From Thioclava sediminum (lineage in GTDB: Bacteria > Pseudomonadota > Alphaproteobacteria > Rhodobacterales > Rhodobacteraceae): a stretch of 64,000 nucleotides of DNA. Below the pieces are notes generated by a model. It had not been told where the DNA came from, searched no databases, and saw only the letters and a list, made by a program, of their open reading frames with translations. A program made the translations under genes and the position numbers. The DNA lies in NCBI RefSeq assembly GCF_002020355.1, contig NZ_MPZV01000001.1:1488001-1552000 (forward strand), read 5' to 3'. Of the stretch, positions 1-64,000 are shown in pieces (position 1 is the stretch's first letter; every line of letters begins with the position of its first letter).

Positions 1-544
1 CAAAGCCATGTTCGCCTCGGGCAGCGCGAAGATCGACGGGCCGACGTTGAAGCTGATGGATCAGCTCGGGCGCGCCCTCTCCGATCTGCCCAATGACGTG
101 CTGATCGCGGGCCACACCGACTCGGTCCCTTATCAGAAAGCTGGCGGCACTTACGGAAACTGGGAACTGTCCTCGGACCGCGCTAATGCGACGCGCCGGG
201 CGCTCGTGACGGCTGGGGTCGCTCCGGAGCGTATCACCCGCGTCTCGGGCCTCTCGGACACCGATCCGCTGAAACCGGCAGAGCCCCGCGATCCCTCCAA
301 CCGCCGGATCACCGTGACCCTCGCCTATCTTCATCCGAAAACCGATGCGCCCGCGCCGACCGATACGGCGACGCCGCGGCTCGAGGCGAATGCGGAGCCC
401 GCGGCCCCGCAACCGGCCCCGGCAGTCGAACACGCCGCCCCCGAAGCTGCCGCGCCCGCTGCACCCGCCGCGCCGAGCACGTCGGAACAGCCGCAGAAAT
501 TCAGCTCCGTCGCGATGGACGATCTGCGCAGCGCTCTGCAATAA
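1..544 (+). CDS. motB: MotB-type OmpA-domain protein, C-terminal part only
   Basis: The reading frame is open from the left edge, so the 5' end lies outside the window. The visible part holds an OmpA/MotB peptidoglycan-binding domain: MFASGSA, then the GHTDSVPY motif, then the signature NWELSSDRANATRRAL that contacts peptidoglycan. The spacing matches MotB, the flagellar stator subunit that anchors the MotA/MotB proton channel to the wall. After the domain comes a roughly 70-residue tail rich in Ala and Pro, probably disordered. A strong terminator follows the TAA directly. Without the N-terminal membrane segment I cannot separate MotB from another OmpA-family stator-like protein, but the motif set favours MotB. 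Confidence 0.75.
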   Translation, partial: KAMFASGSAKIDGPTLKLMDQLGRALSDLPNDVLIAGHTDSVPYQKAGGTYGNWELSSDRANATRRALVTAGVAPERITRVSGLSDTDPLKPAEPRDPSNRRITVTLAYLHPKTDAPAPTDTATPRLEANAEPAAPQPAPAVEHAAPEAAAPAAPAAPSTSEQPQKFSSVAMDDLRSALQ

Positions 545-560
545 CCCCCATCATCAATGA

Positions 561-596
561 AAAACGCCGGCGCGATCCTCATCGCGCCGGCGTTTT
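561..596. terminator. bidirectional intrinsic terminator between motB and dapA
   Basis: A near-perfect palindrome has arms AAAACGCCGGCGCGAT and ATCGCGCCGGCGTTTT around a CCTC loop. It is flanked by A and T runs, so it should terminate both convergent genes, motB from the left and dapA from the right. Confidence 0.9.
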
Positions 597-620
597 CTTG
601 TCTTCGCTTGGATCGGAACC

Positions 621-1493
621 TCAGATCAGACCGGCATGCGCCATCGCGGCGTCGATCGCGGCCTTCGTCTCGGGCAGAAGCTCGGTCAGCGGCAGACGCA
701 CTTCGGCCGAGCACATGCCCAGCTTCGACATCGCGTATTTCGCGCCCGCAACGCCCGGCTCGAGGAAGATCGCCATGTGCAGCGGCATCAGCTTGTCCTG
801 ATAGCTCAGCGCCTTGGCGTAATCGCCCGCAAGCGTCGCCTCCTGGAACTCGGCGCAAAGCTTCGGCGCGACATTCGCGGTCACCGAGATGCAGCCCACG
901 CCGCCATGCGCGTTGAAGCCGAGCGCGGTCGCGTCTTCACCGGACAGCTGGATGAAATCGGGGCCGCAGGTCGCGCGCTGCATCGAGACCCGCTCCAGCT
1001 TGCCGGTCGCGTCCTTCACGCCGACGATGCGCGGCAGCTTGGCCAATTCGCCCATCGTCTCGGGGATCATGTCGATCACCGAGCGGCCGGGAATGTTGTA
1101 GATCACGATCGGCAATTCGCAGGCATCGTGCAGCGCGCGGTAATGCTCGATCATGCCGCGCTGCGTCGGCTTGTTGTAATAGGGCGTCACGACGAGCGCC
1201 GCATCGGCCCCGGTTTCGGCCGCGTGCTGGATCAGACGGACGCCTTCGGCGGTCGAGTTCGAGCCTGCGCCCGCGATGATCGGGATACGCCCCTTCGCGG
1301 CTTTCACGACCTCGGTGATGACGGTCATATGCTCGGCATGGCTCACCGTCGGGCTTTCACCGGTGGTGCCGACCGGCACGAGGCCGTGGCTGCCCTGGTC
1401 GATATGCCACTCGACGAGTTTCTTGAGCGTGTCCAGATCCAGTTCGCCGTCCTTGAACGGCGTGACCAGTGCGGGAAGAGACCCTTTGAACAT
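621..1493 (-). CDS. dapA: 4-hydroxy-tetrahydrodipicolinate synthase
   Basis: This cytoplasmic enzyme condenses pyruvate with aspartate semialdehyde, the committed step of the diaminopimelate/lysine branch that feeds peptidoglycan. The protein has 290 residues, normal for the family, and is a single TIM barrel. The catalytic set is visible: Thr43-Thr44 in VGTTGE, Tyr132 in IYNIPGR with Arg137, and Lys160 in VGVKDATG, which forms the Schiff base with pyruvate. AGGAG precedes the ATG. A good sigma70-type promoter lies about 60 bases upstream, and a bidirectional terminator follows the stop. It diverges from the lytic transglycosylase, so two cell-wall genes share one intergenic region. Confidence 0.97.
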
Positions 1494-1552
1494 GACACGC
1501 TCCTTTTTTTGGTTGGGCCGGGGGGTGAGTCGTCCCGGCGGAAATCGGCCGG

Positions 1553-1581
1553 GTTATAGGCGGTTGCGCGACGGTTGCCAA
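1553..1581 (-). promoter_or_regulatory. sigma70-type promoter of dapA
   Basis: On the minus strand TTGGCA (1581-1576) and TATAAC (1558-1553) are separated by exactly 17 bases, close to the consensus. The placement, about 60 bases upstream of the dapA ATG, fits a short leader. Confidence 0.6.
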
Positions 1582-1647
1582 CTTGTGATTCATCCCCATC
1601 TGTGAGAGGCCCGTATCAAAGGGACAAACCCGCGACCACGAGCAGCC

Positions 1648-3594
1648 ATGATGATCCGACGCCAGTTCCTCGCCGCGCTTGCGGCTTCGAGTTTCGCGCT
1701 CTCGCCGGCCGCGCTTCGCGCCGCGAGTTCGGCGCTGTCCGACGCTTTCGCCGCGGCCAATTCCGGGAACTGGGACGAGGCCGAAAATCTCGCGCGCCGC
1801 GTCGGCCCCCTGGGCTTCGATGTCATCGAGTGGAAACGCCTGCGCGACGGCGAAGGAGACTTCGCCGACTATCTCGATTTCGCCACCCGCCGCGCCGATT
1901 GGCCCGGCATGCCGTGGCTGCGCGAGAAGGGCGAGGCCACGCTCGACGGCATCCCGCCGCGCGAGGTGATCGCCTATTTCAAACTTGGCCCGCCGCAGAC
2001 CGGCACCGGCGCGCTGGCGTTGATCGGTGCGCATCTCGCTTTGGGGCAGAAGGCGCTGGCGGCTGAAGTCGCCAAGACCGCATGGCGCCAACTGCCGATG
2101 GACGGAGACGAGCAGGCGAAATTTCTCGCCGACTACCCTTCGCTTATCTCTGCCGATCATGGCGGGCGGATGCAGAACATGCTCGATCGCGGGCATCTGT
2201 CGGATGCGCGCCGGATGGTCGGTCTGGTCACGCCGGGCACCAAGGCTGTGGCCGAGGCACGGATCGCCCTGCAGGCGCGCGAGAATGGCGTGGACGATCT
2301 CGTCGCCGCCGTGCCCGGCTATATGGTCGAACGCTCCGCAGGGCTTGCCCGCGACCGCGCGATGTGGCGCTGGCGCGCCGGGCTGGAGGACGGCGCGGCA
2401 GAGTTGATCCTAGAACGGTCGAAATCCGCAACCGATCTGGAAGACCCCGACCTTTGGGCGACGCTCCGCGGCTATCAGTCGCGCTGGGACCTGCGCGCGG
2501 GCAATACCCAGCGCGCCTATGATCTCGCCTCCTCGCATCATCTGGAACCCGGTGGGGCCGATTACGCCGACCTCGAGTGGGTGGCGGGCTATGCCGCGCT
2601 GAAACTGGGCCGCGCCGATACGGCCTACAGCCATTTCCACAATCTCGAAAAGGCGGTGGACGGGCCGATCTCGTCGTCGCGGGCATGGTATTGGCAAGGC
2701 CGCGCGCTGGAGGTTCTGGGCCGCAGCGACGAAGCCAAGGCCGCATGGCGCAAAGGCGCGGAAAATCAGGACGCCTATTACGGCCTCCTGTCGGCGGAGC
2801 GGCTGAACCTGTCCCTGCCCACGAATTTCGCCAAGGGCCCCGAGCTGCCCGACTGGCGGCGCTACAAGCTGCGTCATTCTTCCGTCTTCAAGGCCGCGCA
2901 GCTGCTTTACGAGGCCGGGGAAAACGAGCTGGGCGCGCGCTTCGTGCTGCATCTCGAGGAAAGCCTCGGGCCGGGCAATTTCGGCGCGCTCACGAAGTAC
3001 GCGCTTGAGGAGGACGACACCTATCTCGCGCTGATCATCGGCAAACGCGCCGCGCTGAAGGGCGAGATCATCGCGCAGGCGCTCTGGCCGATCCCGGGGC
3101 TGACGAGCCACGATCTGGGCGTGCCGGAAGAAGTCGTCCTCGCGGTCGCCCGGCGCGAGAGCCAGTTCGCGATCGGCGTGGGCTCTCCGGTGGGCGCGCA
3201 GGGTCTGATGCAGCTCATGCCCGGCACCGCGAAGATGATGGCGGATAAAACCGGCCTGCCCTACGAGAAGGCGCGGCTGACGACGGATGCGACCTACAAT
3301 CTCAAGCTCGGCGGTGCCTATCTGGCGGAGCTGCGCGACGAGTTCGGGCCGTCTTCGGTGCTGGTCGCCTCGGGCTACAACGCAGGGCCCGGACGTCCGC
3401 GCAACTGGATGGAAGATCGCGGCGATCCGCGGATCGGCACGGTCGACGTGATCGACTGGGTCGAGATGATCCCCTTCACCGAGACCCGCAACTACGTCAT
3501 GCGCGTCTCCGAGGCGATCCCGCCTTACCGCGCGCGGCTGGGCAAGGGTGAGGTGAAATTCACCGACATCCTGCGCGGTGACGTGACGGATTGA
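1648..3594 (+). CDS. slt: soluble lytic murein transglycosylase (Slt70-like)
   Basis: This periplasmic enzyme cleaves the MurNAc-GlcNAc bond of peptidoglycan to give 1,6-anhydro ends. The 648-residue protein starts with a signal peptide (MIRRQFLAALAASSFALSPAALRA). A long alpha-helical region with TPR-like repeats follows, and the C-terminal SLT domain begins around residue 490. The catalytic Glu is residue 504 in VARRESQF. GAQGLMQLMPGTA and the GYNAGPGR motif are the other SLT signatures. The start has two adjacent ATG codons, and I used the first. The stop runs straight into a copy of the dispersed intergenic repeat. The family call is firm; the exact subfamily is not. Confidence 0.93.
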   Translation: MMIRRQFLAALAASSFALSPAALRAASSALSDAFAAANSGNWDEAENLARRVGPLGFDVIEWKRLRDGEGDFADYLDFATRRADWPGMPWLREKGEATLDGIPPREVIAYFKLGPPQTGTGALALIGAHLALGQKALAAEVAKTAWRQLPMDGDEQAKFLADYPSLISADHGGRMQNMLDRGHLSDARRMVGLVTPGTKAVAEARIALQARENGVDDLVAAVPGYMVERSAGLARDRAMWRWRAGLEDGAAELILERSKSATDLEDPDLWATLRGYQSRWDLRAGNTQRAYDLASSHHLEPGGADYADLEWVAGYAALKLGRADTAYSHFHNLEKAVDGPISSSRAWYWQGRALEVLGRSDEAKAAWRKGAENQDAYYGLLSAERLNLSLPTNFAKGPELPDWRRYKLRHSSVFKAAQLLYEAGENELGARFVLHLEESLGPGNFGALTKYALEEDDTYLALIIGKRAALKGEIIAQALWPIPGLTSHDLGVPEEVVLAVARRESQFAIGVGSPVGAQGLMQLMPGTAKMMADKTGLPYEKARLTTDATYNLKLGGAYLAELRDEFGPSSVLVASGYNAGPGRPRNWMEDRGDPRIGTVDVIDWVEMIPFTETRNYVMRVSEAIPPYRARLGKGEVKFTDILRGDVTD

Positions 3595-3642
3595 GGGGCG
3601 CTGCCTCCCCGTCGCCGCAGGGCGACAAATGAAAAGAGGAGA

Positions 3643-3700
3643 GGGGCGCTGCCCCTCGGCCTGACGGCCTCACCCCGGGATATTTGCACCAAGCCGAAAG
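3643..3700 (+). repeat. dispersed intergenic element, copy A
   Basis: Plus-oriented copy after slt: GGGGCGCTGCCCC at 3643-3655, a 17-base spacer, then CCCCGGGATATTT at 3673-3685 and a degenerate tail ending CCGAAAG. A second partial GC arm, GGGGCGCTGCC, lies just upstream at 3596-3606, so the head may be duplicated here. Confidence 0.85.
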
Positions 3701-3706
3701 AGGCGG

Positions 3707-4579
3707 TCACGCCTCTTGGGCCACCCGCGCGCGCCAGAGCGTGAAGAGCCCCGCGCTGACCACGACCCCCGCGCCGATCACCACGTTCCACTCCAGCGAC
3801 TCGCCGAAGACGACGACGCCCAGAGTCGAGGCGAAGACCAGTTGAAGATAGGCGAAGGGCTGGATCGCCGACGCTTCGGCCACCTCATAGGCCTTGATCA
3901 GCAGGAAATGCCCGGTCGCGGCGGTGAAGCACAGCACGACCATCCATGCCCAGTCGGACGCGATCATGTTCTCCCAGTGCCAGATGCCGACCGCCGTGAT
4001 CACCAGTGCCCCGATCACGCCGGTGTAGAAGAAGGACACCGAGGCCGGATCGACGCGGCCCACATAGCGCGTCATTAGCGAGTAGAGCGCGAACAGCGTC
4101 GCCGCCGCCAGCGGGATCAGCGCATAGGGAGAGAACACACCGAAGCCGGGCTTGAGGATGATGAGCACCCCGATGAAGCCCACACCGATCGCCGCCACGC
4201 GCCGCCAGCCGACCTTCTCGCCCAGCACCGGCCCGGAAAGCGCCGCGACCAACAGCGGGTAGCAAGCGAAGACCGCATGGGAATGGACGAGCCCGAGATA
4301 GACGAAGGCCTGCACCATCACGACCACCTCGGTGATCAAGATGAGCGAGCGGATCACCTGCGCCCAAGGCAGGCCCGAGCGCGTCGCCCGCTTGATCCCG
4401 CCGGGGCTGCGCGCTGCGATCACCAGCACGAAGGCAGCGAAGAACCAGAAGCGCACCATCAGCGCCATATAGACGTTATAGGTCTCGGCCAGATGGCGCG
4501 AGATGCCGTCCTGAAGCGCGAAAATGAAGGTCACCGCGACCATCAGCGCGATGCCGCGGCGGGTCGATTGTTCAACCAT
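3707..4579 (-). CDS. DMT-superfamily (EamA) inner-membrane transporter
   Basis: The 290-residue protein is almost wholly hydrophobic, with about ten predicted membrane segments arranged as two EamA repeats, the plan of drug/metabolite exporters. The N-terminal repeat opens with ALMVAVTFIFALQDGISRHLAE, shown here in part, and the second repeat contains LIPLAAATLFALYSLMTRYVG. Its start overlaps the 3' end of mnmD by 8 bases, so the two genes are translationally coupled in one operon. The substrate cannot be read from sequence; the family exports amino acids, nucleotides or small drugs. The 3' end lies 6 bases from repeat copy A. Confidence 0.85.
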   Translation of the reverse strand: MVEQSTRRGIALMVAVTFIFALQDGISRHLAETYNVYMALMVRFWFFAAFVLVIAARSPGGIKRATRSGLPWAQVIRSLILITEVVVMVQAFVYLGLVHSHAVFACYPLLVAALSGPVLGEKVGWRRVAAIGVGFIGVLIILKPGFGVFSPYALIPLAAATLFALYSLMTRYVGRVDPASVSFFYTGVIGALVITAVGIWHWENMIASDWAWMVVLCFTAATGHFLLIKAYEVAEASAIQPFAYLQLVFASTLGVVVFGESLEWNVVIGAGVVVSAGLFTLWRARVAQEA

Positions 4580-5246
4580 GTTTCACCCCGCGCGACATAT
4601 GGCGTTTGCGCCCGAAGCCCGGACTGCGGTTGACCTCGAAGCCCGCGGCCTCGAGGGCGCGGCGCACGAAACCTGCCGCCGTATAGGTCGCGAATGTGCC
4701 GCCCGGCGACGTATGGGCGCCGACCTCGGCCATCAGATCGTCGCCCCAAAGCTCGGGGTTTTTCGCGGGCGAGAACCCGTCGAGGAACCACGCATCGGCC
4801 ACGCTGTCCCAAGCGGGAAGCGCCGTGCGCGCATCACCCTCGATGATCTCCACCGCGACCGGACCGAGTTGAAACTGGCGCTGCCCTGCAGCCCAGGCTT
4901 CCAGATAAGGACCGGCCACGGGCGCGACCTCCGGAAATGCGTCCAGCGCCCGTGCGATCTCGTCTGCCTCCATCGGATAGGCCTCGAAGGAGGTGAAGCG
5001 GATCGGGCAGTCCTCGGGGCAGGCCAGCCGCAGCGCGAGCAGGTTCAGCCCCGTGCCGAAGCCCAGCTCGGCCACGTGAAAACCCGGACGCAGCTGCGCA
5101 GGCAAATCATTGCCCGCCAGAAACACATGCCGCGTCTCGTCCAGACCGCCCGCAAGGCTGAAATACGGATCGTCGAACCGCCGCGAGACCGGCACAAGGT
5201 CATCGCGCCAATCGAGATCGGCTTTGCTCTGGTCAGGGGCGTTCAT
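4572..5246 (-). CDS. mnmD: tRNA (5-methylaminomethyl-2-thiouridylate) methyltransferase, MnmD type
   Basis: The 224-residue protein matches the methyltransferase half of E. coli MnmC, the last step of mnm5(s2)U34 synthesis in tRNA wobble positions. The SAM-binding motif is ELGFGTGLN at residues 60-68. DAWFLDGFSPAKNP at 151-164 is the conserved MnmD/DUF752 active-site segment. I chose the ATG at 5246 (MNAPDQS) over an earlier in-frame ATG because the earlier residues do not resemble the family and would run into the divergent gene. The FAD-oxidoreductase half of an MnmC-like pair is encoded 49 bases away on the other strand. The downstream DMT gene overlaps it by 8 bases. Confidence 0.88.
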   Translation of the reverse strand: MNAPDQSKADLDWRDDLVPVSRRFDDPYFSLAGGLDETRHVFLAGNDLPAQLRPGFHVAELGFGTGLNLLALRLACPEDCPIRFTSFEAYPMEADEIARALDAFPEVAPVAGPYLEAWAAGQRQFQLGPVAVEIIEGDARTALPAWDSVADAWFLDGFSPAKNPELWGDDLMAEVGAHTSPGGTFATYTAAGFVRRALEAAGFEVNRSPGFGRKRHMSRGVKHG

Positions 5247-5295
5247 CGGGGATAGTCCACAGTCTCCGGCCCAGCCTTGAAGCAGGAGGCGCGAA

Positions 5296-6345
5296 ATGAC
5301 AAGCGGCAGACACGACATAACCGTGCGCGGCGGCGGCATCTTCGGCCTCGCGATCGCATATCAGGCAGCGAAGCGCGGCGCGAAGGTCCGGCTGATCGAG
5401 CGCAGCCGCATCGGCGCGGGCAGTTCGGGCGGCCATGTCGGCGCGCTCGCCCCGCATGTGCCGGAGAACTGGAACCCCAAGAAACAGTTCCAGTTCGAGA
5501 GCCTGCGCATGGCGGAAGCCTTCTGGGCCGACGTGCAGCGTATCGGTGGCGGCGATCCGGGCTATGCGCGTCTCGGGCGGCTCCAGCCGCTGGCGGATGA
5601 GGCGCAGATCGCGCGCGCCAGGGACCGTGCGGCAGGGGCGGCCGAGCTGTGGCAGGGCTTCGCCACATGGCGCGTGGCCGAGGCTGCGGAGTTCGGCACC
5701 TTCGCGCCTCCCTCGCCCACCGGGCTCGTGATCCATGACACGCTCACGGCGCGCGCCAATCCGCGCGCCGCCGGGGCTGCGCTGGTCGCGGCGCTCAAAG
5801 CGATGGGCGCGGAGATCGTGATCGACGAGGCCGAGGAGGTTGGTCCGGTCATCCACGCGACCGGCGCCGAAGGATTGGCCGAGCTGAACGCGGTGGTCGG
5901 CAAAACCGTCGGCACCGGCGTGAAGGGCCAATCGGCGCTCTTCCGATACGCGGCTGGCGACGTGCCCCAGCTCTTCGCGGAGAGCCTCCACATCATTCCC
6001 CATTCCGATGGAACGGTAGCGATCGGGTCGACCTCCGAGCGCGACTTCGACGCGCCCGACACGACCGATGCGCAGCTCGACGCGCTGATCGAGAAGGCCC
6101 GCGCGCTTTGCCCGCCCCTCGCCGAAGCCCCGGTGATCGACCGTTGGGCCGGGGTGCGCCCGCGCGCCAAGTCGCGCGCGCCGATGCTGGGCGTCTGGCC
6201 CGACCGTCCGGGGCATTTCATCGCCAATGGCGGGTTCAAGATCGGCTTCGGCATGGCGCCGAAAGTGGCTGAGGTGATGGTCGATCTAGTGCTGGAGGGG
6301 CGCGACACGATCCCCGAAGGCTTCCGCGTGACCGACAACCTGTAA
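5296..6345 (+). CDS. FAD-dependent oxidoreductase (DAO family), MnmC C-terminal-like
   Basis: The 349-residue protein has a Rossmann FAD-binding motif at the N-terminus (RGGGIFGLAIA, residues 11-21), an acidic residue at the end of beta2 (LIERSRIGAGSSGG) and a C-terminal FAD contact in HFIANGGFKIGFGMAP. This is the D-amino-acid-oxidase fold. In E. coli the same fold forms the C-terminal half of MnmC, which removes the carboxymethyl group from cmnm5U34 before the MnmD domain methylates it. The divergent mnmD neighbour makes that role plausible here, but glycine-oxidase-like activity on a free amino acid is a real alternative. The stop codon is followed at once by repeat copy B. Confidence 0.8.
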   Translation: MTSGRHDITVRGGGIFGLAIAYQAAKRGAKVRLIERSRIGAGSSGGHVGALAPHVPENWNPKKQFQFESLRMAEAFWADVQRIGGGDPGYARLGRLQPLADEAQIARARDRAAGAAELWQGFATWRVAEAAEFGTFAPPSPTGLVIHDTLTARANPRAAGAALVAALKAMGAEIVIDEAEEVGPVIHATGAEGLAELNAVVGKTVGTGVKGQSALFRYAAGDVPQLFAESLHIIPHSDGTVAIGSTSERDFDAPDTTDAQLDALIEKARALCPPLAEAPVIDRWAGVRPRAKSRAPMLGVWPDRPGHFIANGGFKIGFGMAPKVAEVMVDLVLEGRDTIPEGFRVTDNL

Positions 6346-6400
6346 GGGGCTCCGCCCCCGGCCTGCGGCCTCCCCCGGGATATTTCTCCCAAGAGGAAGA
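6346..6400 (+). repeat. dispersed intergenic element, copy B
   Basis: Begins at the base after the TAA: GGGGCTCCGCCCCC, a short GC spacer, CCCCCGGGATATTT, then CTCCCAAGAGGAAG. It faces copy C, which lies 122 bases downstream on the opposite strand. Confidence 0.88.
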
Positions 6401-6443
6401 AAAACGCCCGGCTCGAACCCGGTTGCGGGCGGCTGGCCGGGCG
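6401..6443 (-). terminator. intrinsic terminator reading leftward, after the hydroxylase gene
   Basis: Arms CGCCCGGC (6405-6412) and GCCGGGCG (6436-6443) form an 8-bp stem. On the minus strand the stem is followed by a T run (6404-6401), so it would stop transcripts coming from the hydroxylase gene. It lies between repeat copies B and C. Confidence 0.65.
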
Positions 6444-6522
6444 CTTCCCCTTGGGCGGCCATCGGCGTCCCCGCCTGTTCCGCGAGATCAGGGTCAGGCG
6501 ATTCTGGTTACGGAAGGTTTAA

Positions 6523-6581
6523 CTTCCTCTTGGCGGAAATATCCCGGGGGCGCGCGTCAGCGCGCGGGGGCAGCGCCCCCT
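6523..6581 (-). repeat. dispersed intergenic element, copy C
   Basis: Minus-oriented copy: CTTCCTCTTGG, AAATATCCCGGGG (6537-6549), spacer, GGGGGCAGCGCCCCCT (6566-6581). Its GC-rich head lies inside the 3' coding end of the hydroxylase gene, whose last residues GGGAAPAR and stop codon it supplies. Confidence 0.88.
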
Positions 6582-7300
6582 CCGACATGACCCGCCCGCG
6601 AGACCTCTGCCTCGGTGATCCCGAAGCGCGGGGCGAATTTCTCGCGTGCCGCGATCAGACGCGGGTCGTCGGGGCGCAGGCCGAGGGTCCGGATGAACTC
6701 GACGCGGCTTTGGGTCTTGAGCTGATCGCGCGAAATCGCGGTGCCCATCAGCCGGTCGATCACCTCGCCCCCTGCTGTGACATGAAACCATTTCGAGAAG
6801 TCGCGGAAATGGTGCTGGTTGTGCAGCGTCGAGACATGGCGCTCGATCGCGGTCTTCTTCACGGTGACATGGGCGGTGGTGTGGAACCATTCATAGGCGA
6901 GGAAGGTCGCAGCGCCGCCAAGCGGCACGACGGCCACGGCGATATCGAACGCATAAGGCACGCCGATCAGCGACAGCACCGCCCAAAGCAGCGCGGTATT
7001 GCCCACGAGCACCGGCACGATCACCGAGAGCGGCGCGAACAGAAGCGGCCAGCAGGTGGGGAATTCGTGGTGGCCGTAATGCACCCGGTAGAGCCAGTTG
7101 AAGGCCCATTGCCGCTTCGGCGGCGCCATGTGGAAGATGTAGCGGTGGAGCCCGTATTCGTTGAGCATCTGCGCCGGGATCCCCAGCAGCGCGACCGCCC
7201 AGAGCCACCAAGGCCCCTGCGCGATCCAATAGGCCGCCGCGGCGACGACTGCGATCATCACCCAGATCGACAGATGGGACAGCATCAGCCGCATCCGCAT
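6557..7300 (-). CDS. fatty acid hydroxylase / sterol desaturase family membrane protein
   Basis: This is a 247-residue integral membrane di-iron oxygenase. The histidine clusters that bind the diiron centre are all present: HRYIFH (52-57), HYGHH (74-78), HTTAH (140-144), and H155 with HNQHH (160-164). Hydrophobic segments lie near residues 10-45 and 85-135. The family includes sterol desaturases, fatty acid 2-hydroxylases and carotenoid hydroxylases, and the substrate cannot be chosen from sequence. The last eight residues (GGGAAPAR) are translated from the dispersed repeat, so the native C-terminus has probably been remodelled by repeat insertion. Confidence 0.85.
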   Translation of the reverse strand: MRMRLMLSHLSIWVMIAVVAAAAYWIAQGPWWLWAVALLGIPAQMLNEYGLHRYIFHMAPPKRQWAFNWLYRVHYGHHEFPTCWPLLFAPLSVIVPVLVGNTALLWAVLSLIGVPYAFDIAVAVVPLGGAATFLAYEWFHTTAHVTVKKTAIERHVSTLHNQHHFRDFSKWFHVTAGGEVIDRLMGTAISRDQLKTQSRVEFIRTLGLRPDDPRLIAAREKFAPRFGITEAEVSRAGHVGGGAAPAR

Positions 7301-7401
7301 CGCGAAAGTCTCCCGAAATCTCCTCCGGAGATCAGCCTGCCACGGGTTACGCGCGCGTCAAAGCGTTTCGCAACGTCAGGGCCAGTCAGTCGTTCTCGTC
7401 G

Positions 7402-7821
7402 TCAGTCGTTCTCGTGCGGGATGTTCTTTTCCCGATCGACCGCCAGTTCGCCCTTCGAGGTATCGGCGTCGGCTGTGTGCACCGCCCAGTCGCCCTCGCC
7501 TGCGGGCTTTGGCAGCTTCTCGGCCGGCCAGTCGCGGAAGATATTGGCCTTCGAGATGAAATGCGCGGTGATCGGGGCTGTCAGGAAGATGAAGATGGTG
7601 ACCATCAGCTCGTGCAGGGTCAGGTGGCCCTGCTTCACCGCGAACCAGACCATCGAGGCGATCAGGATCGCGCCCACGCCCAGCGTTGCAGCCTTGGTCG
7701 GCGCGTGCAGGCGGGTCATCGGGTCGGGCAGCTTGACCAGCCCGAAGCTGCCGACGAGGCCGAAGATGCCGCCGATCACGAGCAGCGCGGAAATCAGGAT
7801 ATCCCAGAACAGTTCCATCAC
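7402..7821 (-). CDS. mnhG: monovalent cation/H+ antiporter subunit G
   Basis: Last gene of the Mnh/Pha-type operon. The 139-residue protein has three membrane segments and the MnhG/PhaG signature near GLVKLPDPMTRLHAPTKAATLG, given here only in part. A hydrophilic tail of about 45 residues follows the last segment. Subunit G is part of the multisubunit secondary antiporter that exchanges Na+ or K+ for H+ across the inner membrane and supports pH and salt homeostasis. The gene starts 4 bases after the mnhF stop. No terminator is obvious in the 100 bases before the hydroxylase gene. Confidence 0.92.
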   Translation of the reverse strand: MMELFWDILISALLVIGGIFGLVGSFGLVKLPDPMTRLHAPTKAATLGVGAILIASMVWFAVKQGHLTLHELMVTIFIFLTAPITAHFISKANIFRDWPAEKLPKPAGEGDWAVHTADADTSKGELAVDREKNIPHEND

Positions 7822-7825
7822 GCCC

Positions 7826-8095
7826 TCACTCGATAATGTCGCCGCGCAGGATGAACTTGGCGAAGGAGACCGTCGCCACGAAGCCCGTCATTGCGTAAAG
7901 GATCGACGCCTCGAAGAAGAGCGCCGTGCCCTCCCAGATGCCGAACAGCACGATCATCGCGATCGCGTTGATCGCCATCGTGTCGAGCGCGAGAACCCGG
8001 TCGGTCACGCCCGGCGCCTTAACGACCCGGTAGAGGTTGAACAGCAGCGCCAGCGAATAGCAGGCGATGGCGAAGATCAGGGCATAGGTGATCAT
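7826..8095 (-). CDS. mnhF: monovalent cation/H+ antiporter subunit F
   Basis: This is an 89-residue, three-segment membrane protein (MITYALIFAIACYSLALLFN and onward, with the family motif TDRVLALDTMAINAIA near residues 31-45). I set the start at 8095 because the residues before it in the same frame are not MnhF-like and because this ATG overlaps the mnhE stop as ATGA. It belongs to the same antiporter complex as its neighbours. Confidence 0.92.
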   Translation of the reverse strand: MITYALIFAIACYSLALLFNLYRVVKAPGVTDRVLALDTMAINAIAMIVLFGIWEGTALFFEASILYAMTGFVATVSFAKFILRGDIIE

Positions 8096-8583
8096 TCGAA
8101 AATCTCCTTCAGGCGGGCCTCGTAGCGGGACTTGATCTCGTCGCGCACCTCGTCGGCATCGGGCGCATGCAGCGCGTGGACCAGCAGCGAGTGACCGTCG
8201 GCGGCCAGCTCCGCCGTCAGCGTCCCGGGCGTCATCGTGATCGTGCCCGCCAGCACCGTCACCGCCTCGGGCGTGACGATGTCGAGCGGCACCGTGACCC
8301 AGGCCGGGTGCAGCTTGGAGTTGGGCATGAAGAGCACGATCTTCGCCACGGTGATATTCGCGACGATGATATCCCAGATCACGATGGAGATGTACTCGAT
8401 GATCTTCAGCGGCTTCGCGAAACGCGGGCGCGCGGGCCAGTAGGGCGCGGTGATCCACGGGATCACGAGCCCGACGAGGATCGCGAAGACCAGCGAATTG
8501 AGCGTGTAGCTATTGGCCAGCATCAACCAGACCATCACCAGCGTGACGGTCAGGTAGGGGTGGGGAAGGATCTTGCGGATCAT
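8092..8583 (-). CDS. mnhE: monovalent cation/H+ antiporter subunit E
   Basis: The 163-residue protein begins MIRKILPHPYLTVTLVMVWLML, written here in part, with two to three N-terminal membrane helices. A cytoplasmic domain follows with SKLHPAWVTVPLD and the conserved stretch TITMTPGTLTAEL that marks MnhE/PhaE. An upstream in-frame ATG would add 42 residues of Pro/Thr-rich shadow sequence and was rejected. It sits 13 bases after mnhD and overlaps mnhF by 4 bases. Confidence 0.92.
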   Translation of the reverse strand: MIRKILPHPYLTVTLVMVWLMLANSYTLNSLVFAILVGLVIPWITAPYWPARPRFAKPLKIIEYISIVIWDIIVANITVAKIVLFMPNSKLHPAWVTVPLDIVTPEAVTVLAGTITMTPGTLTAELAADGHSLLVHALHAPDADEVRDEIKSRYEARLKEIFE

Positions 8584-8596
8584 CTCTTTGCTCCCC

Positions 8597-10315
8597 TCAA
8601 TGCGCCGCGGCGGGGGCGTCCTGCCCCGTCTCGGTTCCGGTGTGGGTGTCGGTCTGATCGGCGGGCTGAGTGTCGGCATGCGGGTCGGCGGCATTGGCGT
8701 CGCCACCATGGCCGTCCTCGGCCTGCATCTCCTCGCTCACTTCCATATGCCCGTGCTCATGGGCCCCGATCCGTGCCGCCTCCTGCGCGCGCTCTTCCGC
8801 GCCAGCGAGAACCGCGTCGATATATTGCGACGGCGTGAAAAGCTGCGCGGAGGTGCCCTGCAGCCAGGTGCTCGCAGGGCCGGCAAGCGCGGTCAGCGCC
8901 ACCGATCCGGCCAGCAGGATGCCGGTCGCGGTAAAGGCGAGGCCCGGCGAGCTCGCATCCTTCGGCGCGGGCGGCAGATCGTCCTCCTCGGCCTCGACCG
9001 CGTAGGAGCGCCAGAACACCTGACTACCCGCACGGGCATAGCCCACGATGGCGATCAGCGAGGTCACCAGAACCGTGGCCCAAAGCGCCCATTGGCCGCG
9101 CGTCGCATCCAGGATCATCAGCTTGCCAAGGAAGCCCGAGAGCGGCGGCATCCCGGCCATCGCGATTGCGCCCATGAAGAACATGCCCGCCATCAGCCCG
9201 TGGTTCTTCATCAGCGGCGCATCGGTAAAGCCGAGCCCCCAACGCCCGCGCCGCTCGCGCACGAGATCGGCGATCAGGAACATCGCGCCGGCGGTCAGCG
9301 TCGAGTGGATCATGTAGTAAAGGCCCGCCGAAGTGGCGCCTTGGGTGAATTGCGCAAATGCCAGCATCATCGTCCCGACCGAGCCGATCACCGCATAGGC
9401 GACCGTGCGGCCCATATCGCGAGCTCCGAGAATGCCGATCATCCCGATCGCGATCGTCAGGAAGGCCGAAGGCAGCAGGATGTCATGGGCAAGCGTGCCG
9501 ATCGTGCCGGTGATCGGGAAGATCAGCGTATAGACGCGGACGATTGCGTAGGTGCCGACCTTGGTCATGATTGCAAACAGCGCTGCCACCGGGCCGGGCG
9601 CGTTCGTGTAGGTCGCGGGCAGCCAGAATTGCAGCGGCACCAGCGCGGCCTTGACCGCGAAGACCAACATCAGAAGCGCCGCACCGACCTTGATCAGCGC
9701 CGTCTGCTCGGTCGGCATCTCGGCCACCTTCACCGCCAGATCCGCCATGTTGAGCGTGCCTGCCGTCGCGTAGATGGTCCCCAGCGCGAAGAGGAACAGC
9801 GTGGAGCCTGCGAGGTTATAGACCACATATTGTACGCCCGATTTCAGCCGCGCGCGCCCGCCGCCATGGATCATCAGACCGTAGGAGGCGATCAGCAGAA
9901 CCTCGAAGAAGACGAACAGGTTGAACGCGTCGCCCGTAAGGAAGGCGCCGTTAATCCCCATCATCTGGAACTGCATCAGCGAGTGGAAATGCCAGCCACG
10001 TTTGTCCCAGCCCGAGCCGATCGCATAAAGCACGATCACGAGGCCGAGGATCGAGGTCAGCAGCAGCATCAGCGCGGACAGCCGGTCGAGGACCAGCACG
10101 ATGCCGTAGGGCGGCTCCCAGTTGCCGAGGCGATAGACCTCGGGCGGGCCCATCGACGCCGACACCATCAGCACGATGGCCAGCACCAGAAGCGCCGACA
10201 TGCCGAGGATCGAGGCCACGCGCTGCGTGACCAGATCGTAGCGCATCCACAGCACGATCAGCGGCGCGAGCATCGCCGGGATCAGGACGGGCGCGATGAT
10301 CCAATGCTCCATCAT
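8597..10315 (-). CDS. mnhD: monovalent cation/H+ antiporter subunit D (NuoN/M-like), with His-rich tail
   Basis: The 572-residue protein is related to complex I subunits NuoL/M/N and has about fourteen membrane helices. The conserved region around GAFLTGDAFNLFVFFEVLL carries the functional glutamate, and KAALVPLQFWLPATY carries the conserved lysine and tryptophan. Subunits A and D are thought to form the ion-translocating core. Residues 516-572 are an unusual hydrophilic tail with seven His and many Asp/Glu (AHEHGHMEV, DGHGG, DPHAD, DTHTG). MnhD proteins normally end shortly after the last helix, so this tail is an add-on, possibly metal- or proton-buffering. The start overlaps mnhC by 4 bases. 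Confidence 0.93.
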   Translation of the reverse strand: MMEHWIIAPVLIPAMLAPLIVLWMRYDLVTQRVASILGMSALLVLAIVLMVSASMGPPEVYRLGNWEPPYGIVLVLDRLSALMLLLTSILGLVIVLYAIGSGWDKRGWHFHSLMQFQMMGINGAFLTGDAFNLFVFFEVLLIASYGLMIHGGGRARLKSGVQYVVYNLAGSTLFLFALGTIYATAGTLNMADLAVKVAEMPTEQTALIKVGAALLMLVFAVKAALVPLQFWLPATYTNAPGPVAALFAIMTKVGTYAIVRVYTLIFPITGTIGTLAHDILLPSAFLTIAIGMIGILGARDMGRTVAYAVIGSVGTMMLAFAQFTQGATSAGLYYMIHSTLTAGAMFLIADLVRERRGRWGLGFTDAPLMKNHGLMAGMFFMGAIAMAGMPPLSGFLGKLMILDATRGQWALWATVLVTSLIAIVGYARAGSQVFWRSYAVEAEEDDLPPAPKDASSPGLAFTATGILLAGSVALTALAGPASTWLQGTSAQLFTPSQYIDAVLAGAEERAQEAARIGAHEHGHMEVSEEMQAEDGHGGDANAADPHADTQPADQTDTHTGTETGQDAPAAAH

Positions 10316-10650
10316 TGGCCGTCCTCCTCTTCCTCGAGGTCGATGCGGTCATTGCCCGCCTCGATGAAGGCGCCAAGCGCGAGCATCACCACGACCGCGG
10401 TCATCCCGAAGGAGATCACGATCGCGGTCAGGACCAGCGCCTGCGGGATCGGGTCTGTATAGGAGGTCACGCCGTCGCGCAGGATCGGCGGCTGGTTGAT
10501 CACCAGACGGCCCGTGGCGAACAGGAACACGTTCACCGCGTAGGACAGCAGCGACATGCCCACCACCACGGGGAAGGTGCGCAGACGCAGGATCATGTAG
10601 ATGCCGGCGGCGGTCAGCACGCCGATGGCCGATGCAACGAGCACTTCCAT
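10312..10650 (-). CDS. mnhC: monovalent cation/H+ antiporter subunit C (NuoK-like)
   Basis: The 112-residue protein has three membrane helices and is homologous to NuoK: AAGIYMILRLRTFPVVVG, then NVFLFATGRL, then DPIPQALVLTAIVISFGMTA. Length and helix layout match MnhC/PhaC. Its ATG shares one base with the mnhA stop (TGATG), and its stop overlaps the mnhD start by 4 bases, so the operon is tightly coupled. Confidence 0.93.
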   Translation of the reverse strand: MEVLVASAIGVLTAAGIYMILRLRTFPVVVGMSLLSYAVNVFLFATGRLVINQPPILRDGVTSYTDPIPQALVLTAIVISFGMTAVVVMLALGAFIEAGNDRIDLEEEEDGQ

Positions 10651-13646
10651 CAGTGATCGCCCCCGTTGGTCTTCTTGTTCTCGTGCACGGTGTCACGCTC
10701 GTTCTGGGTGGCTTCGCGCGCGGCGCGGGCGGTCTTCCACCAGCGGCGCGGCACTTTGGCTTCGGGCGGATAGGGCCCGGCCGAGAGCGGCGCGAGCACG
10801 CGGGCCTCCGGCTTCTCGGCCGCGATATGCGCGCCCTCCTCGCCGCCTTCCTCGCCCATTGCGGCGCGGCGCGCGAGGCGGCTCAGCCCGCCAAGCGCCA
10901 GCATCACCGAGCCCACGACGCCGAGGAACACGCCGAGGTCGAAGCCCGCAGCGGTCGCCAGCTCGAACTTGTCGAGACCGGGCAGTTTCACATAGCCGAA
11001 ATCGGAGGTGAGGAAGGGCATGTCGTTGAAGAAGGCCCCGGCCCCGGTGATCCCTGCGACCAGCACGCCCGACGCGATCAGCACGTGATAATAGACCTTC
11101 TGGCGCGCCTGCGTCCACGCAAAGCCCGAGGCCATGTATTGCGTCACCAGCGCGATCGCGACCACGAGACCGGCGATGAAGCCGCCGCCGGGCGCATTGT
11201 GGCCGCGCAAGAAGATATAGAGCCCCACGACCAGCGCGATCGGCATCATCACCCGCGTCACGATCAGCAGCATCAGCGGGTGCTTGTCGCCGCCACGCGG
11301 CACGTCGGGGCGCCACGCGATCAGCTTGCGCGAGGACGCGCCCTGCAGCAGCGCCTCGGTCAGCGCGAAGATCACCAGCGCGGCGATGCCCAGCACCGTG
11401 ATCTCGCCGAACGTATCGTAGCCACGGAAGTCCACGAGGATCACGTTCACCACGTTGTCCCCGCCCGCAAGGTTGTAGCTGTTGTCGAGCATGTAGCCGG
11501 ACATCGTCGGGAAGGCGAAATCGCGGGTCAGCAGCGCGTAGATCAGCCCCGAGACCGCGACGCCCGCCGCGACCGAAAGCCCGACGTCAAAGCCGATCTT
11601 CATCCGGCTGGATTCGATCGAGGTGATCTTGGGCAGGAAGTTCAGCGCGAGAAGCATCAGCACCGTCGTCACGATCTCGACCGAGATCTGCGTCAGCGCG
11701 AGGTCGGGCGCGGAAAGGAAAATGAAGGAGATCGAGACGGTCAGGCCGACGATCCCGATCAGCACCAGCGCGAGGATGCGGTTGTGATGGAAGGCGACGA
11801 TACACATCGTGGCGGTCAGCAGCAGCAGCCACGAGGTCACCGCCGCGCCGTTCACCGGCGTCAGCGCGCGGGTCTGCGGCCCCAGCGTGCCGCTCATGAA
11901 GGCGTAGAGCCCCACCCCGACCGCGGTGATCGTGAACAGCATCAGGTAACGCGCCATCGCGCCGGTATGCAGCCCTTGGGTGATCCAGGCCGCAAGGCTC
12001 TGCACCTTCACGACCACCCAGTCGAACATCGCCTTGGCCTCGGGGCGCGGGGTGGCGTCCCAGAGGCGCTGGAACGGGCGATGCGCGGCGAGCAGAGCGA
12101 TACCGCCGGTGACGGCAATGGCCGACATGATCAGCGCGGGCGTGACGCCGTGCCAGATCTTCAGCTCGTGCATGTGATAGCCGCCACCGACGACTGCATT
12201 GGTCGCCATCTGGACATAGCCGCCCGCCACCGCCATCGGGAACAGACCGATCGCGATCACGAGGAAGGCGAGGAAGGCCGGGCTGATCCACATGCCGAAG
12301 GGCGGATCATGCGGGGTCTTCGGCAGATCCTGCGGCGGCGGGCCGAAGAAACCGTGGCTGATGAAGCGGAAGGCATAGGTGGCCGAGAACAGCGCCGCGA
12401 TGGTGGCCAGCACCGGGATCAGCCAGCTATTGTCGAGCCATTTCGTATGGGCCGCGGCTTCCAGCATCATCTCTTTCGACAGGAAGCCGTTGAAGAAGGG
12501 AATGCCCGCCATCGACAACGCCGCGATGGTCGCGATCACGAAGGTGATCGGCATCAGCTTGCGCAGCCCCGAGACGCGGGTCAGGTCACGCGTGCCCGCC
12601 TCGTGATCGACGATGCCCGCCGACATGAAGAGCGCCGCCTTGAAGGTCGCGTGGTTGATGATGTGGAACACGGCGGCCAGCGCCCCGGCCTCGGTCCCTA
12701 GTCCCAGCATGAAGGTGATGAGCCCCAGATGCGAGACGGTCGAGAAGGCCAGCAGCGCCTTCATGTCGTGTTTGAAGATCGCGATCTTCGCGGCGATCAG
12801 CATGGTGATCAGGCCAACGCTCGCCACGATATAGAACCATTCCGGCGTGCCCGAGAGCACCGGCCACATCCGCGCCATCAGGAACAGCCCCGCCTTCACC
12901 ATCGTGGCGGAGTGCAGATAGGCCGAGACCGGCGTCGGCGCCGCCATCGCGTGCGGCAGCCAGAAATGGAACGGGAACTGCGCGGATTTGGTGAAAGCGC
13001 CGCCGAGGATCAGCAGCAGCGCCGGGATGTAATAGGGGCTCGCCTGAATGGCGTCCTTGTGCTGCAGGATCTCCGAGATGTCGTAGCTGCCCGCGATATT
13101 GCCGAGGATCAGCATCCCCGCGATCATCGACAGACCGCCCAGACCGGTCACGGTCAACGCCATGCGCGCGCCCTGACGGCCCGCAGGCAGGTGCTTCCAA
13201 TAGCCGATGAGCAGGAAGGAGCTAAGCGAGGTCAGCTCCCAGAAGATCAGCAATAGCAGGATGTTGTCGGACAGCACGATGCCCACCATCGCGCCCTGGA
13301 ACAGCAGCAGATAGGTGTAGAACTGACCGACCGGGTCCTTGTTCGACAGGTAGAACCGCGCGTAGAGGATGATCAGCAGCCCGATCCCGAGGATCAGCGT
13401 CGCGAACAGCATCCCCAGACCGTCGATCCAAAAATTCACGTTCAGGCCCAGCCAGGGCAGCCAGTCGATCTTGGTCTCGACGACACCACCCGCCATCACG
13501 GTCGGCAGGTTCAGCAACAACCCGAGCAGCGCCAGCCCCGTGAACAGGGCCGAAACCGCGGCGGCATTGGTGCGTCCGGTGCGGATAAGGATCGACGGCA
13601 TGGCTGCGCCCAGGAAGGGCAAAGCGGCGATCAAGGCAGGCGACAT
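10650..13646 (-). CDS. mnhA: monovalent cation/H+ antiporter subunit A fused to subunit B
   Basis: The 998-residue protein begins with the NuoL-like subunit A (proton-pump helices with the conserved SSFLLIGYWKH, FHFWLPHAM and HSATMVKAG segments). It continues into the MbhD/E-like region and ends with a complete MnhB domain (RVMMPIALVVGLYIFLRGH, then NAPGGGFIAGLVVA). This A-B fusion is typical of the Pha-type operons of alphaproteobacteria and explains why no separate mnhB gene is present. I placed the start at 13646 (MSPALIAALPFLG); an ATG 72 bases upstream would add 24 polar residues unlike the family. It is the first gene of the operon, and its promoter must lie in the 416-base region shared with opgG. 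Confidence 0.93.
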   Translation of the reverse strand: MSPALIAALPFLGAAMPSILIRTGRTNAAAVSALFTGLALLGLLLNLPTVMAGGVVETKIDWLPWLGLNVNFWIDGLGMLFATLILGIGLLIILYARFYLSNKDPVGQFYTYLLLFQGAMVGIVLSDNILLLLIFWELTSLSSFLLIGYWKHLPAGRQGARMALTVTGLGGLSMIAGMLILGNIAGSYDISEILQHKDAIQASPYYIPALLLILGGAFTKSAQFPFHFWLPHAMAAPTPVSAYLHSATMVKAGLFLMARMWPVLSGTPEWFYIVASVGLITMLIAAKIAIFKHDMKALLAFSTVSHLGLITFMLGLGTEAGALAAVFHIINHATFKAALFMSAGIVDHEAGTRDLTRVSGLRKLMPITFVIATIAALSMAGIPFFNGFLSKEMMLEAAAHTKWLDNSWLIPVLATIAALFSATYAFRFISHGFFGPPPQDLPKTPHDPPFGMWISPAFLAFLVIAIGLFPMAVAGGYVQMATNAVVGGGYHMHELKIWHGVTPALIMSAIAVTGGIALLAAHRPFQRLWDATPRPEAKAMFDWVVVKVQSLAAWITQGLHTGAMARYLMLFTITAVGVGLYAFMSGTLGPQTRALTPVNGAAVTSWLLLLTATMCIVAFHHNRILALVLIGIVGLTVSISFIFLSAPDLALTQISVEIVTTVLMLLALNFLPKITSIESSRMKIGFDVGLSVAAGVAVSGLIYALLTRDFAFPTMSGYMLDNSYNLAGGDNVVNVILVDFRGYDTFGEITVLGIAALVIFALTEALLQGASSRKLIAWRPDVPRGGDKHPLMLLIVTRVMMPIALVVGLYIFLRGHNAPGGGFIAGLVVAIALVTQYMASGFAWTQARQKVYYHVLIASGVLVAGITGAGAFFNDMPFLTSDFGYVKLPGLDKFELATAAGFDLGVFLGVVGSVMLALGGLSRLARRAAMGEEGGEEGAHIAAEKPEARVLAPLSAGPYPPEAKVPRRWWKTARAAREATQNERDTVHENKKTNGGDH

Positions 13647-14062
13647 CTTCTCTCCGGTCCGTTCTTTGGCGGGCCTTGGGGCGATGGATGCGACCGCACT
13701 CTCCCCCCGCGCAAGCATTACTTTACCTGCGCACAGGGGGCATGTCTGTCAAGCTTCGCGACGGCGTTTCCTGAGTAGAATCGCAAGGCATTGTGCGGAG
13801 GCCGCCTCAAAGCGGCAGCGATCGACCCTTCTCCCGCCATTTTGCACATGCGGCATTCTGCGGCACAAATGTCGCTGAATCGGCGGGAAATCGCGCTTTT
13901 CGATGCATGGATGGGCGATGTTATGCGAGAATCGCATGGCTCGGCCCTGTCCGCCCGATGGGCCTCGCATACCCTCTTGCAGTTTTTCCGGGCATGTGGC
14001 TATGCAAATTGCAGCACGGCGGTTTTTCTCCGTGCGAAGCGACTGTAATCGCAGGGAAACAG
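13647..14062. promoter_or_regulatory. 416-base divergent regulatory region between mnhA and opgG
   Basis: No convincing gene is present. Open frames exist on the plus strand but show no family resemblance. The region must hold promoters for both operons, each linked to osmotic or ionic stress. Near the opgG end an inverted repeat GCACGG/CCGTGC (14014-14019 and 14030-14035) encloses a T run and could form a hairpin in the opgG leader. I found no clear -35/-10 pair. Confidence 0.45.
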
Positions 14063-15715
14063 ATGCCTAATCCCCGCACTGTGCAAGTGCCCCAATTCTC
14101 CCGCCGGCAGCTCCTCGCCGCCGGTTCCGCTTTTGGCGCGTTCGCCGCCGCGGGAGGCTGGCCCGGTCATGCGCTCGCGCAAGATAGCGCCGCCCCGGCC
14201 GAACCCGCCACCGCTCCCGCCCCGACCCCCGCCGCACCGCAGCAATCGCCGTTTTCTTTCGACGATCTCGCGGCACGGATGCAGAAGGCCGCGAAGGGAG
14301 ACGCCGTGCCGCCCGAGACCAGCTCGGCCGATTTCCTGAGCAAGCTGGACTACGACAGCTATCGGATGATCCGCTTCGATCCGGACAAGTCGCGCTTCGA
14401 GGATATCGAGGACACGCGCTTCGAGTTGCAGGCCTTCCATCTGGGCTGGCTGTTCAAAGAGCCGGTGCATCTCTCCAGCGTCGAGAACGGGCAAGCGAGC
14501 CCGATGAATTTCTCGACCGACGATTTCATCTACCAGAGCAAAGCCCGCAAGATCGTGCCCGAACATGCCGATCTGCCGGGCATCGCGGGCTTCCGGCTGA
14601 ACACGCCGCTCAATCGCCCCGATGTCATGGACGAGCTGATCGCGTTTCAGGGCGCGTCCTATTTCCGCGCGCTCGGCCGGGGTTCGGCCTATGGCCTTTC
14701 GGCCCGCGGGCTGGCCGTGAACACCGGCGTCTCAGTCGCCGAAGAATTTCCGCGTTTCACCCAGTTCTGGGTCGAGACGCCGACCTCGGGCGCGACCTCG
14801 ATCACCGTCTTCGCCGAGATGCACTCCGCCTCGCTGACGGGGGCCTACAAATTCGTCATCACCCCGGGCGAGGCGACCTCGGTCGACGTGACCGCGCGGC
14901 TCTTCATCCGCGAGGATATCCAGCAGCTCGGCGTCGCGCCGCTGACCTCAATGTTCCTCTACGGACCGCGCAACCGGCATAATTTCGACGACTACCGCCC
15001 GCGCGTGCATGACAGCGACGGGCTGGCGATCGAACAGGCCGATGGCGACAAGCTGTGGCGCCCGCTGCAGAACCCGAACAAGCTCGCCTCCTCCTATTTC
15101 GCCGAGAGCGCGCCGCAGAGCTTCGGCCTCTATCAGCGCGAGCGCGAATTCGATCACTATCAGGACGCCTCGGCCCGCTACGAGCGCCGCCCCTCGGTCC
15201 GCGTGACGCCACAAGGCGACTGGGGCAAGGGCATGGTTCGGCTGGTCGAGATCCCCTCGAAACTCGAGGTGAACGACAATATCGTCGCCTTCTGGGTGCC
15301 CGAAGCTCCGGCAAAAGCAGGCGATGCGCTGGAATTCGCCTATCGGCTGGAATGGGGCGATCTGCCCCCCGATCCGAGCGATCAGCGCGCCTATGTGGAC
15401 CAGACATGGGCCGGGACCGGCGGTGTCTCGGGCGTCGAAAACACCAAGGGCACCCGGAAATTCGTCATTGATTTCAAGGGCGGAGAGATTTCGCGCCTGC
15501 CGGCTTCGGCCGTCGACGAAATCAAACCGGTCACCCACGCGAACAAGGGCAAGATCGAAACGCAGACCCTTTCGAAGGTCGAACAGGACAATGTCTGGCG
15601 TCTCGTTCTGGATATTTCCGCCGATGGCGACGCGCCCGTGGAACTCTCTGCCACTCTTGCTGGTTTTGGACGGAACCTCTCCGAGACCTGGCTCTACCAG
15701 TGGACCAAAACATGA
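14063..15715 (+). CDS. opgG: periplasmic glucan biosynthesis protein OpgG/OpgD family, Tat-exported
   Basis: The protein has 550 residues and belongs to the MdoG/OpgG family, which shapes osmoregulated periplasmic glucans (branching or modification of the beta-glucan backbone) in the periplasm. The N-terminus carries a twin-arginine signal, FSRRQLLAAGSAFGAFAAA, with cleavage predicted near HALAQ. Length and Tat signal are closer to E. coli OpgD (551 residues, Tat) than to OpgG (Sec). Conserved segments include YRMIRFDP, FELQAFHLGW and LYGPRNRHNFDDYRP. I chose the ATG at 14063 because AGGGA precedes it and it gives the signal peptide at once; earlier in-frame codons are noncoding leader. The stop overlaps the next start as ATGA. 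Confidence 0.9.
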   Translation: MPNPRTVQVPQFSRRQLLAAGSAFGAFAAAGGWPGHALAQDSAAPAEPATAPAPTPAAPQQSPFSFDDLAARMQKAAKGDAVPPETSSADFLSKLDYDSYRMIRFDPDKSRFEDIEDTRFELQAFHLGWLFKEPVHLSSVENGQASPMNFSTDDFIYQSKARKIVPEHADLPGIAGFRLNTPLNRPDVMDELIAFQGASYFRALGRGSAYGLSARGLAVNTGVSVAEEFPRFTQFWVETPTSGATSITVFAEMHSASLTGAYKFVITPGEATSVDVTARLFIREDIQQLGVAPLTSMFLYGPRNRHNFDDYRPRVHDSDGLAIEQADGDKLWRPLQNPNKLASSYFAESAPQSFGLYQREREFDHYQDASARYERRPSVRVTPQGDWGKGMVRLVEIPSKLEVNDNIVAFWVPEAPAKAGDALEFAYRLEWGDLPPDPSDQRAYVDQTWAGTGGVSGVENTKGTRKFVIDFKGGEISRLPASAVDEIKPVTHANKGKIETQTLSKVEQDNVWRLVLDISADGDAPVELSATLAGFGRNLSETWLYQWTKT

Positions 15716-15924
15716 TTTCACATTTGACGCTGCCGGAAGTGCCGGCGCTGACCGACCAGCCGCGCGCCCAGCGCCGGCTGTCGCCCGAAGACCTCGTTGC
15801 CGGGCCCGCCGCGCTGCCGGTGGCCCCGATGGCCATGCCTGCGCAACAGATCGAACCCGATCTTCGGCTGAGTACCCGGCTCGCCCGGATGCTGACCCGC
15901 CGCCCGGTCGGGGAAGGCACCTGA
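15712..15924 (+). CDS. small protein between opgG and opgH
   Basis: A 70-residue frame is locked into the operon: its ATG overlaps the opgG stop (ATGA) and its stop is one base before the opgH ATG. There is no membrane segment and no recognised domain. It is Pro/Ala/Leu-rich and ends with a basic helix (LSTRLARMLTRRPVGEG). E. coli OpgH has a cytoplasmic N-terminal extension of over 100 residues that this organism's 604-residue OpgH lacks, so the small protein may stand in for part of it. That is inference; I see no clear alignment. The tight packing argues that it is translated. Confidence 0.65.
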   Translation: MISHLTLPEVPALTDQPRAQRRLSPEDLVAGPAALPVAPMAMPAQQIEPDLRLSTRLARMLTRRPVGEGT

Positions 15925-15925
15925 C

Positions 15926-17740
15926 ATGTCCGCGCTCGCGCGTCCTCGCGGCGCATTGCTGATCGGCCTGCGCGCTCTGGCGCTCGGGCTCGCTGCGCTT
16001 GCGGGTATCGGCGCCTTCGTTCTGTTCATTCAGTTCGGCCAGGCCGACGGCTTGCAGACGCTCGACGTTGTGCGCGCGCTTCTGATCCTGATCTCGACGC
16101 TCTGGCTCGCCTGGGGCGCGGTGCAGGCGCTGATCGGGCTGACCTCGCGCGCCGAGCCGCCGCCGCGCGTGGACCCGCATGCGCGCATCCAAGGCCGTAC
16201 GGTCGTGTTGGTGCCGGTCTATAACGAGGACCCGGTCTCCACCTTCTCGCGCGTGGCCGCGATGGATGCCTCGCTCGCCGCGACCGGCGACGACGCGGAG
16301 GTGCATTTCGCGATCCTCTCGGACACCCGCAAGGACGACATCGCCCAGCGCGAGGTGCAGGTCTTCGCCCATCTCGTCGAAGAGCGTGACGCGCTTGGCC
16401 GGTTCTTCTATCGCCGCCGCACCAACAACGTGGGCAAGAAGGCCGGCAATATCGAGGATTTCATCACCCGCTCCGGCGCGGCCTATGATTTCGCACTGAT
16501 CCTCGATGCCGACAGCCTGATGGAAGGCGAAACGATCCTGCAGATGATCCGCCGGATCGAGGCCGAACCGCGCCTAGGCCTGTTGCAGACCCTGCCGAAA
16601 GTGGTGCGGGGAAGCTCGCGCTTCGCCCGTGCGATGCAATTCTCGGCCAGCTTCTTCTCGCCCGTTTTCGCGCGTGGCCTTGCGATGCTGCAGGGCAAGA
16701 CCGGCCCGTTCTGGGGCCACAACGCCATCGTGCGCACCCGCGCCTTTGCCGAAAGCTGCGGCCTGCCCGCGCTGAAGGGCCAGCCGCCTTTCGGTGGGCA
16801 TGTGATGAGCCACGACTATGTCGAGGCGGCACTTCTGGCGCGCAACGGCTGGCTCGTGCGGCTCGACGACGATCTGGAGGGCTCGTTCGAGGAAGGCCCC
16901 GAGAATATCGTCGATCATGCCAAGCGCGACCGCCGCTGGTGTCAGGGCAACCTGCAACATGCTCGCATCATCGGCGCACCGGGGCTGCGCGGCTGGTCGC
17001 GGTTCGTCTTTGCGCAGGGCATCATGGCCTATATCGCGCCGCTGTTCTGGCTGGGCTTTCTCGTGGCCTCGGTCGCGGCGCCATTGTTCATGCCGCCGCC
17101 GGATTACTTCCCCGAGCCCTATTGGCCCTTCCCCTATTTCCCGCCGTCGGAGGCCTCGAAAGCGATCGGCCTCGCCATCGGCATCTTCGGGCTTCTGCTG
17201 GTGCCGAAACTGCTGATCGCAGGGCGCGCCGCGATGAACGGCACAGCGCGCGGTTTCGGCGGCGGCAACATCGCCTTCGCTTCGACGCTGAGCGAATTGC
17301 TGTTCTCCTCGCTCACGGCTCCGGTGCTGCTGGCCTTTGCCACGCGCTCGGTCTTTCAAGTGCTTTTCGGCGCGGATGGCGGCTGGCCCACCAACAACCG
17401 CGGCGACGGACGGCTGAGCGTGGCCGACGGGTTCACCGCGGCGTGGTGGATCGTGGCGATCGGTGCTGCGGGCCTTGCCGTCACATGGTGGCTCGCGCCG
17501 GGTCTGCTGTTCTGGCTGCTGCCGGTGGGGCTGCCGATGATCGCCGCACCGTGGCTGATCTCGTGGTCGTCGCAGCCGTCGCGCTCGCAGCTGATGCTAG
17601 TGCCCAGCGAAATCGACACGCCGCGCATCCTGCGTCTGCACGATGCGATCTTCACCCGCTGGGAAAACGCTTTCCCGGCCCCCGAGGGCGACCGCGCCGG
17701 TTTCGCGGACGCCCCTCACCGGAGCCCCGCACATGCGTAA
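15926..17740 (+). CDS. opgH: glucans biosynthesis glucosyltransferase H
   Basis: This inner-membrane family-2 glucosyltransferase polymerises UDP-glucose into the osmoregulated periplasmic glucan backbone. The protein has 604 residues: two N-terminal membrane helices (about 12-35 and 50-72), the cytoplasmic catalytic domain, then five to six C-terminal helices. GT2 motifs are VLVPVYNED near 94-102, the metal-binding DADS at 194-197, and RRWCQGN (QxxRW-like) near 330. It is much shorter than E. coli OpgH (847 residues), mainly because the N-terminal cytoplasmic extension is missing. It overlaps opgC by 8 bases. Confidence 0.94.
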   Translation: MSALARPRGALLIGLRALALGLAALAGIGAFVLFIQFGQADGLQTLDVVRALLILISTLWLAWGAVQALIGLTSRAEPPPRVDPHARIQGRTVVLVPVYNEDPVSTFSRVAAMDASLAATGDDAEVHFAILSDTRKDDIAQREVQVFAHLVEERDALGRFFYRRRTNNVGKKAGNIEDFITRSGAAYDFALILDADSLMEGETILQMIRRIEAEPRLGLLQTLPKVVRGSSRFARAMQFSASFFSPVFARGLAMLQGKTGPFWGHNAIVRTRAFAESCGLPALKGQPPFGGHVMSHDYVEAALLARNGWLVRLDDDLEGSFEEGPENIVDHAKRDRRWCQGNLQHARIIGAPGLRGWSRFVFAQGIMAYIAPLFWLGFLVASVAAPLFMPPPDYFPEPYWPFPYFPPSEASKAIGLAIGIFGLLLVPKLLIAGRAAMNGTARGFGGGNIAFASTLSELLFSSLTAPVLLAFATRSVFQVLFGADGGWPTNNRGDGRLSVADGFTAAWWIVAIGAAGLAVTWWLAPGLLFWLLPVGLPMIAAPWLISWSSQPSRSQLMLVPSEIDTPRILRLHDAIFTRWENAFPAPEGDRAGFADAPHRSPAHA

Positions 17741-18929
17741 CATCGCGCTGATGAAACCCGGGCGCGACCTGCGGATCGACCTGTTCCGCGGCCTCGCGCT
17801 GGTGATGATCTATATCGATCACATCCCGGGCAATCTCTACGAGAACTTCACCTCCCGCAATCTGGGCTTCTCGGATGCGGCGGAGGGCTTCGTCTTCATG
17901 TCCGGCCTTGCCGCCGCGCTGGCTTACGGTCCGGCGCTGGCGAAGGGACTGAGCTGGGAAGGCACCTCGCGGCTCTGGGGCCGGGCGTGGCTTCTCTACC
18001 TCGTGCATATCCTGACCGCCGTCTGGGCGATCGCGATCGTCTCGGCCGCCGTGCAGTTCTGGGGCAACGAGGCGATGCTGTCCAAGAACGCGATGAAGAT
18101 CTATGGCACCGACCCGTTCGGCTTCCTGATCGGGATTGCCACGCTGGGCCACCAGCTGGGCTATGTGAACATCCTACCGATGTATATGGCGCTCCTGTTG
18201 ATGGCGCCCGCGCTGATCCGGATCGGACAGCGCAGCAAATTGGCGCTGCTGGCGACCTCGGTCGGGCTTTGGGTGGCAACGGGGCTGTTCCGGCTGAACC
18301 TGCCGAACTACCCGATGGAGGGCGGCTGGTTCTTCAATCCGCTGGCGTGGCAACTCGTGTTCAGCCTCGGCATCCTGACCGGGCTGTCGCTGCGCCAAGG
18401 CAAGCGGCTCGTGCCGGTGAAAAGCTGGATCATCGCCCTCGCGGCGGGCTGGCTGGCGCTGACCTTCGTCTGGATTCACAACGGCTGGATGCTGAAGAAT
18501 TTCGGCCACGCGGTCTGGCAGTTGCGCCAGTGGAACGTGCCCTTCTTCATCGCGGGTTTCGACAAGACCTTCGTGTCGCTTCCTCGCCTGTCGCACCTGC
18601 TGGCGCTCGCCTACATCCTGTCGCTGCCGGGGTTCATCCCGCGCATCGCCGAGGCGCGCGTGTTGGAGCCGATCCGGATGCTGGGACGCCACTCGCTGCC
18701 AATCTTCGCACTCGGCACGGTGCTGGCAATCGCGGGCCAGACGGTGAAGCAGGTGCATCCGGGCGGGTTCTGGCAGGATACGCTGCTGATCTTCGGCGGG
18801 CTCGCGCTGCAATTCGCCTTCGCCTACGGGCGCGACAATTTCGGCGCGAAGGCCGTGGCGCGACGTCGGAAGGCGCGCGAAGAGGCGGAGCCCGCACCGG
18901 CCCCCGTACGGCTGCACGCAGCCGAATAG
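17733..18929 (+). CDS. opgC: OpgC-family membrane acyltransferase
   Basis: The 398-residue protein has about ten membrane helices and the OpgC domain start RDLRIDLFRGLALVMIYIDH, an acyltransferase-3-like motif whose His probably acts in catalysis. OpgC proteins of Rhodobacter and other proteobacteria add succinyl groups to periplasmic glucans, giving them negative charge. Its place as the last gene of opgG-opgH, with an 8-base overlap into opgH, supports that role. The C-terminal 25 residues are basic and cytoplasmic. It ends 13 bases from the convergent LysR gene with no clear terminator between them. Confidence 0.88.
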   Translation: MRNIALMKPGRDLRIDLFRGLALVMIYIDHIPGNLYENFTSRNLGFSDAAEGFVFMSGLAAALAYGPALAKGLSWEGTSRLWGRAWLLYLVHILTAVWAIAIVSAAVQFWGNEAMLSKNAMKIYGTDPFGFLIGIATLGHQLGYVNILPMYMALLLMAPALIRIGQRSKLALLATSVGLWVATGLFRLNLPNYPMEGGWFFNPLAWQLVFSLGILTGLSLRQGKRLVPVKSWIIALAAGWLALTFVWIHNGWMLKNFGHAVWQLRQWNVPFFIAGFDKTFVSLPRLSHLLALAYILSLPGFIPRIAEARVLEPIRMLGRHSLPIFALGTVLAIAGQTVKQVHPGGFWQDTLLIFGGLALQFAFAYGRDNFGAKAVARRRKAREEAEPAPAPVRLHAAE

Positions 18930-18942
18930 CTCAGTTCTGAAG

Positions 18943-19848
18943 TCAACTCAGGATCAGACCGTCCGAACGTGCGGCCTGCTCCTTGATCGCCTTCACGGCG
19001 GCCTGAACCTTCGGCGTCCGGTGCAGGTCGACATGGGTCACCAGCCACAGGTTGGTATCCCAGGTATCGTAGGGCTTCACCACCTCTTCGAGCGTCGGAT
19101 CGGCACGGCCCATCGGCACGGTCAGGAAACCCAAACCAAGCCCCGCCTTGATCGCGTCGACCTGGCTTTCATGCTCGTTCGCGCGGAACACGACCTGCTC
19201 GTCCGGCACATTGTCGCGCAGCCAGCGATAGAACGGCGCGCGGCTGTCGCGGTTGTCGTTCGAGACGAAGCGATGCTTGGCGAGCTCTTCCTTGGAGCGC
19301 GGAATCCCGAAGCGCTCGACATAGGCGTGGCTCGCGTAGAGCGCGTTCTGCATCCGGCCCAGCGACTGCACCACGTTGTCAGGCTCGGTCGGGCGGTTAC
19401 CGGCGCGGATCGCGACATGCGCCTCGCCATATTCCAGCCGGAACACGCGCTGATCGGTGAGATAGCGCAGACGCAGCCCGGAATATTCGCCCAAGAGCTT
19501 TTCCATCGCGGGCAGAACAAGCACCGAAACCGCGGTCAGCGACGTCACGATCAATTCGCCCGTGACTTCGTCGCCCGCGCCCGCGATCCGGGCGGCGAGC
19601 TGGCTGAACTGGTCCTCGGTCGCCTGCCCGACCGAGAGCAATTGCTGCCCCGCTTCGGTCGGCGTGTAGCCACGCGGATGGCGCTGGAACAACTTCGTGC
19701 CCAGCTTGTCTTCCAAGGCATCGACATGGCGGATCACCGTCGCGTGGTGAACCCCCAAGACTTCGGCCGCGCCCGAAACCGTGCCGATCCGCGCCACATG
19801 GAAAGCGGTGCGAATTTCATCCCAACTGTCAAAGCTCATGCTGTGCAT
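18943..19848 (-). CDS. LysR-family transcriptional regulator
   Basis: The protein has 301 residues. The N-terminal winged helix-turn-helix is clear (AFHVARIGTVSGAAEVLGVHHATVIRHV, quoted here in part: GAAEVLGVHHATVIRHV), followed by the LTTR linker and a two-lobed effector domain from about residue 95. It is divergent from the azoreductase gene with 114 bases between the starts, the usual arrangement for a LysR regulator and its target. A 7-bp inverted repeat in that interval is a candidate operator. Two close ATGs (19848 and 19839) are possible starts, and neither has a strong ribosome-binding site. Confidence 0.9.
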   Translation of the reverse strand: MHSMSFDSWDEIRTAFHVARIGTVSGAAEVLGVHHATVIRHVDALEDKLGTKLFQRHPRGYTPTEAGQQLLSVGQATEDQFSQLAARIAGAGDEVTGELIVTSLTAVSVLVLPAMEKLLGEYSGLRLRYLTDQRVFRLEYGEAHVAIRAGNRPTEPDNVVQSLGRMQNALYASHAYVERFGIPRSKEELAKHRFVSNDNRDSRAPFYRWLRDNVPDEQVVFRANEHESQVDAIKAGLGLGFLTVPMGRADPTLEEVVKPYDTWDTNLWLVTHVDLHRTPKVQAAVKAIKEQAARSDGLILS

Positions 19849-19881
19849 CCGTGAACATAATCTGCTCGATCATGCCCGTTG

Positions 19882-19918
19882 CGTTCTGGATTGCAAGAGA
19901 CAAGTAAGGTGCAGAACG
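19882..19918. promoter_or_regulatory. candidate operator between LysR gene and azoreductase gene
   Basis: Inverted repeat CGTTCTG (19882-19888) and CAGAACG (19912-19918) with a 23-base spacer lies about 45 bases upstream of the azoreductase start. The position suits activator binding by the divergent LysR protein. The long spacer makes this tentative. Confidence 0.35.
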
Positions 19919-19962
19919 AAATTCACGACCCCACATCGAACACGTTTTACGGAGTCCTCCCC

Positions 19963-20535
19963 ATGACCAAGACCCTGCGTATCGACAGCTCCATCAAGGG
20001 CGACGCGTCGATCTCCAAACGCCTCACCGACAAGATCGTCGAGCGTCTCGGCGGCGACGTCACCACCCGCGATGCGACCACCATTCCCACCATCGACGGA
20101 GCATGGATCGGCGCAGCCTACACCCCCGCCGACCAGCGCAGCGACGAGCAGAAAGAGCTGCTCGCCCTGTCCGACGAGCTGATCGCGGAAGTGAAAGCCG
20201 CCGACACGATCGTCATCGGTTGCGGCGTCTACAACTTCGGCGTCACCGGCCCGCTCAAGCACTGGATCGACATGGTCTGCCGCGTGGGCGAGACCTTCCG
20301 CTACACCGAGGCTGGCCCCGAGGGCCTCGCCGGTCCGAAGCGCGTTGTCATCGCCTACTCCTCGGGCGGCGTGCCGCAGGGCTCCGCCTTCGATTTCGCA
20401 ACGCCCTACATCAAGCAGGTTCTGGGCTTCATCGGCATCACCGACGTGACCGTGGTGGCAGCCGAGGGCGTGAACCTCGACGAAGATGCGGCGATCGCCA
20501 AGGCCGAGACCCAGATCATCGAACTCGCAGCCTGA
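19963..20535 (+). CDS. azoR: FMN-dependent NADH-azoreductase family flavoprotein
   Basis: The protein has 190 residues with a flavodoxin-like fold. It resembles AzoR: the N-terminal RIDSSIKGDASISKRL phosphate-binding segment, then VYNFGVTGPLKHWIDMV, which packs on FMN, and YSSGGVP. AzoR-type enzymes reduce quinones and azo compounds by two-electron transfer from NADH, mainly as defence against electrophilic quinones. GGAG lies 8 bases before the ATG. The divergent LysR gene probably controls it. A hairpin terminator follows about 40 bases after the stop. Confidence 0.88.
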   Translation: MTKTLRIDSSIKGDASISKRLTDKIVERLGGDVTTRDATTIPTIDGAWIGAAYTPADQRSDEQKELLALSDELIAEVKAADTIVIGCGVYNFGVTGPLKHWIDMVCRVGETFRYTEAGPEGLAGPKRVVIAYSSGGVPQGSAFDFATPYIKQVLGFIGITDVTVVAAEGVNLDEDAAIAKAETQIIELAA

Positions 20536-20572
20536 TCTCCAGTCTGCAAAGACGTCCCTACCTCCCCCGACT

Positions 20573-20602
20573 GGCCCCGTGGTTGACTCCGCGGGGCCTT
20601 TG
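20573..20602 (+). terminator. intrinsic terminator after azoR
   Basis: Arms GGCCCCG and CGGGGCC flank a 12-base loop, and TTTGT follows. It separates the azoreductase transcript from the ffh leader. Confidence 0.7.
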
Positions 20603-20624
20603 TCATAGTTCACGCGAGATTTCC

Positions 20625-20697
20625 CCGGAGGACGAATCCCTCCGGTCCCGGCATGAGGTCGGGATCGCCACCAGTCAGCGCGTTGCGCCCACTGGTG
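20625..20697 (+). promoter_or_regulatory. structured 5' leader of ffh: three consecutive hairpins
   Basis: Three perfect inverted repeats follow each other: CCGGAGG/CCTCCGG (20625-20631, 20639-20645), TCCCG/CGGGA (20646-20650, 20660-20664) and CACCAGT/ACTGGTG (20669-20675, 20691-20697). They end about 30 bases before the strong AGGAGGG ribosome-binding site of ffh. None is followed by a T run, so they look like leader structure rather than terminators. No known riboswitch pattern is recognised. Confidence 0.45.
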
Positions 20698-20739
20698 CGC
20701 TTGTCGTTTGTCCCGGCCCCAATCACAGGAGGGTGGCCC

Positions 20740-22239
20740 ATGTTCGAAAGTCTATCAGAGCGCCTAGGTGGCGTCTTCGACCGGCTGACCAAACAAGGTG
20801 CGCTTTCCGCCGATGACGTGAAAACGGCCATGCGCGAAGTGCGCGTCGCGCTTCTCGAAGCCGACGTTTCGCTTCCGGTCGCCCGCCAGTTCATCAAGTC
20901 GGTCGAGGGCAAGGCCACCGGCGCTGCGGTCACCAAATCGGTCACGCCGGGCCAGCAGGTCGTCAAGATCGTCCATGACGAGCTGATCAAGATGCTCGCG
21001 GGCGAAGAGGCCGCCGATGCGCTGAAGATCGACAACCCGCCCGCGCCGATCCTGATGGTCGGTCTGCAGGGCTCGGGTAAGACCACCACGACCGCCAAGC
21101 TCGCCAAGCGTCTCAAGGACCGCGAAGGCAAGCGCGTGCTGATGGCCTCGCTCGACACCAACCGCCCCGCCGCAATGGAGCAGCTGCAGATCCTCGGCAC
21201 CCAGATCGGCGTCGACACGCTGCCGATCGTGAAGGGCGAAAGCGCCGTGCAGATCGCCAAGCGCGCGAAGCAGCAGGCGACACTCGGCGGCTATGACGTC
21301 TACATGCTCGACACCGCGGGCCGTCTGCATATCGACGAAGTGCTGATGGACGAGGTTCAGGCGGTGCGCGATGTCGCGAACCCGCGTGAGACCCTCCTCG
21401 TTGTCGATGGCCTGACCGGTCAGGACGCGGTGAACGTCGCGACCGAGTTCGACGAGAAGGTCGGCGTCTCGGGCGTCGTTCTGACCCGGATGGACGGCGA
21501 CGGTCGCGGCGGTGCGGCGCTCTCGATGCGCGCGGTCACCGGCAAGCCGATCCGCTTCGTGGGCCTGGGCGAGAAGATGGACGCGCTCGAGACCTTCGAG
21601 GCCGAGCGCATCGCGGGCCGCATCCTCGGCATGGGCGATATCGTCGCCCTCGTGGAGCGCGCGCAGGAAACGCTGGAACAGGAACAGGCGGAGCGCATGG
21701 CCAAGCGCTTCCAGAAGGGCCTGTTCAACATGAACGACATGAAGAACCAGCTTGAGCAGATGATCAAGATGGGCGGGATGCAGGGCGTCATGGGGATGAT
21801 GCCGGGCATGTCGAAATACGCCAAGCAGGCCGAAGATGCGGGCCTGAACGACAAGACGATCACCCACCAGATCGCACTCATCAACTCGATGACCAAGAAA
21901 GAGCGCGCCAACCCGCAGATCCTTCAGGCGAGCCGCAAGAAGCGCATCGCGGCGGGCGCAGGCCTTGAGGTGTCCGACCTCAACAAGCTGCTGAAGATGC
22001 ACCGCCAGATGTCCGACTCGATGAAGAAGCTCTCGAAGATGGGCAAGGGCGGCATGATGAAACAGGCGATGAAGATGATGGGCGGCAAGGGCGGCGGTGC
22101 GCCGGATCTGGCCAACATGGATCCCGCCGAGGTCGAAGCCGCGGCGAAGGCGATGGGCGGCAAGATGCCCAAGGGCGGCATGCCCGGTCTGGGCGGCGCG
22201 CTGCCGCCGGGCCTGTCGGGTTTCGGCAAGAAGAAGTGA
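20740..22239 (+). CDS. ffh: signal recognition particle protein (SRP54 homologue)
   Basis: The protein has 499 residues. The N domain is followed by the GTPase G domain, with the P-loop GLQGSGKTTT at 108-117, DTAGRLHIDE and TRMDGDGRGG. The M domain from about residue 300 is rich in Met and Lys (MIKMGGMQGVMGMMPGMSKY in part); it binds 4.5S RNA and signal sequences. The tail after residue 430 is long and Gly/Met-rich. Ffh directs nascent membrane proteins to FtsY and SecYEG. AGGAGGG precedes the start, and an earlier in-frame codon was rejected. It heads a run of translation genes, with the next gene only 4 bases away. Confidence 0.97.
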   Translation: MFESLSERLGGVFDRLTKQGALSADDVKTAMREVRVALLEADVSLPVARQFIKSVEGKATGAAVTKSVTPGQQVVKIVHDELIKMLAGEEAADALKIDNPPAPILMVGLQGSGKTTTTAKLAKRLKDREGKRVLMASLDTNRPAAMEQLQILGTQIGVDTLPIVKGESAVQIAKRAKQQATLGGYDVYMLDTAGRLHIDEVLMDEVQAVRDVANPRETLLVVDGLTGQDAVNVATEFDEKVGVSGVVLTRMDGDGRGGAALSMRAVTGKPIRFVGLGEKMDALETFEAERIAGRILGMGDIVALVERAQETLEQEQAERMAKRFQKGLFNMNDMKNQLEQMIKMGGMQGVMGMMPGMSKYAKQAEDAGLNDKTITHQIALINSMTKKERANPQILQASRKKRIAAGAGLEVSDLNKLLKMHRQMSDSMKKLSKMGKGGMMKQAMKMMGGKGGGAPDLANMDPAEVEAAAKAMGGKMPKGGMPGLGGALPPGLSGFGKKK

Positions 22240-22243
22240 TCCG

Positions 22244-22786
22244 ATGACCGTCGCGCTCTCCCCCACCCCTGTTCTCGAGACCGAGCGTCTCGTGCTCCGC
22301 GCCCCGAAGGCTGCGGACTGGGAAGCATGGCGCGATTTCTACATGTCCGAGCGCAGCCACTGGTTCCGCCCGGTGAAGGAGCCGACTCCGGAAGCCGCAT
22401 GGCGCAGTTTTGCTGCGATCACCGGCCATTGGGTTCTGCGCGGCTGGGGCATGTTCGTGATGACCGAGCGCGGCTCGGATCAGGGTTTCGGGGCGCTTGG
22501 CCCCTGGATGCCCGAGAGCTGGCCCGAGGCCGAGATCGCCTGGTCGGTCTGGTCGCAGGACGCCGAAGGCAAGGGCTACGTGGCCGAGGCCGCGCGCGCG
22601 GTGATCGCGCATGCGTTTGGCGCCCTGAACTGGTCGACCGCGGTCAGCTATATCGATCCGAACAACACCCGTTCGACCGCGTTGGCCGAGCGTCTGGGCG
22701 CGCGCCCCGACCCGCAGGCCGCCTATCCCGGGGAGCCGCCGATCGTCGTCTGGCGTCACCCCGCACCGAAGGAGGCCGCCGCATGA
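22244..22786 (+). CDS. GNAT-family N-acetyltransferase (RimJ/RimL-like)
   Basis: The 180-residue protein opens with LETERLVLRAPKAADWEAW, the usual start of RimJ/RimL-type acetyltransferases. The acetyl-CoA binding stretch is EGKGYVAEAARAVIAHAF, and YIDPNNTRSTALAERLGA is the C-terminal GNAT signature. Its position between ffh and a chorismate mutase gene, with a 4-base gap upstream and an ATGA overlap downstream, is operonic. The substrate could be a protein N-terminus or a small molecule and is unknown. Confidence 0.85.
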   Translation: MTVALSPTPVLETERLVLRAPKAADWEAWRDFYMSERSHWFRPVKEPTPEAAWRSFAAITGHWVLRGWGMFVMTERGSDQGFGALGPWMPESWPEAEIAWSVWSQDAEGKGYVAEAARAVIAHAFGALNWSTAVSYIDPNNTRSTALAERLGARPDPQAAYPGEPPIVVWRHPAPKEAAA

Positions 22787-23079
22787 GCGATTCAACCACC
22801 CGTGCCGCTGAGTTGCTGAAAGAGCATCGCGACAGCATCGACCGGCTCGATGCGGTGATGATCTACACGCTGGCCGAACGCTTTGCCCAGACGCAGGCCG
22901 TCGGCAAGCTGAAGGCAGAGCACGACCTTCCGCCCTCCGATCCCGATCGGGAGGCCAAGCAGATCGCCCGGCTCGAAAAGCTGGCGAGCGATTCCGGGCT
23001 CGACCCGGAATTCGCGAAGAAGTTCCTCAATTTCGTGATTTCGGAAGTGATCCGGCATCACGAGAAATTCCAGAAATGA
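22783..23079 (+). CDS. chorismate mutase, AroQ class
   Basis: This 98-residue all-helical protein is the size of a monofunctional AroQ chorismate mutase, which converts chorismate to prephenate for Phe and Tyr synthesis. The start RAAELLKEHRDSIDRLDAVM holds the catalytic Arg and the conserved DxLD-type helix; LAERF and VGKLK follow, and the C-terminal helix ends VISEVIRHHEKFQ. The ATG overlaps the GNAT stop. Presence in this ribosomal neighbourhood is common in Rhodobacterales and has no obvious functional logic. Confidence 0.88.
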   Translation: MSDSTTRAAELLKEHRDSIDRLDAVMIYTLAERFAQTQAVGKLKAEHDLPPSDPDREAKQIARLEKLASDSGLDPEFAKKFLNFVISEVIRHHEKFQK

Positions 23080-23124
23080 CGGGCCATCCGGCCCATCACC
23101 AGCCATCCAAAGGAGACAACTGAC

Positions 23125-23499
23125 ATGGCTATGAAAATCCGCCTCGCTCGTGGGGGTTCCAAGAAGCGTCCGTTCTATTCGATCGTCGCTACCGACTCGC
23201 GCATGCCGCGTGACGGCCGCTTCCTCGAGAAGCTGGGCACCTACAACCCGCTGCTGCCGAAAGACAGCGAAGACCGCGTGAAGATGAACATTGAGCGCGT
23301 GAAGTACTGGCTCGACCAGGGCGCGCAGCCGACCGATCGCATCGCGCGCTTCCTCGAAGCCGCTGGCGAGCGCAGCAAGCCGACCCGCGCCAACATGAAG
23401 AAAGCCGTTCCGGGCAAGAAAGCCCAGGAGCGCGCCGAACAGCGTGCCGCCAAGGCCGCCGAGGCGAACGCCGCTGAAGAAGCACCCGCCGAAGAATAA
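23125..23499 (+). CDS. rpsP: 30S ribosomal protein S16
   Basis: The 124-residue protein begins [21 protein letters not shown], the canonical S16 start, with [16 protein letters not shown] following. The core ends near residue 85, and an Ala/Lys/Glu-rich tail of about 40 residues follows, as in many alphaproteobacteria. AGGAGA lies upstream. rpsP-rimM-trmD-rplS is the classic order; here other genes are interleaved. Confidence 0.98.
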
Positions 23500-23582
23500 T
23501 CGGCAGCTATGGATGGCTGGCGGGCCGGGCGCGATATGTGCCCGGCCCCTGCCCCATCCGATCTAGCACAGAGGATCGCATC

Positions 23583-24089
23583 ATGACCCAACCCGAACGC
23601 GTCTGCGTGGGTGCCATTGCCGGAGCTTTCGGCGTGCAGGGCGAAGTGCGCCTCAAGAGTTTCTGCGCCGAACCCGAGGATATCGTGGGCTACGCCCCGC
23701 TTTATACCGAAGACGGCGCGCGCCAGTTCGACGTGACGCTGACGCGGGGCCTGAAGAACGGGCTTGGCGCACGGCTGTCGGGTGTGGCCACCAAGGAAGA
23801 GGCCGATGCGCTGCGCGGCGTGACCCTCTGGGCCGACCGCGACAAGCTGCCCTCGCTTCCTGACGACGAATTCTACCATGCCGACCTGATCGGGCTGACG
23901 GTGGTCGATACCGGCGGCACCAAGATCGGCACCGTGCGCGCGGTCCACAATCACGGCGCGGGCGACATTCTCGAAATTTTCGCGCCCGGGCGCAAACAGG
24001 CGCTGCTACTGCCCTTCACCAAGGCCATCGTGCCGACCGTGGACCTCGCCGCGCAGCGTATCGTCGCCGACCCGCCCGAGGATCTGTGA
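23583..24089 (+). CDS. rimM: ribosome maturation factor RimM
   Basis: The 168-residue protein has the RimM N-terminal beta-barrel ([20 protein letters not shown]) and a PRC-barrel C-terminal domain ([18 protein letters not shown], with [15 protein letters not shown] near the end). RimM binds S19 and helps 30S head assembly. The start at 23583 was chosen because the 15 residues before it are unlike the family. It follows rpsP by 83 bases and precedes a sulfotransferase-like gene by 4 bases. Confidence 0.97.
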
Positions 24090-24093
24090 GCGG

Positions 24094-24909
24094 ATGCGTG
24101 TGATCGTCCATCCGGGCTTTCACAAGACCGGCACCTCCACGATCCAGACCGGACTGCGCGAAGTCAGCGCCCATCTGCCAGATTGGGCGATTGCGCTCCG
24201 CGAAGATATTCCCGACGCAGCCGCCGCAGCCCGCGCCTTTTCACTGACCCGCGATCCGTTCGAATTAGGGCTCTATCAGGCCGCGCTGGCCAGTTGGGCC
24301 GACGCTCTCCCCGAAGACACCACGCAGGCTGTGATTTCCATCGAAGGGCTCGCAGGCCACATGCCGGGCCGCGATGGCGTGCTGGACTATTCGGCAACGC
24401 CGGAACTGATGGGCGCCTTGGCTGAAGTCTTCCACGCGAAATACGAAGATGCGCTGGAGTTGCAGCTGTTTCTGACCACCCGCGAAAAGACTGCGTGGAT
24501 CGAGAGCCTGCATTGGCAGCATGTGCGCAGCGGCATGTTGACGGACACGCTCGACAGCTTCCGCACCCGGCTGTCGGGCTTCGACCTCGCCCCCGTTCTG
24601 CGCGAGATCGTGAGCACTGTGGACCCCGCCCCGGTGACATGGGTGATGCTCGACGAAGCCCGCGACAATCCCCACGGCCCGCTGACGCCGCTCCTCGATC
24701 TGATGGGCGTCCCCCTAGAGGTGCGCGCGTCGCTGGGCCTCGGGATTACGGCCAATGCGCGCCCCCGGAGCGTGGACCGGGCGGCGCTGGCCGACCAACT
24801 CGCCGCAATCAACGCGGAAGGGTTGCCGCGCGAGGCCACAAAAGAGAAAAAGCGCGCCATATTGCGGGCAGCATGGCGCGAAGAGGCAGAGGCGAAATCC
24901 GATGAGTGA
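24094..24909 (+). CDS. sulfotransferase-like P-loop protein between rimM and trmD
   Basis: The 271-residue protein starts VIVHPGFHKTGTSTIQTGL (residues 3-21), a P-loop-like motif that matches the 5'-phosphosulfate loop of PAPS-dependent sulfotransferases (HKTGTSTIQ type). The rest is helical and acidic, with FLTTREKTAWIESLHWQH near the middle. It overlaps trmD by 8 bases and follows rimM by 4, so it is co-transcribed with tRNA and ribosome maturation genes. Its substrate is unknown. A true sulfotransferase acting on carbohydrate or protein is the family expectation, but the second PAPS-binding site is not obvious to me. Confidence 0.7.
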   Translation: MRVIVHPGFHKTGTSTIQTGLREVSAHLPDWAIALREDIPDAAAAARAFSLTRDPFELGLYQAALASWADALPEDTTQAVISIEGLAGHMPGRDGVLDYSATPELMGALAEVFHAKYEDALELQLFLTTREKTAWIESLHWQHVRSGMLTDTLDSFRTRLSGFDLAPVLREIVSTVDPAPVTWVMLDEARDNPHGPLTPLLDLMGVPLEVRASLGLGITANARPRSVDRAALADQLAAINAEGLPREATKEKKRAILRAAWREEAEAKSDE

Positions 24910-25711
24910 CGACAAACCCAAGCTCGCGACCAAGTCGCATGGCCGCCTGACGATCTCGCCGACGCGCAAGCCCAGTTCGCTTATGGACGAGCCACCGCGG
25001 CTGAAAGGCGCGTGGACCGCGAAGATCGTCACGCTATTCCCCGAAGCCTTCCCCGGCACGCTGGGCCTGAGCCTTCTGGGCCGCGCCCGCGATCTGGGCC
25101 TCTGGGCGCTGGAGACGATCGACCTGCGCCCCTTCGGCATCGGCAAGCACCGCAACGTCGACGACACCCCCGCCGGCGGCGGCGCGGGCATGGTGCTGCG
25201 CGCCGATGTTGTGGGCGAGGCGCTCAAGCAGGCCGCCCACGGCACGCCGGATGACCGCGCGCGCTGGCCGGTCGTCTATCTCTCGCCGCGCGGCAAGCCG
25301 CTGACGCAGGAGATGGCGCGCCGCTTTGCCGAGGCCGACGGCATGACGCTTCTCTGCGGGCGGTTCGAAGGCGTGGACGAGCGCGTGCTGGAACATTTCG
25401 GCGTCGAGGAAGTCTCGATCGGCGATTTCGTCCTGACGGGTGGCGAGGTGGCCGCCCAAGTGCTGATCGACGCCACCGTGCGGCTGCTGCCGGGCGTTCT
25501 GGGCAATGCCGAGAGCGCTGTCGAGGAAAGCCATTCCAGCGGGCTGCTGGAGCATCCCCAATACACCCGCCCCGCCGAATGGGAAGGCCGTTCGATCCCC
25601 GAAGTGCTCACCTCGGGCAACCACAAGAAGATCGAAGACTGGCGCCGCGAGATGAGCGAAAAGCTCACGCAGGAGCGGCGGCCGGATTTGTGGGAGAAGC
25701 GTGGGGAGTAG
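24902..25711 (+). CDS. trmD: tRNA (guanine-N1-)-methyltransferase
   Basis: This SPOUT methyltransferase makes m1G37 in tRNA and prevents +1 frameshifting. The 269-residue protein begins with a Rhodobacterales-style extension (SHGRLTISPTRKPSSLM). The core starts at AKIVTLFPEAFPGTL; HRNVDDTPAGGGAGMVL, LLCGRFEGVDERV, IGDFVLTGGE and the knot segment LPGVLGNAESAVEESH follow. The start at 24902 lies within the end of the previous gene; an internal ATG at 24983 is a less likely alternative. The stop is followed at once by AT-rich sequence that breaks the usual junction with rplS. Confidence 0.96.
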   Translation: MSDDKPKLATKSHGRLTISPTRKPSSLMDEPPRLKGAWTAKIVTLFPEAFPGTLGLSLLGRARDLGLWALETIDLRPFGIGKHRNVDDTPAGGGAGMVLRADVVGEALKQAAHGTPDDRARWPVVYLSPRGKPLTQEMARRFAEADGMTLLCGRFEGVDERVLEHFGVEEVSIGDFVLTGGEVAAQVLIDATVRLLPGVLGNAESAVEESHSSGLLEHPQYTRPAEWEGRSIPEVLTSGNHKKIEDWRREMSEKLTQERRPDLWEKRGE

Positions 25712-25783
25712 AACATGCAGGATTGTAAACTGCAATTTCTCAAAGTTTTGTAAAGTGAAGCGGCGGCCTATGGAATTCGAAAA

Positions 25784-26341
25784 ATGAAGAGGGATAATTC
25801 ATCGCATAATATGGAAATGGAAGAATATTTTGGCAAGCTGAGAGAAAATCTCGTTTATGCCGATTTATCTTTGATGCAGTTACGTGTCGTCTCGATACGC
25901 CTTTCTAACAGAACACAGCTGCCCAACGAATTGCGCGTGAACCTTGAAGTTCAAGAGCAGGCACTGAAAGACATGCTTGTACTTGGGCTTGCTCGACTAT
26001 TTGACAAGAAGGGAAGTAAATCAGAACGCATTTCGATACCTAACATCCTAGGCAACGACGCAATAGCTCTCAACGAAGATCTCAAAATAAAATTAAATGA
26101 ATTAATGAGAGCCGAGCTTTTAGGTAAACTAAAAAATGTCAGAGATAAAATCGTAGCTCATTCGCTTTCAGATGCCTTCGACGTTCGGTTTCAAATGGAT
26201 GACGCTCAGAATTTAATTGATAGATGCTATGACTTGTTGACTGAAATCTTCCACCACAACAAACCCCATGAGCGACTGGCTCGGCAGGACTTGAAAATCT
26301 ATGTGAAACGATGGCACGAAATGACCAAAGCGTGGGAGTGA
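25784..26341 (+). CDS. AT-rich foreign gene, HEPN-like (AbiU2-type) hypothetical protein
   Basis: The 185-residue, mostly helical, charged protein has base composition unlike the rest of the window: two 60-base lines counted by hand (26041 and 26101) are 35% and 33% GC. The segment KNVRDKIVAHSLSD puts Arg120 and His126 in an R-x5-H arrangement, preceded by a Lys-rich helix. That matches the HEPN R-x4-6-H signature and resembles AbiU2-type HEPN proteins. HEPN domains are often RNases in toxin or phage-defence systems. No antitoxin nucleotidyltransferase gene adjoins it. It sits between trmD and the rplS leader. The function is inferred from one motif and from context, so treat it as a hypothesis. 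Confidence 0.6.
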   Translation: MKRDNSSHNMEMEEYFGKLRENLVYADLSLMQLRVVSIRLSNRTQLPNELRVNLEVQEQALKDMLVLGLARLFDKKGSKSERISIPNILGNDAIALNEDLKIKLNELMRAELLGKLKNVRDKIVAHSLSDAFDVRFQMDDAQNLIDRCYDLLTEIFHHNKPHERLARQDLKIYVKRWHEMTKAWE

Positions 26342-26434
26342 CTTCAGTCTTGCAAACGTTGGCGTCTTAAAGGCAAGTCATCGTCCACCCCCACTTCCCC
26401 CTTGATCCGTTACCCATTTCCCCGTAATACGCGC

Positions 26435-26470
26435 GGGTCCGGAGCCGGAATCGGCCCTCGGACCCTTTTT
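26435..26470 (+). terminator. intrinsic terminator upstream of rplS
   Basis: Stem GGGTCCG (26435-26441) and CGGACCC (26459-26465), with a possible inner GCCG/CGGC helix, is followed by TTTTT. It ends the upstream transcript (trmD or the foreign gene), so rplS must have its own promoter. Confidence 0.85.
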
Positions 26471-26657
26471 CTGTTGCCCGGCGGAGCCTTCTTCGGTCCG
26501 CGACACGGCACCGGCGAAGGGCGCAAAAAGCGAAAGACGACCTGAAACCTCCCGCGGGCGCGAACCTGAAAAGGCGACCGGACCCGATGAAGACGCGGAG
26601 CTCTGAGGCGGCGAAACCTTCACGGGACAAACCGTGAGCATGTGAAAGGACGTTGCG
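26471..26657 (+). promoter_or_regulatory. rplS promoter and leader region
   Basis: These 187 bases between the terminator and rplS have no open frame worth reporting. A small hairpin TCACGG/CCGTGA (26620-26625 and 26632-26637) lies just before the AAAGGA ribosome-binding site. It could be an L19-type autoregulatory leader, but nothing diagnostic is visible. The 93 bases between the foreign gene and the terminator (26342-26434) hold nothing I can name. Confidence 0.4.
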
Positions 26658-27035
26658 ATGAACCTGATCGCACAGCTCGAGGCGGAACAAATCGCCGAGC
26701 TCAACAAGACCATCCCGGATTTCAAAGCCGGTGACACCATTCGCGTCGGCTACAAAGTGACCGAAGGCACCCGTTCGCGCGTGCAGGCCTATGAAGGCGT
26801 CTGCATCTCGCGCAAGGGCGGCGACACGCTGGCGGCTTCGTTCACCGTGCGTAAGATCTCCTTCGGCGAAGGCGTGGAGCGTGTGTTCCCGCTCTATTCG
26901 ACCAACATCGACTCGATCGAAGTGGTCCGCCGTGGCCGCGTGCGTCGCGCCAAGCTGTACTACCTGCGCGCTCGTCGCGGTAAGTCGGCTCGTATCGCCG
27001 AAGACACCCACTACAAGCCCAAAGCTGCGAAATAA
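26658..27035 (+). CDS. rplS: 50S ribosomal protein L19
   Basis: The 125-residue protein begins [20 protein letters not shown] and has the L19 core: [20 protein letters not shown], then [20 protein letters not shown], then [15 protein letters not shown]19 sits at the 30S-50S interface. rpmE follows after 11 bases, so the two form a small operon separate from trmD. Confidence 0.98.
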
Positions 27036-27046
27036 GGAGCGGGACG

Positions 27047-27268
27047 ATGAAAGCCGAAACCCATCCCGACTACCACACGATCACCGTCAAGATGACCGAC
27101 GGGACCGAGTATCAGACCCGCTCGACCTGGGGCTCCGAGGGCGACACCCTCACCCTCGACATCGACCCGACCTCGCACCCGGCGTGGAACGGTGGTTCGT
27201 CGCGCCTCATGGACACCGGTGGTCGCGTGTCGAAGTTCAAGAACAAGTATGCCGGCCTCGGCTTCTGA
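27047..27268 (+). CDS. rpmE: 50S ribosomal protein L31, zinc-free type
   Basis: The 73-residue protein begins [20 protein letters not shown] and ends [13 protein letters not shown]. It contains no cysteine, so it is the C-minus form that does not bind zinc, the normal type in this clade. GGAGCGGG precedes the ATG. A strong hairpin terminator lies 24 bases after the stop. Confidence 0.97.
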
Positions 27269-27292
27269 GCCTGAGCTGCATGACTGTTACGG

Positions 27293-27320
27293 AAAAGGGC
27301 GCCTCGCGGGCGCCCTTTTT
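27293..27320 (+). terminator. intrinsic terminator after rpmE
   Basis: AAAAGGGCGCC and GGGCGCCCTTTTT form a GC-rich stem with a short TCGC loop and a T run, flanked by A on the other side, so it may also serve the convergent DUF1275 gene. Confidence 0.85.
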
Positions 27321-27352
27321 CATGCGCGCCCCTGCGCTCACAGCGGCAAGGC

Positions 27353-28063
27353 TCACCGCCCCCCGCGATAGACCTTGCGCAGCTCCGGCACGGCGATGAC
27401 GATCAGCAGCGCCGCCGCCAGCGCGAAGACCATCGGGCCGATGCGCTCATATCCCAGCACGCCTGCAATCCCGCCCGCGAAGAAGGAGCACAGCGTCGCG
27501 ACATGCAGCAGGAGCCGCGAGCGAAGCACCTGCCTGGCCTCGGCATCGCGTGCGCCCGGCAAAAGCGCCGCAAGCTCCAGCCCCAGATCGGTCGCGATGC
27601 CGGACACATGGCTTGTGCGCACCCGCCCGTCCGAGATTTTCGTGCTCGCTGCGTTCTGCAGCCCCATCAGGAAGCTGAGCCCGATCATCATCAGATGCTC
27701 GCTCATCGCCGCGGCCCAAACCATGTCGAGGATCGTCAGTACGATCAGCAGCGCGGCCTCCAGCAGGATCGACAGCGCGTAGATCCCGTGCAACCTCCGG
27801 CGCTGCCCGACATCGATCAGCACCCCGGAGGCGAAGGCTCCGAAGACGAAGGCCAGAAGCAGCAGCAGGAACCAGATCGCCGTGCCGAACCGCCCCAGCG
27901 CGAGCAGGTCGGTCGCGGTCGAGACATTCCCGGTCATATTGGCCGAGAAATAGCCGAGCGCCCGGAACCCGGCCGCATTCACCGCACCCGCGACCAGCGC
28001 CAGCCAGACCGCCAGCGCGAGGTCGATCGAAACGCTCCGATCGTCTCCGGCATGTATCAGCAC
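27353..28063 (-). CDS. DUF1275 (YoaK-like) membrane protein
   Basis: The 236-residue protein has six predicted membrane helices and the DUF1275 hallmarks: LALVAGAVNAAGFRALGYFS, then ANMTGNVS, then FLMGLQNAASTKISDG followed by RTSHVSGIATDLG. Function is unknown for the family. I set the start at a GTG (28063) preceded by GGGGG. An ATG at 28195 would add 44 Arg-rich residues that look noncoding and overlap the next gene's promoter. Its 3' end converges on the rpmE terminator. Confidence 0.82.
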   Translation of the reverse strand: MLIHAGDDRSVSIDLALAVWLALVAGAVNAAGFRALGYFSANMTGNVSTATDLLALGRFGTAIWFLLLLLAFVFGAFASGVLIDVGQRRRLHGIYALSILLEAALLIVLTILDMVWAAAMSEHLMMIGLSFLMGLQNAASTKISDGRVRTSHVSGIATDLGLELAALLPGARDAEARQVLRSRLLLHVATLCSFFAGGIAGVLGYERIGPMVFALAAALLIVIAVPELRKVYRGGR

Positions 28064-28227
28064 CGCTTGCCCCCTACGCTCGCTCCGCCTCGCCCCGACT
28101 ATCGACGCCACCCGCGCAAAAGCAAGTCTTGGAGGCGTGGCGCGTGGCGCCTCGTTTCGTGATTTGCCCCCGAAAGGCCCCGCTTCCACAGTCACGCGCG
28201 ATTTCAGTCAATTGATAGGAGCCGCCC

Positions 28228-28689
28228 GTGAGAACCCGAAACGCCACGCCCGCAGATGCCGCCGCCTTGGCCGACGTGCTCGAAGAGCTGGTGAGCTCGG
28301 GCCAGCGCAGCAAAGCCAGCGACGCGGAATTCGTGCGCTCGCATTATCTGGAACATCCCGACCTCATCCGCTGCGCGATCTGCGAGGATGAAGACGGCCA
28401 GGCCCTCGGCCTTCAATCGCTCAAACATGCGCGTGCGGGCAATCCCTACGGCACACCGGAAGGCTGGGGCATCATCGGCACGCATGTACGCCCCTCAGCC
28501 GCGCGGCGCGGTGTCGGGCGCCGATTGTGGGCCTGGAGCCTCAGCGCGGCACGCGGCGCAGGCCTTGTGAAGATCGAAGCCTATATCGGCGCAGAGAACG
28601 CCGCCGCGCTTGCCTATTACGGCCAAGCGGGCTTCGAGACATGGCGTGAAACCGACGGTGCGATCGGCAAGGTCTACACGCTCGACTGA
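28228..28689 (+). CDS. GNAT-family N-acetyltransferase
   Basis: The 153-residue acetyltransferase starts at GTG with AGGAG 7 bases before it. GNAT features are the N-terminal RNATPADAAALADVLEEL, the acetyl-CoA loop RPSAARRGVGRRLWAW (Q/R-x-x-G-x-G/A type) and the C-terminal AALAYYGQAGFE. It is monocistronic between DUF1275 and metG, and its substrate is unknown. Confidence 0.85.
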   Translation: MRTRNATPADAAALADVLEELVSSGQRSKASDAEFVRSHYLEHPDLIRCAICEDEDGQALGLQSLKHARAGNPYGTPEGWGIIGTHVRPSAARRGVGRRLWAWSLSAARGAGLVKIEAYIGAENAAALAYYGQAGFETWRETDGAIGKVYTLD

Positions 28690-28790
28690 TCGCAAGGCCG
28701 CAAGCGGTGCGTCTCGGCGCTCCCCCCTAGCCCTTCCCATGATTCCCTAGTAAACCCGCGCTCAAACGCTCCACAGCAAGAGGGTCCTAC

Positions 28791-30500
28791 ATGGCGCGCC
28801 ATCTCATTACCTCGGCCATTCCCTATATCAACGGCATCAAGCACCTCGGCAATCTCGTGGGCTCGCAGCTGCCGGCTGATCTCTTCGCCCGCTACCAGCG
28901 CGCGCGGGGCAACGAGGTGATGTTCATCTGCGCCACCGACGAGCACGGCACCCCCGCCGAACTGGCCGCCGCGAAAGCGGGCAAGCCGGTCGCCGAGTAT
29001 TGCGCGGAGATGCATGAGGTGCAGGCGAAGATCGCGGAAGGCTTCCGGCTCAGCTTCGATCACTTCGGGCGCTCGTCCAGCCCGCAGAACCATCGCCTGA
29101 CGCAGCATTTCGCGGTGAAGCTGGCCGAGGCGGGGCTGATCCGCGAAGTCTCGGAAACCCAGATGTATTCCAAGGCCGACGGGCGCTTCCTGCCCGACCG
29201 CTATATCGAGGGCACCTGCCCCAATTGCGGTTTCGAGAGCGCGCGCGGCGATCAATGCGACAACTGCACCAAGCAGCTCGACCCGGTGGACCTGATCAAC
29301 CCGCATTCCACGATTTCCGGCTCGACCGATCTGGAGATGCGCGGGACCAAGCACCTGTTCCTGCGCCAGTCGGCTATGAAGGATCGGCTGGATGCGTGGA
29401 TCGACAGCAAGTCCGACTGGCCGGTGCTGACCACCTCGATCGCGAAGAAATGGCTCCATGACGGCGACGGGCTGCAGGACCGCGGCATCACCCGCGACCT
29501 CAGCTGGGGCGTGCCCGCGCAATTCGAGGGTGCGCCGTGGTCGGGCATGGAAGGCAAGGTCTTCTACGTCTGGTTCGACGCGCCGATCGAATATATCGCC
29601 GCGACCGAGGAATGGACCGAGAAGACCGGCGGCGACTGGGAGCGCTGGTGGCGCACCGACAAGGGCGCCGACGACGTCACCTACACCCAGTTCATGGGCA
29701 AGGATAACGTGCCCTTCCACACGCTCTCGTTCCCCGCGACGATCCTCGGCTCGGGCGAGCCGTGGAAGCTCGTGGATTACATCAAGTCGTTCAACTACCT
29801 GAACTACGATGGCGGCCAGTTCTCGACCTCGCGCGGTCGCGGCGTCTTCATGGATCAGGCGCTGGAGCTTCTGCCCGCCGATTACTGGCGCTGGTGGCTT
29901 CTGTCCCACGCGCCGGAAAGCGCGGATGCCGAATTCACCTGGGAGAACTTCCAGGTCTCGGCGAACAAGGACCTCGCCGATGTGCTGGGCAACTTCGTCA
30001 GCCGGATCACCAAGTTCACCCGCTCGAAATTCGGCGAGGCGATCCCGGAAGGCGGCAGCTGGGGCGCGCAGGAAGCGGCCCTGATCGAGGATCTGACCAC
30101 CCGCATCCGCGCCTACGAGACGCATATGGAAGAGAAGGATATCCGCAAGGCGGCGATGGAGCTTCGCGGAATCTGGGTCGCGGGCAACGAATACCTGCAG
30201 GCATCGGCACCGTGGTCTGTGTTCAAGACCGATCCCGATCAGGCAGCGGCCATCGCACGGCTCGCGCTCAACCTGATCCCGATCTATGCGGTGCTCTCGG
30301 CCCCCTTCATTCCCGACGCGGCGAAGATCATGCTCGAGGCGATGGGCGACGAGGATCGCGGCTGGCCGGGCGATGTGAAAACGGCGCTCGAAGCGCTGCC
30401 CGCAGGCCACGCCTTCACCACGCCCGAGGTGCTCTTCCGCAAGATCACGGATGACGAGCGCGAAGAGTGGCAGGAACGCTTCGCAGGCACCCGCGACTGA
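28791..30500 (+). CDS. metG: methionyl-tRNA synthetase
   Basis: The 569-residue class I synthetase has the HIGH-type motif [16 protein letters not shown] (residues 10-25), a zinc knuckle with CPNCGF and CDNC near 143-160, and the WFDAPIEYI segment. The KMSKS position reads QFSTS in [14 protein letters not shown] remember the same form from other Rhodobacterales MetRS, so it is probably clade-typical rather than damage. The anticodon-binding domain follows ([18 protein letters not shown]). There is no C-terminal dimerisation (EMAP-like) domain. GAGGG lies before the ATG. Repeat copy D begins 10 bases after the stop. Confidence 0.96.
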
Positions 30501-30509
30501 GACGCATCA

Positions 30510-30570
30510 GGGGCTCTGCCCCTCTTCGCTTTCGCGAATTCACCCCGGGATATTTGACCAAGAGCGAAGA
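30510..30570 (+). repeat. dispersed intergenic element, copy D
   Basis: GGGGCTCTGCCCC (30510-30522), spacer, ACCCCGGGATATTT, then GACCAAGAGCGAAG. It follows metG and faces copy E. Confidence 0.9.
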
Positions 30571-30587
30571 CAGCCCCCGCGCGTTTC

Positions 30588-30643
30588 TTCGCTCTTTCGA
30601 AATATCCCGGGGGGCTCCCACAGGGAGCGGGGGCAGAGCCCCC
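30588..30643 (-). repeat. dispersed intergenic element, copy E
   Basis: CTTCGCTCTTTCG, AAATATCCCGGGG, spacer, GGGGGCAGAGCCCCC. The GC head abuts the holin stop codon (TAG then GGGGGC on the minus strand). Together with copy D it forms a large inverted repeat at a convergent gene end. Confidence 0.9.
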
Positions 30644-31137
30644 TACTCGTCCTGTTTCTTGAGCGACCGCCAAGCGGAGAGCGCCGCGTTTTCCTCGACC
30701 GGAGGCGTCGCGAGAGCGTCAGGCGGCTTCGGCAGAGCCGTCTTCATCCGGAAGTAATGCGCCTCGCGCGCGCCGAAATAGAAGCTGACCACCGCGCCCA
30801 GAAGCCACCAGAGCGGCTCCGGGACGTAGCTCAGCCCGACCATGCGTTGCGCGAAGGCGACCGGGTCGAGCATCGCATAGACGAAAAGCCCCACGATCCC
30901 GAAGGCGAGCACCGGGCGCGGCAGGCGATTGAGGCCGTTCACGATCCGATCGAAGCGACCGGGTCGGATATATTCGAACTCGGCCCCGTGCTCCTGAAGG
31001 GCCGCAATATAGGCGGCCTGCGCGGCCTCGAGTTTCTTCGTGGCATTGGGCACGAAGACCTCCGCCACCGAGCTGGCCGCCTCGCCCGCCGCCTTCACCG
31101 TGCCCGCACCGCCGAGCAGTTTCTCGATCATGCCCAT
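30643..31137 (-). CDS. holin of the gene-transfer-agent type (GTA_holin_3TM-like)
   Basis: The 164-residue protein has an N-terminal amphipathic region, then hydrophobic segments near 73-92 (PRPVLAFGIVGLFVYAMLD) and 108-124 (EPLWWLLGAVVSFYFGA), and a charged C-terminus. This matches the three-segment holin family named for gene-transfer-agent release in Rhodobacter. It would make inner-membrane lesions so that the endolysin reaches the wall. Its start overlaps the endolysin gene by 10 bases, giving a two-gene lysis cassette. No capsid or tail genes lie in this window. In R. capsulatus the matching lysis genes are likewise unlinked to the main GTA cluster. Confidence 0.82.
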   Translation of the reverse strand: MGMIEKLLGGAGTVKAAGEAASSVAEVFVPNATKKLEAAQAAYIAALQEHGAEFEYIRPGRFDRIVNGLNRLPRPVLAFGIVGLFVYAMLDPVAFAQRMVGLSYVPEPLWWLLGAVVSFYFGAREAHYFRMKTALPKPPDALATPPVEENAALSAWRSLKKQDE

Positions 31138-31739
31138 TTCGCCACCCGCTTGCGATGCTCGCCCTCGGTGAGGTGAAAGCGTGGTGAGATGAACTCCTCG
31201 GCGCGGCGGATCCAGCCGCCCTTCGCGCCCGCGCGCGTCGTTGCGTATTTGCGGCTGGCCGGCCGTGCATCGGCGATGCGGTAGTAGTAGTTGCGCCGCG
31301 CGATTCCGTAGGCATCGGCGAAGTAGCCGGGCGCGGCTGCATCGGCGAGTTCGGCGGCGGCGATGGTCTGCGGGCCGATGATCCCGTCCACCACGACTCG
31401 CTGGCCCATGTCGCCCAACAGACGCTGCAGGATGACGACCGCATTGCCGCCTGCGTTCACATACATGTCGAAGACCGAGGTCTGCACCGAGGGCGGCAGC
31501 CGGTCGATGTGCGGGTTCTTGTAGTAATGCTCGATGAAAATCTCGGCGGCCTGTGCGGTGTCGAGCGCGCGGACATCCATCTCGTCCACCCGGCCATCAC
31601 CGGTCAGATCGCGCCCCAACCGGCGCAGGGTTCCGAGCGTGACGCCGTGCTTGGTCGCACCGCCCGGATCGTCCGGATCATCGACATAACCGCCTTCGCG
31701 CGCGACGATCTCCGCCGCGATCTGGGTGACCGATTTCAT
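31128..31739 (-). CDS. endolysin, glycoside hydrolase 108 / N-acetylmuramidase type
   Basis: The 203-residue protein begins with the GH108 motif AREGGYVDDPDDPGGATKHG; the catalytic Glu is residue 15 in the EGGY box. HYYKNPHIDRLP and GVT segments follow, and the C-terminal PG_binding_3-like part contains VDGIIGPQTIAA. There is no signal peptide, so export depends on the adjacent holin. The pair matches the lysis cassette used to release gene transfer agents in Rhodobacterales. GGAGG precedes the ATG by 6 bases but lies inside a stable hairpin (reported separately), which suggests translational control. Confidence 0.87.
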   Translation of the reverse strand: MKSVTQIAAEIVAREGGYVDDPDDPGGATKHGVTLGTLRRLGRDLTGDGRVDEMDVRALDTAQAAEIFIEHYYKNPHIDRLPPSVQTSVFDMYVNAGGNAVVILQRLLGDMGQRVVVDGIIGPQTIAAAELADAAAPGYFADAYGIARRNYYYRIADARPASRKYATTRAGAKGGWIRRAEEFISPRFHLTEGEHRKRVAKWA

Positions 31740-31740
31740 G

Positions 31741-31773
31741 GCCTGCCTCCGTTGATGACAACGTCAGGCAGGC
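31741..31773 (-). promoter_or_regulatory. hairpin overlapping the endolysin ribosome-binding site
   Basis: On the transcript, outer arms GCCTGCC and GGCAGGC form 7 pairs, then a small internal loop, then CGTTG/CAACG form 5 pairs around a TCAT loop. The GGAGG Shine-Dalgarno lies across the internal loop and the 3' outer arm, one base from the ATG side. It could repress translation of the lysis genes. The same palindrome could instead be a DNA operator. Confidence 0.6.
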
Positions 31774-31824
31774 TCGGGCCGTGCGATTAAGAGGGCAAAA
31801 AGAGAGCGTTCGCCGGGGTTGCGA

Positions 31825-32268
31825 TCAGGAGGACGGGCCCTCGTAGACGCCCTGTTCCTTCAGCGCATCGACGACTTCCTTGGGCATGTAATTCTCGTCG
31901 TGCTTGGCGAGAATCTCGGAGGCGACGAACGTGTCGCCTTCCATCTTGCCCGTACCGATCATGCCCTGACCCTCTTTGAAGAGGTCCGGCAGGACGCCCG
32001 CGAATTTCACCGGGACGGTCGCGCCGCCATCGGTGACCTTGAATTCGATGACCTCGCCCTGACCGCGCTTGAGCGAGCCTTTCTCGACAAGCCCGCCAAG
32101 GCGGAACACCTCGCCGGGCTGCGGCGGTTCGGTGGCAAGCTGCGAAGGCGCACGGAAGAAGTTGATGCCACTGCGCATCGAGTACCCGATCGTGCCGGTC
32201 GCGATCACCAAGGCCAGCGCGGCCACGCTGAGCACCTGGATACGACGTTTCTTCTTCAGACTCTTCAT
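31825..32268 (-). CDS. ccmE: cytochrome c maturation heme chaperone CcmE
   Basis: The 147-residue protein has one N-terminal membrane anchor (about 10-28) and an OB-fold periplasmic domain. The heme-binding site is visible as LAKHDENYMP: His123 forms the covalent bond to heme and Tyr127 is the axial ligand. CcmE receives heme from CcmC and passes it to CcmFH for cytochrome c assembly. No other ccm gene is nearby, which is normal for this clade where ccmE is often separate. Confidence 0.95.
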   Translation of the reverse strand: MKSLKKKRRIQVLSVAALALVIATGTIGYSMRSGINFFRAPSQLATEPPQPGEVFRLGGLVEKGSLKRGQGEVIEFKVTDGGATVPVKFAGVLPDLFKEGQGMIGTGKMEGDTFVASEILAKHDENYMPKEVVDALKEQGVYEGPSS

Positions 32269-32331
32269 CTCTTCGCCTCCTCAGATGCCGCTTCGTCTAC
32301 CTTACCGCGCCGGCCGTGCCATTGACGCGGA

Positions 32332-33360
32332 TCAAGGGAAGACGGGGGCGAGCATCAGCCCTTCGCTTTCCTCCAGCCCGAGCATGAGGTTCGCGTTCTG
32401 GATCGCTTGTCCCGACGACCCCTTGCAGAGGTTGTCGATGGCCACGACCACGAGCGCGCGCCCGGGGATCCTGTCTCCTGATACACCAATATGGGCATAA
32501 TTGGAGCCAGTTACAGACCTAGTGGACGGAACTGCGCCGAAAGGTAGCATCTCCATGAAGATTTCGTCCGCGTAGCGATCTGCCAGTGCCTTGTAGACGG
32601 CCTCGGGCTCGCCCTTCACATAGGCAGAGGCGAGGATGCCACGGTTGAAGGGTGCCAGATGCGGGGTGAACTGCACCATCACGGGGCGGCGCGCCAAGGC
32701 GCTGAATTCCTGATCGAATTCGCCTAGGTGACGGTGCTTTCCGCCTTGCGAATAGGGCGCGACACCGCCCGACAGCTCTGCGTGCAGCAGATTTTCCTTC
32801 AGCGAGCGGCCCGCGCCCGACACGCCGTTCTTAAGATCGAGGATGATGTCGTCGAGGTCGATCACCCCGGCTTCGATCAGCGGACGGATCGCGAATTGGC
32901 CCGCAGCGGCGTTACAGCCCGTGCCTGCCACCAGCCGCGCGTCGCGAATCGCATCGCGGTAGAACTCGGTCAGCCCGTAGACAGCCTCTTTCTGCAGCTC
33001 GACCGCGGCATGGGGCTTGCCATACCACTTCTCGTATTCGGCCGGATCGCGCAGCCGGAAATCGGCCGAGAGGTCCACGATCTTCAGATCGCGCGGCAGC
33101 TCCTTGATCACCGCCTGCGAGGTCGCATGCGGCAGCGCGCAGAAGGCCAGATCGACATTCGAGAAGTCGATCTCTTCGATCTTCACCAGATCGGGGAGGC
33201 CCAGATGGCGCAGATGCGGGAACACGTCGCCCATCGCCATACCGGCCTTTCGCTCGCCCGAGAGGGCCACGATTTCCATATTCGGATGGGTGGCGATCAG
33301 CCGGACGAGTTCGGCGCCGGTGTAGCCCGACGCGCCCAGAATCGCGATTTTCTTCGTCAT
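32332..33360 (-). CDS. argC: N-acetyl-gamma-glutamyl-phosphate reductase
   Basis: The 342-residue protein catalyses the third step of arginine synthesis, NADPH reduction of N-acetylglutamyl phosphate. The nucleotide-binding start is [19 protein letters not shown] (residues 4-22). The catalytic Cys is residue 149 in AGTGCNAAAG, and [11 protein letters not shown] is conserved near the C-terminus. Length is normal for the long ArgC type. The ATG faces a 103-base region shared with the GYF/DUF805 gene. Confidence 0.96.
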
Positions 33361-33417
33361 ATCAACCTCCGCGCTTGTCGCTCGGCTCTCCCTTACCCTA
33401 AGCTCACACTCAAATAA

Positions 33418-33436
33418 ACTCCGTGTGAACCGGAGT
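33418..33436. promoter_or_regulatory. inverted repeat between argC and the GYF/DUF805 gene
   Basis: ACTCCG (33418-33423) and CGGAGT (33431-33436) with a 7-base spacer lie in the divergent region. It could be an operator or leader hairpin; there is no further support. Confidence 0.25.
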
Positions 33437-33463
33437 GACGACCGACAGTGAACGAGGCAGGCC

Positions 33464-34279
33464 GTGGCAGAGCAATGGTATTACGCCGATGGGAAAGATC
33501 CCGTCGGTCCGTTCCCCGCAGAACATATGATGGATATGGTGCGGGCAGGTCGTATCAAGCCCGAAACGATGGTTTGGCAAGACGGAATGGAAGGATGGGA
33601 GCCTGCGGGCGATCACTTCTTCCGGCGAGCCCGGGACACTGCGGCCACGGGCGCCGACCCGCATAGCGGCGCGACGAATTACGCGGCCCGCATTGCGCAG
33701 CGCCATCAGCAGGAGGGCAAGCTCTCCTCCGCCGATCCCCGCGCCTATGCCGATGCCTCGATCGAACGCGAGCGCGCGAAGCGCGGGATTGGCTCGGACG
33801 GGATGTATGCCGGGGCGCCTGCGCGCGGCTTCTTCGAGGCGATCAAGGTCTGCTTCCGGAAATACGTGACCTTCAAAGGCCGGGCGAGCCGGTCGGAATA
33901 TTGGTGGTTCGTGCTGTTCGTCACGCTGGCGGGGTTCGCGGGCGGCTTTGCGGAGGCCTCGATGGGTCAGGACGGGGCCGCAATCAGCGCGGTGATCTCC
34001 ATCGCGACCTTCCTGCCCTCGGTCTCGGTAACGGTGCGCCGACTACATGACACGAACCGCTCTGGCTGGTGGTTCGGGCTTTACATCCTGATGAGCTTCC
34101 TGGGGGGCTTCGTGATCGCCTTCCTCGCCATCTCCTCGGGCATCCGAGACCCGGACGCCATTCTCGCGTCGATGGGAATGCTGACGATGCTCTGGGCCAT
34201 TGTGATGCTGGTTTGGGGCATCATGCTCTTCGTCTTCATGCTGCTCAGGGGCACATACGGCGAAAACCGTTTCGGCTGA
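33464..34279 (+). CDS. GYF_2 plus DUF805 membrane protein
   Basis: The 271-residue protein fuses two domains. Residues 1-50 are a GYF_2 domain ([14 protein letters not shown], then [12 protein letters not shown]), a small aromatic fold that binds proline-rich peptides. After a polar linker, residues 120-271 form a DUF805 unit: [19 protein letters not shown] followed by four membrane helices and [13 protein letters not shown]. Both are common in envelope proteins with no known reaction. A role in sensing or recruiting a membrane partner is a guess. Confidence 0.85.
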
Positions 34280-34297
34280 CCCCTGAGGCGCGGCGGC

Positions 34298-35110
34298 TCA
34301 GGCCGCCTCGAACCGGATCGCGTAGCGCAGGAATTGCGTCGCGTGGCTCGACACCGAGGCTGGATCGCCGGTGGTCAGGAATTTCGAGTCCGTGCCCGTG
34401 CCTCTGAATTCGGGGCGACGCTCGAGGTAATCCGCGAGGCTTTCGGCCACCAGATTGGCTTGGCTGTAGACGTCCACGCTCGGGCCCAGCGCGTCCTGGA
34501 AGGTCTTCTGCATCAGCGGGTAATGGGTGCAGCCAAGGATCGCGGCCTCGGGCTTCGGCATCCGCCGCTTGAGCGCCTCGACATGGGATTTCACCAGCGC
34601 TTCGGCGAGAATTTCGTCGCCGGTCTCGATCGCATCGACCACGCCGCCGCAGGGTTGCGCCTCGACATCGACGCCAATCGCGCGGAAGGCCAGTTCGCGC
34701 TGGAACGCGCGGCTCGCCACCGTCGCGGGTGTCGCAAACAGCGCCACATGTTTCACCGCCACTTCGCGCGGCGGGGAGTTGTCGCCCCATTTGCGTTCGG
34801 TCAGCGCCTCGATCATCGGCACGAACACCCCCAGCACGCGCTTGCCCTCGGGGATCCAGGTCTCCTGCATCCGTTTCAACGCGGCGGCAGAGGCGGTGTT
34901 ACAGGCGAGGATCACCAGATCACAGCCTTCCTCCCAGAGCCGTTCGACGCCCGCGCAGGTCAGGTTGAAGATGTCATCGGCATCGCGCACCCCGTAAGGC
35001 GCATGGGCGTTGTCGCCGTAATAGCAAAAGGCCATGTCCGGCAGCCGCTTGGCGCAGGCATCATAGACCGTCAGCCCGCCCAGACCTGAATCGAAAACGC
35101 CTATTGCCAT
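34298..35110 (-). CDS. murI: glutamate racemase
   Basis: The 270-residue cytoplasmic enzyme makes D-glutamate for peptidoglycan. The start motif is [13 protein letters not shown] (residues 3-15). The two catalytic cysteines are Cys70 in LACNTASA and Cys194 in LGCTHYPL. The ATG at 35110 begins at the conserved MAIGVFDSG; an upstream in-frame ATG would add 25 Arg-rich residues and was rejected. It follows the acyltransferase gene by 40 bases in the same direction. Confidence 0.95.
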
Positions 35111-35150
35111 GCTCGCGCCCCTCGCCCGTCCGGGCCGCATCGGGCGCCGG

Positions 35151-36053
35151 TCAGTTTCTATATTTCGCCTCGAACTCGAAGCCATAGCCGTAAGACTTCA
35201 AGGGAGTCGGCGACAAGTCATACGTCGCACGGCGCAGGAAATCCATCATCTGTTTCGGGCTCTCACGCAGCGGTGCGAGATCGACCTGCGGGATCGGCTC
35301 ACCGACGCAGAGCCGCACCGGGCGATTGGCGTGGCGTTTGAACTCACGGATCATCAGCCCCATGCGCAGGCTGTAATGCAGATGGCTCGCCAGCTGGAAC
35401 AGACGGCTGTTATGACCCTCGAAGAAAACCGGCACCACGGTCGCATCGGATTTCGCGATCATCTTGGCGGTGAAATTGCGCCAGCCCGGATCCATCGGCG
35501 CACCGAAGGGCTTGGCCGCAGTCGAGACCGTGCCGCCCGGAAACACTCCGATCGCACCGCCATCGCGGAGGTAGCGCAGTGCGTCCGAACGGGTGCGCAG
35601 ATTGGCCTTCATGGCTTCTTTGGTTTCGGAGAAATCCACCGGCAGGATGATCCGGTCGATCTCTTCGGCGCGCTTGAAAACGTTGTGCGCGAGGATGCGA
35701 AAGTCGCCGCGGATGCGCGACAGCAGCAGGCCCATGATCAGCCCGTCGAGAATGCCGTAAGGGTGGTTGGCGATCAGCACCAGCGGCCCGGTCTGCGGGA
35801 TATTGGCCAGCGCGCCGCGGGTCACGTCGATCTGCAGCCCGTAGCGCTCGGCCATCACCTGCCAGAAATCCGCGCCTTGCGCGATGTCGTGCTCGTAGCC
35901 GCGTGCTCGCCGGATCAACCCGATCCGTCCGGTCGCGTTCTCCATCGCGCGGATCAGAACCCGCGCGCCTTTCGAGCGCGCGGACCAAGCATAGGATATT
36001 TCCTGTGTGGCCTGGCGGACAGGCGTCCGGGGGGGCATCGGGGTGGCGGTCAT
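35151..36053 (-). CDS. lysophospholipid acyltransferase family protein
   Basis: The 300-residue protein is a PlsC-type acyltransferase. The catalytic motif is [12 protein letters not shown], a His...Asp box with one extra residue compared with HX4D, as in the ornithine-lipid and hemolysin-type branch. [11 protein letters not shown] supplies the glycerol-phosphate-binding block, and [14 protein letters not shown] is a further conserved segment. It probably transfers an acyl chain to a lysolipid at the membrane. GGAGG lies 6 bases upstream of the chosen ATG. Confidence 0.87.
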
Positions 36054-36130
36054 CTCGAACCTCCGCAACATGGGCTGGCTTCACTATGCCAGCGCCATGT
36101 CACGAAGGTACGACACTCAGATGACAGCCC

Positions 36131-39100
36131 TCACTCGGCAGCCATTTTCTGCGGAGTACCGCCTGCGCGGAAAGCGGCGAGCAATTCCTCGCGCCGCTTC
36201 GCCGCCATTTGCTCGGCCTGTGCCTTGACCGGGCCGAAGCCCCGGATGGTCAGCGGCAGCTCGACCAGTTCGCGCGCGATCTCCATCGTGTCTGGCGTGA
36301 CCTTGGGCAGCACTTCGGCCATGTCGGCCTCGTATTGCTTGATCAGCGCCCGCTCCATCTTGCGCTCGGCGGCATAGCCGAAGGGATCGAACGGCGTGCC
36401 ACGCAGCCCTTTCAGCTTCGCAAGAAGACGGAAGTTGCGCTCCATGCCGGGGCCGAATTCACGCTTCTTCGGGCGACCGTCCGAGCCTTCCTTGGACAGG
36501 ATCGGCGGGGCGAGATGGAAGTGCATCTCGAAATCGCCCTCGAACTCGGCCCGCGCCTTCTCTGCCGTGGACAGATGCAGCCGCGCGACCTCGTATTCGT
36601 CCTTGTAGGCCAGAAGCTTGTGATAGCCCTTCGCGACCGCTTCACGCAGCTCCGACGGCGCCTCGTCCACGAGCTTGCGGAAACGCTTCGCGAGACGCGC
36701 ATTCTGGTAATCGACGAGGTGCGAAGCCCGGAACTCGACCGGATCGACCGGGACCTTCATCACTTCAGCAGCCATCGCTTTCGCGGCTTCCGCCGGATAG
36801 GCCATCGCCCAGCGCCCCAGATCGAAGGCGCGTTTGTTCTCGGCCGGTTTGGCACCGTTCAGGTCGATCGCCTCGAAGATCGCCTCGAGGGTCAGCGGCA
36901 CGTAGCCTTGCTGCCACGCAGCCCCCAGAACGACCATGTTCGAGTAGATCGAGTCGCCCAGCATCTGCCGCGCCAGTTCCGACGTATCGGCAAAGGCCAC
37001 GCGATCCTTCAACCGCGCCTCGAGGCTCAGCCGAAGCTGTTCGCCCGGCAGGCGGAAGTCACGATTGCGGGTGAACTCGCCGGTGACAATCTCGTGGCTG
37101 TTGATGACGGCACCGGTACGGCCCGTCGTCATCAGCCCCAGCGTCTTGGCTCCGGCGGAGACCACCAGATCGCCGCCGATCACGCAATCGGCCTCGCCCA
37201 CGGCGACACGGATCGCCGAGATATCTTCGGGCTTGTTCGCGATGCGCAGGTGGATATGCACCGCCCCGCCCTTCTGAGCGAGACCGGCCATCTCCATCAT
37301 GCCCGCGCCCTTGCCGTCGATATGCGCGGCCATCGCCAACACCGCGCCGATGGTCACGACGCCCGTGCCGCCGACCCCGGTGATCACCACGTTATGGGTG
37401 CCGTCGATCGCGGGCAGCGTGGGCTCGGGCAGGTCCGGCAGATCGAGCGCCTGCGCTTCCGCCTTTTTCACCTTCGCGCCGTGCAGCGTCACGAAGCTCG
37501 GGCAGAACCCGTCGAGGCATCGGAAGTCCTTGTTGCACGAGGACTGATCGATCGCGCGTTTGGTGCCCAGTTCGGTCTCCTCCGGCACGATGGAGACGCA
37601 GTTCGACTGCACCCCGCAATCGCCGCAGCCTTCGCAGACATCCGTGTTGATGAAGACGCGCTTGTCCGGATCGGGGAACTTGCCGCGCTTGCGGCGGCGG
37701 CGCTTCTCGGCGGCGCAGGTCTGGACATAGATCAGCGCCGAGACGCCTTTCGTCTTCGCCAGACGCTTCTGCACGGCCATCAATTCGGCCCGTTCGACCT
37801 TCTCGACGCCCGCCGGGAAGGTGGACAGGTCCAGCTCTTCCTTCTCGTCATAGACCACCACGACCGGCTTCACGCCCATCGCCACGATCTCCGACGCGAT
37901 CTGTTGCGCGGTCAGCCCGCCCTCGTTCTCCTGCCCGCCAGTCATCGCGACCGCATCGTTGAACAGGATCTTGTAGGTGATGTTGGTGTCGGCCGCCAAA
38001 GCCGCCCGGATCGCCTGTGCGCCGGAGTGGTTGTAGGTGCCGTCGCCGAGGTTCTGGAACATGTGCTCGCGCGTGGAGAACGGGGCCTCGCCGACCCAGT
38101 TCACGCCCTCGCCGCCCATATGGGTGAAGCCTTCGGTGTTCCGGCCCATCCACTGCACCATGTAGTGACAGCCGATCCCGGCATAGGCGCGCTCGCCCTC
38201 GGGGACCTTGGTCGAGCTGTTATGCGGGCAGCCCGAGCAATACCACGGCGTTCGGGTCGCGATCTCCGGCGCGTTGTCGGCGCGTTGGGCGGCTTCGATC
38301 TTCTCGATACCCGCCTTGATCGCATCCGTGCCGCGGCCCTCTTCGATGAAGATGTCGCCCAGCTTGCGCGCGATCATCACCGGGTCGAGCGCGTAGCGCG
38401 TGGGGAACAGCTCCACCTGACGGCCATTCTCCCAGGTGTCGCCCTTGTGCCAGCCATAGACGCGGCGACCACGACGGTCGTCGAAAATCGCCTCCTTGAC
38501 CTGCACCTCGATCAGCTTGCGCTTTTCCTCGACGACGATGATCAGCTCCAGCCCCTCGGCCCATTCATGGAACGAGGTCATGTCGAGCGGGAAGGTCTGG
38601 CCGATCTTGTAGGTCGTGATGCCGAGCCGTTCGGCCTCGGCCTCGTCGATTCCCAGAAGTGAGAGCGCATGGGTCAGGTCGAGCCAGTTCTTGCCTGCCG
38701 CCACCAGACCGATCTTCGCCCCGGGCTTGCCCCAGATGCGATTGTCGATGCGGTTCGCACGGGCGAATGCCTCGGCCGCGTAACGTTTGAAGTCGATCAT
38801 CCGCGCTTCTTGAGCCACCGGCGTATCACCGAGACGGATGTTCAGCCCGCTTTCGGGCATCTTGAAGTCAGGGATCACGAAATCTTGACGGAAGGGGTCG
38901 CCGTCGACAACTGCCGTCGCTTCGACCGTATCCTTCATCGTCTTCAAACCCACCCAGACCCCGGCGAAGCGGCTCAGCGCATAGCCGTAAAGCCCGAAAT
39001 CGAGGATTTCCTGAACGCCCGCGGGCGACAGCACCGGCATATAGGCATCGACCATCGCCCAGTCGGACTGATGCAGCACGGTCGAGGATTCGCCGGTGTG

Positions 39101-39541
39101 ATCGTCGCCCATCGCCATGAGGACGCCGCCATGTTTCGACGTGCCCGCCATATTGGCGTGGCGCATCACATCGCCAGAGCGATCGACGCCCGGTCCTTTG
39201 CCGTACCAGAGGCCGAAAACGCCGTCATACTTGCCTTCGCCGCGCAATTCCGCCTGCTGCGAGCCCCACAGCGCGGTGGCCGCGAGGTCTTCGTTCAGGC
39301 CCGGCTCGAAGCGAACATCGCTCTCTTCCAGAACGGTTTTGGCGCGCGCCATCTGCAAATCGACAGCGCCGAGCGGCGAACCGCGATAGCCTGTCACATA
39401 GCCGGCCGTATGCAGTCCCGCCGCCTTGTCGCGCGCGGCCTGAGCCAGAACGAGACGCACCAAAGCCTGCGTCCCGTTCAGCAAAACCGGAGATTTCGTA
39501 AGGTCGAACCGATCCGCTAGGGATATTTCTTGCCTTCCCAT
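36131..39541 (-). CDS. indolepyruvate ferredoxin oxidoreductase, fused alpha-gamma type
   Basis: The 1136-residue protein joins a thiamine-diphosphate alpha part (TAGYVTGYRGSPLGAVD at the N-terminus; HMGGEGVNWVGEAPF and the TPP region before residue 600) to a C-terminal gamma part (NVVITGVGGTGVVTIGAVLA near residue 735). It carries a 4Fe-4S site (CEGCGDCG), a second Cys cluster (FCPSF) and WYCSGCPHNSSTK. Such fused enzymes oxidatively decarboxylate aryl or branched 2-oxo acids to acyl-CoA, reducing ferredoxin. GGAGGTG lies before the ATG. A divergent LysR gene and a palindrome over its promoter suggest control by substrate. Confidence 0.92.
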   Translation of the reverse strand: MGRQEISLADRFDLTKSPVLLNGTQALVRLVLAQAARDKAAGLHTAGYVTGYRGSPLGAVDLQMARAKTVLEESDVRFEPGLNEDLAATALWGSQQAELRGEGKYDGVFGLWYGKGPGVDRSGDVMRHANMAGTSKHGGVLMAMGDDHTGESSTVLHQSDWAMVDAYMPVLSPAGVQEILDFGLYGYALSRFAGVWVGLKTMKDTVEATAVVDGDPFRQDFVIPDFKMPESGLNIRLGDTPVAQEARMIDFKRYAAEAFARANRIDNRIWGKPGAKIGLVAAGKNWLDLTHALSLLGIDEAEAERLGITTYKIGQTFPLDMTSFHEWAEGLELIIVVEEKRKLIEVQVKEAIFDDRRGRRVYGWHKGDTWENGRQVELFPTRYALDPVMIARKLGDIFIEEGRGTDAIKAGIEKIEAAQRADNAPEIATRTPWYCSGCPHNSSTKVPEGERAYAGIGCHYMVQWMGRNTEGFTHMGGEGVNWVGEAPFSTREHMFQNLGDGTYNHSGAQAIRAALAADTNITYKILFNDAVAMTGGQENEGGLTAQQIASEIVAMGVKPVVVVYDEKEELDLSTFPAGVEKVERAELMAVQKRLAKTKGVSALIYVQTCAAEKRRRRKRGKFPDPDKRVFINTDVCEGCGDCGVQSNCVSIVPEETELGTKRAIDQSSCNKDFRCLDGFCPSFVTLHGAKVKKAEAQALDLPDLPEPTLPAIDGTHNVVITGVGGTGVVTIGAVLAMAAHIDGKGAGMMEMAGLAQKGGAVHIHLRIANKPEDISAIRVAVGEADCVIGGDLVVSAGAKTLGLMTTGRTGAVINSHEIVTGEFTRNRDFRLPGEQLRLSLEARLKDRVAFADTSELARQMLGDSIYSNMVVLGAAWQQGYVPLTLEAIFEAIDLNGAKPAENKRAFDLGRWAMAYPAEAAKAMAAEVMKVPVDPVEFRASHLVDYQNARLAKRFRKLVDEAPSELREAVAKGYHKLLAYKDEYEVARLHLSTAEKARAEFEGDFEMHFHLAPPILSKEGSDGRPKKREFGPGMERNFRLLAKLKGLRGTPFDPFGYAAERKMERALIKQYEADMAEVLPKVTPDTMEIARELVELPLTIRGFGPVKAQAEQMAAKRREELLAAFRAGGTPQKMAAE

Positions 39542-39579
39542 TAAGCACCTCCCCTTGCTAACTGGGCATGGAGACATGG

Positions 39580-39600
39580 TAGGTCATAATATCTGACCTA
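39580..39600. promoter_or_regulatory. palindromic operator over the ior promoter
   Basis: TAGGTCA (39580-39586) and TGACCTA (39594-39600) are perfect inverted repeats with a 7-base spacer. On the minus strand the middle reads TATTAT, a -10-like element, about 40 bases upstream of the ior start. A regulator bound here would block or position RNA polymerase; the divergent LysR protein is the first candidate. Confidence 0.6.
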
Positions 39601-39698
39601 GAAAGCGGAAAATTGTTACTTAGCGGTTTCGTAAATCCTCGAGATTAATGTAAAGAAACTTGCGCGGAACAGCAGATGATAAAGCGAAAGTGACCTTG

Positions 39699-40601
39699 AT
39701 GGATTGGGACAAGCTCAGAATCTTCCACGCAGTGGCCGATGCAGGGTCTTTGACTCATGCCGGCGACGCACTGCATCTGTCTCAATCTGCCGTGAGCAGA
39801 CAGATCCGGGCGCTCGAAGAGGCCCTCGGAACGACTCTTTTTCACCGTCACGCCCGCGGACTGATTCTCACCGAGCAGGGCGAATTGCTGTTCGAGGCCA
39901 CCTCGTCGATGGCGAAAAAGCTCGATAGCGCCTCCGCACGCATTCGTGACAGCGAAGAAGAAGTGTTCGGCGAGCTGCGCGTGACCACCACGACGGGCTT
40001 CGGCACGCTGTGGCTCGCGCCGCGCCTGACCAAGCTTTACGAGAAGTATCCCGACCTGAAGATCGACCTCATGCTGGAGGAGCGTGTTCTCGACCTGCCG
40101 ATGCGCGAGGCCGACGTCGCCGTGCGCATGAAAGAGCCCGCGCAGGCCGACCTGATCCGTAAGCGCCTGCTGAACATCCGGATGCGGCTCTACGCGACAT
40201 CCGAGTATCTCGCGAAATGGGGCTCGCCCGAAAAGATCGAGGATCTGCGCAAGCATCGCCTGATCTGTCAGACCCCGCGCACCCCGCAGGTACAGGCGGG
40301 CGCGCAGCTCGCGCGTCAGGTTCTGGCCTTCGATCAAAGCTCGACGCTGACGGTGAACAACTACTTCGGCGTGCTGCAGGCGGTGCTGAACCATATCGGG
40401 ATCGGCATCCTGCCCGACTACCTGACCGCCGATTTCAACGACCTGCAGCGGGTGCTGCCCGATCTGGAATCGGTCGAGATCCCGATCTTCCTCGCTTACC
40501 CGGAAGAGCTGCGCTCTTCGCGCCGTGTGACCGCTTTCCGCGACTTCATTCAGGAAGAAATCACCAACTACCGGCGCTTCCAGGCGGGCGATTCAACCTA
40601 G
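39699..40601 (+). CDS. LysR-family transcriptional regulator
   Basis: The 300-residue protein has a clear N-terminal HTH (AGSLTHAGDALHLSQSAV, then SRQIRALEEALGTTLFHRH) and an effector domain from about residue 90. It is transcribed away from ior across a 157-base gap, so ior is the likely target. The start at MDWDKLRIF is family-typical; an upstream TTG would add 13 residues and was rejected. Confidence 0.9.
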   Translation: MDWDKLRIFHAVADAGSLTHAGDALHLSQSAVSRQIRALEEALGTTLFHRHARGLILTEQGELLFEATSSMAKKLDSASARIRDSEEEVFGELRVTTTTGFGTLWLAPRLTKLYEKYPDLKIDLMLEERVLDLPMREADVAVRMKEPAQADLIRKRLLNIRMRLYATSEYLAKWGSPEKIEDLRKHRLICQTPRTPQVQAGAQLARQVLAFDQSSTLTVNNYFGVLQAVLNHIGIGILPDYLTADFNDLQRVLPDLESVEIPIFLAYPEELRSSRRVTAFRDFIQEEITNYRRFQAGDST

Positions 40602-40663
40602 GGTTGCACCGCGACTTTACCGCAACGCATACCGGCCATGATGCGCCCGCAGCATGTTTTCCC

Positions 40664-40692
40664 TTGATGCGTTAACAAACTGCCCATAAATG
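40664..40692 (+). promoter_or_regulatory. candidate promoter of the small RNA
   Basis: TTGATG (40664-40669) and TAAATG (40687-40692) are 17 bases apart. The -35 is good and the -10 is weak. It would start transcription near 40697-40700, at the 5' foot of the hairpin below. Confidence 0.35.
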
Positions 40693-40696
40693 AGGC

Positions 40697-40780
40697 TCAG
40701 AAGGGTTGGCCGTGCCGAAAGGCGCAGCACCTTCTACCTCCCTGTTGGACTTTGGCCGAGCTTTGCTCGGCCTTTTTTTT
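40697..40780 (+). ncRNA. candidate small regulatory RNA with exposed CCTCCC
   Basis: An 84-base segment with two hairpins and no credible open frame. The 5' hairpin has arms AGAAGG (40699-40704) and CCTTCT (40730-40735) and an inner GCC-GAAA-GGC tetraloop helix. A single-stranded stretch follows with ACCTCCCT (40736-40743), complementary to a Shine-Dalgarno sequence. The 3' end is a textbook terminator, GGCCGAG/CTCGGCC (40754-40772) with eight T. This resembles the CCUCC-bearing small RNAs (the cuckoo type) of Rhodobacter in layout, with one such site here. It is not a known sequence to me. Confidence 0.6.
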
Positions 40781-40927
40781 GTCCAACGCCCAGATGCGGC
40801 TTTCACGCAGGGCGCGAGAGCCCCTCCCAACAGCCCCGAACTCACGGAATCTCACGCACTCGCGACCGCGCAAACCCCGCCCTACGCGCAACTATCCCCT
40901 TAGGTTCATTTAAAATTCCACGATCTC

Positions 40928-40949
40928 GTTCACAAAAATTTCAGTGAAC
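40928..40949. promoter_or_regulatory. inverted repeat upstream of the secreted protein gene
   Basis: GTTCAC (40928-40933) and GTGAAC (40944-40949) flank a 10-base A/T-rich spacer, 79 bases before the ATG. It is a candidate operator. The rest of 40781-41027 shows no gene. Confidence 0.3.
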
Positions 40950-41027
40950 TTTCGGCAGCTCAGCCCGTTCCTTTCCCGACGCCAGCAACGGCGCAGCACT
41001 TGAGTAACCAGTTGAAAGGATACTGTT

Positions 41028-41624
41028 ATGACTACCGCGAAAAACATCTTTGCCGCTTCGACCGCTCTTCTTGGCGCGATGACCATCGCAGGTTCGGCTT
41101 CGGCCCTCGACCTGTCGAAAGTGCCCTCCACGAACAATGGTGACGGCCAGTATTACGGCATCGCCGACTATCGTGTTGGCGCGGTGCCGGGTCAGGAAAC
41201 CTCGACGGGCACGCCGCCCGCGGTGACCTCCTCGAACACCTTCGAGTCGACCGACCAGTACGGCATCACCGACGTGAAGACCGGCACCGCGATGTTCGAC
41301 AGCACCTCGATGGGGGAGGAAATGATCCCCGCGCAGCGCCAGCTGACCGACGAAGCCGGCATCACGGGCATGAAGACCGCCGCCAATGCCGAAGACAAGG
41401 CAATGAGCGTCGATGGCAACATCATCGGCATGATCGAGAAGGTCGAGGCGAATGACGGCTACGACACCGTCTATATCCGCACCTCGCCGAAGCTCGACAC
41501 CACCGTGTCGCTCTTCAAGATCAACGTGCCGAAAGGCGCAGCCGCCAATGGTCAGGTTAAACTCGGCTGGACCGTGTCGGAACTGCTGACCAATCTCGAG
41601 ACGCAGGTGGACATGCGCTCGTAA
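41028..41624 (+). CDS. secreted protein with internal repeats, unknown function
   Basis: The 198-residue protein has a Sec signal peptide (residues 1-26, cleavage after GSASA). The mature part has two degenerate repeats, QYYGIADYRVGAVPGQ and QYGITDVKTGTAMFD, and a C-terminal domain from KAMSVDGNIIGMIEKVEAND onward that resembles a PRC-barrel-like beta fold. No catalytic motif is seen. It is monocistronic, with an inverted repeat upstream and a terminator after the stop. It is probably a periplasmic protein, perhaps stress-induced; that last point is a guess. Confidence 0.75.
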   Translation: MTTAKNIFAASTALLGAMTIAGSASALDLSKVPSTNNGDGQYYGIADYRVGAVPGQETSTGTPPAVTSSNTFESTDQYGITDVKTGTAMFDSTSMGEEMIPAQRQLTDEAGITGMKTAANAEDKAMSVDGNIIGMIEKVEANDGYDTVYIRTSPKLDTTVSLFKINVPKGAAANGQVKLGWTVSELLTNLETQVDMRS

Positions 41625-41654
41625 TCCGGGCGACACCTGATACGCGCTTTTGCG

Positions 41655-41683
41655 ACGCGGGGCCTTCGGGCCTCGCGTTTTTT
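41655..41683 (+). terminator. intrinsic terminator after the secreted protein gene
   Basis: ACGCGGGGCC and GGCCTCGCGT pair around a TTCG tetraloop, followed by T6. Confidence 0.85.
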
Positions 41684-41765
41684 CTTTCCGCAACGTCCGG
41701 CCTCTCTTTTCCCCCTGCACATATTCGCCTAATAGGGGCGGCAAAGCCGATGCCGGAGGATCCTC

Positions 41766-43928
<2,163 letters not shown>

Positions 43929-43954
43929 GTTCTGTGACCTGACGCAGGGCGGAC

Positions 43955-45022
43955 ATGCGCGCCGGGCGGTTTTTTACCGCCCGCGCACAAGCTAATGTCG
44001 CGGCGATCCACCGATTTCAGGTTCCCGCTTTGACCAGTTCCACCCTCGCCTATGCCGCCCGGCTGTTCCTCGCCGCGACGCTTGCCCTGACTGCCGCCCG
44101 GCTACTGGGCCTGACCAATATCTATTGGGCGGCCATGCCCGTCTGGGTCGTGATCCAACCCCATCGCGAAGACATGGCGCTGCGCGCGGTGCTGCGGGTC
44201 GCAGGCACCTTGGTCGGTGCCGGTATCGGGATCGCGGCTCTGACATGGATTCCGGTGCCGGGAATCGCGCTGACCGTGGCACTCACGGCGGCCCTCGGCG
44301 TCGGTATCGCCTATCGGATCGGGACGCATTGGGCCTATGGCTTCACGCTGATGGCGATCACGATCGGCGTGGTGGTGATGCCCGCGCTGGGGATGGGGGC
44401 GGATGCGATCCCGCTCGCGCTTGACCGGGTCGCCTGCACGCTTCTGGGCGTCATCTCGGTGACGGCGGTGAACTGGCTCTTCACGCCCGCCCGTCGCGCG
44501 CCAATGCCGCCGCGCCCGAACCCGCATTTCGTGCAGCAGCTTTGGCTGCGCATGGCCGCCGTGGCGGTCCTCACGGGCGGGGCCACGCTGATCGACGCCC
44601 ATTTCACCCACCCCGCAGCGACCGCTGCCGCGCTTTCGGTGATCGTCTTCTCCTCGGTGCTGGGCTCCATGCCGAATCCGCGCCCTGCCGTGCGCTTCCT
44701 TGTGCCCGGTGTCGCGCTTGGGGTGCTCGCCGCGGTCGCCTATCGCGGGCTCACGCATTTGTCGGGCGGCGATCAGACCGAGCTTCTGATCCTCGCCTTC
44801 GCCTTCATCGCGGGCGGTGCGCTGCTGCGCGCCCATCCTCGGACCACGCTGATGGGGATCGACATCAACATGTGCTTCCTGCTCGCCGGAGAGATCGGCG
44901 CGCCGGGCCACTCCCTGCCCGTAACGGCCGCCGGAGCCGCCGCGATGTTCATCGGCAGCGTCGCCATCGCGACGCTCATGTTTTTCCTGTCGCGATTGCA
45001 CCCGCCAGCGGCCACCGCATAG
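43955..45022 (+). CDS. FUSC-family membrane protein
   Basis: The 355-residue protein has about ten membrane helices in two halves, each opening with an aromatic-acid exporter-like block (AARLFLAATLALTAARLLGL, then NIYWAAMPVWVVIQPHRED). This is the fusaric acid resistance/FUSC fold. The second half is MPNPRPAVRFLVPGVALGVL. The substrate is unknown; the family exports aromatic acids. The start is uncertain: 43955 is an ATG, but a TTG at 44030 just before the first helix is also possible. It sits between purL and bolA. Confidence 0.75.
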   Translation: MRAGRFFTARAQANVAAIHRFQVPALTSSTLAYAARLFLAATLALTAARLLGLTNIYWAAMPVWVVIQPHREDMALRAVLRVAGTLVGAGIGIAALTWIPVPGIALTVALTAALGVGIAYRIGTHWAYGFTLMAITIGVVVMPALGMGADAIPLALDRVACTLLGVISVTAVNWLFTPARRAPMPPRPNPHFVQQLWLRMAAVAVLTGGATLIDAHFTHPAATAAALSVIVFSSVLGSMPNPRPAVRFLVPGVALGVLAAVAYRGLTHLSGGDQTELLILAFAFIAGGALLRAHPRTTLMGIDINMCFLLAGEIGAPGHSLPVTAAGAAAMFIGSVAIATLMFFLSRLHPPAATA

Positions 45023-45100
45023 GTCCGCGCCCCCGCGCATCCCCTTGCAGCCAGCCGCCGCGCCACTTAAGTTTGCGGCAAAGGACGAGGAGCCCTATTT

Positions 45101-45343
45101 ATGGCAATGGAAGCCCATGACATCGAAGCCCTGATCCGGGCGGAATTCCCCGATGCCAAGATCACGATCACCGATCTCGCCGGGGACGGGAATCATTGGG
45201 CAGCGGAGGTCATCGACGAGAGCTTCCGCGGCAAGAACCGCGTCCAGCAACAGCGCGCGGTCTATGCCGCGCTCAAAGGGGCGATGGACGGGCCGAACGG
45301 AGTGCTGCACGCGCTCGCTTTGACCACCAAAGCGCCCGAATGA
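45101..45343 (+). CDS. BolA family protein
   Basis: The 80-residue protein has the BolA fold: DIEALIRAEFPDAKITITDL, then GDGNHWAAEVIDESFRGKNR, then QQRAVYAALKGAM. The Gly-rich loop and FxGxxxVxxH-like region fit the IbaG branch. BolA proteins pair with monothiol glutaredoxins to bind and pass on 2Fe-2S clusters, and grxD follows after 42 bases. Confidence 0.92.
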   Translation: MAMEAHDIEALIRAEFPDAKITITDLAGDGNHWAAEVIDESFRGKNRVQQQRAVYAALKGAMDGPNGVLHALALTTKAPE

Positions 45344-45385
45344 TTTCACACACGTCTCCAAGCGGGACGGAGAAAGGATTTAGCG

Positions 45386-45745
45386 ATGAACGCGCAAGAC
45401 CAAATCGCCCAGCAAATCTCTGAGAATGACGTCGTTCTCTTCATGAAGGGCACCAAGGACATGCCGCAATGCGGGTTTTCGAGCCGCGTCGCGGGCGTGC
45501 TCAACTTCATGGGCGTGACCTACAAGGACGTCAACGTGCTCGCGGATCAGGACATCCGCCAGGGCATCAAGGACTATTCGGACTGGCCGACCATCCCGCA
45601 GCTCTACGTCAAAGGCGAATTCGTCGGCGGCTGCGACATCATTACCGAGATGACCCTCTCGGGCGAGCTGGATCAGCTGTTCGAGACCAAGGGCGTGAGC
45701 TTCAACAAGGACGCCGCCGAGCAGATCCGCGCCGCGAACGCATAA
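45386..45745 (+). CDS. grxD: monothiol glutaredoxin, Grx4 type
   Basis: The 119-residue protein has the CGFS active site at residues 29-32 ([12 protein letters not shown]), [19 protein letters not shown] for glutathione binding and [10 protein letters not shown]. Grx4 carries a 2Fe-2S cluster shared between two monomers or with BolA. The adjacent BolA gene makes a Grx-BolA iron-sulfur relay likely. A terminator follows 21 bases after the stop. Confidence 0.95.
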
Positions 45746-45766
45746 GCGCAGATCACCTGATTATCG

Positions 45767-45796
45767 AAAGCCCCGCCCTCCAGTGGCGGGGCTTTT
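45767..45796. terminator. bidirectional intrinsic terminator after grxD
   Basis: AAAGCCCCGCC and GGCGGGGCTTTT pair around CTCCAGT. T and A runs on both sides suit convergent transcription with the following DUF1523 gene. Confidence 0.85.
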
Positions 45797-45842
45797 GCGT
45801 TTCAGCGTCGGTCCGAGTTGGGCGCGGCCCGGCAACCGCGTC

Positions 45843-46466
45843 TCACTTGCGCCCGATGAAGCGGTCGAACCAGCCCTTCGCGCCCTCTTCGGCGTCGTCC
45901 CAGGCCTCACTCGCATCCTCGAATAGCGGATCGATCGAGCGTTGGCGGAACTGCCGCCACATCGCCCGGATCGTCAGCAAGACGATCACCAGAAGCGTCA
46001 GGATGATGATGCTGCCCCAGGGAATGATCCGCGTATCCGGCCCCGGCACGACCTTCAGCCCGACCGCGTTGGGGTAGATCGTCAGCCAGCGCGAGCGCCA
46101 GCCATAGCGCGTCACCGACACCCAGATCGGATCGGCCGAGGTCGAGATCAGCGACTCCGCCTGCGCCTGAAGGTCCGAACTGTCGAGCTTGAAATAAGGC
46201 GGCCAGCCCCAGCCGGTATCCTCGTTGCGGAAGACCAGCGTCTTGCCGTTGGGACGCACAGAGTTGATGAAACGCACATCTCGGCTGGTCGCACTCGCGG
46301 TGCCGACGTCAGGCGCGGCCCAGAAGATCGAGTTCTCGCCGAAATCGACGCGGCGCACCTCTGTGCCGACGATCCGCACGATGTCATGGCGCGGCAGGTT
46401 GTAATGCAGGAACACCGCGACGAAGCCGATCACGACCAGCCAGAAGCCCCATTTCACGTAACGCAT
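45843..46466 (-). CDS. DUF1523 family membrane protein
   Basis: The 207-residue protein has an N-terminal helix (VKWGFWLVVIGFVAVFLHYN), a periplasmic domain with HDIVRIVGTEVRRVDFGEN and FRNEDTGWGWPPYFKLDS, and a second helix at IIPWGSIIILTLLVIVLLTI. This matches DUF1523, found mostly in alphaproteobacteria with unknown role. The tail is acidic, then basic. It is 7 bases from the next small membrane protein gene, so the two are co-transcribed. Confidence 0.8.
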   Translation of the reverse strand: MRYVKWGFWLVVIGFVAVFLHYNLPRHDIVRIVGTEVRRVDFGENSIFWAAPDVGTASATSRDVRFINSVRPNGKTLVFRNEDTGWGWPPYFKLDSSDLQAQAESLISTSADPIWVSVTRYGWRSRWLTIYPNAVGLKVVPGPDTRIIPWGSIIILTLLVIVLLTIRAMWRQFRQRSIDPLFEDASEAWDDAEEGAKGWFDRFIGRK

Positions 46467-46473
46467 CGGATTC

Positions 46474-46752
46474 TCACCTGTAATTCATCAGATAGATAAT
46501 GAGCCCCACCACGATGATCGGCAGGACATAGACCAGCCAGATCAGCTTGCGCAGCAGGCTTTTCTCATAGTCCCGCATCCCGGCCTCGACGAAGGTATCG
46601 CGCGTGGTCTCGGCACGGCCCTCGGCGGCGGCCTCGTTCCAATCCTCTTCCAGCGCCTCGCGCCGGACCGACCGGGCATAGAGACGCACCAGCCAGAACA
46701 GGACCGTCAGCACGATCAGCCCGAAGATCGCCAGTCGAATGAAGGCCAGCAT
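46474..46752 (-). CDS. small membrane protein, unknown
   Basis: The 92-residue protein has two membrane helices (about 4-24 and 70-90) separated by a charged, Glu-rich loop (REALEEDWNEAAAEGRAE). I recognise no domain. It lies directly upstream of the DUF1523 gene and downstream of a third small membrane protein, all on the minus strand, so they may work together at the inner membrane. Confidence 0.7.
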   Translation of the reverse strand: MLAFIRLAIFGLIVLTVLFWLVRLYARSVRREALEEDWNEAAAEGRAETTRDTFVEAGMRDYEKSLLRKLIWLVYVLPIIVVGLIIYLMNYR

Positions 46753-46813
46753 CGCGCGCCCTCCTTGCCCCTCGCTGTCGCAAGCCTAGGCCGCGGCGGC
46801 GCGGTTGACCAGA

Positions 46814-47122
46814 TCAGCCCTTCCGGCGCGCCATGCCGATCCGGATCAGCTTGATCACGATGGCCGAAGCCGCGACCGGGATCAGCGCGAGCACATAGGT
46901 CGCAGCGAACATCTGGCGCGGCACATAGCCGTTCGAGCAGCTCGCCGTGTCGGAGAAGAAATGCAGCACGAAGCCCGCACCGCAGGCGGTGCCGGTCATG
47001 TAGAATGCAGGCACGATCATCGCGACGGGCACCAGCGCCAAAAGCTTCGCCCAGTCGTATTTCGACAGCCACCCTCCGACCGCAATGCAAAGCACGAGCG
47101 CGAAGGCCAAGAACAGGTTCAT
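46814..47122 (-). CDS. small cysteine-containing membrane protein, unknown
   Basis: The 102-residue protein has three membrane helices (MNLFLAFALVLCIAVGGWL, LLALVPVAMIVPAFYMTG, TYVLALIPVAASAIVIKLI) and a loop with Cys residues (TACGAG, ASCSNG) that could form a periplasmic disulfide. GGAGGG lies 5 bases before the ATG at 47122; a longer start was rejected. No function is known. Confidence 0.7.
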   Translation of the reverse strand: MNLFLAFALVLCIAVGGWLSKYDWAKLLALVPVAMIVPAFYMTGTACGAGFVLHFFSDTASCSNGYVPRQMFAATYVLALIPVAASAIVIKLIRIGMARRKG

Positions 47123-47238
47123 CCGGTCCCTCCGTAGGAATTTGCACCGCAATAGCGCGCGCGGGTGCTAAAAGCCATGTGTTTTCAAACCGTGCGTTTT
47201 CGCTTGGCCGGCGGCAGCGCCCGGCGCTAGCCTTGGGT

Positions 47239-48519
47239 ATGGACCTCGCCACTCGCCTGAAATCCGCCATCGACGCGCGCCGCGATGATCTGATCGCGCT
47301 GACGCAGGCACTGATACGCATTCCGACGCTGAACCCGCCGGGGCGCAATTACCGCGAGGTCTGCGATTTTCTCGCCGCCTATCTCTCCGAACGCGGCTTC
47401 ACGACCGAACTGATCCGCGCCCATGGCGCGCCCGGCGACAGCGAGACCTATCCGCGCTGGAACCTCGTCGCCCGCATCGAGGGCACGCGCCCCGGCGACT
47501 GCGTGCATTTCAACTCGCATCACGACGTGGTCGAGATCGGCCATGGCTGGACCCGCGATCCGTTCGGGGCCGAGATCGACGGAGACCGCATCTACGGGCG
47601 CGGCGCCTGCGACATGAAGGGCGGGCTCGCGGCCTCAGTGATCGCGGCGGAGGCGTTCCTCGACACCTGCCCCGATTTCGCTGGCAGCATCGAGATTTCC
47701 GCCACCGCCGACGAGGAATCGGGCGGCTATGGCGGCGTGGCCTATCTGGCCGAGCAGGGCCGCTTCGATCCGACCCGCGTGCAGCATGTCATCATCCCCG
47801 AGCCGCTGCACAAGGACCAGATCTGCCTCGGTCATCGCGGCGTCTGGTGGGCCGAGGTAGAGACCCATGGCCGTATCGCGCATGGCTCGATGCCGTTTCT
47901 CGGCGACAGCGCGATCCGCCATATGAGCGCCGTTCTCAGCGAGATGGAGGAGACGCTCTACCCGCTCCTTCTGGGCAAGCAGACCGAGATGCCCGTGATC
48001 CCCGAAGGCGCGCGGGCCTCGACGCTGAACGTCAATTCGATCCATGGCGGCGCGCCGGAAGAAGGGGCCGATTACACAGGCCTGCCCACGCCCTGCGTCG
48101 CCGATCGCTGCCGCATCGTGATCGACCGGCGCTTTCTGATCGAGGAAGACCTCGCCGAGGTGAAGACCGAGATCATCGACCTGATGGAGCGCGTGAAAGC
48201 CCAGCGTCCGAGCTTCCGCTATGAAATCCGCGACCTGTTCGAGGTGCAGCCCACGATGACCGACAAGGGCGCGCCGATCGTGCGCTCCACCGCCGCGGCG
48301 ATCGAGGCGGTGCTGGGCCGGGAGGCGGCTTATGTCGTCTCGCCCGGCACCTATGACCAGAAACATATCGACCGGATCGGGCGGCTGCAGAATTGCATCG
48401 CCTACGGTCCGGGGCTACTGGAGCTCGCCCATCAACCCGACGAATGGGTCGGCATCGAGGATATGGCCGACAGCGCGAAGGTCATGGCGCTGGTTCTGGC
48501 GGAACTGCTGGGGTCTTAG
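47239..48519 (+). CDS. M20 family metallo-deacylase (ArgE/DapE-like)
   Basis: The 426-residue zinc hydrolase has metal ligands in HFNSHHDVVEIG, GRGACDMKGG and ADEESGG (the catalytic Glu), plus IPEPLHKDQICLGHRG before the dimerisation domain. The family covers acetylornithine deacetylase and succinyl-diaminopimelate desuccinylase, and the substrate cannot be chosen here. No arg or dap gene adjoins it. The 5' extension of the frame upstream of 47239 overlaps the divergent small gene and was rejected. The stop is fused to repeat copy F. Confidence 0.85.
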   Translation: MDLATRLKSAIDARRDDLIALTQALIRIPTLNPPGRNYREVCDFLAAYLSERGFTTELIRAHGAPGDSETYPRWNLVARIEGTRPGDCVHFNSHHDVVEIGHGWTRDPFGAEIDGDRIYGRGACDMKGGLAASVIAAEAFLDTCPDFAGSIEISATADEESGGYGGVAYLAEQGRFDPTRVQHVIIPEPLHKDQICLGHRGVWWAEVETHGRIAHGSMPFLGDSAIRHMSAVLSEMEETLYPLLLGKQTEMPVIPEGARASTLNVNSIHGGAPEEGADYTGLPTPCVADRCRIVIDRRFLIEEDLAEVKTEIIDLMERVKAQRPSFRYEIRDLFEVQPTMTDKGAPIVRSTAAAIEAVLGREAAYVVSPGTYDQKHIDRIGRLQNCIAYGPGLLELAHQPDEWVGIEDMADSAKVMALVLAELLGS

Positions 48520-48579
48520 GGGCGCTGCCCCTCAGCGCGTACCGCGCCTCACCCCGGGATATTTGGACCAAGGGGAAGG
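48519..48579 (+). repeat. dispersed intergenic element, copy F
   Basis: The head GGGGCGCTGCCCC begins with the last base of the TAG stop codon of the M20 gene. A spacer, CACCCCGGGATATTT and GGACCAAGGGGAAG follow. Confidence 0.9.
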
Positions 48580-48590
48580 AGCATTCCCTC

Positions 48591-48650
48591 CTTCTTCGCT
48601 CTTGTCGAAATATCCCGGGGGGCGACGCAGTCGCGGGGGCAGCGCCCCCT
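48591..48650 (-). repeat. dispersed intergenic element, copy G
   Basis: CTTCTTCGCTCTTGTCG, AAATATCCCGGGG, spacer, GGGGGCAGCGCCCCCT. It faces copy F and lies 8 bases after the panC stop. Confidence 0.9.
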
Positions 48651-48657
48651 CGAGAGA

Positions 48658-49497
48658 TCAGACTGCGATATTGTCGATCAGGCGCACATCGCCCAGCCAG
48701 ATCGCGGCCAGCATCCGCGCCGGTTGCGACAGGTCCGTCGCGGGTTTCAGCCCGTCGACCGTGCGCAGCTCCAGATAATCGAGCGTCCCGAAACCCGCGA
48801 CTTTCAGCTCGGTTTTCGCATCGTTGAGCGCGCCTTCGACCGGTACGCCGTCGCGGATCTTAGCGGCCGCTTCCTGCATCACCGAATGCAGGCGCGGCGC
48901 CAATGCGCGCTCGGCTTCCGTCAGCCGCACATTGCGCGAGGACATCGCCAGACCGTCTTCTTCACGGATCGTGGGGCAGCCGATTATGCGGATCGGCATG
49001 TTGAGATCGCGGGTGAGCTGCTGGACCACCTGCAATTGCTGCCAGTCCTTCTCGCCGAAGAACGCGCGCCCCGCCTGCGTCATGCCGAAGAGCTTCGAGC
49101 AGACCGTCGCCACGCCATCGAAATGGCCGGGCCGGAACGCGCCTTCCAGCGGCTCGGTGATGCCCGCGACGGACACGGTGGTGGCGAAGCCGTCGGGATA
49201 GACCTCGTCCACGCCCGGCGCAAAGAGCACATCGACCCCTTCCGCTTCCAGCAGCGCCAGATCCTGCGCCTCGTCGCGCGGGTATTTGTCGAGATCCGAG
49301 GCGTTGTTGAACTGCATCGGGTTCACGAAGACCGTCACGATCACGCGGTCCGATTGTTTGCGCGCGGCGCGAGCGAGGCTGAGGTGGCCGTCATGCAGCG
49401 CGCCCATCGTCGGCACCACGCCGACCAGCATCCCCGAGCGTTTCCATGCCGCCACCTTGTCGCGCAGTTCAGCGGCCTTGCGGATCACCTGCGTCAT
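48658..49497 (-). CDS. panC: pantothenate synthetase
   Basis: The 279-residue enzyme ligates pantoate and beta-alanine with ATP. The HIGH-like motif is [15 protein letters not shown] near 31-45, VFVNPMQFN follows, and the KMSKS-like loop is MSSRNVRL near 185. [10 protein letters not shown] is also conserved. The start overlaps the panB stop by 4 bases, so panBC is one operon that makes pantothenate. Confidence 0.97.
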
Positions 49498-50318
49498 TTC
49501 TTCACCTCGTCGGCGAAGCTGTGCTCGGCTGCCGGGAAGCTGCGGTCGCGCACTTCGGCTGCGTAATCGGCGACGGCGGCTTCGGCTTCCTGACCGAGCT
49601 GGCCGAAACGCTTGACGAATTTGGGTTTGAAATCGGTGAAGAGGCCCAGCATGTCATCGACCACCAGCACCTGCCCGTCGCAGCCCGCGCCTGCGCCGAT
49701 GCCGACGGTGGGGATAGCGACCATCGCGGTGATCTCGTCGGCCAGCCCCTGAGGCACTTTTTCCAGCACCACCGAGAAGGCCCCCGCGTCGGCCACCGCT
49801 TTCGCATCCTTGACCAGACGCGCCCGGCTATCGCCGCGGCCCTGCACCTTGTAGCCGCCCAGCGTGTTCACCGATTGCGGGGTCAGCCCGATATGGGCCT
49901 GCACCGGGATACCGCGCGCGGTCAGAAACGCGATGGTCTCGGCCATATGCGCCCCGCCTTCGAGCTTCACCGCCCCCGCGCCGGTCTCGGCCATCAGACG
50001 CGAGGCATTGCGGAACGCCTGCGCCGGGCTTTCCTCATACGACCCGAACGGCATGTCGATCACCATCAGCGCATTCGAGAGGCCGCGTGCGACCGCTTGG
50101 CCGTGGAGGATCATCATCTCCATCGTCACGCCCAGCGTCGAGGGCAGCCCGTGGAGCACCATGCCCACCGAGTCGCCGACCAGCACGAGATCGCAATGGC
50201 TGTCGACCAGCTTCGCAATCGGCGTGGTGTAGGCGGTCAGGCAAACGATCGGCGCGCCGCCCTTCATCGCGAGAATATCTGCGGGCATTTTCTGCCGCGT
50301 GGTTCCGGTGACGCTCAT
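49494..50318 (-). CDS. panB: 3-methyl-2-oxobutanoate hydroxymethyltransferase
   Basis: The 274-residue TIM-barrel enzyme converts ketoisovalerate to ketopantoate with methylene-THF. Metal and substrate residues lie in [12 protein letters not shown] and [25 protein letters not shown] and [19 protein letters not shown] are family blocks. The ATG at 50318 gives the usual start; earlier in-frame residues are not conserved. AGGAGG lies upstream. Confidence 0.97.
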
Positions 50319-50453
50319 GGCATCCTCCTGATCTGCTTGCGCGCGAGTCCTAGCGTCACCCGGCCCGCAAGGAAAGACGTGAACGCGCAAACGCTGCGGC
50401 ATCGGGGCGCGTATCGCGCGATTTGGCCCGGTTCCGAAGAGGCCGTAGCGCAT

Positions 50454-50484
50454 GAAAAACGGCGCGAGGTTGCCCCCGCGCCGT
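50454..50484 (-). terminator. intrinsic terminator after the L,D-transpeptidase gene
   Basis: Stem ACGGCGCG/CGCGCCGT (50459-50466 and 50477-50484) is followed on the minus strand by a run of T. It ends the leftward transcript before panB. Confidence 0.8.
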
Positions 50485-50510
50485 GATCGTCATCTCGAAA
50501 ATCGGCTCGA

Positions 50511-51449
50511 TCAGTTGGTGGTATCGACGCAGGTGCCGGTGCCGGAATAGCCGCAATCGACAGTGGAGCTGGCGGTCTCGCCCGAGCCGCCGACTTCCTG
50601 GGCCATCGCGACCGAAGCCTGATGCTGCTCTTCTTCGACCTTTTGCTGATCGGGGATCTGGCCCGCTTTCCACGCGGCCTCGTCCTCGTTGATCGCCACC
50701 TGATTATAGGCGGAGACCACATAGCCCGAATGCAGCTGCACGACCGGGCCTTCCATCTCGAGGCTCTCGGCGCGGCTGCGCACCTTCACCGGCGTGCCCT
50801 TCGGCACTTTCGAGAACAGGTCGATGATGTCCTGATTGAACAGGCGGATACAGCCAGCCGACGTCGCACGCCCGATCGAGGACGGATCCATCGTACCGTG
50901 GATGCGGTAATAGGTATCCCGGTTACCCTGATAGAGATAGAGCGCACGCGCGCCCAGCGGGTTGTCCAGACCGCCCGGCAGACCGTCTTTCAGCGGCCCG
51001 TAGAGGTCGGGATCTTCCTGGATCATGTTCTGCGTCGGCGTCCAGCTCGGATATTCCTGCTTGCGCTTGATCGTGGCATCCCCCGAGAAGGTCTTGCCGT
51101 CGCGACCGACTGCGACGCCGTAGCGTTCTGCCTTGCCCGGCTCGGTGATGTAGTAGAGGAAACGCGCATAGGGATCGACGACGATCGTCCCGACAGCCTC
51201 GGGCCCGTGATAGGGCACGACCTGGCGGCGGTTGCGCTCCACCAGATATTTCGGACTGATCGCCGGGATGGTTTTCCCGTCATCTTCGCGCGCCTGATAT
51301 TCGGCGGGCACGGCCTTCGTCGACTGGGTCGGTTGCGCATAGCGCTGTTCCGGCGCACTCGCGCAGGCTGCCAAGATGCCAGCCAGCCCGAAGAGCATGG
51401 CCGGGCGGATTGCGCGTTTGAGCGTCGAATAACTCGCGGTCACTTGCAA
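50511..51449 (-). CDS. L,D-transpeptidase (YkuD) lipoprotein
   Basis: The 312-residue protein has a lipobox ILAAC with Cys29, so it is a lipoprotein. The YkuD domain spans about 85-225. The catalytic motif is HGTMDPSSIG followed by RATSAGCIRL, with the nucleophilic Cys in SAGC. It cross-links peptidoglycan 3-3 or attaches lipoproteins to it. The C-terminal region after 240 is Gln/Glu-rich and ends with a Cys pair (DCGYSGTGTC). It is divergent from the aldehyde dehydrogenase gene. Confidence 0.92.
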   Translation of the reverse strand: MQVTASYSTLKRAIRPAMLFGLAGILAACASAPEQRYAQPTQSTKAVPAEYQAREDDGKTIPAISPKYLVERNRRQVVPYHGPEAVGTIVVDPYARFLYYITEPGKAERYGVAVGRDGKTFSGDATIKRKQEYPSWTPTQNMIQEDPDLYGPLKDGLPGGLDNPLGARALYLYQGNRDTYYRIHGTMDPSSIGRATSAGCIRLFNQDIIDLFSKVPKGTPVKVRSRAESLEMEGPVVQLHSGYVVSAYNQVAINEDEAAWKAGQIPDQQKVEEEQHQASVAMAQEVGGSGETASSTVDCGYSGTGTCVDTTN

Positions 51450-51642
51450 TTTTCCTGTCTCTTTTTCCGGTGGGCCTTCGGCCCGGTTCCGTCATTCAAG
51501 GGGCTAGATAGGGGAAAGTTCCCTCCACTCACACTCACATGAATGTGATCAGACCGCCTCCGGCAGATTCCTGCCCCCTTGATTTTCCGCCCGTGCGGGC
51601 GGAGCGTGCTGCAAAATCGCGTGACAAGAGGAGGTGCCGCGC

Positions 51643-53088
51643 ATGAATTTGCCGCTTTGGTTCGACCCCGAGGAGATGTTGATCGGAGGCGTCTGGCGCA
51701 AGCCCGATGCGCGCCTTTCCGTGGAATGCCCCTCGGATGGGCGCGAGATGGCGCAGATCGCCCGGGGCGGCAAGCCGGAGATCGACGCGGCGGTCGAGGC
51801 CGCACAGGCGGCGCTTGCAGGCGTCTGGGGACGGCTGAGCGCAGCGGAACGCGGGCGGCTCTTGCTGAAGATGTCCGGCCTCGTACTGGCTCATGCCGAG
51901 GACCTGGCCGTGATCGAGGCGCTCGATGTCGGCAAACCGTTGACGCAGGCGCGTGCCGATGTGACGGCACTGGCGCGTTATCTGGAATTCTATGGCGGGG
52001 CCGCCGACAAGGTGATGGGCGAGACGATCCCCTATCTCAATGGCTACACCGCCTACACGCTGCGCGAGCCGCATGGCGTGACCGCGCATATCGTGCCGTG
52101 GAACTACCCGATGCAGATCATCGGGCGCTCTGTCGCGGCGGCGCTGGCGATGGGCAACGCGGCGGTCGTGAAACCTGCCGAGGAAGCCTCGCTCACCGCG
52201 CTGGCCTTCGGGCGGATCGCGCAAGAAGCGGGGATGCCAGCCGGTGCGCTCAATATCGTGCCGGGTCTGGGAGAGGAGGCCGGGGCCGCGCTCTCGGCCC
52301 ATCCCGGCATCCAGCATATCTCCTTCACCGGGTCGGTCGCGGTCGGCCAGCGCATTCAGGCCGCCGCCGCGGCGAATGCCGTGCCCGTCACGCTGGAGCT
52401 TGGCGGCAAGTCCCCGCAGCTCGTCTTCGACGATGCCGATCTCGACCGCGCGCTACCCTTCCTCGTGAATGCAGGCATCCAGAACGCCGGGCAGACCTGT
52501 TCGGCCTCATCGCGCATCCTCGTGCAGCGCTCGCGCTATGTCGAGGTGCTGGAGAAAATGGCCGCGCGCTATCGCGGCCTGACGGCGGGGCCCGCGCTTG
52601 GCGATCACGACCTCGGCCCGCTGATCTCGGGGCGGCAGAAACAGATCGTCGAGGGCTATCTGGCGCTCGCCTCCGACCTCACTATCGCGGCGCAAGGCCA
52701 GATCGCCGAGGATGTCCCCGCAGGCGGCCATTACGTCGCGCCGACCCTGATCGGTGGCGGCCACGGTGCGCATCGGCTCGCGCAGGAGGAAATCTTCGGC
52801 CCGGCGCAGATCGTCATTCCCTTCGAGGACGAGGAAGAGGCCGTCGCCATCGCGAATGGCACGGAATACGGGCTCGTCGCGTCTGTCTGGTCGGAGAATG
52901 GCGGACGAACGATGCGGCTCGCACGGAGGCTGCGCGCAGGACAGGTCTTCCTGAACAATTACGGCGCGGGCGGCGGCGTGGAGCTGCCCTTCGGCGGCAT
53001 CGGCAAATCCGGGCACGGGCGCGAAAAAGGGTTCGAGGCGCTCTACGGCTTCTCCACCCTGAAAACCGTCGCCGCTTGGCATGGCTGA
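51643..53088 (+). CDS. aldehyde dehydrogenase family protein
   Basis: The 481-residue NAD(P)-dependent enzyme has the Rossmann segment VPWNYPMQIIGRSVAAALAM, the catalytic Glu in LELGGKSPQ, the catalytic Cys in NAGQTCSASSR and the C-terminal LPFGGIGKSGHGREKG. Residue use is like betaine- or gamma-aminobutyraldehyde-type ALDHs, but the substrate is not decided. GAGGAGG lies 8 bases before the ATG. It precedes an SDR gene, a P1 peptidase gene and a second ALDH gene in the same direction, with repeats between them. Confidence 0.9.
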   Translation: MNLPLWFDPEEMLIGGVWRKPDARLSVECPSDGREMAQIARGGKPEIDAAVEAAQAALAGVWGRLSAAERGRLLLKMSGLVLAHAEDLAVIEALDVGKPLTQARADVTALARYLEFYGGAADKVMGETIPYLNGYTAYTLREPHGVTAHIVPWNYPMQIIGRSVAAALAMGNAAVVKPAEEASLTALAFGRIAQEAGMPAGALNIVPGLGEEAGAALSAHPGIQHISFTGSVAVGQRIQAAAAANAVPVTLELGGKSPQLVFDDADLDRALPFLVNAGIQNAGQTCSASSRILVQRSRYVEVLEKMAARYRGLTAGPALGDHDLGPLISGRQKQIVEGYLALASDLTIAAQGQIAEDVPAGGHYVAPTLIGGGHGAHRLAQEEIFGPAQIVIPFEDEEEAVAIANGTEYGLVASVWSENGGRTMRLARRLRAGQVFLNNYGAGGGVELPFGGIGKSGHGREKGFEALYGFSTLKTVAAWHG

Positions 53089-53097
53089 GGGTTTCGG

Positions 53098-53213
53098 CTT
53101 GGCGGAAATATCCCGGGGGTGAGGCGGGATCAGCGGCCTTCCAGTGGAAGGACGCCCCGACGAACGCCCGAAGCGCAAGCGAAGGGCCGGCAGACCGGGG
53201 GGCAGAGCCCCCT
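53098..53213 (-). repeat. dispersed intergenic element, copy H (expanded)
   Basis: Minus-oriented between two plus genes: CTTGGCGGAAATATCCCGGGG, given as the core AAATATCCCGGGG at 53105-53117, and GGGGGGCAGAGCCCCCT at 53197-53213. The spacer between them is about 80 bases against 10-25 elsewhere and holds extra GC hairpins, so the copy is expanded or interrupted. Confidence 0.8.
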
Positions 53214-53262
53214 TGCACCCGATGTGTCCTGCGACAACAGTAGGCCCCGAGGAGGAGCACCG

Positions 53263-54003
53263 ATGAGACTGGAAGGCAAAAGCGCGATCGTCACCGGCGC
53301 GGGCTCGGGCTTCGGCGCGGGGATCGCGCGCCGCTTCGCCGCCGAGGGCGCGCGGGTTCTGGTCGCGGATCTCAACGCCGAGGCCGCGCAGGCCATCGCG
53401 GACGAGATCGGCGGCGTGGCCTGCACCGTGGATGTCAGCCGCGATGCGGATGTCGCGGCACTGGCGCAGGCGGCGCGCGCGGCGTTCGGGCAGATCGACA
53501 TTCTGGTGAACAATGCAGGGACCACCCATCTGCCCAAGCCGATGGAGGAGGTGACCGAGGAGGAGTTCGACCGCGTCCTCACCGTGAACGCGAAATCGGT
53601 CTATCTGACCGCGCGCCATATCGTGCCGGGGATGAAGGCCCGCGGCGCGGGCGCGATCCTGAACGTGGCCTCCACCGCCGGCGTCAGCCCGCGGCCGAAC
53701 CTGAGCTGGTACAATGCCTCGAAGGGCTGGATGATCACCGCGACCCGCGCGATGGCGGTGGAGCTTGCGCCCTCCGGGGTCCGCGTCAACGCGATCAACC
53801 CGGTCGCCGGGGAGACCCCGCTTCTGAAAAGCTTCATGGGCGAGGACACGCCGGAAATCCGCGCGAAGTTTCTCTCGACCATCCCGCTGGGGCGGTTCTC
53901 GACGCCCGAGGACATGGCGAACGCGGCGCTGTTTTTGTGCTCGGACGAGGCGAGCATGATCACCGGCGTCGCGATGGAGGTCGACGGCGGGCGTTGTATC
54001 TGA
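53263..54003 (+). CDS. short-chain dehydrogenase/reductase
   Basis: The 246-residue classical SDR has the cofactor motif TGAGSGFG (11-18), an Asp at the end of beta2 (LVADLN) that favours NAD, LVNNAGTT, and the active site VASTAGVS...WYNASKG with Tyr and Lys. The substrate is unknown; the flanking aldehyde dehydrogenases suggest an alcohol/aldehyde pathway. GAGGAGG precedes the ATG. Confidence 0.9.
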   Translation: MRLEGKSAIVTGAGSGFGAGIARRFAAEGARVLVADLNAEAAQAIADEIGGVACTVDVSRDADVAALAQAARAAFGQIDILVNNAGTTHLPKPMEEVTEEEFDRVLTVNAKSVYLTARHIVPGMKARGAGAILNVASTAGVSPRPNLSWYNASKGWMITATRAMAVELAPSGVRVNAINPVAGETPLLKSFMGEDTPEIRAKFLSTIPLGRFSTPEDMANAALFLCSDEASMITGVAMEVDGGRCI

Positions 54004-54020
54004 ACGCAGGGCGCTGAATT

Positions 54021-54066
54021 GGGGGCGTTGCCCCCAAACCCCCAGGATATTTGGACCAAGAGGAAG
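54021..54066 (+). repeat. dispersed intergenic element, copy I
   Basis: GGGGGCGTTGCCCCC, short spacer, CCCAGGATATTT, GGACCAAGAGGAAG. The final AGGAAG is directly followed by the ATG of the next gene and would act as its ribosome-binding site. The GGG to AGG change in the core marks some decay. Confidence 0.88.
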
Positions 54067-55077
54067 ATGAAGGCAGGGCCGAACAATCTGATCACCGATA
54101 TCGCCGGGCTGCGCGTGGGCAATGCCGAGGATGCGGGGCCGCGCTCGGGTGTGAGCGTGCTGCTGGGCGCGCGCCCCTTCACAGCGGCGGTACAGGTAAT
54201 TGGCGGCGCGCCGGGGACGCGGGAGACAGACCTGCTCGCGCCGGACAAGCTAGTGCAGGAGGTCGATGCGCTGGTGCTCTCGGGCGGCTCGGCCTTCGGG
54301 CTTGGCGCCTGCGACGGGGTGATGGCAGGGCTGCGCGCGCAGGGGCGCGGTTTCGCGGTGGGCGATCAGCGCGTGCCGATCGTGCCCGGCGCGATCCTGT
54401 TCGATCTGCTCAATGGCGGTGACAAGAGTTGGGCGGAGACGCCCTATCCCGGGCTTGGGCGCGCGGCGCTCGAGGCGGCCACGGAGCGGTTCGAGATCGG
54501 CAGCGCCGGGGCGGGCTTCGGCGCGATGACCGGGACTTTTAAAGGCGGGCTTGGCTCGGCTTCGGCGGTCTTGGAGAGCGGCTTCACCGTGGGCGCGCTG
54601 GTGGCGGTGAATGCGCTCGGTTCGGTAACCGTCGGCGAGGGGCCGCATTTCTGGGCCGCGCCTTGGGAAATCGCGGGCGAGTTCGGCGGTTTCGGCCCTG
54701 CGCCCCAACATGATCCGAGCGCGATGCCCGAACCGATGAAACGCCAGGGCGAAGCCACCACCATCGCCATCGTCGCGACCGATGCCGCCCTCACCCAAGC
54801 GCAGGCGCAACGCATGGCCACGGCGGCCCATGACGGCATGGCGCGCGCCATCGTGCCGTCGCATACCCCGCTCGATGGCGATTTGATCTTCGCCGCCGCG
54901 ACCGGCGAGAAGCCCTTGGCCGATCCGGTCCGCGACCCGTTCCAGCTTGGCCATGCGGCGTCTTGCGTGCTTGCCCGCGCCATCGCCCGCGCCATCTATG
55001 AAGCCAAAGAACAACCCGGCGATCTGCAGCCCTGCTGGCGCAGCCGTTACGGAACATCAAAAAGCCCGGCGCATTGA
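54067..55077 (+). CDS. P1 family (DmpA/S58-like) self-processing peptidase
   Basis: The 336-residue protein is a P1-type Ntn-hydrolase: ITDIAGLRVGNAED at the start, LSGGSAFGLGACDGVM, GAGFGAMTGTFKGGLGSAS, then RQGEATTIAIVATDAALT. By alignment with DmpA the autocleavage site lies before Thr231 in GEATTIAIV, so the nucleophile would be Thr rather than Ser; this is inferred. The family cleaves N-terminal residues or beta-peptides. I rejected an earlier in-frame start (54019), which would translate repeat copy I. Confidence 0.87.
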   Translation: MKAGPNNLITDIAGLRVGNAEDAGPRSGVSVLLGARPFTAAVQVIGGAPGTRETDLLAPDKLVQEVDALVLSGGSAFGLGACDGVMAGLRAQGRGFAVGDQRVPIVPGAILFDLLNGGDKSWAETPYPGLGRAALEAATERFEIGSAGAGFGAMTGTFKGGLGSASAVLESGFTVGALVAVNALGSVTVGEGPHFWAAPWEIAGEFGGFGPAPQHDPSAMPEPMKRQGEATTIAIVATDAALTQAQAQRMATAAHDGMARAIVPSHTPLDGDLIFAAATGEKPLADPVRDPFQLGHAASCVLARAIARAIYEAKEQPGDLQPCWRSRYGTSKSPAH

Positions 55078-55110
55078 CCGGACGACCCATCCAGCCCTTC
55101 GGAGGACATC

Positions 55111-56589
55111 ATGCTCGACGACAAGACCGACCTCAAATCCATCCTAAAGGATCCCTCGCTTCTGGCGACAAAGGCCTTCGTCGCGGGCGAATGGGTCGAT
55201 GCCGATGACGGCACCACCTTCGACGTGACCAACCCCGCGCGGGGCGACGTGATCTGCACCGTGCCCGATCTGGGCCGCGCCGAGACCGCCCGCGCCATCG
55301 CTGCCGCCGAGGAGGCGATGAAGGACTGGGCCGCGCGCACCGGCAAGGAACGCGCGCAGATCATGCGCAAATGGTACGACCTGATGATGGAGAACCAGGA
55401 CGATCTGGGCGCGATCCTTACCGCCGAGATGGGCAAGCCGCTCGCCGAGGCGAGGGGCGAGATCGCCTATGGCGCAGGCTTCATCGAGTGGTTCGGCGAA
55501 GAGGCCAAGCGGGTCTATGGCGAGACGATCCCGGGCCATCAGCGCGACAAGCGGATCACAGTAATCAAGCAGCCGATCGGGGTCGCAGCCTCGATCACGC
55601 CGTGGAACTTCCCCAACGCGATGATCGCGCGCAAGGCGGGCCCGGCGCTCGCGGTGGGCTGCGGTTTCGTCTGCCGCCCGGCCTCCGAGACGCCCCTCTC
55701 GGCGCTGGCGATGGCGGTGCTGGGCGAACGCGCGGGCCTGCCCAAAGGCATCCTCTCGGTCATCACCTCCGCGAAAGCCTCCGATATCGGCAAGGAGTTC
55801 TGCGAGAACCACACCGTGCGCAAGCTGACCTTCACCGGCTCGACCGAGGTGGGCCGTATCCTGCTGCGTCAGGCGGCGGATCAGGTGATGAAATGCTCGA
55901 TGGAACTGGGCGGCAACGCGCCCTTCATCGTGTTCGACGACGCCGATCTCGACGCCGCGGTCGAAGGCGCGATGGCGTCGAAATTCCGCAATAACGGTCA
56001 GACCTGCGTCTGCGCCAACCGCATCTACGTCCAGTCCGGGGTCTATGACGCCTTTGCCGAGAAGCTGGCCAAGGCCGTCAACGCCCTCAAGGTGGGCGAC
56101 GGCCTCAAGGAAGGCGTCGAGGCTGGCCCGCTGATCAACGAGGACGCGGTCAAGAAGGTGCAGGAGCATATTCAGGACGTGCTCGATCATGGCGGCTCGA
56201 TCGTCACCGGAGGCGAGCGGCACGAGATGGGCGGCACCTTCTTCCAGCCGACCGTGCTGACCGGGGTCACGCAGGAGGCCAAGGTCTCGCATGAGGAGAC
56301 CTTCGGCCCCGTCGCCCCGCTCTTCAAGTTCGAGACCGAGCAGGAGGCGATCGCCAAGGCCAATGACACAATCTTCGGCCTTGCGAGCTATTTCTACGCC
56401 CGCGACGTGGGCCGCATCACCCGCGTTCAGGAAGGTCTGGAATACGGGATCGTCGGCGTGAACACCGGCCTGATCTCAACCGAGGTCGCGCCCTTCGGCG
56501 GCGTAAAGCAATCGGGTCTGGGCCGCGAAGGGTCGCATCACGGCGTCGAGGATTATCTCGAGATGAAATATATCTGTCTCGCGGTCTGA
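55111..56589 (+). CDS. gabD: succinate-semialdehyde dehydrogenase
   Basis: The 492-residue enzyme oxidises succinic semialdehyde to succinate, linking GABA to the TCA cycle. The catalytic Glu is in SMELGGNAPFIVFDDAD and the Cys in FRNNGQTCVCANR; FGGVKQSGLGREGSHHG is the SSADH-type C-terminus. The coenzyme-binding Lys of ALDHs reads Arg here (FVCRPASETPLSAL), a change I recall from other alphaproteobacterial GabD. No gabT is adjacent. It ends in a good hairpin terminator. Confidence 0.92.
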   Translation: MLDDKTDLKSILKDPSLLATKAFVAGEWVDADDGTTFDVTNPARGDVICTVPDLGRAETARAIAAAEEAMKDWAARTGKERAQIMRKWYDLMMENQDDLGAILTAEMGKPLAEARGEIAYGAGFIEWFGEEAKRVYGETIPGHQRDKRITVIKQPIGVAASITPWNFPNAMIARKAGPALAVGCGFVCRPASETPLSALAMAVLGERAGLPKGILSVITSAKASDIGKEFCENHTVRKLTFTGSTEVGRILLRQAADQVMKCSMELGGNAPFIVFDDADLDAAVEGAMASKFRNNGQTCVCANRIYVQSGVYDAFAEKLAKAVNALKVGDGLKEGVEAGPLINEDAVKKVQEHIQDVLDHGGSIVTGGERHEMGGTFFQPTVLTGVTQEAKVSHEETFGPVAPLFKFETEQEAIAKANDTIFGLASYFYARDVGRITRVQEGLEYGIVGVNTGLISTEVAPFGGVKQSGLGREGSHHGVEDYLEMKYICLAV

Positions 56590-56616
56590 GACCGAGCCGA
56601 GGCGAAAGGACAGTTC

Positions 56617-56648
56617 AGAGGGCGGGCCGCGTGTCCGCCCTCTCTTTC
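56617..56648 (+). terminator. intrinsic terminator after gabD
   Basis: AGAGGGCGG (56617-56625) and CCGCCCTCT (56635-56643) form a 9-bp stem, followed by a short pyrimidine run. Confidence 0.7.
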
Positions 56649-56681
56649 ATTAATACTCACCGCTGCTTATCTTGTCCGTGA

Positions 56682-58106
56682 ATGAGAATGAGGGGCCGGG
56701 CTTTGGGCATTTCCGACATTGCGGACGGGATCACGCGCGGGATCGAGGGCATGGGCCATTCGGTCTCGGAGGCGCTGTTCGAACCGGTGATCCGGCTCGG
56801 CGTGACGGGTCTGTCGCGCGCGGGCAAGACCGTGTTCATCACCTCGCTAGTCGCGAACCTGCTGGATCGCGGGCGGATGCCTGCGCTGGGATCGGCGTCG
56901 GATATCACCGCCGCCTATCTGCAGCCGCAGCCCGACGACACCGTGCCGCGCTTCGACTTTGAGAGCCACCTTGCCGCGCTGACCGGCCCTTCGCCGCATT
57001 GGCCCGAGGGCACGCGCGCCGTCTCGGAGCTGCGGCTGTCCTTCCGCATCCAGCCGCGCGGGATGCTGGGCGCGGTGCGGGGTCCGCGCGTCGTGCATCT
57101 CGATATCGTGGATTACCCCGGCGAGTGGCTGCTCGACCTCGGGCTTATGGACAAAAGCTATGCCGAGTGGTCGGCAGAGGCGCTGGCGCGTCTGCCGAAC
57201 CGTCCGCAAGGCGCGGAATATCTGACGCAATCCGAGGCGGCGGACGGCACCGCGGAATTCACCGAGCCGCAAGCCAAGGCGCTGGCGGCGGGCTTCACCC
57301 GATACCTCACCGAGGCGCGCGATGCGGGGTTCTCTGACTGCACGCCGGGGCGCTTCCTGCTGCCCGGCGAGATGGCCGGATCGCCCGCCCTGACCTTCGC
57401 GCCGCTGCCCGCGGGCGACGCCCCGCGCGGCTCGCTTCGGCGCGAGATGGAGCGCCGCTACGACGCCTACAAACGCGAGGTCGTGCGCCCCTTCTTCCGC
57501 GATCATTTCGCCAAGATCGACCGACAGGTGGTGCTGGTCGACGTATTGGGCGCGATCCATTCGGGGCCCGCCGCGCTCGACGATCTGCGTCAGGCGATGG
57601 CCGATATTCTGGCGGCCTTCCGTCCGGGCCGCGCAAGCTGGCTGACCTCGCTGATCGGCGGCAAGCGGGTCGAGAAAATCCTCTTCGCCGCGACCAAGGC
57701 GGATCACCTGCACCATACGCAACACGCCCGCCTGACCTCGATCACCGGCGCACTGCTGCGCGAGGCCAAGGACCGTGCCGATTTCGCGGGCGCGAAGACT
57801 CTCGCGCTGTCGATCGCGGCGCTGCGCAGCACCACGGAAGAAACCCTCTCGCATGACGGGGCGGAATTGCAGGCCGTGCGCGGGCGGCTGGAGAACGGCA
57901 AGTCGGTCGCGCTCTATCCCGGCGAATTGCCCGCCGACCCAGCGCAGCTTCTCTCGCCCGCGGCGCAAGGGGCCTCCGCATGGCTCGACGAGGATTATTC
58001 GATCATGAACTTCGCCCCGGCCCCGGTGATCTTGCGACCCGGCGAAGGCCCGCCGCATATCCGGCTCGACCGCGCGGCCGATTTCCTGATCGGGGACAAG
58101 CTATGA
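56682..58106 (+). CDS. YcjX-family P-loop ATPase
   Basis: The 474-residue protein has the Walker A motif LSRAGKTVF near 44-52, IVDYPGEWLLD (Walker B-like) near 145, and FAATKADHLHHTQHARL. This is the YcjX family, DUF463, a predicted nucleotide-binding protein of the envelope-stress (phage-shock) neighbourhood in enterobacteria. It is paired with the YcjF homologue as there. The start is not firm: 56682 has no ribosome-binding site. Confidence 0.87.
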   Translation: MRMRGRALGISDIADGITRGIEGMGHSVSEALFEPVIRLGVTGLSRAGKTVFITSLVANLLDRGRMPALGSASDITAAYLQPQPDDTVPRFDFESHLAALTGPSPHWPEGTRAVSELRLSFRIQPRGMLGAVRGPRVVHLDIVDYPGEWLLDLGLMDKSYAEWSAEALARLPNRPQGAEYLTQSEAADGTAEFTEPQAKALAAGFTRYLTEARDAGFSDCTPGRFLLPGEMAGSPALTFAPLPAGDAPRGSLRREMERRYDAYKREVVRPFFRDHFAKIDRQVVLVDVLGAIHSGPAALDDLRQAMADILAAFRPGRASWLTSLIGGKRVEKILFAATKADHLHHTQHARLTSITGALLREAKDRADFAGAKTLALSIAALRSTTEETLSHDGAELQAVRGRLENGKSVALYPGELPADPAQLLSPAAQGASAWLDEDYSIMNFAPAPVILRPGEGPPHIRLDRAADFLIGDKL

Positions 58107-59101
58107 AAAAACCGGTGATGATCGAGATCGAGGACGCGCCCTCGCCCGCCGAGGCCGCGCCGATCGAGGATATGCCGAGCGCGACCGAGGAGCGGCTGGA
58201 AGGCCGCGCCATGCAGATCGCGACCCGGCTGGGGGCGCGCCGCACCTCGCCCATCGTACGATTCTTCTGGCGCGCCAGCGTGGCGTTGATGGGCTTCCTA
58301 ATCTCCGTCGCGCTCTGGCGCTTCATCGACGGGCTGTTCGCCACCCATCCGATCCTCGGCTGGATCGGAACCGCGCTGGTCGCGGCCTTCGCGCTTGGCG
58401 CGCTGCTGATCACCGGACGAGAAATCGCCGCGTTTTCAAGGCTGGCCCGCCTCGACAAGGTCCATAAGGAAGTGTCGGAAGCGCTGAGCGAAGATGACCT
58501 AAGCCGCGCGCGGAAAGTCACGGCGCATGTCTCGGGCCTCTATGCCGCGCAGCCCGAGATGGACTGGGCGCGCAAGCGGCTGGCCGAGCAAACGGGCGAG
58601 GTGCTCGACACCGACACGCTGATGGGACTGGCAGAAACTGAACTGATGGGCCCGCTGGACGCCGCCGCCCGGCTCGAGATCGAAGCTGCCGCGCGCACCG
58701 TCGCCACGGTGACCGCCGTCGTGCCGCTGGCGCTGGCCGACGTCTTCACCGCGCTCACCGCAAACCTCCGGATGATCCGGCGCATCGCGGAAATCTATGG
58801 CGGGCGCTCGGGCACGCTCGGCTCGATCCGGCTGGCGCGCACGGTGATGACCCATCTCGTCGCGACCGGTGCGGTGGCGGCGGGCGACGATCTGATCGAG
58901 ACGGTCACCGGCGGTCATCTGGTCTCGAAACTCTCGCGCCGCTTCGGCGAAGGCGTGATCAACGGGGCACTCACCGCCCGGGTCGGGATCGCCGCGCTGG
59001 AGGTCTGCCGCCCGATGCCCTTCCGGAAGCTGCAAAAGCCGCGCGTGACCAATCTGATCGGCCGGTCTCTGACGGGCGTGTTCGGGAAGAAAGAGGACTG
59101 A
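58103..59101 (+). CDS. YcjF-family (DUF697) membrane protein
   Basis: The 332-residue protein has two membrane helices (about 67-85 and 93-113) after an acidic N-terminus, and a DUF697 C-terminal half (AARTVATVTAVVPLALADVF). It overlaps the YcjX gene as ATGA, and the two are translated together. The family partners YcjX at the inner membrane; its action is unknown. Confidence 0.87.
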   Translation: MKKPVMIEIEDAPSPAEAAPIEDMPSATEERLEGRAMQIATRLGARRTSPIVRFFWRASVALMGFLISVALWRFIDGLFATHPILGWIGTALVAAFALGALLITGREIAAFSRLARLDKVHKEVSEALSEDDLSRARKVTAHVSGLYAAQPEMDWARKRLAEQTGEVLDTDTLMGLAETELMGPLDAAARLEIEAAARTVATVTAVVPLALADVFTALTANLRMIRRIAEIYGGRSGTLGSIRLARTVMTHLVATGAVAAGDDLIETVTGGHLVSKLSRRFGEGVINGALTARVGIAALEVCRPMPFRKLQKPRVTNLIGRSLTGVFGKKED

Positions 59102-59105
59102 GCCT

Positions 59106-59161
59106 CTTCCTCTTGGCAGAAGTATCCCGGCGGGCTCCGAAGGAGCGGGGGCAGAGCCCCC
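59106..59161 (-). repeat. dispersed intergenic element, copy J
   Basis: TTCCTCTTGG, AAGTATCCCGGCGG (degenerate core), spacer with GGGCTCC/GGAGC, GGGGGCAGAGCCCCCT. It follows the globin gene on the minus strand. Confidence 0.85.
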
Positions 59162-59165
59162 TCGC

Positions 59166-59573
59166 CTATTTCAGCTTCGGAATCCCGCCCGGAAGCGTCT
59201 CACGCTCGACCACGCCCTGCCGCAGGCTCATGCCGATGCGATGGGCGAGCGCCGACCAACCCGCCGCCTGTTCGGGCGACAGTTCCTCGATCAGCACCTT
59301 GTCGAATTCCGCGAGCCAGGTTGAAAACATTCCCGGGCGCACATTGCCTGCCGCGCGGTGGACCTGCATGGGCGAGCCATCATAGCCCGGTTTGCGCAGG
59401 ATCGCGTTCTTCCAGAACCGCGCGACCTTGTCCTCATGGGTGGGCCAGTCGGTGACATGCACCGCAAAGACCGGACCGAGCATCGCGTGGCTGCGCACGC
59501 GCTCGTAGAAGCGCGCCACGACGCGGTCGATCTCCGCCTCGGTGATCTCGAAACGTGCCAAGGGGTCAGCCAT
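59166..59573 (-). CDS. truncated hemoglobin, group III type
   Basis: The 135-residue truncated globin has [17 protein letters not shown] for helix B with Phe/Tyr at B9-B10, [12 protein letters not shown] for helix E-like, and the proximal His72 in PMQVHRAAG. The lack of the Gly-Gly pairs of group I and the length fit group III, found in alphaproteobacteria. It could bind O2 or NO. Its start lies inside the ruvB 3' end (8-base overlap), so it is translated with ruvB. Confidence 0.85.
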
Positions 59574-60606
59574 CGCCAAAGAGGTCCGTCTGCGGGGTGG
59601 CGGGTTTCGGTGCCTCGAGCCCCAGATGCCGCCACGCCCGCGCGCCCAGCATCCGACCACGCGGGGTGCGGCTGATCAGGCCCTGTTGCAACAGGTAGGG
59701 TTCGATGACTTCTTCGATCGCGTCGCGACTTTCTGACAGCGCGGCCGAGAGCGTCTCCACCCCCACCGGGCCGCCGCCATAATGATCGGCCATCAGCATC
59801 ATGTAGCGCCGGTCCGCCCCGTCGAGACCGAGATTGTCGACACCGAGCCGCGTCAGCGCGCGGTCCGCGATCTCGCGGGTCAGCCGCCCCTCGCCCTCGA
59901 CCAGCGCGAAATCGACGACTCGGCGCAGCAGGCGACCTGCGATGCGCGGGGTGCCACGCGCGCGCTTGGCGATCTCGCGGGTGCCCGCGGGGTCGGACGG
60001 GATACCCAAGAGCCGCGACCCGCGTGTCACGATCAGGTCCAGCTCGTCCTCGGTGTAGAATTGCAACCGCGTCGGGATGCCGAAGCGGTCGCGCAGGGGC
60101 GTCGTCAGCAGGCCGAGCCGCGTGGTCGCGCCGACCAGAGTGAAGGGCTGCAACTCGATCCGCACAGTGCGCGCGGCAGGCCCCTCGCCGATCACCAGAT
60201 CGAGCTCGAAATCCTCCATCGCGGGATAGAGCACTTCCTCCACCGCCGGGTTCATCCGGTGAATCTCGTCGATGAAGAGCACGTCGCGCGCTTCGAGATT
60301 GGTCAGGATCGCGGCCAGATCGCCCGCCTTGGCGAGCACCGGTCCGGAGGTCATCTTGAAGTTCACACCGAGCTCGCGCGCCATGATCTGCGCCAGCGTC
60401 GTCTTGCCCAGACCGGGCGGGCCGTGGAACAGCGTGTGATCCATCGCCTGGCTGCGCATCTTCGCGCTTTCGATGAAGACGCGCAGGTTGGCGCGGGCTT
60501 CGGCTTGGCCCGTAAATTCCTCCAGCGCCTGTGGGCGCAGGGCGCGGTCGGCGTCTTCGGGCAGGCGGTCGGGCCGCAGGGTGGGATCAGGTTCGCTCAT
60601 CGTCAT
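59566..60606 (-). CDS. ruvB: Holliday junction branch-migration ATPase RuvB
   Basis: The 346-residue AAA+ motor has the Walker A motif [12 protein letters not shown], Walker [10 protein letters not shown], sensor [19 protein letters not shown] and a C-terminal winged helix with [12 protein letters not shown]. With RuvA it drives branch migration. It lies 80 bases after ruvA, with repeat copy K in the gap. ATG at 60606 or 60600 are both possible. Confidence 0.97.
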
Positions 60607-60639
60607 TTACTGTCGCGCCTTTGGCGGAGGGGAGCAAGC

Positions 60640-60683
60640 GGGGCGCTGCCCCGCACCCCGGGATATTTATCCCAAAAGGAAGA
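60640..60683 (+). repeat. dispersed intergenic element, copy K (compact)
   Basis: GGGGCGCTGCCCC (60640-60652), almost no spacer, CACCCCGGGATATTT, ATCCCAAAAGGAAG. It lies between ruvA and ruvB but is oriented opposite to both genes, one of two copies that break the usual orientation rule. Confidence 0.85.
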
Positions 60684-60685
60684 GG

Positions 60686-61354
60686 TCAATCCTTCGGGGC
60701 CAGGAGCCTTAGCGCCGCGCGGATCAGCGTGGCCGTGTCGGTGACCTCCGGGTCGTCATTGGCCTGCGCCACGGCACCGGCCGCGTCCGAGGGCGCATAA
60801 CCGAGATTGGTGAGCGCGGAGATTGCCTCGGCGGTGAAGTTTACCTTCGGCGTCGCGGCCGGGGCTGCTTTCTTTGCGGGCTTCTTGGCCGGCGTGTCCT
60901 CGATCACCTCGGGGGTGGCATCAACGGTGAACTCCGCCCCCATCGCCATGACGGTCGGCGCTTTCTCCTTCAGCTCAAGCACGACGCGCTGCGCGAGTTT
61001 CGGGCCGACGCCGGGGGCGGATTTCACCGCCGACCAGTCGCCCAGTGCGATCGCGCGGCCCAGCCCGTCCGCGCCGAGCGTGCCGAGGATCGCGAGCGAA
61101 GCTTTCGCGCCGATCCCCTGCACCGAGGTCAGCAGCCGGTGCCATTCCTTCTCCAGCAGTGTCGGGAAGCCGAAGAGCTGGAGCAGGTCCTCGCGCACCA
61201 GCAGGTCGGTATAGAGCGCGCAGGCCTCGCCCACGGGCGGCAGCGATTGCGCGGTGCGCTGGCTGACATGGACGACATAGCCCACGCCGCGCACGTCGAT
61301 CATGACGTGGTCGAGCGCGCGGTGGATGATGACTCCTGCGATGCGACCGATCAT
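60686..61354 (-). CDS. ruvA: Holliday junction DNA helicase subunit RuvA
   Basis: The 222-residue protein has an N-terminal OB-fold ([20 protein letters not shown]), two HhH motifs ([32 protein letters not shown]) and the C-terminal domain that contacts RuvB ([16 protein letters not shown]). An Ala/Lys/Pro-rich linker lies between. The start overlaps the ruvC stop by 4 bases. Confidence 0.97.
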
Positions 61355-61884
61355 GCGCGCCTCCGTTGCGTCGTGCCCAAGGCATCGCGGGAAAGTTGCG
61401 CCGCGTTCATCCGAGCCGCCGATTGCAAGTGGAAGGCGTGGCAGATCGCGATGGCGAGCGCATCGGCCGCATCGGCCCCTTCGAACTGCACGCCGGGCAA
61501 TTGATGACGCACCATGTGCTGCACCTGCGTCTTGTCGGCATGGCCGACGCCGACGACGGTTTTCTTGATCGCGTTGGGGGCATATTCGCCAACCTCGAGC
61601 CCGGCCTGCGCCGGGGCCAGAAGCGCAATGCCGCGCGCCTGCCCCAGTTTCAGCGTCGCCACCGCGTCCTTGTTGACGAAGGTCTGCTCTACCGCGGCCG
61701 CCTCGGGTGCGTGGGTCGCGATGACCGCGCTCAGCCCTTCGTGCAGCACCAGCAGGCGCTTTGCCAAATCCTTACCTTCGGAGTGGAGAATCCCGTTCGC
61801 GACATGCCTGAGTCGCGATCCGTCCATCTCGATCACGCCCCATCCGAGATTGCGTAACCCCGGATCGATCCCGATCACCCGCAT
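61351..61884 (-). CDS. ruvC: Holliday junction resolvase RuvC
   Basis: The 177-residue RNase-H-like nuclease has acidic residues in [16 protein letters not shown] (Asp7), VEQTFVNKD (Glu) and [15 protein letters not shown] (two Asp). It cuts junctions held by RuvAB. The ATG at 61884 gives the family start; 23 residues upstream were rejected. A possible SOS box lies just upstream. Confidence 0.96.
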
Positions 61885-61896
61885 TTGCCCTGCCTC

Positions 61897-61911
61897 GTTC
61901 TCGTGTTGTTT
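61897..61911. promoter_or_regulatory. candidate LexA (SOS) box before ruvC
   Basis: GTTC (61897-61900), 7 bases, GTTT (61908-61911). The alphaproteobacterial LexA site is GTTC-N7-GTTC, so there is one mismatch. It lies 13 bases upstream of the ruvC start, a plausible place to repress ruvCAB. Confidence 0.45.
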
Positions 61912-62012
61912 CGCAAGAACTAGCACGAAAAGGGAACATCGGCCAGAGGGCATGCAAAAACCGGCCTCATATCACATGCGATTCCTGCATGGCGGGGCTG
62001 CCAAAACTGAGA

Positions 62013-62041
62013 TTGTTTTCGCACCCTGCCAGTCTTATCTG
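62013..62041 (+). promoter_or_regulatory. candidate promoter of the DUF1127 gene
   Basis: TTGTTT (62013-62018) and TATCTG (62036-62041) are 17 bases apart, about 60 bases before the ATG. It could be sigma70 or heat-shock type, as related DUF1127 genes in Rhodobacter are stress-driven. Confidence 0.3.
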
Positions 62042-62100
62042 CGCTTCAGAAGATGTAATGCCCGAAACTTGAGCAGTTTGTGAACTGAAGGATCCTCCCC

Positions 62101-62286
62101 ATGGCTTCGATGGATATCAACACCCGCATGAGCCGCAGCGCCCGACCGAGCGTCTTTACCTCGCTGATCGCAGCCCTGCACGACTGGAACGACGCACGCG
62201 TCACCCGCAAAGCTCTGATGAAGCTCAGCGACCGCGCGCTGGACGATATCGGCCTGACCCGGCTCGACGTGGCGCGCCTGCGCTAA
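62101..62286 (+). CDS. DUF1127 (YjiS-like) small protein
   Basis: The 61-residue, Arg-rich protein has the DUF1127 helix-turn LMKLSDRALDDIGLTRLDV at 39-57. Members in Rhodobacter and Agrobacterium are small RNA-binding or stress proteins that affect phosphate, oxidative-stress and sRNA responses. It has its own promoter region and terminator, so it is a single transcription unit. AAGGA lies near the start. Confidence 0.88.
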   Translation: MASMDINTRMSRSARPSVFTSLIAALHDWNDARVTRKALMKLSDRALDDIGLTRLDVARLR

Positions 62287-62306
62287 CGCAACCGACAGGT
62301 CATGCG

Positions 62307-62341
62307 AAAAGGGCTGCCCCGGCAACGGCGCAGCCCTTTCT
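62307..62341 (+). terminator. intrinsic terminator after the DUF1127 gene
   Basis: AAAAGGGCTG and CAGCCCTTTC pair across a 14-base loop and are followed by TTT; the flanking A run could serve the convergent gene too. Confidence 0.75.
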
Positions 62342-62364
62342 TTATGTCGTAATGGCTTTGGCGT

Positions 62365-62712
62365 TCAGCCGATATACGGCGCGAGCAGCCCGGCGATCTT
62401 GCGGGTGATCGGGTCGGCATGCATGATCCAGGCCCCCACCCGTTCGAATTGCGACCCACCCGCGAGGCTTGCGACACGCGCCTCGTAGCTCTCCTGGCCC
62501 ACCTGCGCCAGCATCGCGCCCTTCACCAGCAGAATACCGGCAAAGATCAGCGCCACCCCGCGCAGCGGAATACTGCGGCGCGATTTCGGGCGCATGGAAT
62601 CGAAATAGCTGCGCCCCAATGCACCGGACGCCTCGAATGCACCGCCTGCTTGATGGATCTGGTCGATCCGATGCAGGCGCTTTTCAAAAGACTCTATTTG
62701 TGGATCGCGCAT
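62365..62712 (-). CDS. small membrane protein, unknown
   Basis: The 115-residue protein has one membrane helix near 54-73 (GVALIFAGILLVKGAMLAQV) with a basic N-terminal side (MRPKSRRS), so the N-terminus is probably cytoplasmic. I recognise no domain. It ends 24 bases from the DUF1127 terminator. The ATG at 62712 was chosen over one 36 bases upstream because the added residues look like leader. Confidence 0.65.
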   Translation of the reverse strand: MRDPQIESFEKRLHRIDQIHQAGGAFEASGALGRSYFDSMRPKSRRSIPLRGVALIFAGILLVKGAMLAQVGQESYEARVASLAGGSQFERVGAWIMHADPITRKIAGLLAPYIG

Positions 62713-62804
62713 GGCAAACCCCGTTAACTGCGATGCCCCCAAAGGCAATTTCTCAGGTCAGGGTAAAGCAATCCTTACCGCAATCAGAGCGGATTTGTGG
62801 CGGA

Positions 62805-63674
62805 TTAGGCGCGCTGCATGGCCAATGTCGTCCATTCGCCGAATTCCTTACGCGAATGGGAAACAAAGCCCTGCGCCTGATAGGCGGCGACCACTTCATC
62901 GGCCTGTTCATTGAGGATTCCGCTGAGGATCACGAAGCCCGATTCGGCGCAGTTGCGGCCCATTTCGGGGGCGAGCGCGACGAGCGGGCCTTTGAGGATA
63001 TTGGCGAAGATCAGATCGAAGGGCGCGGCCTCTTTCAGGCGCGGATCGCCGAAGCCGGCGGCCTCGATGCAGATCACACGGCCCTCAAGATCGTTCACCG
63101 CGACATTCGCCGCCGCCGTCTCTACCGCGACCGGATCGATATCGGAGGCCAGCACCGGCTCGGGCCAGAGCTTCGCCGCCGCCATCGCCAGAACGGCGGT
63201 GCCGCAACCGATATCGGCGACGTTGTGGAAGGTGTGACCCTCGTTCGCCAGATCGTCGAGCGCGGTCAAGCAGCCCGAGGTGGTGCCGTGATGGCCCGTC
63301 CCGAAGGCCATCGCCGCATCGATCCGCAGCGCGATCGCATCGGCGGGGATCTTGTCCTCGTCATGGCTGCCATAGAGGAAGAAGCGGCCCGCGCGCACCG
63401 GGGCCAGTTCGCGCCGCACATGGGCGACCCAATCGGTTTCCGGGATTTCCGAGACAACGAAGGGCTGCGCCCCATGCGAGATCGCCAGCAGGTCCAGCGC
63501 CACATCGTCGGGGGCCTCGAGGAAATAGCCCGAAACCTCGTAACGGCCCGACCCGTCCTCGATCTCGAACACGCCGGTACCGTAGGGGCCGGGATCGAGT
63601 TCTTCGAGACGTTCGGACAGCGCCTCGGCGGCCTCGCGATCGGCCAGCGTGGTAAAGGCGGTGAAGGTGGTCAT
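62805..63674 (-). CDS. prmA: ribosomal protein L11 methyltransferase
   Basis: The 289-residue enzyme methylates L11. The N-terminal substrate domain is followed by the methyltransferase with AFGTGHHGTT, VADIGCGTAVLAMAA and FANILKGPL (NPPF-like catalytic site). Length is normal. It precedes the partial msrA gene in the leftward direction. Confidence 0.95.
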   Translation of the reverse strand: MTTFTAFTTLADREAAEALSERLEELDPGPYGTGVFEIEDGSGRYEVSGYFLEAPDDVALDLLAISHGAQPFVVSEIPETDWVAHVRRELAPVRAGRFFLYGSHDEDKIPADAIALRIDAAMAFGTGHHGTTSGCLTALDDLANEGHTFHNVADIGCGTAVLAMAAAKLWPEPVLASDIDPVAVETAAANVAVNDLEGRVICIEAAGFGDPRLKEAAPFDLIFANILKGPLVALAPEMGRNCAESGFVILSGILNEQADEVVAAYQAQGFVSHSRKEFGEWTTLAMQRA

Positions 63675-63753
63675 GGGCGCGCTCCTCGGGATGGTTGCGC
63701 CCGGGCTTAGGGCCGCGGGCGCGAGCCGTCAAGCGGCGCGCACACGCATCAGA

Positions 63754-64000
63754 TCACGCGTTCAGCCCGATCGGGCAGGTCACACCGGTGCCGCCGATGC
63801 CGCAATAGCCGCCGGGGTTCTTCTCCAGATATTGCTGGTGATAATCCTCGGCATAGTAGAAGGGCGGCGCGTCGATGATCTCGGTCGTGATCGTGCCATA
63901 GCCCGCCGCCTGCAGGCGCTCGGCATAGGCGTCGCGCGAGGCTTCGGCGGCCTCTTTCTGCGCATCCGTGTAGGTGTAGATGCCCGAACGATACTGCGTG
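63754..64000 (-). CDS. msrA: peptide methionine sulfoxide reductase MsrA, C-terminal part
   Basis: The frame is open to the right edge, so the start and the GCFW active-site Cys lie outside the window. The visible 82 residues read [20 protein letters not shown], then [20 protein letters not shown] at the conserved MsrA C-terminal block. The C-terminal [13 protein letters not shown] holds two Cys that could act as resolving cysteines. It repairs oxidised Met in proteins. Confidence 0.9.

Follow-up and report, generated by a model that had tools for sequence, protein, structure and literature searches.

The REP, BIME and REPIN families, which go together with RAYT transposases, are short palindromic extragenic copies at gene ends that occur as inverted pairs and composite units, and DNA uptake sequences can form terminator-like inverted pairs at gene ends as well. 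Uptake sequences reach hundreds to thousands of copies with intragenic patterns, according to the part of PMC2346458 consulted. In the Rhodobacter puf mRNA an RNase E site stands with a stabilising hairpin, and the R. sphaeroides RNase E sites are AU-rich (PMC6238624, consulted in part). The element analysed here has the ~100 short palindromic extragenic copies, the gene-end place, the inverted pairs and the composite units of REP/BIME/REPIN, but differs from them by the long, fixed core-and-tail sequence that accompanies its hairpins. With the classical intrinsic terminator it shares GC hairpins at gene ends, a preference for convergent genes and a sense bias; unlike it, the element is without a U tract and carries GGRRTATTT and a conserved purine-rich tail instead. 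No name or paper for it was found among titles and the beginnings of abstracts, and neither Rhodobacter nor Paracoccus nor Roseobacter came up in a term search of the available text of PMC12306157 and PMC3733652.

The window, i.e., the whole 64-kb stretch of DNA that was analysed, was described in a sequence-only reading as carrying eleven copies of one intergenic element, and all of them are present at matching coordinates (Table 1). The core query CCCCGGGATATTT with at most two mismatches has 11 matches in the window (nine exact, one with one mismatch and one with two) against 1.15 expected, and 0 of 100 shuffles get to 11. The element has a constant order of parts: a constant hairpin (H1), a second hairpin (H2), the core, a 3-base gap and a purine-rich tail, which is CCAAGNNGAAG besides other forms. 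What the earlier description took for a spacer is H2 in most copies, with I and K lacking it and H having a long variant in that place. In the inverted pairs B-C, D-E and F-G the tails face each other. Copy H, which runs antisense to both neighbours, has 78 bases between its core and its GC hairpin. The tail of copy I immediately precedes the next predicted start codon. Folding of four copies gave H1 every time and H2 only sometimes.

Table 1. Copies of the element and the long inner module in the window (relatives are given by genome label).
Feature	Positions	Strand	Core	Other parts and remarks
Copy A	3643..3699	+	3673-3685	H1, H2, tail; same site in G152, G160, G162, G157
Copy B	6346..6399	+	6373-6385	H1, H2, tail; inverted pair with C; same site in four relatives
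Long inner module of the B-C pair	6400..6522			One of 4 genome-wide; short form in G157
Copy C	6523..6580	-	6537-6549	Same site in four relatives
Copy D	30510..30569	+	30543-30555	Inverted pair with E; degenerate in G157
Copy E	30586..30643	-	30600-30612	H1 shares one base with the neighbour's stop codon
Copy F	48519..48578	+	48552-48564	Inverted pair with G; also in G150
Copy G	48594..48649	-	48608-48620	H2 shows a paired change between species
Copy H	53092..53212	-	53106-53118	Tail; long module replacing the short H2; H1-like hairpin 53197-53212
Copy I	54021..54066	+	54040-54052 (one mismatch)	H1, tail; without H2
Copy J	59106..59161	-	59120-59132 (degenerate, 2 mismatches)	
Copy K	60640..60682	+	60656-60668	H1, tail; without H2; antisense to both neighbours

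The core is neither at the level of chance nor equally common inside genes: in the 4.13-Mb genome its exact form occurs 112 times (57 and 55 by strand, ~27 per Mb), against 0 for the reversed control. A 28-position profile scanned over a 340-kb grid of the same genome gave 15 matches, with 0 within predicted genes and 0 for the reversed control, and when the window, the grid and a 220-kb sample of a stretch free of exact cores are taken together, there are 30 matches, 0 in genes and 0-1 in the control. The description of the copies as lying only between genes nearly holds; in larger sets, 3/95 copies of this genome and 6/112 copies of the named genomes are inside predicted genes. Across the Rhodobacteraceae, CCCGGGATATTT was found in 94 of the 149 genera and a second core form, CCCGGAGTATTT, in 79 of the 149; A/U-rich [AG]TATTT is retained in both forms, beside hairpins, and inside a single genome (G128) the form of the tail goes with that of the core. 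Inverted pairs where gene ends converge, and forms differing between relatives, would also suit a DNA uptake sequence, but the element has far fewer copies, at the above density of exact cores, and is extragenic, with none of the 15 grid matches in genes, which makes such an identity highly improbable. A phage origin was rejected, with the 27-base motif on just one viral contig of the collection. With the Rfam 15 covariance models, only ffh was found in the window at the gathering score, located away from the element, and the three matches at copies F-G were all sub-threshold and chance-like.

The copies are stable in place. For 39 of the 42 exact cores of contig C1 there is a collinear, strand-matched partner in the sister species G152, with 3 cores unmatched on either side, where the script considers position and strand only and omits the exact core at C1:289; under an earlier, tighter limit on indels the match was 22/42. 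All 8 window sites hold copies in four relatives, and orthologous differences amount to 30/572 in the core, 314/2364 in other intergenic sequence and 39/132 in the 3-base gap. At site H the core is absent in G149 and G153 (both loss and gain are possible) and degenerate in G150; site I has the GGAGTATTT form in G149 and G153, the long module is present at site J in G152, G160 and G162, and copy K is retained, always antisense, in seven relatives (G152, G160, G162, G157, G158, G156 and G150).

These results bear on the REP-like mobile palindrome proposed in the sequence-only reading. The number of copies, their position outside genes and the inverted pairs agree with the proposal, and the many extragenic copies with inverted doublets that characterise REP/REPIN are indeed found, but the spread to new sites is not, given the collinearity with G152. 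The Y1 (RAYT) transposase domain PF01797 has 0 matches in the own genome and is absent from 13/16 genomes of the genus, with a match in 9/41 genomes overall and in 5/14 control genomes; RAYT-driven mobility was rejected because Y1_Tnp is absent from the own genome. Among 95 copies viewed by eye, there is no constant tag of the GTAG or CGTC type (names as in the title of PMC3733652) before H1. A now quiet REP/BIME-like family, which a transposase since lost or not yet known once spread and which survives at gene ends where it does least harm, could account for the ~100 extragenic copies, the inverted pairs, the few copies at divergent junctions, the subfamilies with coupled core and tail, the contents swapped at fixed sites and the four copies of the long inner module. 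We nevertheless consider it doubtful, as it has to be reconciled with the missing Y1_Tnp, the collinear copies, one core sequence kept over many genera, and H2 strings that differ from copy to copy and do not look like fresh copies. Since ~100 gene-end copies stay put in relatives, the element is better regarded as a resident gene-end signal than as jumping DNA.

Of the H2 strings in the own genome, 76/77 are distinct, and their pairing is almost purely Watson-Crick. Stems of at least 5 bp occur in 73% of cases, against 7.8% in shuffled sequence, and stems of at least 4 bp in 134/141 copies having H1 and enough room; mispairs are rare (G.T 1/705, A.C 4/720) compared with hairpins before T runs (57/995 and 22/781, respectively). 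An RNA hairpin under selection would be expected to show paired changes and to tolerate G.U; paired changes are present in 5/6 of the H2 pairs compared, but G.T is nearly missing. Unpaired changes between close species are also visible by eye. Such perfect palindromes might be the product of palindrome-correcting mutation (template switching), without selection on a structure, so that only core and tail would matter; the scarcity of mispairs and the conservation of I and K, which have no H2, agree with this. However, H2 is fixed in place in most copies that have H1 and room for it, and does show unpaired changes, and we regard this origin as quite improbable.

The element prefers convergent junctions and is scarce at divergent ones, being present at 6/46 convergent, 4/204 tandem and 1/50 divergent junctions of the grid. 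The single copies in tandem gaps (n = 89) are 57 in sense and 32 in antisense orientation, the latter unlike a classical terminator. The sense bias, the places near the next start in tandem gaps, and the A/U-rich [AG]TATTT by hairpins in both core forms, like the AU-rich R. sphaeroides sites, would suit a site of mRNA processing or stability, where the hairpins would protect the upstream mRNA and RNase E would cleave in the A/U-rich core that follows them. The puf-type site is similar in its A/U-rich stretch beside hairpins, as far as the part of PMC6238624 consulted describes it, but the element has a long fixed sequence, and its orientation is biased and not constant. An RNase E site appears unlikely to us, considering the antisense copies, including copy K in seven relatives, the near absence of G.T pairs in H2, and the tail, which it leaves unexplained.

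The other earlier proposal, a conserved mRNA-end signal, suits the data better than the REP/RAYT one, and its support is partial: gene-end place, persistence and an apparent partial replacement of classical terminators agree with it, while an orientation that is biased but not constant, H2 without G.T pairs and a grid without replacement do not. In wide convergent gaps of the own genome, classical terminators are found in 14/36 gaps with the element versus 22/31 without (p 0.014). In the grid sample only, they are found in 3/6 element gaps versus 10/15 others, where no replacement is visible, and with the window and the core-free stretch added in 5/11 versus 17/26 (p 0.30); tandem gaps with and without the element show no difference. 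A strict scan of convergent gene ends was mixed, with terminators at 24/146 element-free ends and at 4/62, 6/65 and 6/36 ends with sense, antisense and both, respectively, but its rules miss two of four window terminators visible by eye, and therefore they were loosened. The loosened scan (22/84 versus 34/60; own plus genus 16/51 versus 26/37) is not relied on, because orthologous gaps were counted repeatedly and some degenerate copies scored as element-free. An either/or rule seen by eye in nine wide convergent window gaps is weakened, as hairpins resembling terminators also turn up at A and B-C in the scripted scan. A separate classical terminator adjoins several copies. The hairpins of the element itself do not stand directly before a U tract; GGGATATTT, three free bases and the purine-rich tail follow instead.

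Our preferred explanation, held tentatively and with somewhat less than even confidence, is that the element is a resident of gene ends in Rhodobacteraceae and takes part in forming or insulating the ends of transcripts, mostly where genes converge. The sequences show its architecture, its distribution over the family, its location at gene ends, its constancy of site and the coupling of core and tail; the role in ending or insulating transcripts and a factor that reads the site are inferred. Core and tail (CCCCGGRRTATTT, ~3 bases, purine-rich tail) are probably recognised by a trans-acting factor, or else by an RNA polymerase that pauses there; with the hairpins just upstream, a polymerase halted at the core would have a hairpin behind it. 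The hairpins could also stop 3'-5' exonucleases on either strand, and the inverted pairs would serve both converging genes. A strong terminator would be poorly placed in 7/27 of the own sense tandem copies, where the next start is at most 40 bases from the core. A bolder and still more doubtful form of the resident gene-end element is a lineage-specific, factor-dependent system, in which some Rhodobacteraceae protein, existing as paralogues or alleles that differ in specificity, would read core and tail as DNA or RNA and, together with the freely changing, locus-perfect hairpins, end or insulate transcription both ways; the coupled dialects in one genome would then be the trace of co-evolution with such factors.

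If transcript ends do form here, a family that includes Paracoccus, relatives of Rhodobacter and the Roseobacter group gains a gene-end signal, one that terminator predictors miss due to the lack of a U tract. At ~100 sites a constant sequence stands together with a hairpin that varies freely yet is almost always perfect, which makes mutation a way to ask at which level, DNA or RNA, such palindromes are maintained and what recognises core and tail. The window is itself rich in copies, with 9 exact cores compared to a genome mean of ~1.7 per 64 kb.

The gene-end unit shared by copies A-K of the window is a real element that is spread through the family Rhodobacteraceae and is stable in its places within the genus. 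Its core, CCCCGGGATATTT, matched the window 11 times when at most two mismatches were allowed (expectation 1.15; no shuffle in 100 reached 11), which bears out the eleven copies of the sequence-only reading, and their coordinates were correct on re-check. The excess also holds in the whole 4.13-Mb genome of T. sediminum (G000), where the exact core occurs 112 times (57 and 55 by strand) and the reversed pattern not once.

Sampling of this genome gave 95 distinct copies with the exact core, in which the order of parts is a constant GC hairpin (H1), a second hairpin (H2), the core, three nearly free bases and a purine-rich tail with the consensus CCAAGNNGAAG. H1 is GGGGC-NCT-GCCCC, frequently with one or more extra pairs, and a fixed pattern found it in 194 of 207 copies (the 95 and 112 from named genomes), 13 being without it. 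H2 was examined in 141 copies, since the other 53 H1-bearing copies have too little room for it, and its stem reached at least 5 base pairs in 73% of copies versus 7.8% of shuffled segments; 76 of 77 H2 strings of the own genome are distinct, the arms often being shared and the loop differing. Paired changes on both sides were seen at five of six H2 pairs in 13 copies selected for length and not for pairing, two of which pair in a different register, with a covariation score of 0.224 versus a shuffled mean of 0.094 and 0 of 500 shuffles as high; H1 is invariant in this set and thus uninformative on pairing. Non-Watson-Crick pairs are rare in H2 (G.T 1/705, A.C 4/720) compared with hairpins before T runs at the same loci, a control that includes chance hairpins (G.T 57/995, A.C 22/781; p = 8e-13 for G.T). 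This purity may reflect a constraint at the DNA level, strong selection for stability or palindrome-correcting mutation, any of which would account for it.

Further modules accompany some copies (see the table). A small CGTCGCCGCAGGGCGACAA-like hairpin, perhaps a second repeated module, precedes H1 in several; a long module with GGGGCGTCCTTCCACTGGAAGGC replaces the short H2 in others; and each of the four AGGCGGGGACGCCGATG modules is flanked by inverted cores with some 160-168 bases from one to the other. A second 5' form, a hairpin with GCCTCCGGCGGGGATATTT, occurs in genome G128 (L207-L226) solely in inverted pairs with an H1-H2 copy (8 pairs), and it recurs in three own-genome pairs (L030, L041, L057) and at L247 and L257.

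Coordinates of modules, stretches and other features (G152, sister species; G160, a compared genome; C, contigs; L, sampled loci)
Feature	Position	Remarks
CGTCGCCGCAGGGCGACAA-like hairpin	window 3610-3628	also L019, L031, L035, L042, L043, L052, L060; by eye
Long module with GGGGCGTCCTTCCACTGGAAGGC	window 53119-53196	also L036, L047, L060, L062, L069
Long inner module (AGGCGGGGACGCCGATG)	window 6400-6522; G000 C1:775054, C2:501757, C2:859339	four in genome
Pair D-E	window 30500-30643	compared together with neighbours
Stretch without exact core	G000 C1:800874-1329043	about 0.5 Mb
Stretch without exact core	G152 C1:588842-1162658	about 0.5 Mb
Stretch without exact core	G160 C1:582659-1088948	about 0.5 Mb
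ffh sRNA	window 20654-20705	RF01793, 60.9 bits
parS-like sites TGTTTCACGTGAAACA	G000 C4:130885 and 132793	near contig end in G152 and G160 too

Placement was judged against genes predicted by a simple codon-usage script in place of an annotation. A regular grid covering 340 kb of contigs C2 and C3 gave 15 profile hits, none of them intragenic (reversed control, 0 hits), and the element occupied 6/46 convergent, 4/204 tandem and 1/50 divergent junctions. When the grid was pooled with the window (copy-rich by choice) and 220 kb of exact-core-free stretch (copy-poor by choice), the counts were 11/84, 9/402 and 2/85 (convergent versus divergent, p = 0.0096; versus tandem, p = 0.0001). The earlier claim that copies lie only between genes or at gene ends held for these 30 pooled hits, none of them intragenic, but was too strict for the element-centred samples: the 95 own copies comprise 40 convergent, 27 tandem sense, 21 tandem antisense, 3 divergent, 3 inside genes and 1 edge, and the 112 named-genome copies 40, 34, 20, 8, 6 and 4, respectively. 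Single copies in tandem gaps favour the sense strand (57 versus 32, p = 0.011; own genome 19:12, named genomes 30:13, G128, G010 and G044 together 8:7), and of the 27 tandem sense copies in the own genome, 7 have the following start within 40 bases of their core.

Among 149 Rhodobacteraceae genomes, each of another genus, CCCGGGATATTT is found in 94 (55 without), and by hand counts 57 have at least 5 matches and the reversed control 7 matches in total; CCCGGAGTATTT is found in 79, with one match in the own genome, 105 in G110 and 47 in G128. The core with the CAANNNGAA tail occurs in only one of 190 genomes of a class sample, the own genome (187 are from other families and two in the family are without a match), which shows the family limit for this form alone, one of several tail forms. 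A wider scan gave at least 103 matching stretches, and the 80 matches listed all come from Rhodobacteraceae, broadly defined, apart from two contigs of one MAG labelled only Proteobacteria. Exact cores number 21-112 in 15 of 16 genomes of the host genus; G161 has none.

Core and tail vary together. In sampled stretches of G128, 17 of the 18 GGGATATTT cores are followed by AAAGA and none by AATRATGAA, and GGAGTATTT carries AATRATGAA in 8 of 10, AAAGA in one and another tail in one (p = 1.4e-5). The site of copy I pairs AGGATATTT with CCAAGAGGAAG in the own genome and holds another form in G149 (GGAGTATTG, one base from the second core form, with CTAGATGAAA) and G153 (GGAGTATTT with CTAGATGAAA); further tail forms occur in G010 and G044. 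Because two separate parts change jointly, this suggests that core and tail are read together, or that subfamilies spread by being copied as whole units in the past.

All eight window sites (11 copies) are occupied at the same place in G152, G160, G162 and G157, some copies being degenerate. For eight more distant genomes the comparison covers the part at about 46-62 kb, where flanks were often not found. Among the sites with both flanks identified, G150 carries F-G, I, J and K, and G156 and G158 carry J and K. Site H lacks a core in G149 and G153, and in G150 its core is degenerate. Of the 42 exact cores on contig C1, 39 are matched in G152 by a collinear core on the corresponding strand (3 unmatched on each side). 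This argues against the earlier suggestion of a REP-like mobile palindrome, and a RAYT-driven REP is rejected. Within fixed places the contents turn over: D-E has different tails and loop in three relatives, the B-C inner module is long in four genomes and short in G157, and site J carries short hairpins in the own genome but, in G152, G160 and G162, the long module. Differences to four relatives, with gaps counted and degenerate copy J included, were 30/572 in the core, 113/1320 in hairpins, 77/484 in the tail and 39/132 in the three-base gap, versus 197/3104 in coding and 314/2364 in other intergenic sequence. Compared with G152, G160 and G162, the left flank of D-E is 96-98% and the right 88-89% identical, as if a recombination joint lay inside the element. 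Three species, T. sediminum and those of G152 and G160, each have a long stretch without exact core; a 220-kb sample of it yields 4 profile hits, and 7 of the sample's 27 convergent junctions have gaps of 55-500 bases.

Forming or insulating transcript ends, perhaps with a putative factor, is the likeliest work of the element, a tentative choice on our part. By eye, four of the nine window convergent gaps above 60 bases hold a hairpin with a T run and the other five the element, although a scripted search also sees terminator-like hairpins at A and B-C. Gene-end placement favours the earlier reading as a conserved mRNA-end signal, as do classical terminators in convergent gaps of 55-500 bases, which are fewer with the element (14/36) than without it (22/31; p = 0.014, all fetched own-genome stretches). 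Against it, the less selected grid alone does not show replacement (3/6 versus 10/15), the three samples pooled give 5/11 versus 17/26 (p = 0.30), and terminator frequency in tandem gaps does not differ between those with and those without the element. Together, terminator and placement data support a gene-end role moderately and termination as such weakly. Alternatively, an A/U-rich core behind hairpins would suit an RNase E site, in line with the AU-rich RNase E sites of R. sphaeroides described in PMC6238624.

An ffh sRNA in the window and two parS-like sites on contig C4 were also seen.
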